A DNA stretch of 64,000 bases from Sphingobium arseniciresistens (GTDB lineage Bacteria > Pseudomonadota > Alphaproteobacteria > Sphingomonadales > Sphingomonadaceae). Of the stretch, positions 1 to 64,000 are shown one piece after another; positions within the stretch are counted from its first letter, which is position 1; the number at the start of each line of letters is the position of its first letter. A program made the translations under genes and the position numbers. Under the pieces are notes generated by a model that saw only the letters and a program-made list of their open reading frames with translations, was not told the origin of the DNA and ran no database searches. The stretch spans positions 124,001 through 188,000 of the forward strand of contig JARFNK010000007.1 of NCBI GenBank assembly GCA_029167225.1, in the 5' to 3' direction.

Positions 1-69
1 AAGCGTGGATTGCGCGGCGCTCGCCAGCGAAATGCCGGTCGGCTCGTGATGATGGTGGTGCTGGCCCAT
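1..69 (-). CDS. Start of an unidentified protein with a His-rich N-terminus (runs off the window)
   Basis: Reading from a CAT at 67-69 leftwards gives an open frame to the window edge that begins MGQHHHHHEPTGIS. Only 23 residues are visible. A short His run right after the start is seen in some metal-efflux proteins such as cation diffusion facilitators, but also in unrelated proteins, so no function is assigned. It lies on the same strand as the symporter gene that ends at 141, with 71 bases between them. No strong ribosome binding site is visible. It is called a gene only because the frame is open and the region has no better reading. Confidence 0.35.
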   Translation of the reverse strand, partial: MGQHHHHHEPTGISLASAAQSTL

Positions 70-95
70 CCGCTCTATTTATGCCTGACGAGGGG

Positions 96-116
96 GCGCG
101 GCAAGGGGCGCCGCGC
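96..116 (-). terminator. GC-rich hairpin after the symporter gene
   Basis: GCGCGGC (96-102) and GCCGCGC (110-116) form a perfect 7-bp stem with a 7-base loop, 25 bases past the symporter stop. There is no run of T on the reverse strand after it, so it is at best a weak or Rho-assisted stop. Confidence 0.3.
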
Positions 117-140
117 GCTTCCTCTCGCTTGTCTGCTGTA

Positions 141-1481
141 TCAGACCGTCGCGAGTTCCGGCGAGGCGGCATCGTCCTCCACGACCTTGCCGGCATAGAC
201 CGCTTCGTCCAGCAGCCCCTCGCGCTTGGCCACGATGGTCGCGACCAGCGCCTGCCCGGCGACGTTGACGCCGGTGCGGCCCATGTCGAGGATCGGGTCG
301 ATGGCGAGCAGCAGCCCCGCGCCCTCCAGCGGCAGGCCGAGGGTGGAGAGGGTCAGCGTCAGCATCACCGTTGCGCCGGTCAGGCCCGCCGTCGCCGCCG
401 ATCCGATCACCGAAACAAAGGCGATCAGGGCATAATCGGCCGGGCCAAGGTGCAGGCCGAAGAAGCCCGCGACGAAGATCGCCGAGATGGCGGGGTAAAT
501 GGAGGCGCAGCCGTCCATCTTGGTCGTCGAGGCCAGGGGAATCGCGAAGGAGGAATAGGCGCGGGCGACGCCGAGCCGGCTTTCCGTTACCCATTCGGTG
601 ACGGGAAGGGTGCCGACCGACGAGCGCGAGACGAAGCCGAGCTGGATCGCCGGCCATGCCGCGGCGAAGAAGCGCAGCGGGTTGAGACCGTTCAGCATGA
701 GCAGCACAGGGTAGACGCCCAGCAGAACGATCGCCAGGCCGATATAAATTGCCGCCGCGAACCAGCCGAGCGAGGCAAGCGCGCCCCAGCCATAGGTCGC
801 GACCGCCGATCCGATCAGCGCGGCCGACCCGATCGGCGTCAGGCGGATGATCCAACCCAGGATCGTCCGCACGATCGCCAGGAAGGAAGCGACGAAGGCA
901 AGGAACGGCTCGGCCTTCTCGCCTGCCTTGATCGCGGCCAGGCCGACGGCGATGGAGATGACGAGCAATTGAAGGATGTTGAAGCTCAGCGTCGTGGTGG
1001 CGCCGCTGCCGTCTTCCGCCAATTTGGTACTGCCCGACAGGCCAAGGCTGTTGCCGGGGACGAGCCCTTTGAGGAAATCGAGCCAGCCACCGACCGAATC
1101 GGGGCGCGATCCGGCCAGGGCGGCGGCATTCACGCCAAGGCCGGGCTGGATGATGAGGCCCACCGCCAGGCCTACGACCACGGCAATCAACGCGGTGATC
1201 GCAAACCACAGGATCGTTTGCCCGGCGAGGCGCGCGGCATTGTCCAGCGCGCGAAGGTTGGCGATGCTGGCGACGATCGCGGCAAAGACCAGCGGCGGCA
1301 CGATGGCTTTGAGCAACTGCACGAAGATCGACCCCGTCGTGTTCAACACTACCGTCAGCCCATTGGGTTCGCCCGCCGCGTCCACGCCCAGATGTCGGGC
1401 GAGAAAGCCCAGTGCGAGGCCCGCGACCATGCCGGCCAGCACGAGCAGCCCGAAATTGCGGTAGGATGTGGTCTTTGCCAT
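141..1481 (-). CDS. Dicarboxylate/amino acid:cation symporter (DAACS family)
   Basis: Inner-membrane secondary transporter of the DctA/GltP family, predicted to import C4-dicarboxylates or acidic amino acids with H+ or Na+. The 446-residue product is hydrophobic throughout, with the family's repeated helices and a reentrant-loop serine/small-residue region (FVSRSSVGTLPVTE near the middle) followed by MDGCASIYPAI and the conserved GRTGVNVAGQ near the C-terminus. The start is set at MAKTTSYRN (ATG complement at 1479-1481) rather than the upstream ATG that would add 11 residues, because the family normally begins close to the first helix. It is divergent from the phenylalanine/tyrosine operon. 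Fumarate is an end product of that pathway, so a dicarboxylate role would fit, but the substrate is not shown by the sequence. Confidence 0.88.
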   Translation of the reverse strand: MAKTTSYRNFGLLVLAGMVAGLALGFLARHLGVDAAGEPNGLTVVLNTTGSIFVQLLKAIVPPLVFAAIVASIANLRALDNAARLAGQTILWFAITALIAVVVGLAVGLIIQPGLGVNAAALAGSRPDSVGGWLDFLKGLVPGNSLGLSGSTKLAEDGSGATTTLSFNILQLLVISIAVGLAAIKAGEKAEPFLAFVASFLAIVRTILGWIIRLTPIGSAALIGSAVATYGWGALASLGWFAAAIYIGLAIVLLGVYPVLLMLNGLNPLRFFAAAWPAIQLGFVSRSSVGTLPVTEWVTESRLGVARAYSSFAIPLASTTKMDGCASIYPAISAIFVAGFFGLHLGPADYALIAFVSVIGSAATAGLTGATVMLTLTLSTLGLPLEGAGLLLAIDPILDMGRTGVNVAGQALVATIVAKREGLLDEAVYAGKVVEDDAASPELATV

Positions 1482-1891
1482 GCGCGAACCCTTTATGCGT
1501 GGCCCTGCTCCCAAGGGGATCGGCCTGTGCTTTCCATATTGGTGGCGATCACGCGCATGTCGCCCAAGCTTTTCTAGCCGGTAGCAAAGCGCGCATTGCG
1601 GTGAAGGGTGGCTCGCTGTCGAGTACGACCCGTGGACGTGACGGTTGTTCCAGCCGGATATTCCGGCGCCGCCGACAGCATTTCCATGGTTAGCCGTGCA
1701 GCCGGAAATGGTCCGTGTCCGGGCCTATTCTATGATAAAGACCCGCCGGTCGGCAAGGCTCCGGCACCGTGCGAAGGTCAGTGAAATCATTATCCATTTC
1801 TTGAACGAAATTGGGAAAAATTATCTCGCCCATGCGTTGATGGTTCCAAGTTGGAAATGCTTTTCGCATTTCTTGGTGCGAAACTGAGTTC
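1482..1891. other. Divergent intergenic region between symporter and phhA
   Basis: The only gap above 300 bases. The symporter-proximal half is GC-rich with no clear signal. The phhA-proximal 120 bases are much more AT-rich and hold three inverted repeats listed separately. Short open frames on both strands here lack ribosome binding sites and family resemblance, so no gene is called. Confidence 0.7.
1783..1872 (+). promoter_or_regulatory. Cluster of three operator-like inverted repeats upstream of phhA
   Basis: Three dyads lie in the 110 bases before phhA: GAAAT-N8-ATTTC at 1783-1800, the perfect TTCCAA-G-TTGGAA at 1844-1856, and GAAATGC-TTTTC-GCATTTC at 1854-1872, the last two overlapping and the last ending 19 bases before the ATG. 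TTGAAC at 1801-1806 with TATCTC at 1822-1827 is a possible but poorly spaced promoter. Position and repetition suggest binding of a dimeric regulator of aromatic amino acid breakdown; the protein is unknown. Confidence 0.5.
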
Positions 1892-2755
1892 ATGGCAGAG
1901 GAATGCATCTTACGGCCTGCAGAGGCCGCCGCGGACTGGACGATCCCGCAGCAGTGGGATCGCTACACCGCGGACGAGCATGCGATGTGGGACCGGCTGT
2001 TCGCACGGCAGGCCGCGATGCTGCCCTCGCGCGTGGTGCCGGAATTTCTGGACGGGCTCGACATCCTGCGCATGACCCGCGCCGGCATTCCCAATTTCGA
2101 GGAACTGTCGCAGCGGCTGATGAAGGCCACCGGCTGGCAGGTCGTCGCCGTGCCGGGGCTGGTGCCGGACAAGGTCTTCTTCGAGCATCTCGCCAATCGC
2201 CGGTTCGTGGCGGGGCGCTTCATCCGCACGCCGGACCAGATCGACTATCTAGAGGAACCGGACGTCTTCCATGATGTCTTCGGCCATGTCCCGCTGCTCG
2301 CGCATCCGGCCTTTGCGGACTATATGCAGGCCTATGGTGAAGGGGGGCTGCGCGCGGCCGGCCTCGACCACCTGTCCTCGCTTGCCCGGCTCTACTGGTA
2401 CACGGTCGAATTCGGGCTGATCCGGCAGGGAGCGGACCTGAAGCTCTATGGCGCAGGGATCGTGTCGTCCCATGGCGAATCGCTCTTCGCGCTGGACGAT
2501 CCCTCGCCCAACCGCCTGGGCTTCGACCTCAAGCGGGTGATGCGGACGCCCTATCGTATCGACGATTATCAGCAGACCTATTTCGTCATCGACAGCTTCG
2601 ACGACCTGCTGCGCCACACGCTGGAGACCGATTTCGCGCCGCTCTATGCCGAACTGGCGAGCGCGCCCGACCTTGAGATCACCGACATCCTGCCGACCGA
2701 CCGGGTCTTTACCCGCGGGACGCAGGCCTATGCACGCAAAAGGGGTAATGCATGA
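1892..2755 (+). CDS. phhA: Phenylalanine 4-monooxygenase
   Basis: Hydroxylates L-phenylalanine to L-tyrosine using O2, non-haem Fe(II) and a tetrahydropterin, the entry step of this operon. The 287-residue length fits the short bacterial form without the regulatory ACT domain. The iron-binding motif HDVFGH is present (His127 and His132) and the third ligand is Glu173 in WYTVEFGLI, giving the family's two-His-one-Glu site. No pterin-4a-carbinolamine dehydratase (phhB) is adjacent, so cofactor recycling must be encoded elsewhere. The stop overlaps the next start (ATGA at 2752-2755), which implies translational coupling. The ribosome binding site before ATG 1892 is weak, while the upstream operator-like repeats suggest the operon is regulated here. 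Confidence 0.93.
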   Translation: MAEECILRPAEAAADWTIPQQWDRYTADEHAMWDRLFARQAAMLPSRVVPEFLDGLDILRMTRAGIPNFEELSQRLMKATGWQVVAVPGLVPDKVFFEHLANRRFVAGRFIRTPDQIDYLEEPDVFHDVFGHVPLLAHPAFADYMQAYGEGGLRAAGLDHLSSLARLYWYTVEFGLIRQGADLKLYGAGIVSSHGESLFALDDPSPNRLGFDLKRVMRTPYRIDDYQQTYFVIDSFDDLLRHTLETDFAPLYAELASAPDLEITDILPTDRVFTRGTQAYARKRGNA

Positions 2756-3978
2756 TTTCGGCCATGGACGATCTGGACCTGATGGAAAGGCCGGCGCTTC
2801 GCCCGGTGCTGTTTTCCGCGCTGGAGCCGCAGCCGGCCGACGGATTGCTGGGCCTGATCGGCCTGTACCGTGCCGATCCCCGCGTGGACAAGATCGACCT
2901 TGGCGTCGGTGTGTTTCGCGACGATCACGGCGCGACGCCGGTGATGCGCGCGGTCAAGGCGGCGGAGGCGCGGCTGCTCGCCACGCAGGACAGCAAATCC
3001 TATCTCGGCCCCGAAGGCGACGAAGTGTTCACGCGCCTTCTTGCCCATCGCGTCTTCGGCACGGCGCGGGCATCGTCGGACCGTCTGACTGGCGTGCAGA
3101 CGGCCGGCGGCACTGGCGCGCTACGTCTGGGCGCCGAGCTGATTGCGCGGGCCAATCCCGATGCGAGCGTATGGATCGGTGCGCCGACATGGCCCAATCA
3201 CGCCCCGACCTTCCGCGCCGCCGGGCTCAATGTCCGCAGCCATCGTTTCTACGATGTGGCGCGCGGCACGGTCGATTTCGACGGCATGATCGCCGATCTC
3301 GCGCAGGCGCGGCCCGGCGACATCCTGCTTGTCCATGGCTGCTGCCACAACCCGACCGGCGCGAGCCTGGATGCCGGGCAATGGGCGATGCTGGCGGAGA
3401 TGGCTGGGGATCGCGGCCTCGTGCCGTTCATCGACCTTGCCTATCAGGGGCTGGGCGACGGGCTGGACGAAGACGCCGCCGCAATCCGGCTGCTGCTCGA
3501 TCGCTGCCCGGAGGCGCTCGTCGCCTATAGCTGCGACAAGAATTTCGGCCTCTATCGCGACCGCGTGGGGGCATTCTGGGTGCAGTCCGCATCACGCGCC
3601 GCCGCGACCGTGACCCATGGCAATATCCTCTCGCTCGCCCGAGTCCTCTGGTCGATGCCACCCGATCATGGCGCGGCGGTCGTGCGCGTCATCCTTGAGG
3701 ATGGAGCGCTGGCGGCGGACTGGCAGGCGGAACTCGCGCAGATGCGCCAGCGCATCAACGGACTGCGCCAGGGGCTGGCGGCGGCCCATCCGGCGCTGGC
3801 CGCCATCGGCGCGCAGCGGGGCATGTTTGCGCTGCTGCCGGTCTCGCCGGATGCGGTGATCGCGATGCGGGAGGCGCATGGCATCTACATGGCCGGCAAT
3901 GGCCGCATCAACATTGCCGGCCTGCGGCATGAAAGCATCCCGGCCTTCGTCGCGGGCATCGCACCGCACCTGCCATGA
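2752..3978 (+). CDS. Aromatic amino acid aminotransferase (class I PLP enzyme)
   Basis: Predicted to transaminate tyrosine (and phenylalanine) to 4-hydroxyphenylpyruvate, with 2-oxoglutarate as acceptor. The 408-residue product is close to aspartate/aromatic aminotransferases of the TyrB/AspC group: the start of the domain reads KIDLGVGVFRDDHG, the substrate/cofactor region HGCCHNPTGAS is present, and the PLP lysine is Lys263 in SCDKNFGLYRDRVG. ATG 2752 overlaps the phhA stop by four bases. Its place between phhA and hpd makes tyrosine the likely in vivo substrate. TyrB would be the usual symbol but the specificity cannot be read from sequence, so it is left blank. Confidence 0.88.
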   Translation: MISAMDDLDLMERPALRPVLFSALEPQPADGLLGLIGLYRADPRVDKIDLGVGVFRDDHGATPVMRAVKAAEARLLATQDSKSYLGPEGDEVFTRLLAHRVFGTARASSDRLTGVQTAGGTGALRLGAELIARANPDASVWIGAPTWPNHAPTFRAAGLNVRSHRFYDVARGTVDFDGMIADLAQARPGDILLVHGCCHNPTGASLDAGQWAMLAEMAGDRGLVPFIDLAYQGLGDGLDEDAAAIRLLLDRCPEALVAYSCDKNFGLYRDRVGAFWVQSASRAAATVTHGNILSLARVLWSMPPDHGAAVVRVILEDGALAADWQAELAQMRQRINGLRQGLAAAHPALAAIGAQRGMFALLPVSPDAVIAMREAHGIYMAGNGRINIAGLRHESIPAFVAGIAPHLP

Positions 3979-4015
3979 GAAAAATCCAAGAATAAAAATC
4001 CGAGGAGCCTGAACC

Positions 4016-5059
4016 ATGACCATTCCCGACATGCAGAACCCGCTGGGTCTCAACGGCTTTGAATTTGTCGAGTTCACCTCGCCCGAGCCGGAGAAGATCG
4101 CGGCTCAGTTCGAGCAACTGGGCTTCGTCGCCTCGCACCGGCACCCGACGAAGAACATCACGCGCTACAAGCAGGGTCGCATCAACCTGATGCTCAACCG
4201 CGATGCCGATGGGCGGGTGGCGGCATTCCGGGGCGAGCATGGCCCCTCGGCCAGCGCCATGGCCTTTCGCGTGGCGGACCCGGAGGCGGCGATGCGCTGG
4301 GCGCTGGAGAATGGCGCCAAGCCCACGGTGGAGGACGACACCGTCATCCAGGGGATCGGCGGCGCCTATCTCTATTTCATGGCGGATGGCGTGGACGCCT
4401 ATGCCGACTGGGCGGAGTTTCCCGGCTGGCGTGAGGCGGAGGCGAAGAACAGTGTCGGCCTCGACCTGCTCGATCACCTGACCCATAATGTCCGGCGCGG
4501 GCAGATGCGGGTGTGGTCGGAATTCTACCGCACGCTCTTCGGCTTCGAGGAACAGAAATTCTTCGACATCAAGGGGCAGGCGACCGGCCTGTTCAGCCAG
4601 GCGATGATCGCGCCGGACCATGCGATCCGCATCCCGCTCAACGAGAGCCAGGACGACCAGAGCCAGATCGAGGAGTTCATCCGCGAATATAATGGCGAGG
4701 GGATCCAGCACCTCGCGCTCACCACCGACAATATCTACGACACGGTGGAAAAGCTGCGCGCGCGCGGTGTGCGCCTGCAGGACACGATCGAGACCTATTA
4801 TGAGCTGGTCGACACGCGGGTGCCCGGCCATGGCGAGGATCTGGCGCGGCTGAAGCAGAACCGCATCCTGATCGACGGCGATGTCGAGCGGGAAGGTATC
4901 TTGCTGCAGATCTTCACCGAGACGATGATCGGGCCTATCTTCTTCGAGATCATCCAGCGCAAGGGCAATGAAGGCTTTGGCAACGGCAACTTCCAGGCGC
5001 TGTATGAATCGATAGAGCTGGACCAGATCCGCAGGGGCGTGGTCACGGTCGAGGATTGA
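4016..5059 (+). CDS. hpd: 4-Hydroxyphenylpyruvate dioxygenase
   Basis: Converts 4-hydroxyphenylpyruvate to homogentisate with O2 and release of CO2, a non-haem Fe(II) enzyme of the vicinal oxygen chelate fold. The 347 residues match bacterial family length. The expected metal ligands are in place: His154 (DHLTHNV), His232 (GIQHLAL) and Glu311 (FFEIIQRKG). C-terminal [18 protein letters not shown] is typical of the family. A good ribosome binding site, GAGGAG at 4002-4007, precedes ATG 4016. It follows the aminotransferase after 37 AT-rich bases and is followed by hmgA. Confidence 0.95.
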
Positions 5060-5070
5060 GGAGAGGCGGC

Positions 5071-6432
5071 ATGACCATGGCTTCGCATCCGCCGGTGGCC
5101 GACGCGGCGGGCATGCGCGACGCCGCTGCCGAGGCGCGCGTCCAGAGCGGCTTCGGCAATCATTGCGCCAGCGAGGCGGTGCCGGGCGCGCTGCCGGTCG
5201 GCCGCAATTCGCCCCAGCATGTGCCCTTCGGGCTCTATGCCGAGCAGCTGTCGGGCACGGCCTTCACCGCGCCGCGCAGTGAGAACCGGCGGAGCTGGCT
5301 CTACCGCCTGCGGCCCAGCGCGGCGCATCCGCCCTTCACCCGCTATGACGGGGCGCCGCTGCTGCGATCCGCGCCATTTTCGGACGAATCTCTGTCGCCC
5401 AACCGCCTGCGCTGGAACCCGCTGCCCTTGCCGGAGCAACCCGTCGATTTCGTCGACGGCCTCGTCACCATCGGCGGCAATGGCGATGTCGGCAGCGGCC
5501 ATGGCTGCGCCATCCACCTCTATGCCGCCAGCCAGTCGATGGCGGATCGTGCCTTCTTCAATGCCGATGGCGAGATGCTGATCCTGCCGCAGCAGGGGGC
5601 GTTGCGGGTCGTGACGGAGATGGGCGTGCTCACGCTTGCGCCGCTGCAGATGGTTCTCGTCCCCCGCGGCGTCCGCTTCCGGGTGGAACTGGTCGATGGC
5701 CCTGCGCGCGGCTATGTCTGCGAGAACTACGGCGCGCCCTTCCGCCTGCCGGAACTGGGGCCGATCGGCGCCAACGGCCTTGCCAATCCGCGCGATTTCG
5801 AGGCGCCGGTGGCCGCGTTCGAGGATGTCGAGCGGCCGGTGGAGATCGTCCAGAAATTCCAGGGCGCGCTGTGGACGAGCACGCTTGATCACAGTCCCTT
5901 CGATGTCGTCGCCTGGCACGGCAATCTCGCGCCCGTCCGCTATGACCTGACCCGGTTCAACACCATCAACACGGTCAGCTTCGATCATCCCGATCCATCG
6001 ATATTCACGGTGCTGACCTCGCCCGGCGACAGCGCCGGCACCGCGAATATCGACTTCGTGATCTTTCCCCCGCGCTGGATGGTGGCGGAGGACACGTTCC
6101 GCCCGCCATGGTTCCACCGCAATGTGATGAGCGAATATATGGGCCTCATCCACGGCAGCTATGATGCCAAGGTCGGCGGCTTCGTGCCGGGCGGTGGATC
6201 GCTGCACAATGCCATGTCCGCCCATGGCCCCGACCAGGCGAGCCATGCGGCGGCGATCGCGGCCGATCTGGCACCGCAGCGGATCGCCGACACCATGGCC
6301 TTCATGTTCGAGAGCCGCCACGTCATCCGGCCGACCCGCTGGGCGATGGAGACGTCCCTGCTGCAGGGGGATTATGACGCCTGCTGGTCGGGCTTTGCCA
6401 AGGCGCGGCTGCCGGGGGCGGGGGAGGTATGA
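5071..6432 (+). CDS. hmgA: Homogentisate 1,2-dioxygenase
   Basis: Opens the ring of homogentisate to 4-maleylacetoacetate. The 453-residue product carries the family's iron site: HRNVMSE (His and Glu ligands six apart) and the later His in SAHGPD, with the [14 protein letters not shown] and [12 protein letters not shown] signatures between them. The start is placed at ATG 5071 (MTMASHPPV) because a clear GAGGAG sits at 5060-5065; an in-frame TTG at 5056 overlapping the hpd stop is less likely. The gene ends in a four-base ATGA overlap with fahA. Confidence 0.95.
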
Positions 6433-7754
6433 GCGCCATGGCCTATTGGCAGGTGGATCAGACCCACGATCCCGCGCTGACCAGCTGGGTGGAGAGCGCG
6501 CAGGGCCATGCGGACTTCCCGATCCAGAACCTGCCCTATGGCATCTTCTCGCCTCCTGTTGGCGCGCCGCGCGTAGGGGTCGCCATCGGCGACATGATCC
6601 TTGATCTGGCTGTCTGCGCACGCGACGGGCTATTGCCGGGGGCGGCGATCACGGCCTGCATCGGGACGACGCTGAACGCGCTGTTCGCCCTGCCGTTGGA
6701 GCAGCGGCTCGCCCTGCGCCAGCGCCTGAGCACGCTGCTCTCGGCGCCGGGCTTCAGCGCCCGGCTGGCGTCGCATCTCCATCGCGCCGGCGATTGCGCG
6801 ATGTATCTTCCCGCAGCGATCGGCGACTATACGGATTTCTATGTCGGCATTCACCACGCCAACAATGTCGGGCGACAATTCCGCCCGGACAATCCGCTGC
6901 TGCCCAATTATAAATATGTGCCGATCGGCTATCACGGCCGGGCCTCCTCGATCCGCCCCAGCGGCGTTCCGGTGGTGCGGCCCAGCGGCCAGCGCAAGGC
7001 GCCCGATGCCGACGCGCCGACCTTCGGCCCCAGCGGACGGCTGGACTATGAGCTGGAACTGGGCGTGTGGATCGGCCGGGGCAATGCGCTGGGCACGCCC
7101 ATTCCGATCGTGGAGGCTGGAGAGCATATCGCCGGCTTCTGCCTGCTCAACGACTGGTCGGCGCGCGATTTCCAGGCATGGGAATATCAGCCGCTGGGGC
7201 CGTTCCTCGCCAAGAATTTCCATTCCACCATCTCGCCATGGGTGATCACGGCAGAGGCGATGGCGCCGTTCCGCATCGCGCAGCCGCCACGGCCGGAGGG
7301 CGATCCCGCGCCGCTGCCCTATCTCGACGATGCCGACGATCAGGCGCATGGCGCGCTGGGCGTGATGCTGGAGGTGTTCCTGAGTAGCGCCGAAATGCGC
7401 GCGCAGGGGCTGGCGCCGCATCGCCTCTCTTATGGTCCGGCGAGCAACATGTATTGGACGGTGAACCAGATCGTCGCCCATCACGCCTCCAATGGGTGCA
7501 ACCTCAATCCCGGCGACCTGCTGGGCACGGGCACGATCTCCGCGCCCATGGCAGAGGGCTATGGCAGCCTGATGGAGCTTTCCGTCGGCGGCAAGACGCC
7601 GGTCGCGCTCCCCTCCGGCGAGACGCGCGCCTTCCTCGAGGATGGCGATGAAGTGACGTTGCGTGCGACCGCGGCGGCGGAAGGCTATGTCTCGATCGGC
7701 TTTGGCGACTGCCGTGCGATCGTGACCCCTGTCACAGCCCGGTCTCCCGACTGA
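6429..7754 (+). CDS. fahA: Fumarylacetoacetase
   Basis: Last enzyme of the homogentisate route: cleaves fumarylacetoacetate to fumarate and acetoacetate. 441 residues, the usual length of the two-domain eukaryotic-like form. Recognisable signatures are [17 protein letters not shown] (catalytic and metal region), GYHGRASSI, the metal-binding ELELGVWIG and [22 protein letters not shown] 6429 overlaps the hmgA stop. No maleylacetoacetate isomerase (zeta glutathione transferase) gene is next to it; the isomerase step must be supplied from elsewhere. A 5-bp hairpin lies about 70 bases downstream. Confidence 0.94.
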
Positions 7755-7824
7755 CGTTATCAGCATGAAACGCCCGGACGGTTGACAGCGGGCGCGCGGG
7801 CAGACACCGCCATTTGACCTTGCG

Positions 7825-7838
7825 GGCGGCTGTCCGCC
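7825..7838 (+). terminator. Small GC hairpin after fahA
   Basis: GGCGG (7825-7829), loop CTGT, CCGCC (7834-7838), within the 211-base gap between fahA and the CHAT gene. There is no T tract, so this is only a weak terminator candidate. Nothing else recognisable was seen in this gap apart from the ribosome binding site of the next gene. Confidence 0.2.
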
Positions 7839-7965
7839 GGGTCTAATGTCGCGCTGTTCAGCCAAGGCACCCGGCAGTGGTGCCAGTCGTTGACATGGTC
7901 GCAAGGGGGAATTGCTCGCGCGTTGGTCATCCGGCCGGACGTGCGTTGCTGGTGGGGACCATTTT

Positions 7966-10900
7966 GTGCTGGACGCGCGGATCACTTTTTTCGTTCGCCG
8001 TGTAGGCGTCGGCATGGCGCTTGCCGCCTGTTCGCTGGCGCTTCCATCCGCCGCGCCGCTGCTCGCCCAGGGTGAAAAGCCGCTTCTGGCGGACAGTTTT
8101 CGCGTCGGGACCGGTGGCGGGGCGCTCTGCCAGGCGCAGAGCAGCGGGGCGGACAAGGCGCTCGCCGGCATGTTCGATCGTGCCTGGACCATGGTCTGCC
8201 GCGATTCTCCCCGGCCGGTGGGACAGCTCTATGCGCTACGCAAGGGCAAGGGCGAAAGCGCGCAAGGCCTGCTCGCCCGCATCGACGGCGAACGGTTCGT
8301 GCCGGTCGAATGCAGCGCCGAGGGGCGCGTGGAGTTGCCGGACATCGGGGCGGTGAGTGCCCGCAATTGCAGCGTGGCGGGCAATGGTGCGGGCTATCGG
8401 ATCAGCTGGCTGCAGGATGCCCGCTTCGTCTATGTCGCGCAGGGGCTTGCCAGCTATGGCAGCGCGCTCGACCTGGGGCTGCGCAGCATCGTTACCGACC
8501 GGATCGCCCAGGGCAAGGTGGATATCGCGACGCTGGGGTCACGCGATGCCGCCGCCTATGCCCGCCTGCAGGCGGCGACGCTCGATCCGCAGACGGTGCT
8601 GGCGGAGGGCTATCGTCGCAACAATTCGGGCAATTATGCCGAAGCCGCGGAGTTTTTCGACAGCCTGCAGGATCGGTTGGCGGACGACAGGGACAGCGCC
8701 GGCCTGAGCGATGCGGAGCGGACCTCGCGCGCGCATGAATATGCGATCAACCGGGCGCTGCAGCTGTCCAACCTCGGCCAGTTCGCGCAGGCCGACGCCT
8801 TGTTCCTGCAGGCGGCCAGACTGCCCGCGATCGATCCGGTGCAGCTGCGCCTGCGCCGCAACTTCATGGCCATGCACCGGCTCAACCAGGGCGACCTGAG
8901 CGGCGCGCAGGCGGTGCTGGACAAGCCGCTGGTCGATCCGGGGATCACCGTGCTGGAGGCCGGCGATGTCGTCGAGCTGAGCCCGAAGCTGGCGGCGGAG
9001 ATCAACGGCAACCAGCCGGGCGCCAGCGCGATCGGGGTTGGCCAGGCGACACGGCTGACGGTCGCGGAGCGCGTGGCGATCATCGATGCGCAGGCACAGC
9101 AACTGGCCGGCACGATCCTGCGGCTGCAGGGCAAGCCTGCCGAGGCGCGGGCGGTGCTGGAACAGGCGATGGCCAGGGCGACGGCGATCCGCGAGGGGCG
9201 GGTGACGTCGATCACCCGCCTGCGCGTGCAGCTGCTCGACGAGATCGCGCTGACCCAAGAGGCTCAGGGCAATTATGGTCAGGCCGAGGCGCTGCTGAAC
9301 CAGGGGCTGGCGCTGATCGCCGCGCAATATCCCGAAACGGTGGCGATGAACGGCGCGCGGGGTCGGCTGGCGGCCTATCTCGCGCGGCGGGGCCGCAATG
9401 ACGATGCGATCGCGCTCTATCGCAAGATCATCGCTTCGACGGTCGAGAACGGCAATGCGCTCACCGGCTTTTCCAACCAGCTGCAACCCTATCTGACGCT
9501 GCTGACCGGCCAGATCCCGACCCGGCCGGAGCTGACCGCCGACCTGTTCCTGGCGACGCAGACGCTGGTGCGGCCGGGTGCGGCCGATACGCTGGAGGTG
9601 CTGAGCCGGGCGCTGTCCACCGGCGATGACGAGGCCGCGCGCCTGTTCCGCCAGTCGGTGTCGCTCTCCCGCGATATCGAGCGGGCACGGATCAATCTGG
9701 TGCAGCTGACGCAGGCGCCCGCGCGCGACGCCGACGCGCAGGCGCTGATCGCGACGCAGCAGCAGGATATCGACACGCTGGCGGCGCAGCAGACGCAGAC
9801 GCTCGCCGCCCTCTCCGCATTCCCACAATATCGCGCCATCTCCAAGTCGACGCTGACGCTGGCGGACATGCAGGCGGTGCTGAAGCCGGGTGAGGCCTAT
9901 CTGAAGATGGCGGTGCTCGGCGATGGCATCTACGCCGTCTATATCGACGGCGCCGGGGCGACCGGTTATCGCATGGCGATCAACCCGCGCCAGCTGGCGG
10001 CCAAGGTCGCGGCGCTGCGCGAGACCATCTCCACCACGGTGGGCGGCGTGCAGGCAACCTATCCGCTGGATGTCGCCATTGCCCGCGCGCTCTATCTCGA
10101 CCTGTTCGGTCCGATCGAGGGCAGGCTGGCCGGGGTGAAGCATCTGATCTTCGAGCCCGATGGCGCGATGCTGCAACTGCCCGCCAACCTGCTGATCGCC
10201 AGCCAGCCGGGCGTCGATGCCTATGAAAAGCGGATTGCGCAGCCGGGGAACGACGAGTTCGATTTTCGCGGCATCGACTGGCTGGGACGCAACCATGCGA
10301 TCAGCACCGCGCTCTCCGCCCGCGCCTTTCGCGACGCGCGGCAGGCGGCGCCGTCCACCGCCCCGCGCAACTATATCGGCTTTGGCGAGAATGCACCGGT
10401 CGCGGCGATGCGGCAGGCGGCCTTCACGCGATCCGCCATCGCCGCACCCAATCTGGATTGCAGCTGGTCGCCGGTCGAATGGAACCATCCGATCCCCGCG
10501 ACCGAGCTGCGCGAGGCTGCAGGTGCGGTCGGCCGGCAAGGCGCGGAGGTGGTCACGGGCGCGGCCTTCACCGACAATGCGATCCTGGCGCGCGACGACC
10601 TGTCGAGCTTCCGTATCCTGCATTTCGCCACCCACGGGCTGGTCACGGCGCCGCGTTCCGGCTGCCCGGCGCGGCCGGCGCTGCTGACTTCTTTCGGTCC
10701 GCCGACGCTGTCCGACGGCCTGCTGCAGTTCGGCGAGATCTTCGACCTGAAGCTCAATGCCGACCTGGTGATCCTGTCCGCCTGCGACACCGCCGGCCGG
10801 GCGAGCGAGGAGGCGACCCGTGCCGCCGGCCTTGGCACCGGCGGCGGCGGTGCGCTTGACGGGCTGGTGCGCGCCTTCATCGGTGCGGGCGGGCGATCGG

Positions 10901-11115
10901 TGATCGCCAGCCACTGGCCCGCGCCGGAGGAATATCGGGCGACCGAACGGCTGATCAGCGGGCTCTTCGCTGCATCGCCCGGCGAACCCGTGGCGGAGGC
11001 GATGCGCCGGGCCGAAACGGTCCTGATGGATGAGGCGGACACATCCCATCCCTTCTACTGGTCCGGCTTCGCCATCATCGGCGACGGCGCGCGGCCGATG
11101 ATCGCCGGGCGCTGA
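7966..11115 (+). CDS. Exported TPR-CHAT domain protein (caspase-like peptidase fold)
   Basis: 1049 residues if started at GTG 7966, which gives a signal peptide (MLDARITFFVRR, then a hydrophobic run to AAPLLAQG) and has GGTGGGG at 7950-7956 as ribosome binding site; ATG 8014 is the alternative. The middle is helical with TPR-like units (for example NYAEAAEFFDSLQDR, NLGQFAQADALFLQAARL, NYGQAEALLNQGLALI). The C-terminal third is a CHAT domain: His890 in LHFATHG and Cys940 in VILSACDTAGR form the expected caspase-type dyad, followed by GGGALDGLVRAFIGAGGRSVIASHWPAPE. CHAT domains are peptidases in several known systems, so a periplasmic protease role is plausible, but substrate and activity are not shown. 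The next gene, a CHASE2 cyclase, starts 8 bases on, so they are probably co-transcribed. Confidence 0.88.
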   Translation: MLDARITFFVRRVGVGMALAACSLALPSAAPLLAQGEKPLLADSFRVGTGGGALCQAQSSGADKALAGMFDRAWTMVCRDSPRPVGQLYALRKGKGESAQGLLARIDGERFVPVECSAEGRVELPDIGAVSARNCSVAGNGAGYRISWLQDARFVYVAQGLASYGSALDLGLRSIVTDRIAQGKVDIATLGSRDAAAYARLQAATLDPQTVLAEGYRRNNSGNYAEAAEFFDSLQDRLADDRDSAGLSDAERTSRAHEYAINRALQLSNLGQFAQADALFLQAARLPAIDPVQLRLRRNFMAMHRLNQGDLSGAQAVLDKPLVDPGITVLEAGDVVELSPKLAAEINGNQPGASAIGVGQATRLTVAERVAIIDAQAQQLAGTILRLQGKPAEARAVLEQAMARATAIREGRVTSITRLRVQLLDEIALTQEAQGNYGQAEALLNQGLALIAAQYPETVAMNGARGRLAAYLARRGRNDDAIALYRKIIASTVENGNALTGFSNQLQPYLTLLTGQIPTRPELTADLFLATQTLVRPGAADTLEVLSRALSTGDDEAARLFRQSVSLSRDIERARINLVQLTQAPARDADAQALIATQQQDIDTLAAQQTQTLAALSAFPQYRAISKSTLTLADMQAVLKPGEAYLKMAVLGDGIYAVYIDGAGATGYRMAINPRQLAAKVAALRETISTTVGGVQATYPLDVAIARALYLDLFGPIEGRLAGVKHLIFEPDGAMLQLPANLLIASQPGVDAYEKRIAQPGNDEFDFRGIDWLGRNHAISTALSARAFRDARQAAPSTAPRNYIGFGENAPVAAMRQAAFTRSAIAAPNLDCSWSPVEWNHPIPATELREAAGAVGRQGAEVVTGAAFTDNAILARDDLSSFRILHFATHGLVTAPRSGCPARPALLTSFGPPTLSDGLLQFGEIFDLKLNADLVILSACDTAGRASEEATRAAGLGTGGGGALDGLVRAFIGAGGRSVIASHWPAPEEYRATERLISGLFAASPGEPVAEAMRRAETVLMDEADTSHPFYWSGFAIIGDGARPMIAGR

Positions 11116-11123
11116 GACAGGGC

Positions 11124-13199
11124 ATGGCCAGGGTGGCGCAGGAAGGGCGCAAGGGCGATTCCGCCGTGCCCGAGAAGCGTGGCGCATGGTGGCTGCGGCG
11201 CGGCAGCCGCATCGTTGCCGATGCCGGCAAGTGGCGGCTGCTCGCCACCGGTATCGTCATCGCCCTTGCGCTCGTGGTTGCGCTGACGAGCTGGCGGATT
11301 CCGCTGCTCGCCACGGCGGAGCGGAATTTCTACGACCTGCGCATGACCTATCTGGCGCCGGTCGTGGCGCAGGACGACCGCATCACCATGGTCGTCTACA
11401 ATGACCAGACGCTGATCGCCGCCCGCAAGCGCTCGCCGCTGGATCGCAGGTTGATGGCAAAAGCTCTGCGCAACCTGGACACGATGGGCGCGAAGTCGAT
11501 CGGCATCGATATCCTGTTCGACCAGCCGCAGGATGAAGACCCGCAGCTGATCGCGGTCCTGCGCGCGATGAAGACGCCGACCTATCTGGGCTATGCAGAT
11601 GTCGCGGAGAATGAAGACCAGATCGGCTATGAGCAGCAGAAGTTCCTGGACGGGTTCGTCGCGCAGGCGCGCACCGACCGGGTGAAGCCGGCAAGCATAC
11701 GCCTCGTCACCGATGCCGACGATGTCGCGCGCAGCTGGCCCGAGCGCATCGGCCGCCTGCCGCCCCTGCTCGTTGAAGCGATGAAGCCCGATCCGGCTTT
11801 TCGGAACTATACCGGTAGCATCCGCTATCGCATGCCGCAGGAGGCCGACCGGCCGATCTTCCCTTCATTCCAGATCGACCTGTTCGCCGATCCCGCGCTG
11901 GCGCCCGCCTTCGCCGAACAAGTGCGGGGGCGTCACGTACTGATCGGCGGGGACATCCTCGACATTGACCAGTATCTGACGCCGATGACGGGCCTGCCCA
12001 ACACGCCCTATGAGGGCAAGACGATGATCGGGCTGGAGGTCCATGCCAATATGCTGGCGCAGATGCTGGACGGGGCGAGGCTGCGGCCGATCCCCGGCTG
12101 GCTCCTCTGGTCCGTCGCGATCCTCGCCATCGCCGCCGCCGCGCTTACCAGCCTTGCCGAACTGCGGCTGTGGCAGCTCATCCCCTATATGATCGTGCAA
12201 GCGGCGCTGTTCGCGGGACTTCCCTTCTGGCTGCAGGACCGGGGATGGGATACGCAGGGGCTGCCTGCGGTCGGCTGGATCGTGGGATGGGGCATCGCCT
12301 TTGCCGCCGTGGGCTCGGCCGCGCGCGCCGTGGGATCGCAGCAGCGCCGCTTCGCGCAGTCGGCGCTAGGCAAATATCTGCCGCGAGACATCGCCGCGCA
12401 AATCCTCGACGAGCCGGAGAAGCTGGCGCTGCATGGCGAGAAGCGGGACATCTTCGTCGTCTTCACCGACCTTGAGGGCTTCACCAAGCTGAGCCACGCG
12501 ATCCCGGCCGAAACGGTCGCGCAGCTGCTCAACAGCTATCTCGATACGCTGTCCGACATCGTGCTGGCCCATGGCGGCACCATCGACAAGTTCGTGGGCG
12601 ATGCCATCGTCGCCTTCTGGGGCGCGCCGATTTCCCGCCCCGACGATGGCACCAACGCGGCGAAGGCGGCCTATGCGCTGTGGCAGGCGGGCGAGGCCTT
12701 TCGCGAGGGCGTGCATGCGACGCTGCATGCCACGATGGATGGCGGCCTGCCGCCGATCGGCAAGACCCGCGTGGGCCTGCACCACGGCACCGCGATCGTC
12801 GGCAATTTCGGCGGCGAGGGGCGCATCCAATATACCGCGCTGGGCGACAGCATGAACACCGCCTCCCGTCTCGAATCCGCAAACAAGGAGCTGTGTTCCA
12901 GCGTCATGGCGAGCCGCGAGGCGATGGCATTGTCCGGGCTCGATTGGTGGCGGCCGATGGGCCGGGTGGTGCTGCGCGGACGCGCGACGCCGGTGGAGCT
13001 GTTCGAGCCGGCGCCCGATTTTCCGGCCAGTGATCGCGATCACTTACGGCGCGTACTCGCCACGCTAGAACATGATCGGGAGGCAGCGCTTGCCGGGCTG
13101 AAGATGCTGGTGGCGCGACATCCCGAAGACACCGCGCTGGCACATTTGTTATACAGAATGGAACAATGTGATGATGGAGAAGCATATGTCCTGGGTTAG
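11124..13199 (+). CDS. CHASE2-domain class III adenylate cyclase
   Basis: Membrane receptor-type cyclase of 691 residues. A first membrane helix (about residues 43-63) is followed by a periplasmic CHASE2 sensor domain (to about 320), three more hydrophobic helices (about 322-425) and a cytoplasmic class III catalytic domain. Catalytic residues are present: metal aspartates Asp449 (FTDLEGFT) and Asp493 (DKFVGDAIVAFWG), the purine-contacting Lys489 that favours ATP, and Asn578/Arg582 in GDSMNTASRLES. It should make cAMP from ATP in response to a periplasmic signal; GTP cannot be fully excluded. It lies 8 bases after the CHAT gene and its end overlaps the next gene by 14 bases, so the three act as an operon. 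Confidence 0.9.
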   Translation: MARVAQEGRKGDSAVPEKRGAWWLRRGSRIVADAGKWRLLATGIVIALALVVALTSWRIPLLATAERNFYDLRMTYLAPVVAQDDRITMVVYNDQTLIAARKRSPLDRRLMAKALRNLDTMGAKSIGIDILFDQPQDEDPQLIAVLRAMKTPTYLGYADVAENEDQIGYEQQKFLDGFVAQARTDRVKPASIRLVTDADDVARSWPERIGRLPPLLVEAMKPDPAFRNYTGSIRYRMPQEADRPIFPSFQIDLFADPALAPAFAEQVRGRHVLIGGDILDIDQYLTPMTGLPNTPYEGKTMIGLEVHANMLAQMLDGARLRPIPGWLLWSVAILAIAAAALTSLAELRLWQLIPYMIVQAALFAGLPFWLQDRGWDTQGLPAVGWIVGWGIAFAAVGSAARAVGSQQRRFAQSALGKYLPRDIAAQILDEPEKLALHGEKRDIFVVFTDLEGFTKLSHAIPAETVAQLLNSYLDTLSDIVLAHGGTIDKFVGDAIVAFWGAPISRPDDGTNAAKAAYALWQAGEAFREGVHATLHATMDGGLPPIGKTRVGLHHGTAIVGNFGGEGRIQYTALGDSMNTASRLESANKELCSSVMASREAMALSGLDWWRPMGRVVLRGRATPVELFEPAPDFPASDRDHLRRVLATLEHDREAALAGLKMLVARHPEDTALAHLLYRMEQCDDGEAYVLG

Positions 13200-13974
13200 C
13201 GAAAAGCGGGGCACCGCGCGGCTCATCGTTGCCGCGGCACTCCTTTCTCCCCTTGCGGTGATGGCAGCGCCGGCGGACGCGGAAACCATCGTCGTGCGCG
13301 CCTCCGGCCCATCGGCCAAGGGCTATCCCGCCGGTCGGAAGCTGGCGGATGGCGGATCGCTGACGCTCAAGACCGGCGATGTCGTCACCCTGCTGGATGG
13401 CCGTGGCACGCGCACCCTGCGCGGGCCCGGCACCTTCAATGCGAGCGCGCCGGCGACGGCGGGCAACGACACCCGCACCAGCCTCGCCTCGCTGCTCGAA
13501 ACCAAGCGGGTGCTGCGGGCACGCACCGGGGCCGTGCGCGGCACCATCGGCGATGGCGCAACGGCGCCGCGCAGCCCGAACCTCTGGTATGTCGATATCA
13601 GCCAGCCTTCGGTCGCCTGCGTACCCGATCCGGCCAATGTCCGCCTGTGGCGGCCCGACATCAGCAAGCCCGCCACCGTCACCGCGACGGCGATCGGTTC
13701 GGGCGGTGGCAGCGGCACGATCAGCTTCGGCCAGGGCGAGGCGGTGGCGAGTTGGCCCGCCAGCCTGCCGGTGGCCAATGGCGCGCGCTATCGCCTGAGC
13801 TGGGCGGGTCTGGGCCAGCCCATAGAGATCGGCTTTGCGGTGCTGGGCAATGGCGCCGGGGGCCTTGAGAACATGGCCGCGACGCTGATCGAGCGGAAAT
13901 GCGACGCGCAGCTCAACCTGCTGGTCGAAACCGTCGCGCTGCCCGATCCGGCACCGGATTCGCCCAGCGGCTAA
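13186..13974 (+). CDS. FecR-like periplasmic protein
   Basis: 262-residue exported protein. The start is placed at ATG 13186 because GGAG (13175-13178) is well spaced before it; upstream GTG/ATG codons from 13168 are alternatives. A signal peptide is clear (LIVAAALLSPLAVMAAPADA). The segment with VVTLLDGRGTRTLRGPGTF followed by RTGAVRGTIG resembles the FecR-type beta fold found in envelope signalling and surface proteins. No membrane anchor is visible. It overlaps the cyclase gene and precedes the two-partner secretion genes, so it may sit between the CHASE2 sensor and the secretion system. The specific role is unknown. Confidence 0.7.
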   Translation: MSWVSEKRGTARLIVAAALLSPLAVMAAPADAETIVVRASGPSAKGYPAGRKLADGGSLTLKTGDVVTLLDGRGTRTLRGPGTFNASAPATAGNDTRTSLASLLETKRVLRARTGAVRGTIGDGATAPRSPNLWYVDISQPSVACVPDPANVRLWRPDISKPATVTATAIGSGGGSGTISFGQGEAVASWPASLPVANGARYRLSWAGLGQPIEIGFAVLGNGAGGLENMAATLIERKCDAQLNLLVETVALPDPAPDSPSG

Positions 13975-14171
13975 GCATCTGCGCCACAGACTGAAACACA
14001 CCGGCAACACGCCTTGTAAGCCCCGGATCGGACTGATAGCCTGATGGCTGTCATGCTGGCCGAATCCTGCAAAGGGGGATGGTTCGGCGGCGTGCCCTAC
14101 GGTCGTGAATTGCCAGAACGATCCGCACAAGCGGACGGTGGCACAATATCTGCGTTTGTACGCGGAGCGCC

Positions 14172-14208
14172 GGGGGAGATCATCGCCCCCATGTGCGACG
14201 CCCGGGGG
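14172..14208 (+). promoter_or_regulatory. Possible translational switch before tpsB
   Basis: GGGGG at 14172-14176 can pair with CCCCC at 14186-14190 (9-base loop). The same CCCCC could instead pair with GGGGG at 14204-14208, which is the ribosome binding site of the next gene (5 bases before ATG 14214). The two pairings exclude each other, so this could mask or free the ribosome binding site. It lies in a 239-base leader with no other recognised element. Confidence 0.35.
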
Positions 14209-14213
14209 AAATT

Positions 14214-16052
14214 ATGTTATCGTCTCGATCGCGCGAACCGGCTGCAGAACAGCGCATCCGTCGAAACATGCTGCGCGCCGGCATGCTTCGTGGCGCGGCG
14301 GTGCTGGTGTCGTTTTCCGCTGCGATGAGTTTCTGCGCTCACGCCCAGACGCAGGCCGTTCCCGGCGCGCCCACGCGGGAGGAAATCAACCGTGCTGGCA
14401 TGCCGGGCACGGCGCCGGCCGAACGCTCGCGCCTGACTGTTTCGGGCGGGGTCGAGCGTGCGCCCTGCGCCCTTGCCGATCCGCGCTATGCCAATGTCAC
14501 CGTGCATTTCGCCGATGTGCGCTTCAACATGCCCGACGTCGTCGACCAGGCGGCACTGCGCGACAGCTGGGCGGGCATGGCCGGGCGCGACATTCCCATC
14601 GCCGCGCTGTGCGAGGTGCGCGATCGCGCCGCCACGGCGCTGCGCCAGATGGGCTATCTGGCCGCCGTGCAGGTGCCGCCGCAGCGCATCGAAAAGGGCG
14701 GCACTGTCGTTCTGGACGTATTGATGGCGAAGCTGGTCGGCATTCAGGTGCGCGGCAATGCCGGCAATTCCGAAAAGCTGGTCGCGGCGCATCTGGAAAC
14801 GCTCAAGGACGAGCCCTTCTTCAATATCCGGGATGCGGAACGCCATCTTCTGCTCGCCCGTGACCTGCCGGGATATGACGTGCGCCTGTCGCTGCGGCCA
14901 GCGAGTACGGCGCCGGGCGAAGTGATCGGCGAGGTGCAGGTCACGCGGCAGCGGCTGCGCGTCGACGCCAATATCCAGAACATGGGTTCGCGATCGGCGG
15001 GCCGTTATGGCGGGTTGCTGCGGGTGCAGGTGAACGACATCACCGGCATGGGCGACAGCACGGTCCTGTCGATCTTCAACACCGCCCAGACGCGCGAGCA
15101 GACGGTATTGCAGGCGCAGCACAGCTTTGCCATCGGCGCGGACGGCCTGCGCCTGAGCGGCGATCTCACCTATGCGTGGAGCAAACCGGGGTTGGTGGAC
15201 GGGGATCTTTCCTCCAACACGCTCATCGGGTCGCTTGCGCTCAGCTATCCGCTGGTGCGGCGCCAGACCGTAAACCTGCTCGGCTCGGCCGGCATCGACA
15301 TCGTCGACCAGCATGTGAAGTTTACCGGCATCCCGCTGACGACAGACAAGCTGCGTGTGCTTTTCGCCCGGATCGAGGCGGAGACGATCGACCCGCAAAG
15401 CCTTGTGAGCACCGCGGGCTATTCGGCGGCGGAACCGCGCTGGCGGATCGGCGGCGCGCTGGAGGTGCGGCAGGGTATCGCCGGCCTTGGCGCCAGCGAA
15501 GGCTGCGGGGCGGGCTTCGTCAACTGCCTGCCGCCGCGCACGCCGGTCAGCCGGGCGGAGGGCGACCCGACGGCGCTGGTGCTGCGCGCCAGCGGACTCG
15601 CGGAATTTCGTCCGGCGCCCGCCTTCACCATCAGCTTCGCCCCCCGCGCCCAATATGCGCCGCATGCCCTGCTTTCCTATGAGGAGATGAGCGCGGGCAA
15701 CTATACGGTCGGGCGGGGCTATGATCCCGGCACGCTGATTGGCGACAGCGGCGTGGGGGTTGCTACCGAATTGCGGCTGGGATCGATCATGCCCAGGGGG
15801 CCGGCGGACCTGTCCATCCAGCCCTATGCCTTTTTCGATGCCGCCTGGATGTGGAACAGGGACGGCAGCTTTGACGGAATTGACCCGCAAAGACTCTACT
15901 CCGCCGGCGGCGGGGTACGTGGCATGTGGGGCAACCGGGCGCGTTTCGACCTGACCGTGGCCGCGCCGTTGCACCGGGCGGGCTTCCAGACCGAGCGCGG
16001 CGACGTGCGGATGCTCTTTTCGATCACAGCCCAACTCGTGCCGTGGAGATGA
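14214..16052 (+). CDS. Two-partner secretion transporter, ShlB/FhaC/HecB type (TpsB)
   Basis: Outer-membrane pore that recognises and exports its TpsA partner. 612 residues from ATG 14214 (ribosome binding site GGGGG at 14204-14208). An N-terminal signal region ends near FCAHAQTQAVPG; two POTRA domains follow (about residues 80-240, including ALRQMGYLAAVQVPP and VGIQVRGNAGNSEKL), then a 16-strand-type barrel to the end. The lid-loop motif of the family is recognisable as GRGYDPGTLIGDSG. The last residues are LVPWR rather than the usual terminal aromatic residue. Its stop overlaps the ATG of the huge adjacent TpsA gene (ATGA at 16049-16052), which strongly supports the pairing. Confidence 0.9.
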   Translation: MLSSRSREPAAEQRIRRNMLRAGMLRGAAVLVSFSAAMSFCAHAQTQAVPGAPTREEINRAGMPGTAPAERSRLTVSGGVERAPCALADPRYANVTVHFADVRFNMPDVVDQAALRDSWAGMAGRDIPIAALCEVRDRAATALRQMGYLAAVQVPPQRIEKGGTVVLDVLMAKLVGIQVRGNAGNSEKLVAAHLETLKDEPFFNIRDAERHLLLARDLPGYDVRLSLRPASTAPGEVIGEVQVTRQRLRVDANIQNMGSRSAGRYGGLLRVQVNDITGMGDSTVLSIFNTAQTREQTVLQAQHSFAIGADGLRLSGDLTYAWSKPGLVDGDLSSNTLIGSLALSYPLVRRQTVNLLGSAGIDIVDQHVKFTGIPLTTDKLRVLFARIEAETIDPQSLVSTAGYSAAEPRWRIGGALEVRQGIAGLGASEGCGAGFVNCLPPRTPVSRAEGDPTALVLRASGLAEFRPAPAFTISFAPRAQYAPHALLSYEEMSAGNYTVGRGYDPGTLIGDSGVGVATELRLGSIMPRGPADLSIQPYAFFDAAWMWNRDGSFDGIDPQRLYSAGGGVRGMWGNRARFDLTVAAPLHRAGFQTERGDVRMLFSITAQLVPWR

Positions 16053-19000
16053 TGGCCATGATGATGAAATCAGGCTGCTCCGACCGGAGTGCGCGTCGCT
16101 CGGGAAGCGCCCAGAAACCGCTGCGGCGTCTTGCCGGGCAGTCGGCGTGCGTCAGCCTGTTCGCGCTGGTGGGCGGACTCGCCGCTGGTGGCACGTCGGC
16201 CCAGACTTATGACGGGATCGGCTTTGCCGGGCAGGCGACCGTGCAGTCGGGCAATGTCACCTTCTCGAATGATGGCAATGCGACGGACTTCATCCAGATC
16301 GACAGCGGCAGCGCCATCATCAACTGGCGGCCGACGGATACCGCCGCCAGCGGCAACATCAACTTCCTGCCCTCGGCCTCCGCCGCGCAGTTCACCAACA
16401 ATCCGTCCGCGCAACAGGACTTCACCGTCCTCAACCGCATCCTGCCGGTCGACACGCTGGGCGCGCCAGTGCTCGACCGCACGGTGGAGCTGAACGGCGG
16501 CATCACCGGCCTGCAATATGGCGGAGCCGGGACGACGACCGGCGGCAACATCTATTTCTACACGCCGGGCGGGTTCCTGCTGGGGCCGACAGGGGCGATC
16601 AATGCCGGGTCGGTCATCCTGACGACGAACGACATCGTTTCCGGCCTCACCGGCGGGACGATGAGCTTCAGCGGCATCGCCAACAGCACCTCGGCCATCA
16701 CCATATCGGGGCAGGCGCAGATCAATGCGGCGGCGCAGGGCGGCTATGTCGCGCTGGTAGCGCCGCGCATCGTGCAGGCGGGCACCATCACGTCCAACGG
16801 ATCGATCGCCTATGTGGCGGCCGAACAGGCGGACATCACGATCAATGGCGGCCTGTTCGACATCGCCATCTCGACCGGCACCACCGACGCCAATGGCATC
16901 GTGCACAGCGGCAGCAGCGGCGGCCCCGCCTCGACCCCCACGCCGAGCGTGCCGGACCCGCAGCGGGTCTATATGGTCGCCGTGCCCAAGAACGACGCTC
17001 TCACCATGCTGCTGTCGGGCTCCATGGACTATGCGGCGGCGGCGAGCGTGGCGGAGGAACAGAGCGCCGTCGTGCTTTCCGCCGGCTATAACGTCACGGC
17101 GGGCAACGCGGATATCCTTGGCGCGCCCTTGCCCAGCACATCGGATATCGAGATCGGCGCGGCGACCTTTCGTTCGGACATGACCGCGCTTGCCAGCGGG
17201 ACGATCAGCGCCGATCCGGGCGTGGGGACGCTCGCCTTCCAGGGCGCTGCCTCGCTCACGGCCGCGCTTGGGATCGCCATGCGCGCTGATGATTTCGGCA
17301 CGATCAGCGCGGCGCAGTCACTCAATCTGGCGACGGGCACGGCGATCGATGGAGGCTTCATCACCCTGATCGCGACTGGCAGCGATGCCGTGGGCGCGAC
17401 GCCGGGGCAGATCACCGTCGGCGGCACGCTTGCGCTCTCGGCGAGCGTCAGCGCCGAGGCGGGGCTCGCGCCGGCGGATGGCCGGGACGCGGCCGGAGGC
17501 ACCATTATCGTCACCGCCGATCTGGGGCAGATCAATGCCACCGGCTTTTCCGCCAGCGCCACCGCATTCAGCGAGATCGGCGCCAACAGTTCAGGCGACG
17601 CGCGCGGCGGCAGCGTTGCGCTGAGCGCCACGCGTGGCGGCACGCTCGCGCTTGGCGACGTATCCATCGACACCTCGTCGTCGGTGCAGTTCGTGGCCGC
17701 TGGCTCCCCGGTCAATGGCGGCAATGCCTCTGGCGGATCGGTGGACATCAGCGCGAGCGGCGGCGGCGTGTTGGCCTTTGGCGATGTCGTGGCCTCGGCG
17801 CAGGCAACGGCCGGCACCGCGACCACCGGCCAGGCGGGCAGCGCGACGGCGGGCAATGTGCGCGTCACCATCAGCGACGGCGCGCAGGCATGGACGACCT
17901 TCCGGGGCGATGTCTCCGCGGTGGCGGGCTTCGCCAGCGCCGGCGGCACCTTCGGCGGCGTGACGCCGGGGGCGGACGGCATCGCGATCGACGTGGCCGG
18001 CCCCGGATCGCTGAGCCTGGACCAGTCGATGTCGCTTTACGCCGATGCGCTGGGCTATGGCGGCGGCGCTGGCGGCACGGCGATGATCCGCGCAAGCAAC
18101 ATCAGCGTGCGGGCGCGTGACGGCGGCAGCATCCAGATCGCCAATGATCTTTTCGCCTCGGCGACCGGGCAGGGCGATGGCGCGCTGGACCCGACGATCT
18201 TCGACCGCACGCCTTCCGTGGCCGGCGGCAACATCGGCCTGATCGCCAGCGGCGGTTCGTTCGTCGCGCAGGGGCTGACGCTGGACACGTCGACCTATGT
18301 GAAGGATTCCAGCCTGACGGCCGGCGATGCCACTGCGGGCAACATCACCATCGCCGCGAGCACGCCCGGCGCAACGCGCGGTGTCATCGACCTTGGTACC
18401 TGCGACTTCGGCTGCCTGTTCATCGCCGAGGCCCATGGCGGCAGCGGTCTGGCCGGATCGAATGCGGTTGGCGGCGCGATGCAGTTTTCCGCGAGCGACG
18501 CGGACCTGACGATGAACGGACAGGTGCAGGTCTATGCTGCCGGTCACGCGGGCGTCTCTACTGATGCGTCCGCGGGTCTTGGCGGGAATGGCACCGGCGG
18601 CAGCATTTCCATCGCCAGCCTCGCGGGCAGCCAGGGAACGGCATTGATTACGCTCGGCACCGTGGAGGCCTTTGCCAGTGGCATCGCCGATCCGGGCGGG
18701 GAAGGCATGGTCTTCAACAGCGGCGATGGCGGCGCAGGACAGGGCGGCACCATCAGCGTGACCATGGCGGGCGGGGCTCTCAATGCGACCAGCCTGGCAT
18801 TGTCGGCGCAAGGGGTCGGCGGTTCGTCCGATCTTTCGGCGGGCGTGCCTTATGTGGCGGGCAATGGCACGGGCGGCACGGTGAACGTCAACCTGCTGGG
18901 CGGTGCGCTCACCCTCGATGCCCTGACGATCGACGCCAGTGGCACCGGCGGCGGTGTCGCGAGCAGTTCGCTCGGCGGCACGCTGGGTATTGCGGGTGCG

Positions 19001-22000
19001 GGCTTCGGCGGCACGGCGAGCTTCACCGCATCCGGGGGATCGCTGACCGCAAACAGCGTGCAGATCGTGGCCGACGGCACCGGCGGGCTGGCCGAGGACG
19101 CCTTTGATGCCGATGCGGGCAGCGGCGGCAACGGCATGGGCGGCATTGCGCGCTTCACCATGGCCGCAGGCGGCACGGCCATCATCAACGCCACGGATCT
19201 TATGGTTTCAGCCGCCGGTCTTGGTGGCAATGGCGGCGAGGTCATCGTGGCATCGCCGAGCGCGGCCAGCTTCGTCGCGGGCAATGGCGGCAATGGCACC
19301 GGCGGTCAGGCCACGATCAGTCTGGGCGGGGGCAGCCTGGGTGGCGGCAGCCTGACCGCAGGCGTCATAACCCTCGATGCTGGCGGTGGCGGCGGCAGCG
19401 GCGGCGTCAATGGCAGTGCGGGCAATGGCGGCAACGCCGGTTCCGGCACCGGGGGCGCGGCGCGCCTCGACTATCTGAGCGAAGGTCACAGCATCGGTAC
19501 GGTGGTGGTGACGGCATCGGGCAATGGCGGCGTGGCGGGGCTTGCGGGCACGGGCAATGGCGGTGCGGGTGGCAATGGCACCGGCGGTTCGGCGATCATG
19601 GCCATCGACGTCGATCCCAGCTTCGTCACCCTGACCGTATCGGCCAGCGGCACCGGATCGGCCGGCGCGAGCGGCGCCGTGGGCGGCGCCGGCGGCAATG
19701 GCTTCGGCGGAACGGGCGGCGGTGGCGCCAGCCTGATCCACAGCTTCGGTCCGCTCGACGTATCGGGGGTGCTCAGCGTTCTCTCCACCGGCACTGGCGG
19801 CGATGGCGGCAATGGCAATGCGGGCAATGGCGGTGCCGGCGGCAATGGCATTGGCGGCAATGCGACCTTGTCCCTCGACGGCGCCAGCACGACGCTGAAC
19901 TCCGCCGTGCTGGCGGTCTCGTCCAATGGTTCGGGCGGGCTGGGCGGTTTCAGCGCGGGATCGCTGCTGCCGGGCACGCGGGGCGGTGATGGCCTTGGCG
20001 GCGCGGCGCTCTTCTCCGCGAGCAACGGCGCGACCGCGTTGTTCCAGGATGTGACCAGCATTACGGCGCAGGGCTTTGCGGCGCCAGGCACCTATGGCAC
20101 CGGCGGCGCGGCGGGGCAGGGCGGCAGTGCGACGGGTGGCAGCGCAACGTTGCTGCTGACCGATGCATCGCTCTCCATGGCCACGACCAATCCCCAGGCA
20201 CTGCTGCTCATCAGCGCCGGCGCGCGCGGTGGCGACAGCATCGGCAGTGCGCCTTCCGGCAGCCCCGGCGCCACGGCGACGAATGGCGGCGACGCGCTGG
20301 GCGGCACCGCCCGGTTTAGCGCGACCGGATCACAGGCGCAGCTGCTCTCCGTCCGTATCGATGCGCAGGCCAATGGCGGCCAGGGCGCAAGCGCGACGGC
20401 CGATGGCGGCGCGGGCGGCAATGCCGTTGGCGGCACATCCTCCTTCCTCGGTACGGGCAGCGCATTGACGCTGGCGGGCGCGCTCGACCTTGACGGCAGC
20501 GGCATTGGCGGCAATGGCGGCTTCAGCCCGGCGGCCAATGGCGGCCTAGGCGGTGCGGGCACGGGCGGCGGCGCGACGCTGTCGCTGGCCGGGGGCACGC
20601 TGACGGCGGCGGGCATCACGGCATGCGCCTGTGGCAGCGGCGGGACGGGCGGCCTGTCTTCCGCCGGGCCAGGCTTTGCGTCCGGCGCCGGGGGAGACGG
20701 TATCGGCGGCGGCGCGGCCTTCTCGATCATCGACAATGCGTTCCTGTCCTTCACCAGCGGCGGCATCGCGGCCAATGGATCGGGCGGCGCTGGCGGGGAC
20801 GGCAGCACGGGCGGCAATGGTGGCGCAGGCACAGGCGGCGACATCATCTACCGCATCGCCAATGCGCGCGCGACGATCGGCAATGCGAGCGGCAGCTATC
20901 TCATCAGTGCGCAGGGCAGTGGTGGCGCGGGGGGCATCGGCGGCGCGGCTTCGGCCACTGGTGGCGATGGCGGTGCCGGCGGGTCGGCGCAGGGAGGGTC
21001 GGTCGACTTTTCCGCTGATACCGCCGATTTCGCTTTCCCGCTCACCAGCATCAGCACCATCGGTACGGGTGGCGCAGGCGGCGTGGGCGGCAGCGGTGCG
21101 GCCAATGGCGCAAGCGGCGTCGCGGGGGCTGGGCTTGGCGGCGATCTCGCTCTCGCCAATAGCGACAATGGCACGATGGCCGCAGGAGCCGTCCGCCAAT
21201 TCCAGTCATTGACGCTCACCGCCGCCAATCTGAGCGGCAATGGCAGCCTGCAACTGACCGACAGCAGCAGCGCGCCGGGCGGTGGGCTGAGCGTTGCGAC
21301 GCAACTGACGCTGACCAATGTCGGCGGCGTCGCGGGCGGCGCCACGCCCGCCATCACGATTTCGAGCACCGCAAACCTGATCCGCGTCGGCAGCCTGTCG
21401 AGCAGCAGCAGTCGCGCCCAGCAGCTGGCCTTTGCGGGCGGTGGCGGGATTGTTGCGACCGGCCTTGTCGGCCTGTTCTCCGGTGATCGCATCACGATCA
21501 ACCATGCCAGCCCCACTTCACCGGCGGCGGACAGCTTATCGGCGGCGGACCTGATCCTATCGGCCCTTGGTGGCATCACCCTGGGCGACGGCGCCCGGTT
21601 GGCTAGCAGTGGCGGATTGACGCTGTTTTCAGGGGCGAGCCTGATCGGCAACGGCACTCTGGCCGGATCGGGATCGGTAGGGCTGTCGGTGGCGGGCGAC
21701 CTGTCGCTCGGCGGCCTGATCGCGGGGACCACGGTGGACAGTGTCGATTCCGGCGGAGGGGTAATACAGGCCGGGCTGCTCGATGTCACCGGCGCCGTCT
21801 CCATCGGTCGGCTTGCCGTGGGGCAGGGCCAGACGGTGCGGGCGGCGAGCATCGCCATCGGGCAGGCCGCCACCGCTGCGGACCTCACTGTGCTGTCCAC
21901 GACCACGGCGGCACTCGGCGGAACGGTCGGTGGAAATCTGACGGTAACGGCATCGGGCGCATCCTTCGGCACGCTGGCCGTTGGCGGGAACATCGCCGTC

Positions 22001-24388
22001 GACGTGGCCAATGGCGGCGTGACGTCCGGGGCGATCACTGCCGGCGGATCGGTGCAGATATCCTCGTTCAACGCGACCAGCGGCGGCGCCATCACGCTCA
22101 CTTCGCTGGCGGCGGGCGATTTCGCGCAGATCCTGGCGGGCGGCGCGCTCACCGTCGGCACGGCGAGCGCCGCCAACGACCTGATCCTGACCAGCAATGG
22201 CAGCGCGCTGACGGCGGGCAGCGTCACCGGCGGCGACGATATCTGGATCAGCGCCTATGGCACTGCGCCTGCGGCGACCCTGAGCGTCGGCACCGTCACC
22301 AGCACAGGGCTGGGCAATGATAATGGGCTGAGCGGCGGAGCGACCTTCGGCGGCAACAATAATGGCTATGGCCCGGCGGGCAATGTCATCCGAATCCGGA
22401 GCAGCGGCACGATCGCCACCGGCAATGTCTCGGGCGGCGGGCGCACCATATTGGTGGCGGACAGCGGCACGATCAGCGCCGGCACGCTGACGGGCACGCA
22501 GGCTGTTCTGTTGTTTTCGGCCGGAGACGTTTCGACGGGTGGGATCAGCAGCGGCGGGCCGCTCTATGTCGCAAGCCAGTCGATGTTCCTGCCCAATCTG
22601 CCCGATGCCTATCTGGCAAGCAGCCTCGACGGCCTGACCCCGGTCAGCACGACAGGCAATGTCACCTTTGGCGGGCCGGTATCGGTCGGCGACGCGGTGA
22701 TCGCGACGACGGGCAATGTCTCCTTCACGGGACCATTTGCCGGTGGTGCGGTTCGCATCCTCGCCGATGGAACAGTAGGCGGGACGACCCTGTCCGGCCT
22801 TGGCGCGGTCTCCGTCACCGGCAATGGCGGTATCGCGCTTGGCGGCCTTTCCGCCGGCGGGGCGACGACGCTGGCGGCGGTCAATGGCGATGTGGCGGTG
22901 ACGGGCAATCTCGCCTCGACCGGCGCGGTGATCGCCAGCGGCCGATCGGTGACGCTGAATGCGACGGGCGCGCTGACCCTGGCACAGGCGAGCGCGACGG
23001 GCGGCAATGTGACGGTCGCCTCCACCGGTGCGCTGACCGTCAATGGCGCGACCGCCACCGGCAATATCGCGCTGAGCGGTGGTACTGGCGTGCAGGCCGC
23101 CAATCTTTCTGCGACCAACATCGACGTGATCTCCAGTGCGGGCGGTACGGCGCTGGCTGGACGGGTCGCCGCCACCAACGCCCTGCGCGTGACGGCGCTG
23201 GGCCTTGCGGGCTTTGCCGGGCAGGCATCGGGACAGACCGTGACGGTGGGATCGGGCGACATCGCCATTGCCGGTGGCGCGACCCTTTCCGCGGCGGGCG
23301 TGCTGACGCTCAACGCCAGCGATGCGCAGCGCGCCACCTTTATCGGCGGCGGCGACGTGACGAGCGGCTACAGCCTGTCGGGCGCCGAGATCGCAAGGCT
23401 GTTCGCCGGCTCGATCGCGGTGAGCGCGCCGCGCGTCGCGGCCCTTGCCAGTGCGTCCATCGGCTCCACCCGCGCGCCCGACGTCGTGCTGGGCAGCTTC
23501 ACGCTGAACGCGGGGACGGGCGGCAATATCGGCCAGAACGGCACGCTGACGATCACGACGCCCGGCAAGCTGCGCGTGACCGGCGATGTGCGGATGACGG
23601 GCCTTGGCGCGACCGGCGGGCTCAGCCTTGCCGCCGATGATGCGCTGGAAGTGATCGCGGGCAGCGGCAGTATCGACCTGCGCGACGGCAATGGCGCCCT
23701 GGCGGGCCTGCTCTCGCTCCGCAGCGCGGATATCATCGCCGCGACAGCCGCCGCGATCACGGATGTCGCGGCGACACCGCTGCTGACGGCGCGCACCGAC
23801 CGGCTGGGCATCAATGACGGCGTCGTTATCGACGAGGGGATGCTGCGCGCGGGCACGATCGCGCTTGCCGGCACGGGCAGCATCTTCATTCAGAATGTCG
23901 GTGCGACCAATGCCTTTGCTGGCCGGCGCGGCTTTACCGCCAACAGCATCACGCTGTCCACGCAGGGCGCGAACGCGGCCGTCCCGACGCAGATCGCGAT
24001 CAACGGGCGTCTCGTGACGAGCACGGGCTTCGCGACGGGTCTCGAAACGATCCCGCTGGTGCCGGTGAACGGTGCTGTCGGCGTGGCGGCGCGGGGGCTC
24101 GATCGCAATTCCACGATCAACGGCTGCCTGATCTCCGGTGGCGGCACCAGCTGCACGCTGCAGGTGACAACCGTGGACAACAAGGACATGCTGACGGCGG
24201 AGCTGGATACCGATCCGCGCCAGCTGTTCGAGCCCGTGTTCCCAACGACCTTCGTCGAGCTGCGGACCCTGCCGCAATATGGCTATCCGCCGCTGATCGA
24301 CGAACCGGTGACGGGCGCTGGCAACGACGACCTGTGGGGCGTCCCATGCGAGAGTGGAGAGAATTGCGGCACCGGCGCCGCGCAATAA
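16049..24388 (+). CDS. Giant secreted beta-helix protein (TpsA, filamentous haemagglutinin-like)
   Basis: 2779 residues. ATG 16049 overlaps the TpsB stop; ATGs at 16052 and 16058-16064 are alternatives. A long basic signal region (RSARRSGSAQKPLRRLAG) with a hydrophobic stretch ends at GGTSAQTYDG. The TPS secretion domain covers roughly residues 50-330; its canonical NPNG-type motif is replaced by TPGGFLLGPTGAINAG. The middle (about 845-1700) is a glycine/asparagine-rich repeat with units such as GGAGGNGTGGSA; the rest is regular beta-helix repeats (GNVTVASTGALTVNGAT). Near the end are two cysteine pairs, CLISGGGTSC and CESGENC, reminiscent of the C-terminal anchoring cysteines of HMW1-type adhesins. 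Adhesion or surface-layer function is likely but not shown. Confidence 0.9.
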   Translation: MMAMMMKSGCSDRSARRSGSAQKPLRRLAGQSACVSLFALVGGLAAGGTSAQTYDGIGFAGQATVQSGNVTFSNDGNATDFIQIDSGSAIINWRPTDTAASGNINFLPSASAAQFTNNPSAQQDFTVLNRILPVDTLGAPVLDRTVELNGGITGLQYGGAGTTTGGNIYFYTPGGFLLGPTGAINAGSVILTTNDIVSGLTGGTMSFSGIANSTSAITISGQAQINAAAQGGYVALVAPRIVQAGTITSNGSIAYVAAEQADITINGGLFDIAISTGTTDANGIVHSGSSGGPASTPTPSVPDPQRVYMVAVPKNDALTMLLSGSMDYAAAASVAEEQSAVVLSAGYNVTAGNADILGAPLPSTSDIEIGAATFRSDMTALASGTISADPGVGTLAFQGAASLTAALGIAMRADDFGTISAAQSLNLATGTAIDGGFITLIATGSDAVGATPGQITVGGTLALSASVSAEAGLAPADGRDAAGGTIIVTADLGQINATGFSASATAFSEIGANSSGDARGGSVALSATRGGTLALGDVSIDTSSSVQFVAAGSPVNGGNASGGSVDISASGGGVLAFGDVVASAQATAGTATTGQAGSATAGNVRVTISDGAQAWTTFRGDVSAVAGFASAGGTFGGVTPGADGIAIDVAGPGSLSLDQSMSLYADALGYGGGAGGTAMIRASNISVRARDGGSIQIANDLFASATGQGDGALDPTIFDRTPSVAGGNIGLIASGGSFVAQGLTLDTSTYVKDSSLTAGDATAGNITIAASTPGATRGVIDLGTCDFGCLFIAEAHGGSGLAGSNAVGGAMQFSASDADLTMNGQVQVYAAGHAGVSTDASAGLGGNGTGGSISIASLAGSQGTALITLGTVEAFASGIADPGGEGMVFNSGDGGAGQGGTISVTMAGGALNATSLALSAQGVGGSSDLSAGVPYVAGNGTGGTVNVNLLGGALTLDALTIDASGTGGGVASSSLGGTLGIAGAGFGGTASFTASGGSLTANSVQIVADGTGGLAEDAFDADAGSGGNGMGGIARFTMAAGGTAIINATDLMVSAAGLGGNGGEVIVASPSAASFVAGNGGNGTGGQATISLGGGSLGGGSLTAGVITLDAGGGGGSGGVNGSAGNGGNAGSGTGGAARLDYLSEGHSIGTVVVTASGNGGVAGLAGTGNGGAGGNGTGGSAIMAIDVDPSFVTLTVSASGTGSAGASGAVGGAGGNGFGGTGGGGASLIHSFGPLDVSGVLSVLSTGTGGDGGNGNAGNGGAGGNGIGGNATLSLDGASTTLNSAVLAVSSNGSGGLGGFSAGSLLPGTRGGDGLGGAALFSASNGATALFQDVTSITAQGFAAPGTYGTGGAAGQGGSATGGSATLLLTDASLSMATTNPQALLLISAGARGGDSIGSAPSGSPGATATNGGDALGGTARFSATGSQAQLLSVRIDAQANGGQGASATADGGAGGNAVGGTSSFLGTGSALTLAGALDLDGSGIGGNGGFSPAANGGLGGAGTGGGATLSLAGGTLTAAGITACACGSGGTGGLSSAGPGFASGAGGDGIGGGAAFSIIDNAFLSFTSGGIAANGSGGAGGDGSTGGNGGAGTGGDIIYRIANARATIGNASGSYLISAQGSGGAGGIGGAASATGGDGGAGGSAQGGSVDFSADTADFAFPLTSISTIGTGGAGGVGGSGAANGASGVAGAGLGGDLALANSDNGTMAAGAVRQFQSLTLTAANLSGNGSLQLTDSSSAPGGGLSVATQLTLTNVGGVAGGATPAITISSTANLIRVGSLSSSSSRAQQLAFAGGGGIVATGLVGLFSGDRITINHASPTSPAADSLSAADLILSALGGITLGDGARLASSGGLTLFSGASLIGNGTLAGSGSVGLSVAGDLSLGGLIAGTTVDSVDSGGGVIQAGLLDVTGAVSIGRLAVGQGQTVRAASIAIGQAATAADLTVLSTTTAALGGTVGGNLTVTASGASFGTLAVGGNIAVDVANGGVTSGAITAGGSVQISSFNATSGGAITLTSLAAGDFAQILAGGALTVGTASAANDLILTSNGSALTAGSVTGGDDIWISAYGTAPAATLSVGTVTSTGLGNDNGLSGGATFGGNNNGYGPAGNVIRIRSSGTIATGNVSGGGRTILVADSGTISAGTLTGTQAVLLFSAGDVSTGGISSGGPLYVASQSMFLPNLPDAYLASSLDGLTPVSTTGNVTFGGPVSVGDAVIATTGNVSFTGPFAGGAVRILADGTVGGTTLSGLGAVSVTGNGGIALGGLSAGGATTLAAVNGDVAVTGNLASTGAVIASGRSVTLNATGALTLAQASATGGNVTVASTGALTVNGATATGNIALSGGTGVQAANLSATNIDVISSAGGTALAGRVAATNALRVTALGLAGFAGQASGQTVTVGSGDIAIAGGATLSAAGVLTLNASDAQRATFIGGGDVTSGYSLSGAEIARLFAGSIAVSAPRVAALASASIGSTRAPDVVLGSFTLNAGTGGNIGQNGTLTITTPGKLRVTGDVRMTGLGATGGLSLAADDALEVIAGSGSIDLRDGNGALAGLLSLRSADIIAATAAAITDVAATPLLTARTDRLGINDGVVIDEGMLRAGTIALAGTGSIFIQNVGATNAFAGRRGFTANSITLSTQGANAAVPTQIAINGRLVTSTGFATGLETIPLVPVNGAVGVAARGLDRNSTINGCLISGGGTSCTLQVTTVDNKDMLTAELDTDPRQLFEPVFPTTFVELRTLPQYGYPPLIDEPVTGAGNDDLWGVPCESGENCGTGAAQ
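18580..21150 (+). repeat. PGRS-like coding repeat inside tpsA
   Basis: About 850 codons rich in GGCAATGGCGGC-type units, encoding GGNGTGG/GGAGGNG modules at intervals of roughly 25-70 residues, separated by alternating-hydrophobic strands. The composition resembles mycobacterial PE_PGRS domains and calcium-binding glycine-rich rolls. The reading frame stays open throughout, so this is protein architecture rather than a DNA repeat array. Confidence 0.75.
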
Positions 24389-24405
24389 ATGAGGGGGAAT
24401 GTGCG

Positions 24406-26046
24406 ATGAAGGCTTCCGACCTGTTTGTCCGCTGTCTTGAGGAAGAAGGCGTCGAATATATCTTCGGGGTGCCCGGCGAGGAAAATCTCGACATGCTGGA
24501 CAGCCTCAGCCGTTCCACCGTCAAGTTGATCCTGACCCGGCACGAGCAGGGCGCGGGCTTCATGGCCGCGACCTATGGCCGGCATACCGGCAAGACCGGC
24601 GTGTGCATGGCGACCCTGGGGCCGGGCGCGACCAACCTCGTCACGGCCGCGGCCTATGCGCAGCTGGGCGGCATGCCGATCCTGATGGTGACGGGCCAGA
24701 AGCCGATCAAGAAATCCAAGCAGGGCCGCTTCCAGATCCTCGATGTCGTCTCCATGATGGGGCCGATCACCAAATATACCCATCAGCTTGCCAGCGCCGA
24801 CAATATCCCCAGCCGCGTGCGCGAGGCCTTTCGCCTGGCCGAGGAGGAAAAGCCCGGCGCCACCCATCTGGAATTTCCCGAGGATGTGGCCGACGAGCAG
24901 ACCGACAGCCTGCCGATCAAGCCCAGCCTCGCCCGGCGCCCCTCGGCCGATCCCAAGGCGGTGCGCGCCGCCGTGCAGATGCTGGAAAAGGCGAAGGCGC
25001 CGATCCTGGTGATCGGGGCCGGCGCCAACCGGAAGATGACCGGGCGGATGCTGCTGCAATTCGTCGAGAAGACCGGCATCCCTTTCCTCACCACCCAGCT
25101 CGGCAAGGGCGTGATCGACGAGCTGCATCCCAAATTCCTGGGCTGCGCGGCGCTTTCCGCCGGGGATTTCGTCCACCGCGCGATCGAGAGCGCGGACCTT
25201 ATCGTCAACATCGGCCATGACGTGATCGAGAAGCCGCCCTTCTTCATGAAGAATGGTGGCTGCCCGGTGATCCATGTCTCCACCCGATCGGCGGAGGTGG
25301 ACCCGGTCTATTTCCCCAATGTCGAGGTGATCGGCGATATCGCCAACGCCATCTGGCAGATGAAGGAGGACATCATGCCTTCGGCCGGCTGGCATTTCGA
25401 CAAGATGCTGGATTATCGCAAGGCCGAAGTCGCGCATAGCGAGACGCTGGAGGAGGATGCCCGCTTCCCGATCTTCCCGCCCTATCTGGTGCGCAAGATC
25501 CGCGAGGCGATGCCCAGCGACGGCATCATCTGCCTCGACAATGGCGTCTACAAGATCTGGTTCGCCCGCAACTATCCCGCGCGGCAGCAGAACACCGTGC
25601 TGCTGGACAATGCGCTGGCGACCATGGGCGCGGGGCTGCCTTCCGCCATGGCGAGCGCGATGGTCTATCCCCATCGCAAGGTGATGGCGATCTGCGGCGA
25701 TGGCGGCTTCATGATGAACAGCCAGGAGATGGAGACGGCCGTGCGCCTTGGCCTCAACATCACCGTGCTGATCCTGAACGATGGCAGCTATGGCATGATC
25801 CGCTGGAAACAGGCGAATATGGGGTTCGAGGATTTCGGCCTGACCTATGGCAATCCCGATTTCGTGAAATATGCCGAGGCCTATGGCGCGCATGGTCACA
25901 GGGTGGAGAGTGCGGAGCATTTGGCTGTGCTGCTCAGGCACACCTGCGATACGCCCGGCGTTCACCTGATCGACTGCCCGGTGGATTATTCGGAGAACGA
26001 CCAGATATTGAACAAGGATATCAAGGAACTGAGCGCCAAGCTCTGA
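24406..26046 (+). CDS. Thiamine-diphosphate enzyme, acetolactate synthase large-subunit-like
   Basis: 546 residues from ATG 24406 (GAGGGGGA at 24391-24398). All three ThDP-enzyme domains are present: the Pyr domain with catalytic Glu47 (TRHEQGAGFMA), the central domain (VIGAGANRKMTG), and the PP domain with GDGGFMMN...NDGSYG for Mg-ThDP binding. Closest in style to catabolic, FAD-independent-looking acetolactate synthases; no regulatory small subunit is adjacent. An aldehyde dehydrogenase gene follows after 102 bases, so it may decarboxylate a 2-oxo acid to an aldehyde that the neighbour oxidises; the substrate is not evident. It begins 18 bases after tpsA but looks functionally unrelated to it. 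Confidence 0.82.
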   Translation: MKASDLFVRCLEEEGVEYIFGVPGEENLDMLDSLSRSTVKLILTRHEQGAGFMAATYGRHTGKTGVCMATLGPGATNLVTAAAYAQLGGMPILMVTGQKPIKKSKQGRFQILDVVSMMGPITKYTHQLASADNIPSRVREAFRLAEEEKPGATHLEFPEDVADEQTDSLPIKPSLARRPSADPKAVRAAVQMLEKAKAPILVIGAGANRKMTGRMLLQFVEKTGIPFLTTQLGKGVIDELHPKFLGCAALSAGDFVHRAIESADLIVNIGHDVIEKPPFFMKNGGCPVIHVSTRSAEVDPVYFPNVEVIGDIANAIWQMKEDIMPSAGWHFDKMLDYRKAEVAHSETLEEDARFPIFPPYLVRKIREAMPSDGIICLDNGVYKIWFARNYPARQQNTVLLDNALATMGAGLPSAMASAMVYPHRKVMAICGDGGFMMNSQEMETAVRLGLNITVLILNDGSYGMIRWKQANMGFEDFGLTYGNPDFVKYAEAYGAHGHRVESAEHLAVLLRHTCDTPGVHLIDCPVDYSENDQILNKDIKELSAKL

Positions 26047-26148
26047 TTTTGATCAAGATCGCCGCCGGTTCGCCATCAGCCTTTCGGTGGGTGAGTCATA
26101 CTGATAGTAAGGCGGGCATCGACATGCTGCGCTGGAACGGAATTTCTG

Positions 26149-27582
26149 ATGACAAAGCTCAAGGACGTCTACCCACTCTACCTCAACAACAAGGCGCAGC
26201 AGCCCAATGCCGACCTGGAGGTGACGGACAAGTTCACCGGCAAGGTCGCCTTCCGCGTGGCGCAGGCGGACGCCGCGACGATCAACGAGGGGATTGCCGG
26301 CGCCGTGCGCGCGGCCGAGCCGATGGCGCGGATGGCGAGCTATGAGCGGCAGGCGGTGCTCGATCATTGCGTCGCCCGTTTCCGGGAACGCAAGGATGAA
26401 CTGGCCTATGCGCTGTGCGTGGAGGCGGGCAAGCCGATCAAGGACAGCGAGGGCGAGGTCGGCCGGCTGATCGATACCTTCCGCATCGCCGCCGAGGAAG
26501 CGACGCGGATGACCGGCGAGGTGCAGCCGCTGGATATCTCGCCGCGCGCCAAGGGCTATCAGGGCATCTGGAAGCGGGTGCCGATCGGCCCGTGCAGCTT
26601 CATCTCGCCCTTCAACTTCCCGCTGAACCTTGCCGCGCACAAGATCGCACCGGCCATCGCCGTGGGCTGCCCGTTCGTCATGAAGCCGGCCAGCCGCACG
26701 CCGCTGGGCGCGATCATCATGGGCGAGGTGCTGGCCGAGACCGACCTGCCGGAGGGGGCCTTCTCCATCCTGCCCGCGCATCGCGAGGGCGCGGACCTGT
26801 TTACCGAGGACGACCGGCTGAAGCTGCTCTCCTTCACCGGATCGCCCGGCGTCGGCTGGGATCTGAAGGCGCGGGCGGGCAAGAAGAAGGTAGTGCTGGA
26901 ACTGGGCGGCAACGCGGCCGTCATCATCGATCATGACGCGGATCTGGACGATGCGCTGGAGCGGGTGATCTTCGGCGCATTCTATCAGTCCGGCCAGAGC
27001 TGCATCGGGGTGCAGCGCATCCTGATCCACGAGAAGGTCTATGATCGTTTCCGCGACATGCTGGTGGCGAAGACGAAGACGCTGGTCGCGGGTGATCCGC
27101 ATGACCGCAATACCTTCATCGGCCCGATGATTTCCGAAGGCGAGGCAAGGCGGCTCGACGGCTGGATCGAGGAGGCGGTCGCCAGCGGCGCGACGCTGCT
27201 GTGCGGCGGCAAGCGCGAAGGCGCGATGCTGGAGGCGACGCTGTTGGAGAATGTGAAGCGCGAGACGAACCTCAACATCGAGGAAGCCTTCGGCCCGGTC
27301 GCGTTCCTCATCCCCTTCAGTGATTTCAACGAGGCGCTGGAGATCGTCAACGACAGCAAGTTCGGGCTGCAGGCGGGCATCTTCACCCGCGACCTGTTCC
27401 AGATGTTCGATGCGTGGGACAGGCTGGACGTGGGCGGCGTCGTCATCAACGACGTGCCCAGCTACCGGGTCGACAACATGCCCTATGGCGGCGTCAAGGA
27501 CAGTGGCCTTGGCCGCGAGGGCATCCGCTTTGCGATGGAAGACATGACCGAAATCCGCAATCTCGTCATCCGTCGCCGATAA
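26149..27582 (+). CDS. NAD(P)-dependent aldehyde dehydrogenase
   Basis: Oxidises an aldehyde to the acid (or, with phosphate/CoA, an acyl derivative). 477 residues of the ALDH superfamily: cofactor region SPFNFPLNL, general base Glu251 in VLELGGN, catalytic Cys285 in GQSCIGVQR, and C-terminal YGGVKDSGLGREG. The sequence resembles the lactaldehyde/glyceraldehyde/phosphonoacetaldehyde dehydrogenase branch more than betaine-aldehyde types; this is by recall and the substrate is uncertain. It lies 102 bases after the thiamine-diphosphate enzyme on the same strand. No clear promoter was identified in the gap. Confidence 0.88.
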   Translation: MTKLKDVYPLYLNNKAQQPNADLEVTDKFTGKVAFRVAQADAATINEGIAGAVRAAEPMARMASYERQAVLDHCVARFRERKDELAYALCVEAGKPIKDSEGEVGRLIDTFRIAAEEATRMTGEVQPLDISPRAKGYQGIWKRVPIGPCSFISPFNFPLNLAAHKIAPAIAVGCPFVMKPASRTPLGAIIMGEVLAETDLPEGAFSILPAHREGADLFTEDDRLKLLSFTGSPGVGWDLKARAGKKKVVLELGGNAAVIIDHDADLDDALERVIFGAFYQSGQSCIGVQRILIHEKVYDRFRDMLVAKTKTLVAGDPHDRNTFIGPMISEGEARRLDGWIEEAVASGATLLCGGKREGAMLEATLLENVKRETNLNIEEAFGPVAFLIPFSDFNEALEIVNDSKFGLQAGIFTRDLFQMFDAWDRLDVGGVVINDVPSYRVDNMPYGGVKDSGLGREGIRFAMEDMTEIRNLVIRRR

Positions 27583-27585
27583 GGA

Positions 27586-27613
27586 TTGAAAGGCGCGCCG
27601 CCACGCGCATAAG
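27586..27613 (+). promoter_or_regulatory. Possible promoter of the cytochrome operon
   Basis: TTGAAA (27586-27591) and CATAAG (27608-27613) with a 16-base spacer, just after the aldehyde dehydrogenase stop and upstream of the first multihaem cytochrome. The match at -10 is poor; the gap otherwise shows no clear element. Confidence 0.25.
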
Positions 27614-27694
27614 GTAGAGAAATAAGTCAGAAAAAGATGGTCGCTCGACAATAGCCATCCGGGGTGCCAACGCGCCCTGAACGGGGGCGTGAGC

Positions 27695-29188
27695 ATGGGG
27701 TTTGGGGGGTTAAAGGCGGGGGCCCGGTCTGCCGCGCGTGGGACTTTCCCACGCCGGCATCTGGAAATCGCTTCAAGGGACGAGACGGTCGCGTATCGGC
27801 GACCTGGGCCGTGGGCAAGGTTGCTGCTCGCGCCAACCCTGTTGCTTGCACTGCTGATGCTGTGTGCGCTGCTGATCGCCGTGCCGTCCGGCGTGGGTGG
27901 CAGGGCGGATGCAGCGGCGGCTGGCGGGCCGGGCAGCTTCCAGGGCGTGGCCTCCTGTGCCGGCACCACCTGCCATGGCCGCATGGAAGGCGACGGCAAG
28001 GTCGTGCGCCAGGACGAGCTTCGCCGCTGGCAGGAGCCCTCGACACCGGGCGGCGCGCATAGCCGTGCCTTTGCCGTGCTGTCCGGTACGCGCAGCCGGC
28101 AGATCGCCGCGACCTTGGGCATCGGCGATCCGACCGCATCGGGCGAGTGCCTTGGCTGCCATTCCACCCCGGCGTCGGCCGCGCATGGCGCCCGCTTCCT
28201 GACGCAGGACGGCGTCGGCTGCGAGGCGTGCCATGGCCCGGCGGGCGGCTGGATCGCCTCGCATTATGCCGTGGGGGCGACCCACGGCTCCAATGTCGCG
28301 CAGGGCATGGTGCCGCTGGAACGCCCGGCCGCGCGCGCGGCAGTGTGCCTCGATTGCCATTTCGGCAGCGCGAAGAATGGCCAGTTCGTCACGCACCGGC
28401 TGATGGCGGCCGGGCATCCGCGCATTGCCTTCGAGCTGGATCTCTTCTCCTCGCTGCAGGCGCATCATGACGAGGATGCCGACTATGCCCGGCGCAAGGG
28501 GCGGATGGACGGCGTCGCCACATGGGCCGTGGGGCAGGCGATGGCGGTGGAGCGACAGGCGAGCCTCTATGCCAGCGCGAAGGGGACGGAAGGCGCCTTC
28601 CCTGAATTCTATTTTTTCGACTGCCATAGCTGCCACCGCCGCATTTACGACCAGGAAGAGCGGGTGAAGACATGGGAGGCGAATGCCGCACGGCCGATCC
28701 CGTCCGGCATGCCGCCCTTCAACGACGAGAACATGATCATGCTTGCGGCGGCGGCGAAGGTTGCCGCGCCGGCGCTCGCGGTCAGGCTCGACAGCGACAG
28801 CCGCGCCTTCCACGCCGCCATCGCGAAGGATCGCCCCGCCTCCATCGCGGCCGCTGGACGGCTTGCGCAGACGGCGGGGGCTCTGGCCTCCGCGCTGTCC
28901 GCGGCCGGCGGCAGTGACATGGGTTTTGCCATCGTGCAGCAGATCGGCGGCACGGCGCTTAGCCCGCGCTTCACCGATTATGAGGGCGCGGTGCAGGCGG
29001 TAATGGGTATCGACACCATCCTGAATGCCATGGTCCGCTCCGGCCGGGTGACGCAGGGCGCGGCGGCGGGCATCCGGGCGAACGTCAACCGTGCCTATGG
29101 CGCGGTGAAGAAACCCAACAGCTTCCGCCCGGCGGAGTTCCGCAGTGCGCTGGGCAGCGCCGTATCGAGCATCGGGGCGCTGCGGTGA
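27695..29188 (+). CDS. Membrane-anchored multihaem c-type cytochrome (four CXXCH plus one CX4CH)
   Basis: 497 residues from ATG 27695 (GTG 27689 is the alternative). A basic N-terminus is followed by a hydrophobic segment (ARLLLAPTLLLALLMLCALL), acting as signal or anchor, then a periplasmic domain. Haem sites in order: CAGTTCH (CX4CH), CLGCH, CEACH, CLDCH and CHSCH. The middle part with CEACHGPAGGWI resembles the cytochrome c554/octahaem-reductase style of multihaem protein. It is the first gene of a tight run to 37175; its TGA overlaps the GTG preceding the next gene. Predicted to pass electrons in the periplasm; partner and potential are unknown. Confidence 0.85.
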   Translation: MGFGGLKAGARSAARGTFPRRHLEIASRDETVAYRRPGPWARLLLAPTLLLALLMLCALLIAVPSGVGGRADAAAAGGPGSFQGVASCAGTTCHGRMEGDGKVVRQDELRRWQEPSTPGGAHSRAFAVLSGTRSRQIAATLGIGDPTASGECLGCHSTPASAAHGARFLTQDGVGCEACHGPAGGWIASHYAVGATHGSNVAQGMVPLERPAARAAVCLDCHFGSAKNGQFVTHRLMAAGHPRIAFELDLFSSLQAHHDEDADYARRKGRMDGVATWAVGQAMAVERQASLYASAKGTEGAFPEFYFFDCHSCHRRIYDQEERVKTWEANAARPIPSGMPPFNDENMIMLAAAAKVAAPALAVRLDSDSRAFHAAIAKDRPASIAAAGRLAQTAGALASALSAAGGSDMGFAIVQQIGGTALSPRFTDYEGAVQAVMGIDTILNAMVRSGRVTQGAAAGIRANVNRAYGAVKKPNSFRPAEFRSALGSAVSSIGALR

Positions 29189-29193
29189 GGATC

Positions 29194-31227
29194 ATGCCTC
29201 GTACCCGAGTGATTTCGCGCCAGATGACATCATCTGGCGTCTCGGAAATCACTAGAAATAGAGTAGGCGCGCGGACGGCGGGGTTGCTGGCGGCATCGGC
29301 GCTCATCCTCTCCTCCTGCGGTGGAGGCGGGAGCAGCGGCGGGGGTACGCCCACGCCATCGCCCACGCCCACGCCGACACCCACCGGCGTCTTCGCCGTG
29401 CCCGCGCAGGAATCGCTGTCGGTCGCCGATGTCGAGACGATCGTCGCGCGCGCCGTGGCGGAGGCGCGGGCGCGCAACCTGCCCGCGACCATCGCTGTTA
29501 CCGACCGCGTCGGCAATGTGCTCGCCATCTTCAACATGACGGGTGCGCGGGCCACCGCCACGACCTCCGCCGCGCCCAATGGCGACAATATCGACGCGCA
29601 GAACCTCACGATCCCGGCGGCGGGCGGCGCCATCGCCAAGGCCATTACCGGCGCCTATCTCTCCAGCGGCGGCAATGCCTTTTCCACCCGCACGGCGAGC
29701 CAGATCGTGCAGCCGCATTTCCCGCCCGCGCCGACGACCGTAGGGCTCGAAAGCGGCCCGCTGTTCGGCGTGCAGTTCAGCCAGCTTCCTTGCTCCGATC
29801 TCAATGCCCGCTTCGCTGCGTCGGGCAGCGGCGCGTTGATTGGCCCGAAGCGCTCGCCCTTGGGGCTCGCCGCCGATCCTGGCGGCTTCCCGCTCTACAA
29901 GAACGGCGTGGTCGTGGGGGGCATCGGGGTGATGGCGGACGGGGTCTATGGCTTCGATCCCAATATCCTCGACGTGGACGATGATGCGGAGGAATATATC
30001 GCGCTCGCCGGCACGGTGGGGTTCGAGGCACCCGAAGCGATCCGCGCTAACCAGATCAGCGTCGATGGCACGCAGCTGCGCTATTCGGACGCCAGCTATG
30101 CCAATCTGATCGCCACCGGAACACCCAGCTATGCGGCGACCGTTGGCGTCCTGGGGCAGCTGGTCGCGGTGCGCGGCTATTATGGCGATCCCGCGCCGGC
30201 CATCCGCGCGGGCACCGCCTATGGCACGGAGGCATCAGGGGTCCGCCCCGCCCGCACCGCTGAATTTTCCAATGTCGATGCCTTCATCCTGACCGATGGC
30301 GCAGGCAATGATCGCTTCCCGATCCGTGCTGCGACCGATGCCGGGGACGTGACCCAGCCGCTGACCGCCGCCGAAGTCACCGCGATCCTTGAGGAAGCGT
30401 TCAAGGTGATGAGTCGCGCCCGCGCGCAGATCCGCAAGCCGCTGGACAGCCGCGCGCAGGTGTCGATTTCCATCGTCGATACGCGCGGGCAGGCACTGGG
30501 TATCATCCGATCGCCCGATGCCCCGATCTTCGGCACGGATGTCTCGCTGCAAAAGGCGCGCACCGCCGCCTTCTTCTCCAACGCGAAGGCCGGCGACCAG
30601 TTGCTGGGCGATCCCAGCGCAGATGTGCGGCATTTCGTCGGCGCCGCGCGCACATTCTTCAGCGACCAGAGCGCGCTCACCGGCAAATATGCGTTCAGCG
30701 ACCGCGCCAATGGCAATCTCTCGCGGCCCTATTTCCCCGATGGCGAGGTGTCGCGCCCGAACGGCCCCTTCTCCCGCCCGATCGCGCAGTTCAACGCCTT
30801 CTCCACCGGGCTGCAATCGGCGCTGGTGCTGGGCAATCTGGGCGCGCATCTCGCCTTCGTCACCGGCGCGGCGGCCAGCGACACGCCGCAGCGCTGCACC
30901 GCCATTCCCGACGCCGCGACGGGCCAGAACCGGTTGCAGAACGGTATCCAGATCTTCCCCGGCTCCGTGCCGATCTATCGCGGGTCGGTGCTGGTCGGCG
31001 GTATCGGCGTATCGGGCGACGGCATCGATCAGGACGACATGATCAGCTTCCTTGGCCTGCATAATGGCGGACTGCGGGTGGGCGGGGTCGGCAATGCGCC
31101 GGCCGCCATCCGCTCCGACCAGATCGTGGTCGACCTGGGCAATGCGACCGTGCGGCTGCGCTTCATCGGCTGCCCCTTCGCGCCCTTCCTCGACACCGCC
31201 ACCCAGAATGTGTGCGAGGGGCTGTAG
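29194..31227 (+). CDS. Lipoprotein with two HbpS/GlcG-like (DUF336) domains
   Basis: 677 residues from ATG 29194. The signal ends in a lipobox (ASALILSSC) followed by GGGGSSGGG and a Pro/Thr linker, so it should be lipid-anchored. Two domains of the HbpS/GlcG family are visible: LSVADVETIVARAVAEARAR...TIAVTDRVGNVLAIF near the N-terminus and LTAAEVTAILEEAFKV...SISIVDTRGQALG...KARTAAFFS in the second half. HbpS proteins bind haem or related cofactors in the cell envelope. It starts 5 bases after the first cytochrome stop and is followed by an outer-membrane barrel 3 bases on. A role in haem/redox sensing or delivery to the cytochromes is inferred from context. Confidence 0.78.
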   Translation: MPRTRVISRQMTSSGVSEITRNRVGARTAGLLAASALILSSCGGGGSSGGGTPTPSPTPTPTPTGVFAVPAQESLSVADVETIVARAVAEARARNLPATIAVTDRVGNVLAIFNMTGARATATTSAAPNGDNIDAQNLTIPAAGGAIAKAITGAYLSSGGNAFSTRTASQIVQPHFPPAPTTVGLESGPLFGVQFSQLPCSDLNARFAASGSGALIGPKRSPLGLAADPGGFPLYKNGVVVGGIGVMADGVYGFDPNILDVDDDAEEYIALAGTVGFEAPEAIRANQISVDGTQLRYSDASYANLIATGTPSYAATVGVLGQLVAVRGYYGDPAPAIRAGTAYGTEASGVRPARTAEFSNVDAFILTDGAGNDRFPIRAATDAGDVTQPLTAAEVTAILEEAFKVMSRARAQIRKPLDSRAQVSISIVDTRGQALGIIRSPDAPIFGTDVSLQKARTAAFFSNAKAGDQLLGDPSADVRHFVGAARTFFSDQSALTGKYAFSDRANGNLSRPYFPDGEVSRPNGPFSRPIAQFNAFSTGLQSALVLGNLGAHLAFVTGAAASDTPQRCTAIPDAATGQNRLQNGIQIFPGSVPIYRGSVLVGGIGVSGDGIDQDDMISFLGLHNGGLRVGGVGNAPAAIRSDQIVVDLGNATVRLRFIGCPFAPFLDTATQNVCEGL

Positions 31228-31230
31228 GCG

Positions 31231-33090
31231 ATGGCGATCGCTTCCCTCCTGCCGATGGTCGCGGCGATGGCGGCGCAGGGCGCCCCGCAACAGGGCGCGC
31301 CCGTGCCCCCGCCGCCGCCGGAAAACTGGCAGGAGCTCGTGCGTCAGCCCGATGCCGATCCGGTGCAGGACCAGTCGATCAACGGCCGCCGCCGCCCCGG
31401 CTTCGAGAAAGAGCTGCCCGAAGCCGTCACCCAGACCAATGCCGGCGCCATCACCGCGCCCCCGCCAGAGGCCTTCCCGACCGATCAGGTGCCGATCCCG
31501 GATCGCTGGCGCCTGATCGAGAGCCTTGGCGTGGTCAAGGAACGCTGGTTCGATCCCTATAACCAGAACACGCTGAAGGGCGACCGGCCGATCGACCGGG
31601 CCAAGCTGCCATGGCTGCCGATCAAGGGTGACGACTGGTTCTTCGTCGTCAATGCCGTCAGCGACACAGTGCTGGAGCCGCGCACCTTCCCCATCCCCGT
31701 CGGCGTGCAGACCACCGAGCGGCCCGGCAGCCTCGACGTGTTCGGCAAGGATGCGAGCTATGTGCTGAGCCAGACCTTCATCGGCGGCGTGGCGCTCATC
31801 AAGGGATCGACCGCGTTCAAGCCGCCGGAGATCGAATATCGCCTGACGCTCGCGTTCAACATCAACCATGTGAATGTTCCCGAGCGGCGCGTGCTGTTCG
31901 TGGAGCCCAGCAAGCGCAGCCGCCGCACCGACCATTTCCTGGGCGTGCAGGAAGCGTTCGTCGACTATCACCTTGCCAACACCTCCGACCGTTATGATTT
32001 CCGCTCGATCCGGGTCGGCATCCAGCCGTTCCAGAGCGATTTTCGCGGCTTCCTGTTCAACGACCAGCAGCTTGGCGTGCGCCTGTTCGGCAATCGCGAC
32101 AACAACCGCTTCCAGTTCAACCTCGCGGCCTTCTGGCGGCTGGAGAAGGACACCAATTCGGGCCTGAACTCTGTGGTGCAGAAGCCGCGCGACGATTTCG
32201 TCTTCGTCGCGAACGTCTATCGGCAGGATTTCCTGCTGCCCGGCCTCACCAGCCAGATCACCGCCGTCTACAATATGAACCGCGAGAAGGATGACGTCGA
32301 GATCGACGACAATGGCTTCCCGGTGCGCCCGGCGCTGCTCGGCACCCTGCGGGGGCGTGCATATGACGTCGTGTATCTCGGCTACAATGTCGACGGGCGG
32401 ATCGGGCGGCTGAACCTTACCGGGTCGCTCTATGGCGCGCTCGGGGAAGACCGGAACAGCTTCTTCACCGATCGCAAGGCGGAAATCCGAGCCTTCTTCG
32501 CGGCGGCGGAACTGAGCTACGACATCGACTGGATGCGCTTCCGTCTGTCCGGCCTCTACGCCAGCGGTGATGGCGATCCGAATGACGACACCGAAAACGG
32601 CTTCGATGCGATCTTCGAAAACCCCATCTTCGCTGGCGCCGACACCAGCTACTGGATCAGGCAGACCATCCCTTTCGCGGGCGGCGGGCGGGTCATCTCC
32701 ATCAACGGCCGCAACGGCATCCTCAATTCGCTGCGTTCGTCGAAGGAACAGGGGCAGTCGAACTTCAACAATCCCGGCACGATGCTGGTTGGCGCGGGTG
32801 CGGATTTCGACCTGACGCCGCAGATCCGCTTGTCCGCCAACGCCAACCATCTGTGGTTCGAAAATACTGCGACGCTGCAGCAACTGCGCGTCGAGGGCAG
32901 CATCCCCAAATCCATCGGCTGGGATCTCTCCACCGCCGCTATCTGGCGGCCCAAGGCGACGCAGAACATCGTCTTCCGGCTCTCCGGCGCGACATTGCTG
33001 CCGGGTAGCGGGTTCAAGGATCTCTTCACCAATCGCGACCGGAACAAGGCCTATTATTCCGTGCTCGCCAACCTGATCGTGAGCTATTGA
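31231..33090 (+). CDS. Outer-membrane beta-barrel protein of unknown family
   Basis: 619 residues with a short hydrophobic N-terminus (MAIASLLPMVAAMAAQGAP), a proline-rich stretch, then long alternating strands with aromatic girdles and short turns (for example RLTLAFNINHVNV, RFQFNLAAFWRLEKD, RIGRLNLTGSLYGALG), and a C-terminus ending in LIVSY, the aromatic end typical of BAM substrates. No CXXCH is present. It is packed between a haem-type lipoprotein (3-base gap) and a ten-haem cytochrome (TGATG overlap at 33088-33092). This arrangement recalls porin-cytochrome conduits, in which a barrel insulates haems through the outer membrane, but I do not recognise MtrB-family signatures. Confidence 0.7.
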   Translation: MAIASLLPMVAAMAAQGAPQQGAPVPPPPPENWQELVRQPDADPVQDQSINGRRRPGFEKELPEAVTQTNAGAITAPPPEAFPTDQVPIPDRWRLIESLGVVKERWFDPYNQNTLKGDRPIDRAKLPWLPIKGDDWFFVVNAVSDTVLEPRTFPIPVGVQTTERPGSLDVFGKDASYVLSQTFIGGVALIKGSTAFKPPEIEYRLTLAFNINHVNVPERRVLFVEPSKRSRRTDHFLGVQEAFVDYHLANTSDRYDFRSIRVGIQPFQSDFRGFLFNDQQLGVRLFGNRDNNRFQFNLAAFWRLEKDTNSGLNSVVQKPRDDFVFVANVYRQDFLLPGLTSQITAVYNMNREKDDVEIDDNGFPVRPALLGTLRGRAYDVVYLGYNVDGRIGRLNLTGSLYGALGEDRNSFFTDRKAEIRAFFAAAELSYDIDWMRFRLSGLYASGDGDPNDDTENGFDAIFENPIFAGADTSYWIRQTIPFAGGGRVISINGRNGILNSLRSSKEQGQSNFNNPGTMLVGAGADFDLTPQIRLSANANHLWFENTATLQQLRVEGSIPKSIGWDLSTAAIWRPKATQNIVFRLSGATLLPGSGFKDLFTNRDRNKAYYSVLANLIVSY

Positions 33091-36000
33091 TGGCGCGCGC
33101 CGGCTTCCTTCCCGCCATCCCGCTGCGGGCATGGGCTGTCTTGTTGCTCGCCGCGCTGCTGATCCCGGTCGCGATGCTCAAGGCCAGCGATGACGAGAAG
33201 CCGGTGAAGCGCGTCTACGTCACCGCACCATCCGCACCGATGAGCCAGACGGACGCGCAGGTGGCGGAGAAGACCGATGGTTGCGTCAGCTGCCACACCG
33301 CCAGCGACGAACCCTCCATGCACGCGACGCCCGCGGTGAAGCTGGGCTGCGCGGATTGCCATGGCGGCAATGCGGCGGTGCGCGGCGATCCTTCGCACGG
33401 CTTTGACGACCCCGCCTATGTCGCCGCGCGGGAAAAGGCGCATGTGCTGCCGACCTATCCCGAAAGCTGGCACTATCCCTCCTCCGCCAACCCCAAGCGC
33501 AGCTATGCGCTGCTGAACCGGGAAGCGCCGGAGTTCGTCCGCTTCGTGAACCCCAGCGACTATCGCGTCGCGCGCGAGGCCTGCGGCGCCTGCCACCTGC
33601 AGACCATCGAGGCGGCGGAACGATCGCTGATGGCGTCGGGCGCGATGCTGTGGGGCGGGGCGGCCTATAATAACGGCATCGTTCCCTTCAAGAACTACAT
33701 CTTCGGCGAGGCCTATACCCGCGACGGCAAGCCCGCGAAGATCGTCTCCCCCGGATCGCCGCCCGGCACGCTGACCGACGAACAGAAAGCACGCGGCGCG
33801 CTGGCCGAGATGTATCCGCTGCCGACCTGGCATGTCATTCCGCCGGGCGACGTCTTCCGCGTGTTCGAGCGCGGCGGGCGCAATATCGCCACGCAGTTCC
33901 CCGAAATCGGCCTGCCCAACCCGACCGGCTCCATCCAGCGGCTGGAGGAGCCCGGCCGCCCCGATCTCAAGCAGTCGAGCCGCGGCCCGGCGACTGGCAT
34001 CCGCGTGGCCATTCCCGTGCTCAACATCCACAAGACCCGCCTCAATGATCCGTTCATGTGGTTCATGGGCACCAACGACCAGCCCGGCGACTATCGCCAT
34101 TCGGGCTGTTCGGGCTGCCATGTCGTCTATGCCAATGACCGCGAGCCGCGCCACAGCCTGATCTATGCGCAATATGGCCGGGACGGGCAGACGGCGACGG
34201 TCGACCCCACCATCGCGAACAAGATGGCGAGCGCCGAGGGCGAACATGGCGGCGGCCATGGCGGGCTGAAGGGTGCGCCAGAGGGTGCGGGCGAGGGCGC
34301 GGAAGAGGGCCATGGCGACACAGGGCATGATGTCGTGCCGCCCGCCGATCATCCCATCAGGGCGGTCAAGGAAAGCGGCCACCCGATCCGCCACGCCTTC
34401 ACCCGCGCGATCCCGACCGCGCAGTGCATGAACTGCCACATGCACCAGCCCAATATCTTCCTGAACAGCTATCTCGGCTACACCATGTGGGACTATGAGT
34501 CCGACGCGCCATTGATGTGGCCGGAAAAGCAGAAATACCCGACCGCTGCGCAAGTCCATGAGACGCTGGAGCGCAACCCGGAAGGCGCCGCGCCGCGCGG
34601 CCGCTGGTCGGACCTTGATTTCCTGCGCAACGTCTATGACGACATCAACCCCAAGGCGAAGGACACCCAGTTCGCCGACTATCACGGCCATGGCTGGAAC
34701 TTCCGCGCGATCTTCAAGCGCGACCGGGAAGGCCATCTGCTCGATGCGGACGGCAAGGTCGTGGCGAATGACGACCCGGAGAAGTTCCGCAAGGCCGGCG
34801 CGCCCGCGTTCGTCCAGCCGGGCGAGCAGAAGGGCAAGGCCGTCCACATGATGGACATCCATGCGGAAAAGGGCCTGCAATGCGCCGACTGCCATTTCGC
34901 GCAGGACAGCCATGGCAATGGCTATATCTATGGCGAGGTGGCGAACGCCATCGAGATCGGCTGCAAGGATTGCCACGGCACCGCCGACGCATGGCCGACC
35001 CTGCTCACCTCCGGCCCGGCGGCGCCTCCGGGCGGCACCAACCTTGCGCTGCTGCGCAACCCGGACGGCAAGCGCCGCTTCGAATGGTATTATGATGCGG
35101 GCGGCCGCCGGCGGCTGGTGCAGCGCTCCATCGTCGACCCGAAGCTGGAATGGGAGGTCAGCCTGGTCAAGGATGCGGTCGACCCCGCCAGCCCGCATTT
35201 CAACGCCCGCGCCGCCCGCGCGAAGCTGATGAGCAAGTCCGGCGCGGAGGATGGCAGCTTCGCCTTCGGCCCCGGCGTGGCGAAGGAAGACCTTGCGCAT
35301 AATCCCGACGAGATGGCCTGTTTCACCTGCCACCTCAGCTGGACGACCAGTTGCGGCGGCTGCCACCTGCCGATCGAGGCGAACTGGAAGACGAAGATCC
35401 AGCATTTCGAGGGTGAGGAAACGCGCAATTTCGCGACCTATAATCCGCAGGTCGCGCGCGACGAGATGTTCCAGCTCGGCCGCCACATGACGACCAAGGG
35501 CAACGAGATCACGCCGGTCCGCTCGACCTCCGCGCTGGTGCTGTCTTCCACCAACATCAACCGCGAGCGCATCTATATCCAGCAGCCGCCGATTTCCGGC
35601 ATCGGCTTCTCGTCGCAGGCCTTCGCGCCGCATTTCCCGCACACGGTGCGCAAGACCGAGACGAAAACCTGCTCGGACTGCCACCTGTCGGCGAAGGACG
35701 ACAATAACGCGATCATGGCGCAGCTGCTGCTGCTCGGCACCAATTTCGTGAACTTCGTGGGGATGAACGCCTGGACCGGGCTGGAGGGCGGGTTCGAGGC
35801 GATCCGCGTCACCGAATGGGACGAGCCCCAGGCGGTGATCGGTTCCTATCTCCAGAAATATGCCTATCCCGATTATTGGCGGATGCATGTGGAGAAGAAT
35901 GGCCGGGAGCTCATCAACTGGGTGCGCGGCAAGACTTTCGACGGCAAGGCTTCGGGCGAAACGCAGCCGATGGAGGAATTCCGCAACGTCACGCAGGGCA

Positions 36001-37175
36001 CGAAGGATCGCGTGGGCTGCCTGCAGTTGCGCGGCGAATATATGTTCGTGGCGGAGGGGCGCGGCGGCTTCCGCGCCTATGACGTGGCGTCGGTTGCCAA
36101 CAAGGGCTTTTCGGAGCGGATTGTTTCCAGCCCCTTCTCCGCGCTCGGCCATGACACCGGCGTCAAGTCGAAGAACGCCACCTGCGTCGCGCTGCCGACC
36201 AACCAGCCGATCAACCCGCTCCGCTCCACGCCGGAACTGCGGAAAATCAACAAGGAACAGCCCTTCCTGCCGATCTATTCCTACGCCGCCGTCACCGACA
36301 GCGTCGAAGGGCTCATCATGGTCAATATCGAAACGCTGGCCGATGGCGAGTTCCGCAACAATTTCTTGAAACGCGCCGTTACCTGGAACCCGGACGGCGT
36401 GCTGAATGGCGCGCGGCATATCCAGTTGGCCGGGCAGGTCGCCTATATTGCGGCCGATGCAGGGCTGGTGGTGGTGGACCTTGCCGATCCGCTGCATCCC
36501 CGCCTTGCCGCCGTCCGCCCGCTCAAGGATGCGCGGGCGAGCGCCATCCAGTTCCGCTATCTGTGGGTAACGGACGGCGAGGGGCTCAAGCTCTTCGATG
36601 TGACGAAGCTGCTCGATCCGGTCGCGGTTCCCTCCGCCACCGTGCCGCTGGCCGACGCCCGCCGCGTCTACCTCGCGCGCACCTATGCCTATGTCGCGGC
36701 GAAGGCGGACGGGCTCGTCATCGTCAACATCACCAACCCGACCAGGCCGGTCATCTATCGCAAGGAGACCTTCGGCGGCGCGATGAACGATGCGGAGGAT
36801 GTCGTCGTCGCCACCACCAACGCCTCGCTCTTCGCCTATGTCGCGGATGGCAGGAACGGCATGAAGGTGATCCAGCTGACCAGCCCGGCAAGCCAGCCCA
36901 ATTTCTATGGCTTCTCGCCCGCGCCGGTGCCGGAACTCATTGCCTGGGCGCGCACGCCGTCACCCGCGCTGGCGCTCTCCAAAGGGCTGGACCGCGACCG
37001 GGCGGTGGACGAGACGGGCGGACAGATCGCGGTCTTCGGCCGGCTTGGCGCGCGGCCCTTCACCCGGAACGAAATGGAGCGGCTGTTCCTGACGGGCAAG
37101 GGCGTGCCGTACAAGGTCAGCGACGATGTGGACATGGCGGGGTGGCGTCCACCGATGAAAATTGCCGAGCGTTAG
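33090..37175 (+). CDS. Ten-haem c-type cytochrome fused to LVIVD beta-propeller-like repeats
   Basis: 1361 residues from ATG 33090, overlapping the previous stop by one base. An N-terminal hydrophobic segment (AWAVLLLAALLIPVAML) serves as signal or anchor. Ten CXXCH sites follow: CVSCH, CADCH, CGACH, CSGCH, CMNCH, CADCH, CKDCH, CFTCH, CGGCH and CSDCH. A Gly/His/Glu-rich linker lies between the fourth and fifth (about 34230-34350). From about residue 970 the chain turns into LVIVD-type repeats (for example AYIAADAGLVVVDLADPLHP, AYVAAKADGLVIVNITNP), which usually build surface beta-propellers. This joins a haem wire to a possible binding or docking platform. Last gene of the operon; a histidine kinase starts 135 bases on. 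Confidence 0.88.
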   Translation: MARAGFLPAIPLRAWAVLLLAALLIPVAMLKASDDEKPVKRVYVTAPSAPMSQTDAQVAEKTDGCVSCHTASDEPSMHATPAVKLGCADCHGGNAAVRGDPSHGFDDPAYVAAREKAHVLPTYPESWHYPSSANPKRSYALLNREAPEFVRFVNPSDYRVAREACGACHLQTIEAAERSLMASGAMLWGGAAYNNGIVPFKNYIFGEAYTRDGKPAKIVSPGSPPGTLTDEQKARGALAEMYPLPTWHVIPPGDVFRVFERGGRNIATQFPEIGLPNPTGSIQRLEEPGRPDLKQSSRGPATGIRVAIPVLNIHKTRLNDPFMWFMGTNDQPGDYRHSGCSGCHVVYANDREPRHSLIYAQYGRDGQTATVDPTIANKMASAEGEHGGGHGGLKGAPEGAGEGAEEGHGDTGHDVVPPADHPIRAVKESGHPIRHAFTRAIPTAQCMNCHMHQPNIFLNSYLGYTMWDYESDAPLMWPEKQKYPTAAQVHETLERNPEGAAPRGRWSDLDFLRNVYDDINPKAKDTQFADYHGHGWNFRAIFKRDREGHLLDADGKVVANDDPEKFRKAGAPAFVQPGEQKGKAVHMMDIHAEKGLQCADCHFAQDSHGNGYIYGEVANAIEIGCKDCHGTADAWPTLLTSGPAAPPGGTNLALLRNPDGKRRFEWYYDAGGRRRLVQRSIVDPKLEWEVSLVKDAVDPASPHFNARAARAKLMSKSGAEDGSFAFGPGVAKEDLAHNPDEMACFTCHLSWTTSCGGCHLPIEANWKTKIQHFEGEETRNFATYNPQVARDEMFQLGRHMTTKGNEITPVRSTSALVLSSTNINRERIYIQQPPISGIGFSSQAFAPHFPHTVRKTETKTCSDCHLSAKDDNNAIMAQLLLLGTNFVNFVGMNAWTGLEGGFEAIRVTEWDEPQAVIGSYLQKYAYPDYWRMHVEKNGRELINWVRGKTFDGKASGETQPMEEFRNVTQGTKDRVGCLQLRGEYMFVAEGRGGFRAYDVASVANKGFSERIVSSPFSALGHDTGVKSKNATCVALPTNQPINPLRSTPELRKINKEQPFLPIYSYAAVTDSVEGLIMVNIETLADGEFRNNFLKRAVTWNPDGVLNGARHIQLAGQVAYIAADAGLVVVDLADPLHPRLAAVRPLKDARASAIQFRYLWVTDGEGLKLFDVTKLLDPVAVPSATVPLADARRVYLARTYAYVAAKADGLVIVNITNPTRPVIYRKETFGGAMNDAEDVVVATTNASLFAYVADGRNGMKVIQLTSPASQPNFYGFSPAPVPELIAWARTPSPALALSKGLDRDRAVDETGGQIAVFGRLGARPFTRNEMERLFLTGKGVPYKVSDDVDMAGWRPPMKIAER

Positions 37176-37310
37176 ATGTTGCGAATGGACGGAAACAGGG
37201 GCATTCCGTGCCGCATGATCGCTCCGCATTGGTGTAAAATTATCAATAAGAACCACTGGCAGGAGTGTCGAGGCGATTGCTCCCGCCCCGTCCTGTCTGC
37301 ATAATACGCC

Positions 37311-39200
37311 ATGCCCTCAGTACGCCCTGACCGCTCGCTGATCGCGCTACTCCTTGGCTTTGTCATCCTTGTCGTCGTCGTCGCAGCCACGATATCGCTC
37401 TACACCAGCCAGCAGCGCAGCCAGGAATGGGTGAGCCACACGTTGCGGGTGGAAAGCCAGCTCTCGACGATATTGTCGCGCATGCAGGATGCGGAAACGG
37501 GCCAGCGCGGCTTCATGCTCACCGGCGACCCGGAATTTCTGAAACCGTATCGCGCCACGATCGCGCATATGGCGCAGGATCTCGATACCCTCACGCAGTT
37601 GACGGACGACAACCCAGCGCAGAGCGCTGCCGTTGTCGAGCTGCGCAGCCGGATCAATCGCCGCATGGCCGCGCTTGACATCGGCATCGAGCGCAAGCGC
37701 CTGGGGGATGAGATCTCACCGGAAGGTTTCCGCCCCGGTCTCGCGCTCATGGACGATATTCGCCAGCTGATTTCCCAGATGAAGGAACGGGAACGCAAGC
37801 TGCTGGAGGCCCGGACCCAAAACGCGCGGCAGTTGACGACATGGGTCAGCGGGGCATTGGCGATCAGTGCCATGCTGGTCATCATGTTCGGGCTGGCGGC
37901 GCTGCTGAACGTGCGGCGAAGGCTGGCGGATTCCGTGACGACCGGAGACGCGCTGGCGCACAGCAACCAGCGCCTGCGCGCAGAGGCGGAGGAGCGCCAG
38001 ATCGCCGAGGCGCAGCTTCGCCAGATCCAGAAAATGGAGACCATCGGTCATCTGACCGGCGGTATCGCGCATGATTTCAACAATATGCTGGCGATCGTCA
38101 TCGGATCGCTGGACATGGCCAAACGGAGGCTGAGCCCCGACGCAGAGTCTCGGGCGCTGCAAAGCCTGGACCATGCCATGGACGGGGCGCAGCGCGCAGC
38201 CCAGCTGACCGCGCGGCTGCTCGCCTTTTCACGCCAGCAGCCGCTCGCGCCGCAACCGCTGGAAGCAAACAAGCTGGTCGGCGGCATGTCCGAAATGCTG
38301 CGCCGCACGATCGGCGATCAGCTCCGCATGGAAACGGTGCTGGCTGGCGGGCTGTGGCCCTGTTTCGCGGATCCCGGCCAGCTGGAAAACGCCATCGTCA
38401 ACCTGTGCGTGAATGCGCGCGACGCCATGCCGGAGGGCGGACGCCTGACGATAGAGACGACAAATGCGTTCCTCGACGAGGCCTATGCAGCGGCACATGA
38501 GGAAGTCGTGCCCGGCCAATATGTGATGATCTCCGTCAGCGACACGGGTACGGGCATGCCGAAAGAGGTGGCGCAGCGCGCCTTCGATCCCTTTTTTACC
38601 ACCAAGGCACTTGGACAGGGCACGGGCCTCGGCCTCAGCCAGGTGTTCGGTTTCATCAAGCAGTCCCATGGCCATGTAAAGATCTATTCGGAAGCTGGCG
38701 AGGGCACGACCATCAAGCTCTATCTCCCCCGGCACTATGGCGCCGCGGCCGAGGACGGCAGGAGCGCGGCCGCCATCCAGACGAGCAACGAAGCGCTGCC
38801 ACGGGCCATCCAGGAAGAGATCATATTGGTGGTCGAGGACGAGGAGCGCGTGCGCCACGTCTCGGTCGATGCGTTGCGCGATCTTGGCTATGTCGTGGTG
38901 CAGGCGTCGGATGCGCGGCACGCGCTGGAGGTGTTGGCGGTGCACCCGCGGATCGACCTGCTCTTCACCGATATCGTCATGCCCGACATGAACGGGCGCA
39001 AGCTGGCCGATCTCGCCCGCATAGACCGACCGGAACTCAAGGTGCTCTACACCACCGGATATACGCGCAACGCGATCGTGCATAACGGGATGCTGGACCC
39101 CGGTGTGGCGTTTCTGGCCAAGCCTTTCACTTTGTCGCAGCTTGCCAACAAGGTGCGGCAAGTGCTCGATGCGCCGCATGAGGTCGTCATTCAGGCGTGA
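37311..39200 (+). CDS. CHASE3 hybrid sensor histidine kinase
   Basis: 629 residues. Order: membrane helix (about 8-30), periplasmic CHASE3 domain with the hallmark DAETGQRGFMLTGDPEFL, second helix (about 180-202), coiled linker, HisKA with His254 in GGIAHDFNNMLA, HATPase_c with NLCVNARDAMPEGG, VSDTGTGMP and GTGLGLSQVFGF, and a C-terminal receiver with Asp554 in LLFTDIVMPDMNG and a lysine in AKPFT. It lacks an output domain and no response regulator is adjacent, so it must signal through a distant partner. Its position between the two haem-protein operons suggests it senses envelope redox or energy state, but that is context only. Confidence 0.9.
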   Translation: MPSVRPDRSLIALLLGFVILVVVVAATISLYTSQQRSQEWVSHTLRVESQLSTILSRMQDAETGQRGFMLTGDPEFLKPYRATIAHMAQDLDTLTQLTDDNPAQSAAVVELRSRINRRMAALDIGIERKRLGDEISPEGFRPGLALMDDIRQLISQMKERERKLLEARTQNARQLTTWVSGALAISAMLVIMFGLAALLNVRRRLADSVTTGDALAHSNQRLRAEAEERQIAEAQLRQIQKMETIGHLTGGIAHDFNNMLAIVIGSLDMAKRRLSPDAESRALQSLDHAMDGAQRAAQLTARLLAFSRQQPLAPQPLEANKLVGGMSEMLRRTIGDQLRMETVLAGGLWPCFADPGQLENAIVNLCVNARDAMPEGGRLTIETTNAFLDEAYAAAHEEVVPGQYVMISVSDTGTGMPKEVAQRAFDPFFTTKALGQGTGLGLSQVFGFIKQSHGHVKIYSEAGEGTTIKLYLPRHYGAAAEDGRSAAAIQTSNEALPRAIQEEIILVVEDEERVRHVSVDALRDLGYVVVQASDARHALEVLAVHPRIDLLFTDIVMPDMNGRKLADLARIDRPELKVLYTTGYTRNAIVHNGMLDPGVAFLAKPFTLSQLANKVRQVLDAPHEVVIQA

Positions 39201-39271
39201 TCCCTGCCGGCTCTCTTCGGGGGCACTGACGCGGGATGGGCAGGGGCCCGGGGGATCGTCCTGTGTCAATG

Positions 39272-39288
39272 ATGGCCGGAGAGGCCAT
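39272..39288. terminator. Hairpin between converging genes
   Basis: ATGGCC (39272-39277), loop GGAGA, GGCCAT (39283-39288), in the 153-base gap between the convergent kinase and phosphodiesterase genes. There is no T tract on either side, so this is a weak bidirectional terminator candidate. Confidence 0.3.
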
Positions 39289-39353
39289 TGAGGGCGCGTG
39301 GGTAAGCTCAGGCCCGCAAAGCTCCCTGCTGCCGGCCCGGTGATTGCGGCTGC

Positions 39354-40220
39354 TCAGTCCGAAGGGCGCTCCGCCAGCAAGCTGCGGACCAGCGGCTGCA
39401 GGGTCTCGTCGAACTTGGCGAGCATCACATGGTCGTCCGCGGTCTCGAAATGGGAAACCAGCCCCTCGCCGGTCCAGCGATGCAGCGCATAGGCGGGCGG
39501 ATCGGCGATGATCATCGGCCGGTTGTCCGGCCGTTCCGGGTCGATCGGGGACAGGTCCAGCGCCACCTGCGGCGCGGTCGAAGGGCAGATGGCCACGGTC
39601 GTTCCCTTCCATGGCGCGACGATCGCACGGTGGAGATGGCCGCAGATCAGCGCCTGCACCTGGGTGCGGCCGGCGATCGTCTGGGCAAAACGCGTGACCC
39701 AGGGTTCCGTGGGGGAGGTGTTCATCCATTCGATGCCGACCTCGACCGGCGGATGATGCATGACGATGATGACCGGAACCTCCGGCTCCTCGTCCAGCCG
39801 CGCGCGCAGCCATGCCGCCCGCGTCTCGCAGAAGGCGCCGCCATGGCGGCCCGGATCGAGCGTGTCGATGACGATCAACCGCGCGCCCGGCAGCGGCAGC
39901 ACATAATGGACGAAGCCATCGCCGCCCGCGCTCAGATCCAGGGGGATGTGCGGGAAATGGACGGCGAAATTGGCGCGCTCGTCATGATTGCCCATGCAGG
40001 GCCACACCGGGAAGGGGCATTGGCTGAAGGCATTGGCCAGGCGACGATAGCTGTCGACATCGCCCCTGTCTGTCAGGTCGCCGGTGGCGAGCAACAGGTC
40101 CGGCCGGTTCGGCCCGTCGATCAGCGCGCGCAGCACCTGGTCCAGCCGCTTGCGATTATACTCGGCCGGATTGTCGGGCTCGAAGCCCAGATGAACGTCG
40201 GTGATCTGTGCGATCAGCAT
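39354..40220 (-). CDS. Metallophosphoesterase, CpdA-like cyclic-nucleotide phosphodiesterase
   Basis: 288 residues starting at MLIAQITDVHLG (complement of 40218-40220, with AAGGGGGAAG as ribosome binding site just upstream). The binuclear metal motifs of class III cyclic-nucleotide/glycerophosphodiester phosphodiesterases are all present in order: DVHLG, GDLTDRG, MGNHDE, VMHHPP and GHLHR. CpdA enzymes hydrolyse cAMP; GpdQ relatives hydrolyse glycerophosphodiesters, so the substrate should be tested. It lies 28 bases downstream of the FHA-cytochrome gene on the same strand and may be the last gene of that operon, whose first product has two cyclic-nucleotide domains. A longer reading from 40523 merely runs into the cytochrome gene. 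Confidence 0.82.
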   Translation of the reverse strand: MLIAQITDVHLGFEPDNPAEYNRKRLDQVLRALIDGPNRPDLLLATGDLTDRGDVDSYRRLANAFSQCPFPVWPCMGNHDERANFAVHFPHIPLDLSAGGDGFVHYVLPLPGARLIVIDTLDPGRHGGAFCETRAAWLRARLDEEPEVPVIIVMHHPPVEVGIEWMNTSPTEPWVTRFAQTIAGRTQVQALICGHLHRAIVAPWKGTTVAICPSTAPQVALDLSPIDPERPDNRPMIIADPPAYALHRWTGEGLVSHFETADDHVMLAKFDETLQPLVRSLLAERPSD

Positions 40221-40248
40221 CCGGCTTCCCCCTTCGCCTGCGCGTCGT

Positions 40249-42096
40249 TTATGCGCGCGGTCGTATTTGTCGATCGCGCACTCCCGTCTGCCCGGCCGGC
40301 TTGAGTCGCCGTGCAGGCAGCCATGGTGCGCCATCATCCGCGTGGTAGCTGTGACATAGAGCACAGCCGGACGGAACATCAGACTTCGATGATTCCCCGC
40401 CATGGCAGGTGCGGCACGTCGCGATGCCCGGCAGCATGAGGTCGCTGGCCTTGCTCGACCTTGGCGCAGCGTGGCAGCTTTCGCAGCTTTCGGTGCGGTG
40501 TGCGGCATGATCGAACCAGCCATGCATCATGTAGCGCATCGGCTGGCGCACCGGCGCGACCTGCCATTCCCCATTGTCCGTCTTGCCGCCCGCGGGAGGA
40601 ACGACGGTGTGGCAGTCATAACACGCCCCGCCCTTCGAAAAGACCGCGCGGATCGCTGCGTCGGCGCTGCCCGCCCGCGTCGCCGCCGCGCCGAAATAGG
40701 CGTGATAGACCTGCCCCTGCGCATAGTCGCCCGGCCGCCGCCGGGCCATGCCGCCCAGCTGGACGGGGCGGGCGGGGCCGGTCGAGCGATAATAGGCGGT
40801 CAGGTCCGCCACCACCTGCGCCGGTTCGCCATGGCGCAGCGTGCGGACGGTGCCGCCCAGCGTCTCGAAGGCCAGACTGTGGCACATCTGGCAGTCGCGC
40901 TCCATCTGCACCGGCAGGAAACGCACGCCGTCCGCCGTCGGCTTGTGGCAATCCTTGCACGCGAGCGCATCGCCAAAGCCGTTTTGCGCCTTCATGCTTG
41001 CCGCCATGCGGGCGACCCCGCCGGTCTTGAGCAGGTGCAGGCTGTGCGGGAATTTCAGGCCGCTGTCCTCGCTTGGATGATCGGCGAGCGACGCGCGTTC
41101 GAAGCGCGGTACCGGATAGGCGAGGCTGGGCGGGCCGGCCATGATGGTCGGGCGGAATTCGGGATGCGCCGTGCCGAAATCGCCGGCATTGCCGATCTTC
41201 GTATCCTTCAATCGCGCGTCCAGCGACCCGTGGCAGTCGGTGCAGAAGGCCTGGGGCGTCGTCGGCATCGGCCCGGCACCTTCATGTTCGCGATGGCAAT
41301 CGACGCAGGCGCCCTCCGGCGGCTTGCCGAAGGCGTGGGCGACACTGGCGAGGATCGCGCCGCCAACCCCCGGCGCCTCTCGCGCGCCGGCGATGCGGTC
41401 GGGCGGGGCATGATCGTGGACCTGGCTGTGGCAGGTCTTGCAGGCGCTGTCGCGGACGGAGACGAACGCCTTCTGGTGACAGGTCTCGCACTTGCCCTCC
41501 AGCGCATGATGCGCCTTGCTGAGCGGGCCGGATGACCATGCAGCATCGCCCTTCACGGTGTCCCCCTTTACCGCATAGATGTTCCGCATATCCTCCACAG
41601 GGCGGGTGGCATAGCTGATAACCGGCACGGCGAGGAAGCCAATCAGGATCGCCAGCGCCATGCCCCATGCCGACATGCGCTTGCCCGGCAGCAACCCGCG
41701 CAGCGAGAAGACGCGGGCCTCCTCCTTGTCCTGCGACGCCTCCGAAACGGCATCGACCCGAAGGACGGACAGCACCGCCTCGCCATCTTCGCCGCGCGAC
41801 ACCGTGATGCGGTGGCCGCCAAGGCGCAACTCCGCGCCTTGCGCCAGGTCGATCTCCGCCTTGTCGGTGCTGCGTCCGTCGACGGTGAAGCCCAGCGTGC
41901 CCGTGGCTTTGACGCCGAGATAGCGATCGTTGAGCCGGGTGATGCGGGCATGATCAGGGAGCACCGCCAGATCGGCCAGATGGATGTCGCTCGCAGCATC
42001 GCGCCCGACGGCGATCTGCGCCTTTTCGACCGTGCGCGGGCGAACGATCTCGCGCCCGTCGGCGGTGAAGCTGATCTGCCGGATGATGAAGGTCAT
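40249..42096 (-). CDS. FHA domain - membrane helix - ten-haem cytochrome fusion
   Basis: 615 residues from MTFIIRQISF. Residues 1-115 read as an FHA fold (VGRDAASDIHLADLAVLPDHARI, then DGRSTD and ELRLGGHRITV). The Ser of the usual SxxH phosphothreonine motif appears to be replaced (LPDH), so peptide binding may be altered. One membrane helix follows (about 142-163), then a periplasmic part with ten CXXCH sites: CETCH (Cys203), CKTCH, CVDCH, CTDCH, CKDCH, CQMCH, CYDCH, CESCH, CRTCH and CALCH. This puts a cytoplasmic signalling-type domain and a periplasmic haem wire on one chain. It starts 8 bases after the cytochrome b-like gene and is probably its periplasmic electron acceptor or donor. Confidence 0.88.
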   Translation of the reverse strand: MTFIIRQISFTADGREIVRPRTVEKAQIAVGRDAASDIHLADLAVLPDHARITRLNDRYLGVKATGTLGFTVDGRSTDKAEIDLAQGAELRLGGHRITVSRGEDGEAVLSVLRVDAVSEASQDKEEARVFSLRGLLPGKRMSAWGMALAILIGFLAVPVISYATRPVEDMRNIYAVKGDTVKGDAAWSSGPLSKAHHALEGKCETCHQKAFVSVRDSACKTCHSQVHDHAPPDRIAGAREAPGVGGAILASVAHAFGKPPEGACVDCHREHEGAGPMPTTPQAFCTDCHGSLDARLKDTKIGNAGDFGTAHPEFRPTIMAGPPSLAYPVPRFERASLADHPSEDSGLKFPHSLHLLKTGGVARMAASMKAQNGFGDALACKDCHKPTADGVRFLPVQMERDCQMCHSLAFETLGGTVRTLRHGEPAQVVADLTAYYRSTGPARPVQLGGMARRRPGDYAQGQVYHAYFGAAATRAGSADAAIRAVFSKGGACYDCHTVVPPAGGKTDNGEWQVAPVRQPMRYMMHGWFDHAAHRTESCESCHAAPRSSKASDLMLPGIATCRTCHGGESSKSDVPSGCALCHSYHADDGAPWLPARRLKPAGQTGVRDRQIRPRA

Positions 42097-42104
42097 GCGC
42101 GGCC

Positions 42105-42986
42105 TTACCAATAGAAGAAGACGGAAACGATGTGCGCGGTCAGCGCGGCCAGCAGCGCGAAGGTGGCGGGCACATGGACGTACAGCCACACCTCGAGCAG
42201 CGCCTTGAGCTTCAGGTGCCTGCGCAATCGGGCCAGCATCGCCTCCTTGCGTTCCAGCAGGGCATCCACTTTTTCCAGCGGGTCATTGCCCAGGTCGGCC
42301 TGGCTGCCGGTATGCACGCGCAACGCGGCATGGGCGCGGGCCGTCGCGCAGTTGCGGTAAGTGCCGGTCAGCCGCCGCCAGATGCCGCCGCCGAACGGGT
42401 CCTGCTCCAGCGACTGGCGCACGAGGTCCGCCTGCTCATGGGGCAGCGGCTGGGCGGCGTCATGCAGCTGACGGTCGATCGAGCGGATGGAATCGAGCAG
42501 CTGCGCCTGCGTCATCTCATCGCGGTTGTTGCTGAGCGCGGCGGGCAGGGCGGCATAGACGGTGATGCCGAACAGGCCGGAGAGGATGACCAGCATCATC
42601 AGCGCCCATGCCAGCGTGTGGACGTTCCAGCCGAGCTGGAAGCCGGTGTGCAGGGTGCCGATGACGATCAGGCTGAGGCCCAGATAGACATGGGCGGACG
42701 TCCATGCCTTCAGGGACCAGCGCCCGCGCGTCATCGCCCGCTTGCGCACGCCCAGCACCGTCAGCCACAGGATGAGCAGCACGCCGATGGTGCCCAGCGT
42801 ATAGCCGTACCAGCTGCCGCCATTGTGGCGCGGCTGCACGTCGATCAGCAGATAGCTGGCGATGACCACCAGGCAGAGCGCGGTCGCGATCTTTGCCCAA
42901 CGGAAACCGGCATGGCTCAGGAAGCCTTCGTGCAGCGTGTCGCCGCTGCGGCGCCGGGGCGCCGGACTCGCCACTCTTGTTGCCAT
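42105..42986 (-). CDS. Cytochrome b-type integral membrane protein
   Basis: 293 residues from MATRVASPAPRRR, the ATG overlapping the stop of the upstream flavoprotein gene by one base (TGATG). Five hydrophobic helices are evident, with His residues positioned for haem b ligation in SAHVYLGLSLIVIGTLHTGF, WNVHTLAWALMM and LYVHVPATFALLAALTAH. A soluble, charged stretch separates helix four from the last. The look is that of cytochrome b561/ferric-reductase-like proteins. Sitting between a flavin/Fe-S protein and a periplasmic multihaem cytochrome, it is the obvious candidate to carry electrons across the inner membrane. Quinone binding is possible but cannot be read here. Confidence 0.75.
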   Translation of the reverse strand: MATRVASPAPRRRSGDTLHEGFLSHAGFRWAKIATALCLVVIASYLLIDVQPRHNGGSWYGYTLGTIGVLLILWLTVLGVRKRAMTRGRWSLKAWTSAHVYLGLSLIVIGTLHTGFQLGWNVHTLAWALMMLVILSGLFGITVYAALPAALSNNRDEMTQAQLLDSIRSIDRQLHDAAQPLPHEQADLVRQSLEQDPFGGGIWRRLTGTYRNCATARAHAALRVHTGSQADLGNDPLEKVDALLERKEAMLARLRRHLKLKALLEVWLYVHVPATFALLAALTAHIVSVFFYW

Positions 42987-45523
42987 CAGGCCTCTCCGCG
43001 TTCGAGGCGGGCGACGGTCAGGAAATCCTCCGGCGCGACGCGGATGGCGGCCCCGGTCGGGCAGGCGCGCACGCAGGCGGGGCCGCCCTCGATCCCCGAA
43101 CACATGTCGCACTTGATCGCCTTCTTGGGCTTTTCGATGCCCGGCTCGGCGTTCTTGTACCGCCATTTCTTCGATGGCTCGCCCGGCCCCGGCCCCATGC
43201 CGAAGAACATCCAGCTGAGCAGCGATGGCTTCTTCGGCGGCACGCTGTCCATGCGGATGACGCCATAGGGGCAGTTGCGCTGGCAGTTGCCGCAGCCGAT
43301 GCAGGTATCGTTGATGAACACCTCGCCATCCGGCCCGCGATGGATGGCGTTGGGCGGGCAATCGGCCATGCAGTGCGGATGCTCGCAATGGCGGCAGCTG
43401 GTCGGCACATGCAGATGCGCGAAGGTCCGCCCGGCCTCCCGGTCGAGGCGGGACAGGCCGTCATGGCTGTCGGCGCAGGCCTTTTCGCAATTGTCGCAGC
43501 CTACGCACAGATGCTCGTCGATCAGCAGCACGTCGGTCGCCTCGCCGATGCCGTTGTCGACCAGGAATTTCGCGGTTTCGGAATACATGTCGACGACGCT
43601 GGAGAAGCTGTCCTTGCGGCCTTCGATGAAGCTGTTGATGTCCTGCCGCGCGGCCATGTCGCGCTTGGCGCGTTCCAGCAGCGCGGGCTTTTTCTCCATC
43701 AGCGCGCGGAAGGCGTCGCCCTTCAGGCGGATGACCTCGGACTTGACCGTGGCCTTGACCGTCGCCGTTCGGCGGCCGCCCGCGATCAGCGTCATCTCGC
43801 CGACATAGGAGCCGGCGGGGAGGTAGGAGAGGAACACCTGCTTCCCGCCGATCTTCTTTTCCACCACCATCGATCCCACCCGGATGACGAAGATGTCGGT
43901 GCCTTCCTCGCCTTCGGTGATGATCGCCTGCCCGGCGCGGACCTGCATGATCTCCGACGTGTCCATTACCTCGGCAAGGTCGGCGGATGTCAGCCCTTCG
44001 CCAAAGAGCTGCAGCAGCTGACGCTCTGTCGAGATGCGGGTGACGGCCCGGCGTGCGGCGGGCACGGACGACATGAGCTTGAGCGCTGCCGTGCGCGACA
44101 CCTCCACCATGATCGAATCCGCGCCGGCGCGCACGGTCGCGCCGCGCCGTCGGCCGGAAATCAGGCCGACCTCGCCGAAGATGGAACTCGCCTCGACCGG
44201 CACGGTGATGGAGGCATCCTCCTTGTCCACCTCGACCAGCGCCTGCCCGGAGGCGATGGCGAAGAGCGAGGATCCGGGCGCCGCCCGCTCGAAGATCACC
44301 TCGCCCTTGAGGTAGAAGCGCGCGGCGCTGTCCAGCATGAACTCTCGCATCTGCAGGGGCGACAGCCCTTCGAGGATGGAGATGTTCGTGCGCAGGAATT
44401 CCAGCCATTCGTCGACGCTGCGATTGCCCGGCAATTCCTTGAATTTCGCGGCCAGAATGGGCTCATCGGCGGGTTTCAACGCGGTGTTGCCGTTGATGAA
44501 CTCGACCACGTCATGGCCCTGGTTCATGCAATGCTTGATAAGCGGATAGCCCGCCAGCGCGCCGATGACGAAGATGCCCGGCGCCGTCGTCTCGAACACC
44601 GGGGAGAGTTTTGGAAAGGCGAGCCGGTCGCCGCTCGTGAACTCTATCCCGCATTCCTCCACGAAGCTGCGCGGCGGCGCGGAGCCCATGCGTGCGATGA
44701 TCCGGTCGCAGCGGATTTTCTGCTCGCCATCGCGGGTGTCGAGCGTGATCCAGCCGGGCTCGACCAGCGATGTCGTGCTTTCGGTGAGGATGTTGACGCG
44801 GCCGGTCGCGCCCGCCGCCATCAGCGCCTTCACGTTCGCGTCCTTGGCCGTGGAGAACTCCGCCGACCGGTTGACCAGGCTCACCACATTGCCCTGCGCC
44901 TCGTCGGCGGCAAGGCCCAGCGCATTCTCGATGCCCGCGTCGCCGCCGCCGATCACGAAGATATGCTCGTCATTATATTCGGCCGGGTCGTCGAGCTGAT
45001 ATTGCACATGGGGCAGGTCGCCGCCCGGCACGCGCATCAGATTGGGGTTGCCCTGCGTGCCGATGGCCATCACCACGGTTTCCGCGACGATCTCCTGCCC
45101 ATTGGTCAGCGTCAGCTTATAGGGCGGTGCCCGGCGCTGGATCTCGCGGGTCTGGCTGCTGCCGTCGCGGGCGCGGGTGACGATCTGCTGCACGCTGCCG
45201 GGGATGGGATCGCCCATGCCCTCGATTGCCTTCACTTCGCTGCGATAGGCGACATTGACGCCCAGCGCCTTGGCCTGCTCGTTCCAGATGCCCAGGATCG
45301 CCTCGCGCTTGCCGGCATCGAAATCGCAGTCCGAACGCAGCACAAGCTGGCTCGGCGTCGCCATCACATGCTTGCCCTTCTGATATTTGAAGATGGTATC
45401 GGAAAGGTGGTCTGTCTTTTCCAGCAGCACATGGGCAAGGCCAAGCTGCGCCGCGCGCGAAGCCGCGCTGAGCCCCGCCGGGCCAGATCCCACAATAGCG
45501 ATGCGCACGCGCTCACCCAACAT
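42986..45523 (-). CDS. FAD oxidoreductase - two cNMP-binding domains - ferredoxin fusion
   Basis: 845 residues. Residues 1-350: thioredoxin-reductase-like flavoprotein with GSGPAGLSAA for FAD and VIGGGDAGIENA for NAD(P). About 380-500 and 505-630: two CRP-type cyclic-nucleotide-binding domains whose phosphate-binding cassettes keep Glu and Arg (FGEVGLISGRRRGATVRA; GEMTLIAGGRRTATVKA). About 665-845: a DMSO-reductase-B-like ferredoxin with CVGCDNCEKAC, CRHCEHPHCMADCP, CIGCGNCQRNCP and CDMCSGIEGGPACVRACP, enough for four 4Fe-4S clusters. No CXXC redox disulphide is seen in the flavoprotein part. No signal peptide, so it is cytoplasmic. GGGGGA precedes the start. First gene of the operon with the membrane cytochromes; predicted NAD(P)H-fed electron input gated by cAMP or cGMP. 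Confidence 0.9.
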   Translation of the reverse strand: MLGERVRIAIVGSGPAGLSAASRAAQLGLAHVLLEKTDHLSDTIFKYQKGKHVMATPSQLVLRSDCDFDAGKREAILGIWNEQAKALGVNVAYRSEVKAIEGMGDPIPGSVQQIVTRARDGSSQTREIQRRAPPYKLTLTNGQEIVAETVVMAIGTQGNPNLMRVPGGDLPHVQYQLDDPAEYNDEHIFVIGGGDAGIENALGLAADEAQGNVVSLVNRSAEFSTAKDANVKALMAAGATGRVNILTESTTSLVEPGWITLDTRDGEQKIRCDRIIARMGSAPPRSFVEECGIEFTSGDRLAFPKLSPVFETTAPGIFVIGALAGYPLIKHCMNQGHDVVEFINGNTALKPADEPILAAKFKELPGNRSVDEWLEFLRTNISILEGLSPLQMREFMLDSAARFYLKGEVIFERAAPGSSLFAIASGQALVEVDKEDASITVPVEASSIFGEVGLISGRRRGATVRAGADSIMVEVSRTAALKLMSSVPAARRAVTRISTERQLLQLFGEGLTSADLAEVMDTSEIMQVRAGQAIITEGEEGTDIFVIRVGSMVVEKKIGGKQVFLSYLPAGSYVGEMTLIAGGRRTATVKATVKSEVIRLKGDAFRALMEKKPALLERAKRDMAARQDINSFIEGRKDSFSSVVDMYSETAKFLVDNGIGEATDVLLIDEHLCVGCDNCEKACADSHDGLSRLDREAGRTFAHLHVPTSCRHCEHPHCMADCPPNAIHRGPDGEVFINDTCIGCGNCQRNCPYGVIRMDSVPPKKPSLLSWMFFGMGPGPGEPSKKWRYKNAEPGIEKPKKAIKCDMCSGIEGGPACVRACPTGAAIRVAPEDFLTVARLERGEA

Positions 45524-45657
45524 CTGTCCCCCAGCAATGTGGACGCCTCAGCCTTACCCCCAGCTGTTTGTGCGTCGAACGGGTGCGAACCGTGGGCGGC
45601 ACTCTATCATTTCCTTCGCCGCGCGCTAGAGATGACTGCGCTATGGGGCAGGGGAAA

Positions 45658-46656
45658 ATGGACATGGCCGGGCAGGCAGATGTGAAGGGCCAAAAATCGG
45701 GTGAGCAGAAACCGGGGGAACAGAAATCGGGCATCGGTCGGCTCCTGCTGATCGTCGCGATCACCATTGCCGCCATTTCGATCATCTATGCAGTGACGCG
45801 CGGCACAGCGCCGCCAAAGCCTGCCTCCAGCGCAGATGCGCCGACGATGCCGGGCCAGCCGGCCGATGCCGAGGGGGTGATCCGGTCGCTGCAGGAGCAG
45901 GTCGGCGCCAATCCCAATGACGCCGCTGGCTGGCAACAGCTTGGCTGGGTCTATTTCGAGGGCGGGCGCTATGCCGATGCGGCGCGCGCCTATCGCCGGG
46001 CGACCGCGATCGCGCCGGGCAACGCGACCTTCTGGTCATCGCTGGGCGAAGCGATCGTGATGGGCAGCGAGAAGGACCCGATGCCGGCCGAGGCGGCGAA
46101 GGCGTTCGAAAAGGCCGTCGCGATCGACGCGAAGGAGCCCCGCGCGCGCTATTTCATGGCGGTGCGGCGCGATCTGGCCGGCGATCATCAGGGCGCGATC
46201 GCCGACTGGCTGGCGCTGCTCGCCGATACGCCGCCCGGCGCGCCGTGGGAACGTGACCTGCGCCGCACGATCGAGCAGGTCGGCCGGATCAACAAGATCG
46301 ACGTCGCGCCCCGCCTTGCGGCCATCAAGCAGCCTGCGCCGCATCCTGATGTCGCCATGCCCTCGGTGGCGACCGCCGCCATCCCCGGCCCGACGCGGGA
46401 GCAGATGCAGGCCGCCGCCGGCCTGCCCAAGGGCGCGCAGGACCAGATGGTCGAGGACATGGTCTCCGGCCTCGAAGCGAAGCTGAAAGGCACGCCCGGC
46501 AATGTCGACGGCTGGATCATGCTGATGCGCAGCCGCATGACATTGGGACAGACGGCCAAGGCGAGCGCCGCCTATCGCAGCGCTGTCGCCGCCAACCCGG
46601 CGCAGGCCGCACGGCTGAAGGACGAGGCGCGCGTGCTGGCCGTGCCGGGGATCTGA
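45658..46656 (+). CDS. CcmI-like TPR membrane protein
   Basis: About 332 residues if started at ATG 45658; ATG 45643 and 45664 are also possible, with AGGGG at 45650-45654. A short charged N-terminus is followed by one membrane helix (GRLLLIVAITIAAISIIYAV) and a periplasmic TPR domain (AAGWQQLGWVYFEGGRYADAARAYRRATAIAPG and later units) ending in the type of second TPR block found in CcmI/CcmH, which holds apocytochrome c for haem attachment. The rest of the ccm genes are absent here. It is divergent from the flavoprotein operon (134 bases between starts). A role in maturing the neighbouring multihaem cytochromes is inferred. Confidence 0.72.
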   Translation: MDMAGQADVKGQKSGEQKPGEQKSGIGRLLLIVAITIAAISIIYAVTRGTAPPKPASSADAPTMPGQPADAEGVIRSLQEQVGANPNDAAGWQQLGWVYFEGGRYADAARAYRRATAIAPGNATFWSSLGEAIVMGSEKDPMPAEAAKAFEKAVAIDAKEPRARYFMAVRRDLAGDHQGAIADWLALLADTPPGAPWERDLRRTIEQVGRINKIDVAPRLAAIKQPAPHPDVAMPSVATAAIPGPTREQMQAAAGLPKGAQDQMVEDMVSGLEAKLKGTPGNVDGWIMLMRSRMTLGQTAKASAAYRSAVAANPAQAARLKDEARVLAVPGI

Positions 46657-46734
46657 TCGGGCGGATTGCTGTGTCAGGGCGCGATCGCTGAATAGCGCTT
46701 CCGATATTTGCCGCCCATGTGCATAACCATGCTC

Positions 46735-47217
46735 ATGGCAGAGGAACTTTCGACCATCGACATGCGCATCCTGGAACAGGTGCAGCGCGACTCAACCCTG
46801 TCCACCAGCGAGCTTGCCGAGCGGGTGGGCCTGTCGCAGTCGCCATGCTGGCGGCGGCTGCAGAAGCTGAAGGATGACGGCTATATCCGGGGCGAGGTGG
46901 CCCTGGTCGACCGATCGAAGCTCGGCCCCAGCCTCGTGATCTTCGCGACGCTCAAGACCAGCGCGGCCATGGGCGACATGCGGGCGGAATTCCTGCGCAA
47001 GATCGAGACCATCCCCGAGGTGCTGGAATGCTATTCCGTCTTCGGCGAGCGCGACCTACTGATGAAGGTAATGGCGCAGTCGATGGAATGGTATCACGGC
47101 TTCGTCTTCAACATCATCATGAAGCTGCCCGGCGTCGTGGATATCCAGTCGACCGTCACCATGTCCGAAATGAAATATACCACGGCGCTGCCGATCAGGG
47201 GCAGCAAGGCGCTTTAG
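46735..47217 (+). CDS. Lrp/AsnC family transcriptional regulator
   Basis: 160 residues from ATG 46735 (MAEELSTIDMRILEQ); ATG 46729 is also possible. An N-terminal winged helix-turn-helix (STSELAERVGLSQSPCWRRLQKLKDDGYI) is followed by the RAM/ligand-binding domain (IPEVLECYSVFGERDLLMKVMAQSMEWYHGFV). Proteins of this type bind amino acids or other small ligands and often act on their own promoter and on amino-acid genes. The gene stands alone 78 bases after the CcmI-like gene and is convergent with the phosphatase gene. Whether it acts on the aromatic amino acid operon at the other end of the window is not known. Confidence 0.9.
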   Translation: MAEELSTIDMRILEQVQRDSTLSTSELAERVGLSQSPCWRRLQKLKDDGYIRGEVALVDRSKLGPSLVIFATLKTSAAMGDMRAEFLRKIETIPEVLECYSVFGERDLLMKVMAQSMEWYHGFVFNIIMKLPGVVDIQSTVTMSEMKYTTALPIRGSKAL

Positions 47218-47256
47218 CGGCGCTTCGGGCTCGTTGTTCCGCCCGTGCCAGACGTC

Positions 47257-48054
47257 TTATGCGGTGCCCAGCAGTTCCCTGGCGCGGGGGGCGAGGCGTT
47301 TGACGGCGGCGGCGTGGATGCCGGCGGTGCAGCACAGCAGGCCGAAGGCGGTCGGGTTCTCGCGATTGAACGAGATCGGATGGCCCAGCGCGTCGCTGAC
47401 GATGGCGCCGGCTTCCTGCGCGATCAGCGCGGCGGCCGCGATGTCCCACTCATTGCCCCAGCGCACGGTCGCGACCAGATCGGCACTGTCGGCCGCCACC
47501 ATCGCCATGCGGAGCGCGATGCTGTTGGGGCGTTCCACCGCGACAAGATCGCGGTCGACCTTGGGCAGCACATCGGCGGGCACGCGCGCGCCGGGCAACA
47601 GGGTGCGCCCGCCGGCCCGCAGAGGCCGTCCGTTCAACGTGGCGCCATGGCCAAGCCGCGCGATCCACAATTCGTTGCGGGCGGGCGCGGCGAGGATGCC
47701 GAGACGCGGCATCCCGTCCTCCACAAGCGCGACGGAAACCGCCCAGCCGGGGCGCCCGCGCAGATAGTCGCGGGTGCCGTCGATCGGGTCCACCACCCAC
47801 ACGCGATCCGTTCCCAGGCGATGCGCGCTGTCGGCGGTTTCCTCCGAAAGCCAGCCGGCATGGGGATCGATCGCGGCAAGGGCATCGCGCAGCATGGCGT
47901 TGGCCTCGATATCCGCATCGCAGACGGGCTGGTTGGGTTCCTTCTCCCAGCGGCGCACCTGCGTCTTGCCGCCCGCCCACAGGGTCAGGGCGTGGTCTGC
48001 GACCCGCGAGACGGCGTCGACGACGCGCCTGTCTATGGCCTCATCCGCCCGCAA
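47257..48054 (-). CDS. Inositol monophosphatase-family phosphatase (CysQ/histidinol-phosphatase-like)
   Basis: 265 residues of the Mg-dependent IMPase superfamily: GWLSEETADS and DPIDGTRDYL supply metal ligands and WDIAAAALIAQEAGAIVSDALG closes the site. Members act on inositol phosphate, 3'-phosphoadenosine 5'-phosphate or histidinol phosphate; sequence alone does not choose. The start is a TTG at 48052-48054: an in-frame stop lies two codons upstream and there is no nearer ATG, and this start overlaps the end of the PmbA/TldE gene by 14 bases, which suggests coupling. Confidence 0.85.
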   Translation of the reverse strand: MRADEAIDRRVVDAVSRVADHALTLWAGGKTQVRRWEKEPNQPVCDADIEANAMLRDALAAIDPHAGWLSEETADSAHRLGTDRVWVVDPIDGTRDYLRGRPGWAVSVALVEDGMPRLGILAAPARNELWIARLGHGATLNGRPLRAGGRTLLPGARVPADVLPKVDRDLVAVERPNSIALRMAMVAADSADLVATVRWGNEWDIAAAALIAQEAGAIVSDALGHPISFNRENPTAFGLLCCTAGIHAAAVKRLAPRARELLGTA

Positions 48055-49390
48055 CGGTCATCCCGTCCACCCTGACCGTGGGCGCATTGGTCGCGTAACG
48101 GAAATGCAGGTCATTGGCTGGCACGAGCGATCGGAACATGTCCTTGAGATTACCCGCGATGGTGATTTCCGCAACCGCCTGCACCACGGCGCCGTTCTCG
48201 ATCAGGAAGCCCGATGCGCCGCGGCTGTAGTCGCCGGTGATGCTGTTCACGCCCATGCCGATCAGTTCGGTGACATAGAGGCCGCGCTTCACGTCCGCCA
48301 TCAGTTCGCCCGGCGTCGCGCTGCCGGCTTCCAGATGCAGGTTGCTGACCCCAGCGCCCGGCGCGCCCGCGCCGCTGCGGCTGGCGTGACCCGTAGGTTC
48401 CGCGCCAAGCTGGCGGGCCGATGCGCTGTCCAGCAGCCAGCCGGTCAGGCGGCCGTCCTCGACCAACAGCCGGCGCTGCGTCGGCAGGCCTTCCGCATCG
48501 AAGGGGCGCGAGCGCAGGCCGCGCACACGCAGCGGATCGTCGATCACGTTGATGCCCGGCGCGAACAGCTGCTCGCCCAGGCTGTCGAGCAGGAAGCTGG
48601 AGCGCCGCGCGATCGCCGGGCCGACGATGCCGGCAACCAGATGGCCGATCAGGCCGCCGCTCACCCGCGGATCGAAGATCACCGGCATCGCGCCGCTCTC
48701 GATCTTGACCGGGTTGAGCCGGGCGACGGCGCGCTGCCCGGCGCGGGTGCCGATCGCCTCGGCCTCGTCCAGGTCTTCCAGATGGCGCACGCTGTGGCTG
48801 GCATGGTCGCGCTGCATGGCGGAACCAGCGCCGGTGAGCACGCTGGCCCATGTCCCGTGCGACGTCGCGGCATAGGCACCGGCAAAGCCATGGCTGGTGA
48901 CGAGCGCGACCTGGCTGCGGCCATTGCTGGCGCCCGCGCCCTCGCTGTTGCTGACGCCGGGAACGGCGCGCGCCGAATCTTCCGCTTCCAGGGCGCGTTC
49001 GCGCAGGGCTTCGGGGCTCGGCTCGCTCTCGTCGTCGGTCAGGTCGAGCGGCGGCGGCTTCTTGCGGATCAGCAGATGCTCGGGCGCAAGGCCGGCATAG
49101 GGGTCTTCGGGGGCTTCCCGCGCCATGGCGATGCAGCGCTCGACAAGGCCGTTCAGCGTCACCGGGTTCATGTCCGACGCGGAAATGGTGGCCGACCGCT
49201 GGCCCACGAACAGCCGCAGGCCGATTTCCTCGCCTTCGGAGCGCTCGACATCCTCCAATGCGCCCAGCCGGACGGAGACCTGCGTCGCGGCGTTGCAGAC
49301 ATAGAGGGCGTCGGCTGCATCGGCGCCGGCCTTGCGGGCTGCGGCGACAAGATCCTCCGCACGGCTCTGTGCGTCTTCCAGGGTCAACAT
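48041..49390 (-). CDS. pmbA: Metallopeptidase-like TldE/PmbA subunit
   Basis: 449 residues of the TldD/TldE family, subunit E type. TldD-TldE is a heterodimeric protease that processes small modified peptides such as microcin B17 and degrades unfolded peptides; the E subunit itself lacks the zinc HExxxH helix, and none is visible here. Family traits are the N-terminal VSVRLGALEDVERSEGEEIGLRLFVG, the central VIFDPRVSGGLIGHLVAGIVGPAIARRSSFL, and NVIDDPLRVRGLRSRPFDAEG. Upstream is nudC on the same strand with 88 bases between; downstream it overlaps the phosphatase gene. The partner TldD is not in the window. Confidence 0.92.
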   Translation of the reverse strand: MLTLEDAQSRAEDLVAAARKAGADAADALYVCNAATQVSVRLGALEDVERSEGEEIGLRLFVGQRSATISASDMNPVTLNGLVERCIAMAREAPEDPYAGLAPEHLLIRKKPPPLDLTDDESEPSPEALRERALEAEDSARAVPGVSNSEGAGASNGRSQVALVTSHGFAGAYAATSHGTWASVLTGAGSAMQRDHASHSVRHLEDLDEAEAIGTRAGQRAVARLNPVKIESGAMPVIFDPRVSGGLIGHLVAGIVGPAIARRSSFLLDSLGEQLFAPGINVIDDPLRVRGLRSRPFDAEGLPTQRRLLVEDGRLTGWLLDSASARQLGAEPTGHASRSGAGAPGAGVSNLHLEAGSATPGELMADVKRGLYVTELIGMGVNSITGDYSRGASGFLIENGAVVQAVAEITIAGNLKDMFRSLVPANDLHFRYATNAPTVRVDGMTVAGG

Positions 49391-49478
49391 GATGGATAGC
49401 TACTCGGGTTATGGGGCAGGCGTCGGGCCTTAAACTTCATCATAGATGGGTGCAATGCGCGGCGGAACAAGCAGGGTG

Positions 49479-50387
49479 TCAGTTTCGCCGCTCCTCGCAC
49501 AGGTGCAGCCAGTGGTTGAACAGGTGCCAGGCGACCGCGATTTTCGGCGGGGAAAGGAAGAGTGCGCCCGGCTCCCCGGCGAGAGCCGCGCGCACCTGCG
49601 CCTCGTCCACCCAGATGGCGTCCTCGATCTCGGTCTCGTCCAGCGTCAGGTCGCTGCCGGTCGCCTGCGCGATGCAGGCCATCATCAGCGAAGAAGGGAA
49701 GGGCCATGGCTGGCTCATCACATAATCGACCCGGCTGACGCGGATGCCCGCTTCCTCGAACAGTTCGCGGGCGACGGCTTCCTCGATGGTCTCGCCGGGT
49801 TCCACGAAGCCGGCGAGCGCGGAATAGCGCCCCTCCGGCCAGCTATGCTGCCGGCCGATCAGGATGCGGCCCTCATATTCGGCCAGCATGATCGTCACCG
49901 GATCGACGCGGGGAAAATGCTCCGTGCCGCATCCCCCTTGCTGCACGTCGCAGCGGCGGGCCCATCCCGCCTTGCTCGGATGGGTCGGCTGCCCGCAATT
50001 GGCGCAGAAGCGATGCCGCCGGTGCCAGTCGACAAGGCTGCGCGCGCTGCCGAACAGCGCAAGTTCCTCGTCCGGCAGGGCCTGCACCATGTCCCAAAGC
50101 CCCGCCGGGCGGGCGGCGCCATGCGGGACGTCGTCGTTCAAGGCGACGAACAGCGGGCCGTCCTCGTCGATGCCGAGCATTACGTGCCGGTCTATCTGCG
50201 CGCCTTCGGGCACGGGCTCCCGCGCCAGACGGATGCCGTCGGCGACGACCGGATCGAGCCCATCGAGCAGCAGCAGCCGCGCCCGTGCGTCGGCAAAGGC
50301 TGCGGCGGCGCGGGCCGGATCGCTGCGGACATTGTCCGCACGGTCCAGCGTGCCGCCGACGAAGCCGGGTCTTCTGGCGCTGGTCAT
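49479..50387 (-). CDS. nudC: NADH pyrophosphatase (NudC; RNA deNADding-type Nudix hydrolase)
   Basis: 302 residues from MTSARRPGFVGG. Contains the family's zinc ribbon (CANCG, then a second pair of cysteines in RRCDVQQGGCG), the Nudix box GFVEPGETIEEAVARELFEEAG and the NudC-specific SQPWPFPSSLM following it. It cleaves NAD(H) to NMN(H) and AMP and can remove NAD caps from RNA. The start overlaps the stop of mutY (ATGA), so the two are coupled. A longer frame upstream (to 50483) lies inside mutY and is not used. Confidence 0.93.
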   Translation of the reverse strand: MTSARRPGFVGGTLDRADNVRSDPARAAAAFADARARLLLLDGLDPVVADGIRLAREPVPEGAQIDRHVMLGIDEDGPLFVALNDDVPHGAARPAGLWDMVQALPDEELALFGSARSLVDWHRRHRFCANCGQPTHPSKAGWARRCDVQQGGCGTEHFPRVDPVTIMLAEYEGRILIGRQHSWPEGRYSALAGFVEPGETIEEAVARELFEEAGIRVSRVDYVMSQPWPFPSSLMMACIAQATGSDLTLDETEIEDAIWVDEAQVRAALAGEPGALFLSPPKIAVAWHLFNHWLHLCEERRN

Positions 50388-51463
50388 TCCTGTTCCTCGA
50401 TATCGATGCTGACCGCGCGGCGGGCGGCCTTGGCGAACACTCCGGGGAGCCCCGCCTCGACGATGCGCGCGTGGGGCCACCATTCACCGGGCCGGCCGGC
50501 CATGCAATCGCTTTTGTCGGCCGCCTCGCCGATCCGGGTGCGATGGACGGTCAGCGACAGGGCGAAATGGGTGAAGACATGCTCCACCGGATCGGCAGCC
50601 GTGGTCCAGCGTGCGGCGATGGGCGGGGCGGGATCGGGCATGTCGCTCCAGTCCGATGTCGGCAGGCCGCGCATCCCGCCGAGCAGCCCCTTGGCCGGGC
50701 GCTGCTCCAGCCAGACATGCTCGCCGCGCTCGATCCACCAGATATGGCCATGGCGCTGCGGGCGGACCTTCTTGGGGGCCTTCACCGGATAGTCGGCGGG
50801 ATTGCCTGCCCGGAAGCCCGCGCATTCGCCGTTCAGCGGACAGGCCATGCAGGCGGGATTGCGCGCGGTGCAGATGCTGGAGCCAAGGTCCATCATCGCC
50901 TGCGCGAAATCGCCGGCGCGCGCGTCCGGCGTGATGGTGTCGGCGGCCCGCCAGATCTCCGCCCTGCCGCCGGGCAGGGGCGTATCGATGGCGAAGAGGC
51001 GCGCCGTGACGCGCTCGACATTGGCGTCGACGGCGACGGCGCGGCGGCCGAAGGCAATGGCGCTGACCGCCGCAGCCGTATAGGCGCCAACCCCCGGCAG
51101 CGTCCGCAAGGCCGCCTCGTCCGCCGGAAACTGCCCGCCATGGTCGCGCACGACGGCGCGGGCGCAGGCGAGCAGGTTGCGGGCGCGGGCATAATAGCCA
51201 AGCCCCGCCCATGCGGCCATCAGGTCCGCGTCCGGCGTGGCGGCCAGCGCCTCCACCGTCGGCCAGCGCTCCGTGAAGCGCTGGAAATAGGGGATGACCG
51301 CCGCGACCGTCGTCTGCTGCAGCATGATCTCCGACAGCCAGACGCGATAGGGATCGGCCCGGTTCGCGCCCGGAGGCGCGCGCCAGGGGAGCGTGCGGGC
51401 GTGCGCGTCATAATGACGCAGCAGTTTCTGAGCGATCGCAATGCATGGGCTATCGACGGGCAT
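50384..51463 (-). CDS. mutY: A/G-specific adenine DNA glycosylase
   Basis: Removes adenine mispaired with 8-oxoguanine. 359 residues: SEIMLQQTTVAAVIPYF, the helix-hairpin-helix LPGVGAYTAAAVSAIAFG, catalytic-region VDANVERV, the 4Fe-4S loop with C-x6-C-x2-C-x5-C spacing (CTARNPACMACPLNGEC), and a C-terminal MutT-like domain that recognises 8-oxoguanine. Divergent from the DUF721 gene, with 26 bases between start codons, and coupled to nudC downstream. Confidence 0.94.
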   Translation of the reverse strand: MPVDSPCIAIAQKLLRHYDAHARTLPWRAPPGANRADPYRVWLSEIMLQQTTVAAVIPYFQRFTERWPTVEALAATPDADLMAAWAGLGYYARARNLLACARAVVRDHGGQFPADEAALRTLPGVGAYTAAAVSAIAFGRRAVAVDANVERVTARLFAIDTPLPGGRAEIWRAADTITPDARAGDFAQAMMDLGSSICTARNPACMACPLNGECAGFRAGNPADYPVKAPKKVRPQRHGHIWWIERGEHVWLEQRPAKGLLGGMRGLPTSDWSDMPDPAPPIAARWTTAADPVEHVFTHFALSLTVHRTRIGEAADKSDCMAGRPGEWWPHARIVEAGLPGVFAKAARRAVSIDIEEQE

Positions 51464-51489
51464 GGCCAGCCTATGCCATTAAGCGGGCC

Positions 51490-52053
51490 ATGACGGAACG
51501 CTCCAGCGACAAGGTGAAAAAAGGCAGCGCGCGGAGCAAGTCCGCAGGCGCCAAGGCTGTGCAGGAGCGGCCCCGCGTCAACGGCGTACGCGCCATTTCA
51601 GACCTGATGCCGGAAATCGGCCGCGCCGCCTTCCGCCGATTCGGCTTCGTCCAGTCGAGCGTGGTGACGCGCTGGGCGGACATCGTCGGCCCGCGCTACG
51701 CCGGCATATCCGCACCCGAATCGATCCGCTTTCCCGCCGGCGAAAAGGTCGGCGGCACGCTCAGCCTGGTGGTGACGAGCGGTTATGCGACGATGATGCA
51801 GCATGTGCTGCCGGAGATCATCGAGCGGGTGAACCGCTTCTTCGGCTATGAAGCGGTGGCGAAGGTCGCGATGCGGCAGGGCGAGGTGATCGCCAGCGCG
51901 CCCGAACCGAGCCCGCCGCCCCGCAACCTTAAGCCGCTGCCGGTGGAACTGGGCGATTCGCTGCGCGACATCGGCGACCCGGAGCTGCGCGCGGTGCTGG
52001 AATCGCTGGCACAGGGGCTTGCCAACTCCGCCGGTATTCCCAAGATCAACTGA
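51490..52053 (+). CDS. DUF721/DciA-like protein
   Basis: 187 residues from ATG 51490 (MTERSSDKVKKG). A basic, disordered N-terminus is followed by the DUF721 core: AFRRFGFVQSSVVTRWADIVGPRYAGISAPESIRF and a later LSLVVTSGYATMMQHVLPEIIERVNRFFGY. DciA proteins of this family load the replicative helicase in bacteria that lack DnaC; in alphaproteobacteria this link is by family only. The basic N-terminus would fit DNA or RNA binding. The gene starts 26 bases from mutY on the opposite strand and is followed by the thioredoxin-like gene after 26 bases. Confidence 0.82.
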   Translation: MTERSSDKVKKGSARSKSAGAKAVQERPRVNGVRAISDLMPEIGRAAFRRFGFVQSSVVTRWADIVGPRYAGISAPESIRFPAGEKVGGTLSLVVTSGYATMMQHVLPEIIERVNRFFGYEAVAKVAMRQGEVIASAPEPSPPPRNLKPLPVELGDSLRDIGDPELRAVLESLAQGLANSAGIPKIN

Positions 52054-52079
52054 CTTCCTCAGAACCGGACCAAGTGAAG

Positions 52080-52778
52080 ATGACGATGATTTCGCGGCGC
52101 GTGCTCCTGCCCCTTCTTGCCCTGATCGCCCTGCCTGCAACGGCGGCTCTGGCTGCAGCCGCGCCGGACTGGACGGCGAAGGTCACGCTTTCGCCCATCG
52201 GTGCCCATGTAATGGGCAATCCGGCCGCGCCGACGAAGGTCGTAGAATATGTGAGCTATACCTGCAGCCATTGCGCCCATTTCGTGGCGGAGGGGACGCA
52301 GCCGCTCAAGGCGGGCTGGGTCAAGGGCGGCAAGGTGAGCGTCGAGGTGCGTAACGCCGTGCGCGATCGCTATGACATGACCGCCGCGTTGCTCGCACGC
52401 TGCGGCGGCCCGGCGCGCTTCTTCGGCAATCATGAGGCGCTGTTCGCCAATCAGGATGCGTGGATGACGCAGCTCCAGACCTATGACGCCGCCCATCGCG
52501 AGCCTGTGCCGGGCCAGACCCCGGCCGCGATGTTCCAGGATATCGCCGCCAATACCGGCCTGACCGCACTGATGACGAAGCGCGGCTACACCGCCAAGCA
52601 GCTCGACGCCTGCCTTGCGGACAAGGCGGCGCTCGCGAAAGTCACTGCGATGACGGACGAGGCATGGAACAAGGTGAAGATTTCCGGCACGCCCGGCTTC
52701 ACCGTGAACGGATCGCTGCTGGCGAACACCGCTACCTGGGCTGGGCTGCGCGCCGCATTGCCCGGTGGGGCCAAGTGA
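52080..52778 (+). CDS. Periplasmic DsbA-family thiol oxidoreductase (CSHC active site)
   Basis: 232 residues from ATG 52080; GTG 52074 and ATG 52086 are alternatives. A signal peptide (RRVLLPLLALIALPATAALA) precedes a thioredoxin-fold domain with active-site Cys62-Ser-His-Cys65 and the family cis-proline region SGTPGFTVNG. It is expected to make or shuffle disulphides in exported proteins. A close relative follows 81 bases on; the two look like an old tandem duplication that diverged (CSHC versus CPHC). Confidence 0.85.
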   Translation: MTMISRRVLLPLLALIALPATAALAAAAPDWTAKVTLSPIGAHVMGNPAAPTKVVEYVSYTCSHCAHFVAEGTQPLKAGWVKGGKVSVEVRNAVRDRYDMTAALLARCGGPARFFGNHEALFANQDAWMTQLQTYDAAHREPVPGQTPAAMFQDIAANTGLTALMTKRGYTAKQLDACLADKAALAKVTAMTDEAWNKVKISGTPGFTVNGSLLANTATWAGLRAALPGGAK

Positions 52779-52859
52779 ATTAAACGGAACGCCGCATGTG
52801 CCCGCCGGTGGCGGCGGGCGCGCAAACCGATGACAGACCTGCCGGAGCCCGGATCACCC

Positions 52860-53606
52860 ATGAAAAGCCTTTCCACCTTCGCTACCATCGCTGCAGCCTC
52901 GCTGGCGCTTACCCTTGGCGCGTGCGGATCGAAGGATGCGAGCAACAGCACCGTCGCCGCGGCAGGCCCGGTGGCCGGCACCCCGGCGCCGGCCGGCACG
53001 ACCTGGGCGGAAACGGTCGCGACTACGCCGGAAGGCGGCTTCCGCATGGGCAATGCCAATGCACCGATCAAGGTCGTCGAGTTCGCATCCTATACCTGCC
53101 CCCATTGCCGCGATTTCACCGCCGAGGCGGGCGAGCCCCTGCGCGAGATGGTGAACAGCGGCAAGGTGAGCTATGAATTCCGCGCCTTCATCCGCGATCC
53201 GCTGGATTTGACCGTGGCGCTGCTCGCCCATTGCGGAGGCAAGGATCCCTTCTTCCCGCTGACCGAGCAGTTCTTCGCCAACCAGGCACCGATGTTCGAC
53301 AAGCTGCAGGCACAGCAGGGCGCCTATGAAGCGGCGATGGCGGCACCGGCCGACAAGCGCTTCGTGATGCTGGCGACGACTGCGGGCCTCATCGACTTCG
53401 CCAAGCAGCGCGGCATAGCCGAGGATCAGGCCAAGCAGTGCCTTGCCGACACCAAGGCAGCCGAGGCGCTGGCCGATGGCGTGAAGAAGGCGACCGACGC
53501 CTATGCCATTTCCGGCACGCCCACCTTCCTCATCAACGGCAAGGTGGTGGAGAATGCCGCCAACTGGGAAACGCTGAAGGCGAAGCTCAAGGAAGCAGGG
53601 GTCTGA
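52860..53606 (+). CDS. DsbA-family lipoprotein thiol oxidoreductase (CPHC active site)
   Basis: 248 residues from ATG 52860 (MKSLSTFATI; GGAG at 52846-52849). The signal ends in a lipobox, LALTLGAC, so it is predicted to be lipid-anchored, followed by a flexible linker. The thioredoxin fold has active-site Cys80-Pro-His-Cys83, the CPHC of classical DsbA, and SGTPTFLINGK with the cis-proline. It probably oxidises exported proteins. Together with the preceding paralogue it forms a pair upstream of smc. An alternative start at 52830 adds ten residues and spoils the signal peptide. Confidence 0.87.
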   Translation: MKSLSTFATIAAASLALTLGACGSKDASNSTVAAAGPVAGTPAPAGTTWAETVATTPEGGFRMGNANAPIKVVEFASYTCPHCRDFTAEAGEPLREMVNSGKVSYEFRAFIRDPLDLTVALLAHCGGKDPFFPLTEQFFANQAPMFDKLQAQQGAYEAAMAAPADKRFVMLATTAGLIDFAKQRGIAEDQAKQCLADTKAAEALADGVKKATDAYAISGTPTFLINGKVVENAANWETLKAKLKEAGV

Positions 53607-53686
53607 TTGGGCCGGGGGGGCGCACAGCTTTGGCTTGATGCGGCGCGCCCCCGCCGGCTGCATTCTCCTGCGCGAAAGCGTGGGCC

Positions 53687-56600
53687 ATGGAGATAAGGCG
53701 GCTCAAGCTTTCCGGCTTCAAGAGCTTCGTCGATCCGGCTGAACTGCGGATCGAGCCGGGGCTGACCGGCATTGTCGGCCCCAATGGCTGCGGCAAGTCC
53801 AACCTGCTGGAAGCGATCCGCTGGGTCATGGGCGAATCCAGTGCCAAGTCCATGCGCGGCGGCGGCATGGAGGATGTGATCTTCGCCGGCACCGCCACTC
53901 GCCCCCAACGCGACTTCGCCGAAGTGTCGCTGCTGACCGTACAGGATGAGGGCGAGCATTATCCCGCCATCGACGCCGGGCCGGATGGCGAGGTGGAGGT
54001 GATCCGTCGCATCGAGCGCGGTGCGGGCAGTGCCTATCGCGCCAATGGCCGCGACGTGCGCGCCAAGGATGTCGCGCTGATCTTCGCCGATGCTGCCACC
54101 GGCGCGCATAGCCCTGCGCTCGTCAGCCAGGGGAAGATCGCCGCCGTCATCGCCGCCCGGCCGCAGGAGCGGCGCGCGATGCTGGAAGAGGCGGCGGGGA
54201 TCGCCGGCTTGCATGTCCGCCGCAAGGATGCCGAACAGAAGCTCCGCGCGGCGGAAGGCAATCTCGCGCGGCTGGACGACATCCTTGCCGAAATGGATAC
54301 GCGGGCCAACGCCTTGCGCCGGCAGGCGCGGCAGGCGGAGCGCTATATCGCCCTGTCAGAACAGATCCGGCTGGCCGAAGGACGCGCCGTCTTCGCCCGA
54401 TGGCGCGATGCCGCCGCCGCCGCCGACACCGCACGCGCCGAGGCGAAGGCCGCCGAGACCCTGGTACAGCAGCGACAGGAAGCACAGATGGCTGCCGCCG
54501 CCCATGCCAATGCCGCCGTGCAGGCACTGGGCGAACGCAGGGCACAGGCGCAGGCGACACGCGACGCGGCGAATGAGGCGGGGCACCGGCTTTCGGCGCT
54601 GCGCAGCGAGTTGGCCTCCGCGACGCAGCGGCTCGCTGATCTGTCCGCGCAGGCCGAACGGCTGGAGGAAGACAGGGCGAGGGAGGGTTCGCTCGCCAAT
54701 GACGCCGCCGATGCGATCGCGCGGCTGACGGACGAGGCGAAGGCGCTCAAGGAACGCATCGCCCTGACCGAAGCGGCGCTGCCCGGCGCGGCGGAGCGGA
54801 TTTCTGAGGCGGAACATGCCGCGCGCGACGCGGAGTTGGACCTTGCAAGGGCGATGGCGACGCAGGCCGGGGAACAGGCGGAATTGCGCGTCGCCGATGC
54901 AGCGCTGGCCGCTGGGCGCAGTCGGCTGGAGCGCGCGGCGCGCGACGTGGCGCGGCTGTCGGCGGAACGCGATGCCCTGCCGGACAGCGCGCCGGTGGAG
55001 GCCCGGCTGGCCGAGGCGCAGGGTGCGCAGCAGGTCGCGCAGGCGGATCGCGCATCTGCGGAAGCTGCTATTGCCGACGCGGAAACCCGACGGCAGGCGG
55101 CGGCGGAAGCGCGGGGGACGGCGGAATCGGCTCTGTCCTCGGCGCGCGCCGCCCTAGCCGCGCATGACAGCGAAGCGTCGGCACTGACCCGCGCGGTGGA
55201 AGCCGGCGCGCGCGGTACGGCAAGGGTGCTGGACCGGATGAAGGCGGCGCCGGGATATGAACATGCGCTGGCGGCCGCGCTGGGCGACGATCTGGAGGCG
55301 CCGGTCGGGGTGGAGGGCAAGCGCGGCTGGGCGGGGGCACAGCCGCTTCCCGACGATCCCGCGATCCCTCCGGGTTGCATCGCGCTTGCGGCCCATGTGA
55401 CGGCGCCGCCCGAACTGGCGCGGAGGCTGGCGCAGGTCGCGGTTGGCGCGCAGGATGAAGGACAGGCGCTGGCCGTGGGGCAGCGGCTGGTGACGCTGGA
55501 TGGTCGCCTTCGCCGGTGGGACGGTTATGTCGCGAGCGAAGGTGGCGCCGCCGCTGCCGAACGGCTGATCCGCCTGAACCGCATCGAGGCGCTGGCCGCC
55601 GCGCGCCCGGCGCTGGTCCGGGCGGTGGAAGCGGGGCAGACAGCGATGACGGCGGCTAGCGAGGCGGGCGCGGCAGCACAGGCCATGCTCGCCCAGTCGC
55701 GTTCCGGCCTGTCCGATGCCGACCAGCGGCTGCGAGCGGCTTTGCGGGCAGCGGACGAGGCGGCGGCGACATTGGAACGGGTCGGCAGTCGCCGGGCTGA
55801 ATTGGACGCGCGCCTTGTCGACCTGCAGCGGGATCATGACGCGGCGCAGGCTGAATATCGCGCCGCCGAAATCGCGCGTGCGGCCATGCCCGACGGCGCC
55901 GAGACCCGTGCCCTTGTGGCGGAACTGAGCGCGGCGAGCGAAAAGGCGCGCGGGCTCGTCGGCCAGCTTCGCGCGGATCGGTCGCAGGCGGACCGGGGGC
56001 TCGCAAGTGATCGGGAACGGTTGACAGCGGCGGATGCCGACCGGCGCAGTTGGGCCTCGCGCGCGGGCGAGGCGGCCAAACGCATCGCCGCCATGGCATC
56101 GCGCGGAGAAGCGATCGTCGCCGAACGTGCGGTCATCGCCGACAGGCCGCAGGTGCTGGAAGGCGAGATCGCCGCGCTCGTTTCCAGCAGCGCGACCCTG
56201 ACCCAGGATGCCAAGGCCGCCGCCGAGGGCGAGCATGTCGCCGAGCGGGCATTGCGCGCCGCCGAATCCACCGCCGCGCAGGCCGCCGAGGCCGTGACCG
56301 CCGCCCGCGAAGCCCGCGCCACCGCCGCCGCACGCGCGGAGGCCGCCGACGAACGCCGGGTCGAGGCGGGCCGGCTTTCGGGCGAGCGCTTCGAATGCCC
56401 GCCACCGGTGCTGCCGGAGAAGCTGGGATTTGCCAGTGCCGAGGTGCGCGGCGCGGCCGAGGAACAGGCGGCCATGGAGCGGCTGACGGCGGAGCGCGAA
56501 CGGATCGGGCCGGTCAACCTGGTGGCCGCGCAGGAGCTGGAAGAACTGGAGACGGCGCAGGCCACCAGTCGCGCCGAAAGCGAGGAGCTGACCCAGGCGA

Positions 56601-57130
56601 TCAACCGCCTGCGCGGCTCCATCGGCAGCCTCAATCGCGAAGGGCGGCAGCGGCTGCTCGCGGCGTTCGAGGCGGTGGACGGGCATTTCCGGCGCCTCTT
56701 CACCACATTATTCAACGGCGGGCAGGCGCATCTGGAACTGGTCGATAGCGACGATCCGCTGGAGGCGGGGTTGGAGATCATGGCGCAGCCACCGGGCAAG
56801 AAGCTCTCGGCGCTCACCCTGCTTTCGGGCGGCGAGCAGGCGCTGACCGCCGTGGCGCTGATCTTCGGCCTGTTCCTGACCAATCCGGCGCCGATCTGCG
56901 TGCTGGACGAGGTTGACGCGCCGCTGGACGACGCCAATGTCGAGCGCTTCTGCGACCTGCTCGACCGCATGGTGCAGGATACCAAGACCCGCTACCTCAT
57001 CGTCACTCATAATGCCGTGAGCATGAGCCGGATGCATCGGCTGTTCGGCGTGACGATGGTGGAACAGGGGGTGAGCCGGCTGGTCTCGGTCGATCTTGGC
57101 GGCGCAGAGCAGCTGCTGGCGGCGGAATGA
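53687..57130 (+). CDS. smc: Chromosome segregation ATPase SMC
   Basis: 1147-residue condensin subunit. N-terminal ATPase half with Walker A GPNGCGKSN and Q-loop region, two long Ala/Glu/Arg-rich coiled coils (about 170-500 and 640-930) flanking the hinge (about 500-640, GYEHALAAALGDDLEAPVG), and the C-terminal half with signature LSGGEQALTAVAL and Walker B PICVLDEVDAPLDDANV. Acts with ScpA/ScpB, not in this window. The start ATG follows the DsbA-like gene after 80 bases. The gene is convergent with the PLD gene, with a palindromic repeat in between. Confidence 0.95.
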   Translation: MEIRRLKLSGFKSFVDPAELRIEPGLTGIVGPNGCGKSNLLEAIRWVMGESSAKSMRGGGMEDVIFAGTATRPQRDFAEVSLLTVQDEGEHYPAIDAGPDGEVEVIRRIERGAGSAYRANGRDVRAKDVALIFADAATGAHSPALVSQGKIAAVIAARPQERRAMLEEAAGIAGLHVRRKDAEQKLRAAEGNLARLDDILAEMDTRANALRRQARQAERYIALSEQIRLAEGRAVFARWRDAAAAADTARAEAKAAETLVQQRQEAQMAAAAHANAAVQALGERRAQAQATRDAANEAGHRLSALRSELASATQRLADLSAQAERLEEDRAREGSLANDAADAIARLTDEAKALKERIALTEAALPGAAERISEAEHAARDAELDLARAMATQAGEQAELRVADAALAAGRSRLERAARDVARLSAERDALPDSAPVEARLAEAQGAQQVAQADRASAEAAIADAETRRQAAAEARGTAESALSSARAALAAHDSEASALTRAVEAGARGTARVLDRMKAAPGYEHALAAALGDDLEAPVGVEGKRGWAGAQPLPDDPAIPPGCIALAAHVTAPPELARRLAQVAVGAQDEGQALAVGQRLVTLDGRLRRWDGYVASEGGAAAAERLIRLNRIEALAAARPALVRAVEAGQTAMTAASEAGAAAQAMLAQSRSGLSDADQRLRAALRAADEAAATLERVGSRRAELDARLVDLQRDHDAAQAEYRAAEIARAAMPDGAETRALVAELSAASEKARGLVGQLRADRSQADRGLASDRERLTAADADRRSWASRAGEAAKRIAAMASRGEAIVAERAVIADRPQVLEGEIAALVSSSATLTQDAKAAAEGEHVAERALRAAESTAAQAAEAVTAAREARATAAARAEAADERRVEAGRLSGERFECPPPVLPEKLGFASAEVRGAAEEQAAMERLTAERERIGPVNLVAAQELEELETAQATSRAESEELTQAINRLRGSIGSLNREGRQRLLAAFEAVDGHFRRLFTTLFNGGQAHLELVDSDDPLEAGLEIMAQPPGKKLSALTLLSGGEQALTAVALIFGLFLTNPAPICVLDEVDAPLDDANVERFCDLLDRMVQDTKTRYLIVTHNAVSMSRMHRLFGVTMVEQGVSRLVSVDLGGAEQLLAAE

Positions 57131-57296
57131 GGAAGGCGTGATCCTCTTGGCGGATGGCACGACCTATTGCTTTGGGAGACCGTGAGATTGAGGGCCGATC
57201 GACACTCAATTTACGGACGCAGCAACAACCTTCAGCAAATGCACTTTGAAAGGAGTGGAACCCCGCCCCTTCGCATTTCATCGCCGTGCTCCAGCG

Positions 57297-57348
57297 AAGG
57301 CAGGAACCCAGAGTAGAGACGTGCTCCCTTGCCCTGGGTTCCTGACTT
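57297..57348. repeat. REP-like palindrome between smc and the PLD gene
   Basis: CAGGAACCCAG (57301-57311) and CTGGGTTCCTG (57334-57344) are perfect 11-base arms, extending to 15 bases with one mismatch (57297-57311 against 57334-57348), with a 22-base centre. Lies in the 272-base convergent gap, where the rest shows nothing recognisable. The form and place are typical of dispersed intergenic palindromes; only one copy was noticed here. Confidence 0.6.
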
Positions 57349-57402
57349 GGGAGGAACACAAAAAGCGGGCCATCGTTGTGAATGGCGCCGAATGTCGAGC
57401 CC

Positions 57403-58881
57403 CTAGGCCGATGCCTTTCGCCGCCGGAAATGCGGATGGCGCGCCCATTGCCTCATGCGGCGGAAGAGGCCGCGGTTGGTCACGGGCTCGAACATTTCGT
57501 CCGGCCCCTCGGGATCGAGCACTTCATTGTCGGCGAGCCATGCCTGCACCTCGCTGAGGTTGGGGACTTCATAGAGCCGCAGGGTCTTGCCCGGCCCGCG
57601 CAGGTCGTCGATCGCGGCGATCAGACCCTTTTCAGCGATCGCCGCGGTGACGGTCGCGGGGTCACAATCCAGATGCTCGGCGATCAGGTCGTCGCGGATT
57701 GCCGTGATCGCCGGGCCGAAACCTTCATTGCCGTCCACGCCCGCGTCAATGGCGACATCGCATTCGGTGTCGAGCCGCATCGAGCGGTTGTTCATGTTGG
57801 AGGAGCCGACGCGCAGGATCATGTCGTCCACGATCAGGATCTTGGCATGGACATAGATCGGCGCGCCGCCGGCGGTGAAGGGATGGTAGATGCGCAGCCG
57901 GTCATGCGGGTCGCGCATCTTGAGCGCCTCGAACAGGCGGGCGCGGGCATTGTCCATCGCCTGCTGCTCCAGCCAGCCATCGGCCTGCTCGGGGTTGACG
58001 ATGACGATTTCCGGGCAGTCGTCCTCCGCCAGCCGCTTCGCGATCGCCTCGGCAATGCGGCGGCAGGCGAAATACTGGCTCTCGGCATAGATGAAGCGCT
58101 TTGCCCGGCCGATCTGGTCGACATAGAGCCGTTCGATCTCGGTCACTTCCTCCTGATCGTCCATCTTCGGCGCGGTGCGGGCGATGGCGACCTCTGCTCC
58201 CTCGAACTGGACGGGCAGGGCGTCGGGCCAGCAATCGCTGATGCCGGTGACGGGCGCGAGCTTATCCCCGCCAGCGCCCAGCCAGCGGGCGCGGGCATGT
58301 TCGCCCAGCGCGGCGGCGACCGGCCCCTGCAGTGCCGTGGTGGCATCATGCCACGGCCCATAGGCGGTGCCGTCAGGCCGCCGCCGGCCGGCATCATCGT
58401 CCTTGTGCTCGCGGCTGTCCCAGCGGTCGCTGGTCATGTCGATGCCGCCGCAAAAGGCAAAGCAGTCGTCGATCGCGACGATCTTCTGGTGGTGGGATGC
58501 GGCCGTGGGATGATGGCTGTCCAGCTTCACGGTGATACGCGGATGGCGCATCCACTTGATGAGGGTCAGCAGCGTCGGCCCATGCAGGAAAGACTTGATC
58601 GCGCCCACGTCCCAGCGGAGCAGATAGACCTCCAGCTCCGGCCGGTTGTTGACCAGCCACAGGATGAAATCGCCGATGGTGACGGGCGCGCCGTCATCCA
58701 CATTTTCGCCGCGCACCAGCGGAATGCGGGGATCGAAATCCCAGCCGATCAGCATGATCCGCCTTTCGGCCTTGAGCATCGCGGCGCGGGCGAGGCGGAA
58801 ATAATCCTCCGCATCCACGATCACGCTCGCCCGTTCGGCCCGCGCGATGCGCCAGCAATTCTCTCCTTCGGTCAGGCTCAT
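57403..58881 (-). CDS. Phospholipase D-family protein (cardiolipin synthase-like)
   Basis: 492 residues with two HKD catalytic motifs: HHQKIVAIDD in the first half and HAKILIVDD followed by GSSNMNNRSM in the second. The motifs mark phosphatidyl-transfer or phosphodiesterase activity. No N-terminal membrane helices are evident, unlike standard cardiolipin synthase, and the length and interior (DDDAGRRRPDGTAYGPWHDATTALQGPVA) match bacterial PLD-like proteins that hydrolyse phospholipids or transfer phosphatidyl groups. ATGA overlap with ubiA (58878-58881) shows the two are co-translated. Substrate unknown. Confidence 0.87.
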   Translation of the reverse strand: MSLTEGENCWRIARAERASVIVDAEDYFRLARAAMLKAERRIMLIGWDFDPRIPLVRGENVDDGAPVTIGDFILWLVNNRPELEVYLLRWDVGAIKSFLHGPTLLTLIKWMRHPRITVKLDSHHPTAASHHQKIVAIDDCFAFCGGIDMTSDRWDSREHKDDDAGRRRPDGTAYGPWHDATTALQGPVAAALGEHARARWLGAGGDKLAPVTGISDCWPDALPVQFEGAEVAIARTAPKMDDQEEVTEIERLYVDQIGRAKRFIYAESQYFACRRIAEAIAKRLAEDDCPEIVIVNPEQADGWLEQQAMDNARARLFEALKMRDPHDRLRIYHPFTAGGAPIYVHAKILIVDDMILRVGSSNMNNRSMRLDTECDVAIDAGVDGNEGFGPAITAIRDDLIAEHLDCDPATVTAAIAEKGLIAAIDDLRGPGKTLRLYEVPNLSEVQAWLADNEVLDPEGPDEMFEPVTNRGLFRRMRQWARHPHFRRRKASA

Positions 58882-59792
58882 GCGCTGCCAACGACGAGGC
58901 AGGCGAGGAACATGAGCAACCCGGCGAACCTGTTGGAGCGGAACTTCGCCAGCGGATCGGCGCCGTCATCCTGGCGCAGCGTGCCCACCTGCCACAGCAG
59001 ATGCGCCGCCATCGGCAGCAGCGCGAGCAGCGCCATCGCCATCGCCTGCGGACGGACCTGCCAGATGGCCGTGCCCCACAGCGTGACCGCCAGCGCATAG
59101 CACATCGTCACGCCGCCGCGCACATGGCTGCCCATGGCCCGTGCGCTCGACTTGATTCCCACCAGTGCGTCGTCCTCCCGATCCTGCAGCGCATAGATGG
59201 TGTCGTAACCCACGACCCAGAAAATGGTGCCGGCATAAAGGAGGATTCCCGGCAGGCTCAGCATGCCGGCGGCTTCCGTCCAGGCGACCAGCGACGCCCA
59301 AGAAAAGACGAGCCCCAGCCACAATTGCGGCCACCAGGTGATCCGCTTCATGAAGGGGTAGGCGGCGACGAGCGCGAGGCTGAGGATCGCGACCAGCATC
59401 GCCAGCGGCCGCAGTTGTATCCATACGATCAGGCCGACCAGGCAGAGCGCCAGCAGCCAGCCCCAGGCCGCCTTCAGCGAGACGGCGCCGCTTGCCAGCG
59501 GGCGGCTGCGCGTGCGCTCCACCTGCGCGTCGAGATCGCGGTCGACGATGTCGTTATAGACGCAGCCCGCCCCGCGCATGGCGATACTGCCCAGCAGCAG
59601 CCAGAGGACCAGCGGCCAGCGCGCGATGGCCTGCCCCGCCAGCGCCACGCCCCACGCGCCGGGCCAGAACAGCAGCCACCAGCCGATCGGCCGGTCCAGC
59701 CGGGCGAGCAAGGCGAAGGCGCGCAAGCGGGCGGGCAGTCGCGCCACCAGCCCCCGCGCTTCGCTGTCGGGAACGATCTGTTCTGCGGTCAC
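58878..59792 (-). CDS. ubiA: 4-Hydroxybenzoate polyprenyltransferase
   Basis: Inner-membrane enzyme that attaches the polyprenyl tail to 4-hydroxybenzoate in ubiquinone synthesis. 304 residues with eight or nine hydrophobic helices and both Asp-rich motifs of the family: NDIVDRDLDAQVERTRSRPL and YALQDREDDALVGIKSSA. It is divergent from rsmE, 102 bases between start codons, and its stop overlaps the PLD gene start. Assigned by family signatures and by resemblance to sphingomonad ubiA. Confidence 0.93.
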   Translation of the reverse strand: MTAEQIVPDSEARGLVARLPARLRAFALLARLDRPIGWWLLFWPGAWGVALAGQAIARWPLVLWLLLGSIAMRGAGCVYNDIVDRDLDAQVERTRSRPLASGAVSLKAAWGWLLALCLVGLIVWIQLRPLAMLVAILSLALVAAYPFMKRITWWPQLWLGLVFSWASLVAWTEAAGMLSLPGILLYAGTIFWVVGYDTIYALQDREDDALVGIKSSARAMGSHVRGGVTMCYALAVTLWGTAIWQVRPQAMAMALLALLPMAAHLLWQVGTLRQDDGADPLAKFRSNRFAGLLMFLACLVVGSA

Positions 59793-59894
59793 GCTGTCTC
59801 CATCGGTCGCGCACGCTTGTCGAAACGCCGCTCTTGCTCTTTAGAGAAGTGCTGGCCGGCGACAAGGGCCAGCCGGAACGGAGACAGGACGAAG

Positions 59895-60650
59895 ATGACC
59901 GCCACGCCCGCATGGCCACCGCAAAGCGCGCCGCGCCTCTACGTCGAAGCGCCGCTGGGGCAGGGCGTCGCGGTGCCGATCGACGGCAATGCCGCGCATT
60001 ATCTGATTGCCGTCATGCGGGTGAAGGCCGGCGACACGGTGCTGCTGTTCGACGGGCAATCGGGCGAATGGGCGGCGACCGCGCGGGACATTCGCAAGCG
60101 CGACCTGGTGCTGGAATGCGTCGCCAATACCAAGCTGCCGGAAACGGTGCCCGATTTCTGGCTGTGCGTGGCGCCGGTGAAGAAGGCGAGGATCGACCTG
60201 ATCGCGGAAAAGGCCTGCGAACTGGGCGTGGCGCGCCTGCAACCAGTGCTGACCCGGCGTGCGATCGTCGACAAGCTGAACCTCGACCGGTTGCGCGCGC
60301 ACCTCGTGGAGGCCGCGGAGCAATGTGGGCGCACGGCGATCCCGGCGCTCGACGAGATGGTGAAGCTCGACGCCCTGCTGAAGGTCTGGCCGGCCGATCG
60401 CCACCTGTTCTTCGCGGACGAGACCGGAGGCGCGCCGCTGGCGGCGGCCTTTGCCGCGCATCCCGGCCCGGCGGCGCTGCTGGTCGGGCCAGAGGGCGGC
60501 TTCGATCCGCAGGAGCGCGCGGCGATTCGCGCTGTACCTGGCGCTGTGCCGGTCTCGCTCGGCCCGCGTATCCTGCGCGCGGAAACCGCCGCCATCGCGG
60601 CGACGGCGGCATGGATGACGCTCAATGGCGACTGGTCGCAGACCGGCTGA
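59895..60650 (+). CDS. rsmE: 16S rRNA (uracil-1498-N3)-methyltransferase
   Basis: 251 residues from ATG 59895. Consists of a PUA-like N-terminal domain (AHYLIAVMRVKAGDTVLLFDG) and a SPOUT methyltransferase domain with the knot motifs LLVGPEGGFDPQERAA and LGPRILRAETAAIAA, which bind S-adenosylmethionine. It methylates U1498 in the 30S decoding centre. A longer in-frame reading from 59001 runs antisense through ubiA and is rejected. Confidence 0.94.
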   Translation: MTATPAWPPQSAPRLYVEAPLGQGVAVPIDGNAAHYLIAVMRVKAGDTVLLFDGQSGEWAATARDIRKRDLVLECVANTKLPETVPDFWLCVAPVKKARIDLIAEKACELGVARLQPVLTRRAIVDKLNLDRLRAHLVEAAEQCGRTAIPALDEMVKLDALLKVWPADRHLFFADETGGAPLAAAFAAHPGPAALLVGPEGGFDPQERAAIRAVPGAVPVSLGPRILRAETAAIAATAAWMTLNGDWSQTG

Positions 60651-60674
60651 AATCCGTTTTCATCCGCAATTGGA

Positions 60675-60703
60675 TTGAACCTGTCATAGAGGCAACTTAT
60701 GTG
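60675..60703 (+). promoter_or_regulatory. Probable promoter of gshA
   Basis: TTGAAC (60675-60680) and TATGTG (60698-60703) with an ideal 17-base spacer, about 50 bases before the gshA ATG. No operator was identified. Confidence 0.45.
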
Positions 60704-60707
60704 CTGG

Positions 60708-60733
60708 CCGCGCGCTTGATTTGACGTGCGCGG
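60708..60733 (+). promoter_or_regulatory. Leader hairpin before gshA
   Basis: CCGCGCGC (60708-60715) pairs with GTGCGCGG (60726-60733), eight pairs with one G-U, loop TTGATTTGAC. It lies just downstream of the proposed promoter and upstream of the ribosome binding site, so it would sit in the 5' leader; it may also be a Rho-type end for rsmE. It is not followed by T residues. Confidence 0.35.
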
Positions 60734-60754
60734 GGGAATGGATAAGGGGCGGGA

Positions 60755-62128
60755 ATGAGCACCAGAACCGATACAGGCGGCGATGACCCGATCATCGAGA
60801 GCCGCGACCAGTTGATCGCGGCTTTCGCCAAGGGGGAAAAGCCGCCCGAGCGCTGGCGCATCGGCACCGAGCATGAGAAGTTCGTCTATTCCTCGAAGGA
60901 CCATCATGCGCCTTCCTATGAGGAAAAGGGCGGCATCCATACGCTGCTCATCGGCCTCACTCGCTATGGCTGGACCCCGGTGTTCGAGGGCGAGAACATC
61001 ATTGCCCTGTCCGGCGCGGACGGCACCATCAGCCTTGAGCCGGCAGGCCAGCTGGAACTTTCCGGCGCGCCGCTCGAAAACCTGCACCAGACCTGCGCCG
61101 AGACGGGTCGCCATCTGGAACAGGTGAAATATGTCGGCGACATGCTGGGCCTCGGGTTCCTCGGCCTTGGCATGTGGCCTGACAAGACCCGAGCCGAGCT
61201 GCCGATCATGCCCAAGGGGCGCTATGACATCATGCTGCGGCACATGCCGCGCGTGGGCTCCATGGGGCTCGACATGATGCTGCGCACCTGCACCATCCAG
61301 ACCAATCTCGACTATGCGAGCGAGGCGGGGATGGCGAAGATGTTCCGCACCTCGCTGGCGCTGCAGCCGCTGGCGACCGCGCTGTTCGCCAACTCGCCCT
61401 TTACGGAAGGAAAGCCCAATGGCTTCCTGTCCTATCGCAGCCATATCTGGTCGGATACCGATCCGGCGCGCACCGGCATGCTGCCCTTCGTGTTCGAAGA
61501 TGGCTTCGGCTATGAGCGCTATGCCGACTATGCGCTCGACGTGCCGATGTATTTCGTGTTCCGCGAGGGTCGCTATATCGACGCTTCCGGCCTGTCGTTC
61601 CGCGATTTCCTCGAAGGCAAGCTGAGCGTCCTTCCCGGCGAGAAGCCGACGGAGAAGGATTGGGAGGATCATCTCTCCACCGCCTTCCCCGAGGTGCGGC
61701 TGAAGAGCTTCCTGGAGATGCGCGGCGCGGACGGCGGGCCGTGGGGCCGCATCTGCGCGCTGCCGGCGCTCTGGGTCGGCCTGCTTTATGACGGCACGGC
61801 GCTCGATGCCGCGTGGGACGTGGTCAAGGACTGGTCGATGGAAGAGCGGCAGGTGCTGCGCGATTCCGTGCCGAAGCTGGGCCTCGACGCGCCGATCGGC
61901 GGCGGTGCCAAGCTGCGCGACATTGCCGGCGAAGTGGTCGACATTGCGCGCAGCGGCCTTGCGGCGCGGGCGCGGCTCGATTCATCGGGCAATAACGAGA
62001 CTGGCTATCTCGCCGCCCTCGACGCGGTGGTCGCCAGCGGCAAGACGCCGGCAGAACGGCTGCTGGAACGCTATCATGGCGAATGGGCCGGCGACCTCAG
62101 CCGCGTCTATGCCGAAGAGAGTTTCTGA
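60755..62128 (+). CDS. gshA: Glutamate-cysteine ligase (plant/proteobacterial type)
   Basis: First step of glutathione synthesis: joins glutamate and cysteine with ATP. 457 residues of the GCS2-type family shared by plants and alphaproteobacteria: GTEHEKFVY, ISLEPAGQLELSG (substrate and metal site), TCAETGRHLEQVK, IMPKGRYDIMLRHMP and QTNLDYASE. ATG 60755 has a purine-rich site (GGGGCGGGA) before it. Unlike the unrelated Escherichia coli GshA, this family is usually redox-regulated by a disulphide; that is not demonstrable here. Confidence 0.93.
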   Translation: MSTRTDTGGDDPIIESRDQLIAAFAKGEKPPERWRIGTEHEKFVYSSKDHHAPSYEEKGGIHTLLIGLTRYGWTPVFEGENIIALSGADGTISLEPAGQLELSGAPLENLHQTCAETGRHLEQVKYVGDMLGLGFLGLGMWPDKTRAELPIMPKGRYDIMLRHMPRVGSMGLDMMLRTCTIQTNLDYASEAGMAKMFRTSLALQPLATALFANSPFTEGKPNGFLSYRSHIWSDTDPARTGMLPFVFEDGFGYERYADYALDVPMYFVFREGRYIDASGLSFRDFLEGKLSVLPGEKPTEKDWEDHLSTAFPEVRLKSFLEMRGADGGPWGRICALPALWVGLLYDGTALDAAWDVVKDWSMEERQVLRDSVPKLGLDAPIGGGAKLRDIAGEVVDIARSGLAARARLDSSGNNETGYLAALDAVVASGKTPAERLLERYHGEWAGDLSRVYAEESF

Positions 62129-62132
62129 AGCA

Positions 62133-62183
62133 GGCCTGTCGGCAATGTTGTGGCAACAAGCTGTTGCTCTGATGCCACAGGCC
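62133..62183 (+). terminator. Nested inverted repeat after gshA
   Basis: GGCCTGT (62133-62139) pairs with ACAGGCC (62177-62183), and inside lies GCAACA (62153-62158)-AGC-TGTTGC (62162-62167). It starts 5 bases past the gshA stop. There is no T tract, so it may be a Rho-independent-like end or a processing structure. Confidence 0.4.
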
Positions 62184-62260
62184 GGGCGGATGCGACCGAC
62201 GGCGTGAAACCTTTGTTTGCCGGGGGCATTACATGGGCCTCGACATCAGAGGATGCCTGC

Positions 62261-63100
62261 ATGAAAACAGCCTATATTGCGCCGCTTGGCGCCATCGCTA
62301 TCGCTTTGTCTTTCGCACCCGCAAGTGCGCAGGAGAGCGCGACGAAGACCTGGAACGGCCCCTACATCGGCGGATCGGCCGGTTTCGGATGGCGCGACAA
62401 TAATTCCGGAGAATCGATCCGTTTCGACCGGGACGGCAATGGCGATTTCGATGATGCGGTTACGACCACGACCGGCGCCAATGCCTTCGCGCCCGGCTTC
62501 TGCGGCGGTGCTGCAAACGGCAACAATCCGGGCGCTGGCTGCCGCAATGACGACAATGGTCTCGATTGGGCCGTCCAGCTCGGTTACGATCGCCAGATGG
62601 GCAATATCGTCGCCGGCATCGTGCTGGAAGGCGGGAAGACCGACGTGGACGACAGCGTCTCGGGCTTCAGCACGACGCCGGCAAGCTACACGATGACGCG
62701 GGACATCAAATATAACGCAGCTGCGCGGCTGCGCCTGGGTTACAGCACGCCGGTCGGCACGCTGTTCTACCTGACGGGCGGCGGCGCCTATGCCAAGGTC
62801 CGCAACAGCTTTGCGACCACCAACACGGCCAATGCCTTCACGCCGTCGAACAGCAAGGAAGATGCCTGGGGCTGGGTCGCCGGTGGCGGCGTCGACCAGA
62901 AGATTACGGACACCGTCTCGATCGGCGTGCTCTACAAATATACCCGCTACAAGGCCGACGAATATGTCGTGAATGCGGGACGGGGCACGGCGCCTGCAAC
63001 CAATCCGTTCCTGATTGGCCCTGCCGGCAGCACGGATTTCGCTCGCGGTTCGCGTTTCGACACGCACAGCATCATGGCGACCGCAGCGTTCCATTTCTGA
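62261..63100 (+). CDS. Opacity-type outer-membrane beta-barrel protein
   Basis: 279 residues from ATG 62261 (AGAGG at 62248-62252). A signal peptide ends at APASAQESA. The rest is an eight-strand-type barrel of the Omp25/RopB/opacity group: NGPYIGGSAGFGWRDNN, DWAVQLGYDRQMGNIVAGIVLEGG, AAARLRLGYSTPVGTLFYLTGGGAYAKV, TVSIGVLYKYTRYKADEYV, and a final phenylalanine (MATAAFHF), the usual insertion signal. One loop contains a pair of cysteines (GFCGG and GAGCRND). Function is unknown beyond being a surface protein. A strong terminator follows, suggesting a single-gene unit. Confidence 0.85.
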   Translation: MKTAYIAPLGAIAIALSFAPASAQESATKTWNGPYIGGSAGFGWRDNNSGESIRFDRDGNGDFDDAVTTTTGANAFAPGFCGGAANGNNPGAGCRNDDNGLDWAVQLGYDRQMGNIVAGIVLEGGKTDVDDSVSGFSTTPASYTMTRDIKYNAAARLRLGYSTPVGTLFYLTGGGAYAKVRNSFATTNTANAFTPSNSKEDAWGWVAGGGVDQKITDTVSIGVLYKYTRYKADEYVVNAGRGTAPATNPFLIGPAGSTDFARGSRFDTHSIMATAAFHF

Positions 63101-63115
63101 AACATGTTATCCGCG

Positions 63116-63160
63116 CAGGGGGCGCCGCCGTGGAAGGCGGCGTCCCCTGACCTTTTGTTT
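63116..63160 (+). terminator. Strong Rho-independent terminator
   Basis: A 14-bp stem with one G-U pair (63116-63129 and 63136-63149), loop GTGGAA, followed by CCTTTTGTTT. It ends the outer-membrane protein gene 15 bases after its stop and lies just before the end of the opposing gene. Confidence 0.9.
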
Positions 63161-63169
63161 CGCGCGGCT

Positions 63170-64000
63170 TTATTCTGCGGGCTGCAGCACGGGTCCCGGA
63201 TCAGGCGCCTTGTGGCCCGTGATGATCGCCAGCAGGCGCGGCACGGGGCCATGCCGTCCCATCCAGTCATGATAGGCGCGATAGGCTGGGTCGGCGAGCA
63301 GGTGCCTCTCTTCCGTCCTCGCTCGCCAGTAATAGATGGCGCTGACGATGCCCAGCGTGGCGCAGTTGCGAACCATGTCTACGATGCTGCCGCTGGTCGC
63401 GAGGAAGGGCAGGGTCGAGCACCACCAGAAAAGGTTCTTCGACAGATAGGCCGGGTGGCGGCTCCAGCGATAGGGGCCGTGCGTCAGGATACCGCGGTGG
63501 GTGAGGTTGGAGAAGCGCAGGCCGAAGGCGACCGTCGCCCAGGCATAGATGCCGGTCAGCACGACCAGCAGCGTGCCCATGCCCCAGAGCGCGGCGGGGT
63601 GCGCGCTCAGCCAGACGCTCCAGTCCGCCGTATTGTGGTGATAGTCGAGCGCCCCGCCAGGCCCCATCAGCACGAAGGGCGGATAGCAGATCAGCGCCGC
63701 AATCCAGCCTGAAAGATAGGGGTTGGCGCTGCGGATATGCGCGTCGAGCGGCCTGCAGGTGAGCATATAGCCCACGGTCGCGAAGGCCACGTCGATCAGG
63801 AACATGAGCGTGATGAGGAAATTGGCGAGGCTGACGGGATCGCGCAGCGCATCCGCCGGTATCCAGTGAACGAGATTGGCGAAGTTGGCCGGGACGATGG
63901 AGAGCATGAAGGCGAGGAAGAACCCCTTCACCAGCCAAGCCCGCGCGTGCGCCGCGACCTGCGCCATGTCCGGCGTGCCGGCCGCGCCGCCGATCACCCA
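63170..64000 (-). CDS. Isoprenylcysteine carboxyl methyltransferase-like membrane protein (partial)
   Basis: Integral-membrane protein whose frame is open to the window edge; a GTG at 63995-63997 could be read as a start but the codon before it is also open (Trp), so the true start probably lies beyond. About 275 residues visible, with six or seven hydrophobic helices. The C-terminal region THGPYRWSRHPAYLSKNLFWW and RARTEERHLLADPAYRAYHDWM matches the ICMT/PEMT methyltransferase family, which uses S-adenosylmethionine to methylate lipids or prenylated or other membrane substrates. The bacterial substrate is unknown. Convergent with the outer-membrane protein gene. Confidence 0.8.
   Translation of the reverse strand, partial: WVIGGAAGTPDMAQVAAHARAWLVKGFFLAFMLSIVPANFANLVHWIPADALRDPVSLANFLITLMFLIDVAFATVGYMLTCRPLDAHIRSANPYLSGWIAALICYPPFVLMGPGGALDYHHNTADWSVWLSAHPAALWGMGTLLVVLTGIYAWATVAFGLRFSNLTHRGILTHGPYRWSRHPAYLSKNLFWWCSTLPFLATSGSIVDMVRNCATLGIVSAIYYWRARTEERHLLADPAYRAYHDWMGRHGPVPRLLAIITGHKAPDPGPVLQPAE

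Follow-up and report, generated by a model that had tools for sequence, protein, structure and literature searches.

A conserved seven-gene system in Sphingobium arseniciresistens predicted to form an electron transfer chain across the cell envelope

The window, a 64,000-nucleotide stretch of a Sphingobium arseniciresistens contig, contained two facing operons with seven ORFs (A, B, C, D, F, G and H), all located where the original prediction had placed them and without internal stops. The forward-strand operon is composed of A (27695–29188), encoding a c554-like cytochrome with probably five haems; B (29185–31227), a lipoprotein with HbpS-like domains; C (31231–33090), an outer-membrane barrel; and D (33087–37175, likely ATG start at 33090), a decahaem cytochrome with C-terminal LVIVD repeats, a beta-propeller by family. 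The reverse-strand operon encodes H (42986–45523), a FAD/NAD(P)H-type reductase with two cyclic-nucleotide-binding domains and four [4Fe-4S] sites; G (42105–42986), a cytochrome b561-like membrane protein; and F (40249–42096), which joins an FHA-like domain to a decahaem cytochrome part. Two accessory genes were also found: M (39354–40220, reverse strand) follows F and encodes a metallophosphoesterase (PF00149, 2.4e-19), and T (45568–46656, forward strand) is divergent from H and encodes an NrfG/CcmH-like TPR protein (PF23914, 3.6e-21). A and B overlap by 4 bases, and possible ATG starts of D and G overlap the stops of C and H, respectively, which is consistent with operons.

The three cytochrome ORFs contained 24 CXXCH motifs (four in A, ten in D and ten in F) plus one CX4CH in A, as had been predicted. 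Over its six frames the window held 34 CXXCH motifs, where 50 first-order Markov sequences averaged 4.2, and simulated ORFs contained at most two against ten in each of two real ORFs; a chance origin of the motifs was thus ruled out.

Protein A carries an N-terminal hydrophobic signal and is probably periplasmic. Of its 57 homologues, 56 kept CX4CH and 55 kept CX4CHG; one of the latter's two exceptions is a partial ORF. Beyond the motifs, His 122, 190, 234, 241 and 257 were invariant and His311 was conserved in 93% of 55 sequences. A lipobox-like pattern in A (28 of 57 loci) was given no weight, for by eye it falls on the first haem Cys (GVASCA and the like).

Protein B had been described as a haem-type lipoprotein. 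The lipoprotein part stood: LSSC was found at residue 45, and, with starts called mechanically, 46 of the 67 homologues had a lipobox-like site. The haem part did not, since B contained no c-haem motif and instead matched PF03928 (1.5e-23, 83.6 bits against a cut-off of 25), which places it in the HbpS-like family; weak sequence matches to EfgA (6bws, E 1.8e-6) and other HbpS-like structures were also revealed. The HbpS-like family includes small-molecule binders. B shares its domains with HbpS, EfgA and GlcG, but differs from them in carrying several such domains in one lipoprotein within a cytochrome operon.

The reductase part of H has a pyridine-nucleotide FAD fold (TIGR04018, 113.3 bits, below the cut-off of 339.9), which we take to be like that of TrxR-like ferredoxin-NADP+ reductases, and no CXXC was found in residues 1–400. 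The fold is common to YpdA and these reductases, whereas in H it is part of one protein with two cNMP-binding domains and four [4Fe-4S] sites. The C-terminus of H is a HycB/FdhB-like four-cluster ferredoxin (match to formate hydrogenlyase subunit 2, E 1.2e-22), and all 16 Cys for the four clusters were invariant in 55 sequences. G matched PF01292 (Ni_hydr_CYTB/b561) under the cut-off (E 9.5e-5, 22.7 against 30.1 bits) and had five His invariant in 58 sequences; hydropathy gave four transmembrane helices for the protein in the window and two to five for its homologues. Natural H-G fusions were found in two genomes (G295 and G179).

The FHA-like domain of F (PF00498, 24.7 bits, cut-off 20.7) stands before a single transmembrane helix. 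The FHA phosphothreonine-binding site has conserved Arg, Ser, His and Asn; in F these residues were partly conserved, with Arg63 in 64% and His80 in 67% of 61 sequences. In the same 61 sequences, ten His beyond those of CXXCH were conserved in at least 98%, so that the extra-His sets of F and A match their haem numbers. No match to the NapC/NirT Pfam family was found for A, D, F or G at E<=1, and A and D lay far below the NrfH model (13.2 and 16.1 bits against 134.2); by these models the system has no CymA/NapC-type quinol dehydrogenase.

By its sequence, H has cyclic-nucleotide-binding domains (PF00027, 6.6e-30, two stretches) with the phosphate-binding cassette residues kept. In 55 sequences, the first cassette has Glu in 98% and Arg in 100%; the second has Arg in 55, Glu in 39 and Gln in 14. 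Of the 12 loci fetched, 10 had M together with H-G-F, and M came after F in most of the sphingomonad ones. It resembles class III cyclic-nucleotide phosphodiesterases in sequence, scoring below the cut-offs of both SpdA (131.6 against 400 bits) and CpdA (76.8 against 225). The window contains a CHASE2-cyclase, but a cyclase was found within only 6 of 80 loci and is the exception rather than the rule.

The two operons were compared across genomes for co-variation. Among 147 genomes of the order, D, C and F gave strong matches in one identical set of 25, two weak partial matches being set aside, and D and F were far apart in 9 of these 25. Independent occurrence without co-variation, which the original prediction had named as its refutation, was thus not what the genomes showed. 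In other classes the genes are as a rule clustered, arranged as H-G-F-B-C-D-A. Of the 48 loci whose flanks were long enough, 46 carried six or seven of the genes and two had B-C-D alone. Because the operons share genomes despite distance and the genes lie together in other classes, the original view of a single system was upheld: on this genomic pattern the two facing operons are one conserved seven-protein system. Two unrelated operons that are neighbours by chance might be read from the Sphingopyxis plasmid record L020, where A-B-C-D has no F-G-H within 15 kb of it, and from four genomes (G147, G179, G295 and G296) in the phylum sample of 398 that have the F-G-H module but not D; against the co-occurrence data we regard this reading as barely credible and rejected it. 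The four genomes indicate that the module can feed something else. In G147 and G296, the contig stops a short way past F or C. Carriers include Haliea, Steroidobacter, Duganella, Colwellia and Sphingobium, and the seven-gene system is common to many kinds of proteobacteria, not a sphingomonad speciality. Pairwise distances of the seven proteins correlated with r 0.79–0.91 in 38 loci, a value uncorrected for species relatedness and not used as evidence.

In the outer part, C is predicted to be an 18-strand porin of AlgE/OprD type. Its structure model (pLDDT 72.5) has 18 strands of nine or more residues by our count and matched the folds of AlgE and Occ substrate channels, the AlgE rows with 12–14% identity; the Alginate_exp profile gave E 0.0071 and 15.6 bits, below the cut-off of 25.2. 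Unlike AlgE and the OprD/Occ porins, C is encoded in a cytochrome operon. One face of most strands is conserved, as are loops L3 and L7, although loops overall (0.572) were no better conserved than strands (0.583). D matched LVIVD (PF08309, 1.1e-15) and kept ten CXXCH in all 79 homologues away from contig ends; by our count, 14 further His were invariant in 34 sequences. The structure model of D (residues 28–1005) was poor, with pLDDT 45.2. PDB sequences searched with D and C, both by sequence and by profile, yielded no useful match. Against NF040943, the model of the Geobacter selenite/tellurite operon cytochrome ExtM, D scored 62.7 bits where the cut-off is 800, with residues 587–638 as its best stretch, and it does not belong to that family.

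A barrel and multihaem cytochromes are encoded together here as in MtrCAB, PioAB and MtoAB, and the electron path would probably cross the envelope in this system also. The HbpS lipoprotein and the LVIVD repeats are different, and entry would be from NAD(P)H, not quinol. The original prediction had seen no recognisable Mtr signature, and all Mtr-type models were indeed below cut-off, but F came close with 27.1 bits (E 3.5e-6) against 30 for PF22113 (MtrC/MtrF domain II/IV), where A had 15.8 and D 10.8 bits. TIGR03508 gave 18.7 bits for A and 16.2 for F (cut-off 192.2), TIGR03507 gave 15 for A (cut-off 209.3), and neither matched D at E<=0.1. No PF11854 (MtrB/PioB) match was found in C at E<=1 or in its own genome at E<=0.001, and the 25 D-positive genomes had only three short sub-cut-off matches (G110, G119 and G143). 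Mtr membership was therefore rejected, with F as a near miss.

An unspecific porin-cytochrome conduit, in which D or A threads C and electrons pass to minerals, electrodes or cells, is in our judgement unlikely. It would agree with the barrel, multihaem cytochromes and lipoprotein in one operon, with the extra-His sets of F and A, which fit closed bis-His electron carriers, with the PF22113 score of F, and with one locus (L078) whose MAG is named as if it came from a biocathode. The predicted 18 strands of C, however, are fewer than the 28 predicted for MtrB in the available part of PMC5971433, and the model first proposed needs changing here, as the barrel is predicted to be smaller than MtrB; no MtrB-type barrel was among the structure matches listed for C, which alone excludes nothing.

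Conservation also argues against the conduit. D was the best conserved of the proteins over 80 loci, with median identity to the window of 58% against 29% for F; the loci had been ranked by how well they matched D, and this biases the comparison towards D. Best matches per genome in the order sample had 68–77% identity for D, 66–79% for C and 42–56% for F. Judged by sequence identity, the inner-membrane F is less conserved than D, C or B. According to an excerpt of PMC12977616, outer and extracellular cytochromes have the highest dN/dS in Geobacter and Shewanella; the trend appears reversed here, with the reservation that ours is percent identity and the published measure dN/dS. A close fit to its partners B and C might be another reason for the conservation of D.

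D may alternatively be a periplasm-facing reductase, with C as substrate channel and B as substrate binder, and no electron crossing the outer membrane. The likeness of C to AlgE and Occ channels, the HbpS-like domains of B and the enzyme-like conservation of D are in its favour. The 14 invariant extra His of D, however, allow ten closed bis-His haems, so that no open catalytic haem is evident, and loops L3 and L7 of C, which usual barrel topology would place outside, show a conservation that would suit a covering partner or an inward fold. We consider this reductase possible, but rather doubtful.

We lean slightly towards a seven-protein trans-envelope chain, probably cyclic-nucleotide-gated, that feeds a dedicated outer-membrane terminal oxidoreductase from NAD(P)H. 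With cofactor sites, gene coupling and gene order observed, the electron path that we infer would begin at H, which would oxidise NAD(P)H with FAD. Its four [4Fe-4S] clusters would relay the electrons to the b haems in G, and from there they would cross the inner membrane to F with its ten haems in the periplasm. The invariant cofactor residues and the H-G fusion back this inner half of the path as originally proposed; the outer half of the original model calls for revision. From F, electrons would go through A to D, whose ten haems and LVIVD propeller would stand at the outer membrane with C and B, and D would act on a specific putative acceptor. The high conservation of D, its constant ten haems and the conserved strand face and loops L3 and L7 of C speak for such a specific end. 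Binding of a cyclic nucleotide to H would switch the entry point, and a neighbouring phosphodiesterase or cyclase may help to set the signal; the retained cassette Arg residues, the frequent presence of M and the cyclases near some loci are in favour of this gating.

Such a chain would bypass the quinone pool, unlike CymA, CbcL and ImcH. Those systems likewise hand electrons over from the inner membrane to periplasmic haems, and CbcL also joins b-type and multihaem parts. In the present chain, however, the membrane protein would receive its electrons from a soluble FAD/4Fe-4S protein that carries cNMP domains, whereas PMC6295460, in the part available, describes CymA/CbcL/ImcH-type families as quinol oxidases or quinone reductases, and the entry families that this 2018 survey names there for extracellular electron transfer are all quinol-linked.

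The sequence fixes no direction, and the same cofactors could run either way, delivering outside electrons to NAD(P)+. Reduction of NAD(P)+ from high-potential outside donors needs a proton-motive coupling device, and none was recognised among the Pfam matches of the seven proteins; we hold an inward chain to be very unlikely. For the outward chain, the fullest form, a quinone-independent, second-messenger-gated electron exporter reaching across both membranes to a conserved haem-propeller oxidoreductase at the outer one, is put forward tentatively and at less than even confidence. If true, it would be a counterpart in principle to NADPH oxidases and a new trans-envelope class widespread in Pseudomonadota.

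In the open-access papers searched, which included no preprints, no description of the seven-gene cluster was among the matches listed, and neither LVIVD with a multiheme cytochrome nor any three of multiheme, cyclic nucleotide-binding, FHA domain and porin were found together. The main text of PMC11475568 contains none of Sphingo, propeller, LVIVD, HbpS, Haliea or Alphaproteobacteria, and Sphingo was not found in the available part of PMC8805035.

The chain would bring 25 haems and two membranes together in these bacteria, with NAD(P)H as direct entry and a cyclic nucleotide as switch. To our knowledge, Haliea, Steroidobacter, Duganella, Colwellia and Sphingobium are not usually counted as electroactive. 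The gene set provides markers for genome surveys, where Mtr-based searches would miss these loci, and it is compact, which makes knock-out and reconstitution straightforward. T, which scored 57.1 bits with NrfG (cut-off 306), was located next to or near H in loci L019, L060, L062, L063, L068 and L163, and is by its sequence a possible cytochrome c maturation helper.

Two facing gene groups make up the candidate trans-envelope electron conduit. The forward group comprises A, a c554-like cytochrome (27695-29188), B, an HbpS-like lipoprotein (29185-31227), C, an outer-membrane barrel (31231-33090), and D, a decahaem cytochrome with LVIVD repeats (33087-37175). On the reverse strand lie H, an FAD/NAD(P)H-type reductase (42986-45523), G, a b561-like membrane protein (42105-42986), and F, an FHA-like decahaem inner-membrane protein (40249-42096), followed by the metallophosphoesterase M (39354-40220). 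The haem motifs ascribed to both groups by the original prediction were confirmed: CXXCH occurred four times in A and ten times each in D and F, with one CX4CH in A, and 50 simulated windows held at most two CXXCH per ORF. A histidine kinase/response-regulator hybrid is encoded between the groups (37311-39200). Its relative was not called in the other fetched sphingomonad maps, and a related kinase in two distant loci (L125, L128) stood apart from the cytochrome-system genes. We kept the hybrid out of the system.

D, F and C were each searched on their own in 147 genomes of the order (E≤0.001), giving 26, 26 and 25 matches. Once weak partial matches were set aside (G086 for D, 34% over 80 residues; G145 for F, E 5.5e-4), the carriers were the identical 25 genomes for all three genes, own genome included, and the expected co-variation was thus found. 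Fisher's test on 25/0/0/122, which ignores kinship, gave 9e-29. In the tabulated genomes, six genera (g1, g3, g4, g6, g7 and g16) contained both carriers and non-carriers, and D, F and C varied jointly. The distance between D and F was below 10 kb in 15 of the 25 carriers and about 16 kb in G105; in the other nine (G035, G065, G074, G080, G097, G110, G119, G121 and G133) the two genes sat on separate contigs or hundreds of kilobases from each other. Stretches were fetched from three of these unlinked genomes. A-B-C-D adjoined one another in two of them, G035 and G119. H-G-F-M did so in G110 as well as G119, and around F in G035 the calls were H, F and M, with an overlapping ORF in place of the uncalled G. 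Judged from sequence, the seven genes form one gene set and not two separate systems.

A phylum sample of 398 genomes, overlapping the order sample, was searched with D and F (E≤0.001) and gave matches in 22 and 29 genomes, of which 11 and 14 were dropped as weak and partial. Strong D was left in 11 genomes, eight from the family of the window (own genome included), two others from the class and one from outside it. Strong F was found in the same 11 plus G296, G295, G179 and G147. F can therefore occur without D, and D without F was not seen in either the order or the phylum sample. G296 carries H-G-F and B-C near a contig end with a weak D match elsewhere, and its lack of a strong D is probably an assembly edge; H-G-F of G147 is also close to a contig end, with no D. 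G295 and G179 encode H and G in one fused ORF of 1123 and 1118 aa (L065:3052-6423 and L066:5850-9206), followed by a nine-haem F. The C-terminal ~310 residues of the fusions match G with 38-43% identity (best E-values 3e-71 and 1e-69, respectively), and this natural fusion supports contact between H and G. B, C and D were not called beside the fusions within the fetched 20 kb; its genes point to an input module that would feed a different output.

Scanning genome contigs with the D alignment gave at least 594 D relatives among at least 595 pattern matches. The best 80 of these at least 594 loci were fetched. They form a non-random sample, having been ranked on similarity to a distant relative, and their titles place them in the Gamma-, Beta- or Alphaproteobacteria or leave them unassigned. 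Flanks of ≥9 kb ahead of D and ≥4.5 kb behind it were available for 48 loci. Of these, 32 held all seven genes, 14 held six and two held B-C-D only; since ORFs were called mechanically, some absent genes may be masked. The gene order was HGFBCDA in 29 of them, HGFBCD in 11, GFBCDAH in three, HGFCDA and BCD in two each, and HFBCDA in one. The full set was rarer in the 32 shorter-flanked loci (38 of 80 overall). Most distant loci had all genes on a single strand, with A on the opposite strand in L129, L130 and L137. Among the loci covered, the arrangement as two facing operons occurred in sphingomonads.

Conservation of cofactor sites was read from alignments of 55-61 sequences for H, G, F and A. 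In H, 16 Cys suited to four [4Fe-4S] clusters are retained, as are the first GxGxxG and the GxG part of the second Rossmann motif. No CXXC occurs within its residues 1-400, which rules out a disulphide reductase like thioredoxin reductase. Five His are kept in G. F has one predicted TM helix between the FHA-like part and the haems, with ten CXXCH in 58 of 61 homologues and nine in the other three; ten more His at ≥98% fit the number needed for ten bis-His haems. A has four CXXCH in 54/54 homologues and five further invariant His, matching its five motifs. D keeps ten CXXCH in all 79 homologues located away from contig ends and 14 additional invariant His (34 sequences; counted from the listed positions). 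These predicted cofactor sites, the single TM helix of F and the lipobox of B are evident in the proteins' primary structure.

Electrons would probably pass from NAD(P)H to FAD, Fe-S, haem b and then F; A may act as a shuttle, and D, C and B may form a complex at the outer membrane. The system may function like the porin-cytochrome systems. The original prediction saw no recognisable Mtr signature, which nearly held. By the tests run, the system is no member of Mtr, CymA/NapC or ExtM, F falling narrowly short of the MtrC/MtrF domain model PF22113. No description of this gene cluster appeared among the matches listed by searches of a set of open-access papers. The kind, predicted multihaem trans-envelope electron transfer, is known, and the entry module and the outer module would be new to it.

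Median identity to the window protein in the best 80 of at least 594 loci was 58% for D, 53% for C, 49% for B, 44% for H, 40% for G, 34% for A and 29% for F, a comparison biased towards D because D served to rank the loci. When the genes were searched separately in the order sample, the best match per genome (24 genomes beside own) was 68-77% for D and 66-79% for C versus 42-56% for F, and this contrast stands. In Geobacter and Shewanella, dN/dS is reported to be lowest in inner-membrane cytochromes and highest in outer and extracellular ones (PMC12977616). Percent identity here runs opposite to that trend as given there, though the measures differ. This reversed gradient is our main ground for preferring, over unspecific discharge, either a dedicated outer-membrane oxidoreductase or a fixed complex located there.

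H contains two cNMP-binding stretches with key residues largely retained, and M showed a below-cut-off relation to cyclic-nucleotide phosphodiesterases. In 12 fetched H-G-F loci outside the set of 80 (L064-L067 excluded), M was present in ten (L019, L057, L060-L063, L068 and L161-L163; a few kilobases away from F in L057) and absent in L058 and L059; it was not named in any printed map among the 80 distant loci. A cyclase lay inside the fetched stretch in 6/80 loci. PP2C phosphatase relatives were nearby in 21 and FHA protein relatives in 17 of the 80 (BLAST clusters, one member each Pfam-checked), and the FHA residues of F are only partially conserved. Cyclic-nucleotide gating of the predicted entry point H is a well-motivated proposal.

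Upstream of A, the window encodes a CHAT-domain protein (7912-11115; PF12770, 2.5e-47), a CHASE2-cyclase (11124-13199; PF05226, PF00211), a short protein, FecR-like by eye (13168-13974; no Pfam match at 1e-5), a ShlB/FhaC-type transporter (14193-16052; PF03865) and a Gly-rich exoprotein of 2820 aa (15926-24388). A CHASE2-cyclase follows A in L080, and L075 and L142 each hold a related cyclase; an exoprotein relative adjoins the system in L019, and matches to the exoprotein are near F in L161 and L162. Directly upstream of A are an acetolactate-synthase-like ThDP enzyme (24406-26046; NF006187, 890 bits) and an aldehyde dehydrogenase (26149-27582). A ThDP enzyme of similar start is near cytochrome genes in 4/80 distant loci (L074, L076, L086, L090). 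A family of ~148-311 aa lies just 5′ of B, after F where present, in eight of the 80 (L098, L099, L102, L103, L115, L130, L135 and L137; mostly alphaproteobacteria by title), and its member L115:5707-6225 had no Pfam match. D was found on 13 plasmid records (L019, L020, plasmid matches H1-H13), 12 of them Sphingobium replicons of 0.88-1.28 Mb; the 13th is a 404-kb conjugative plasmid of Sphingopyxis indica with F-G-H absent within 15 kb. Beyond T, a TPR protein divergent from H, the window encodes an Lrp/AsnC regulator (46708-47217); an AsnC-like protein (by eye) is near the system in L096, L123 and L136, and another is annotated in L020.
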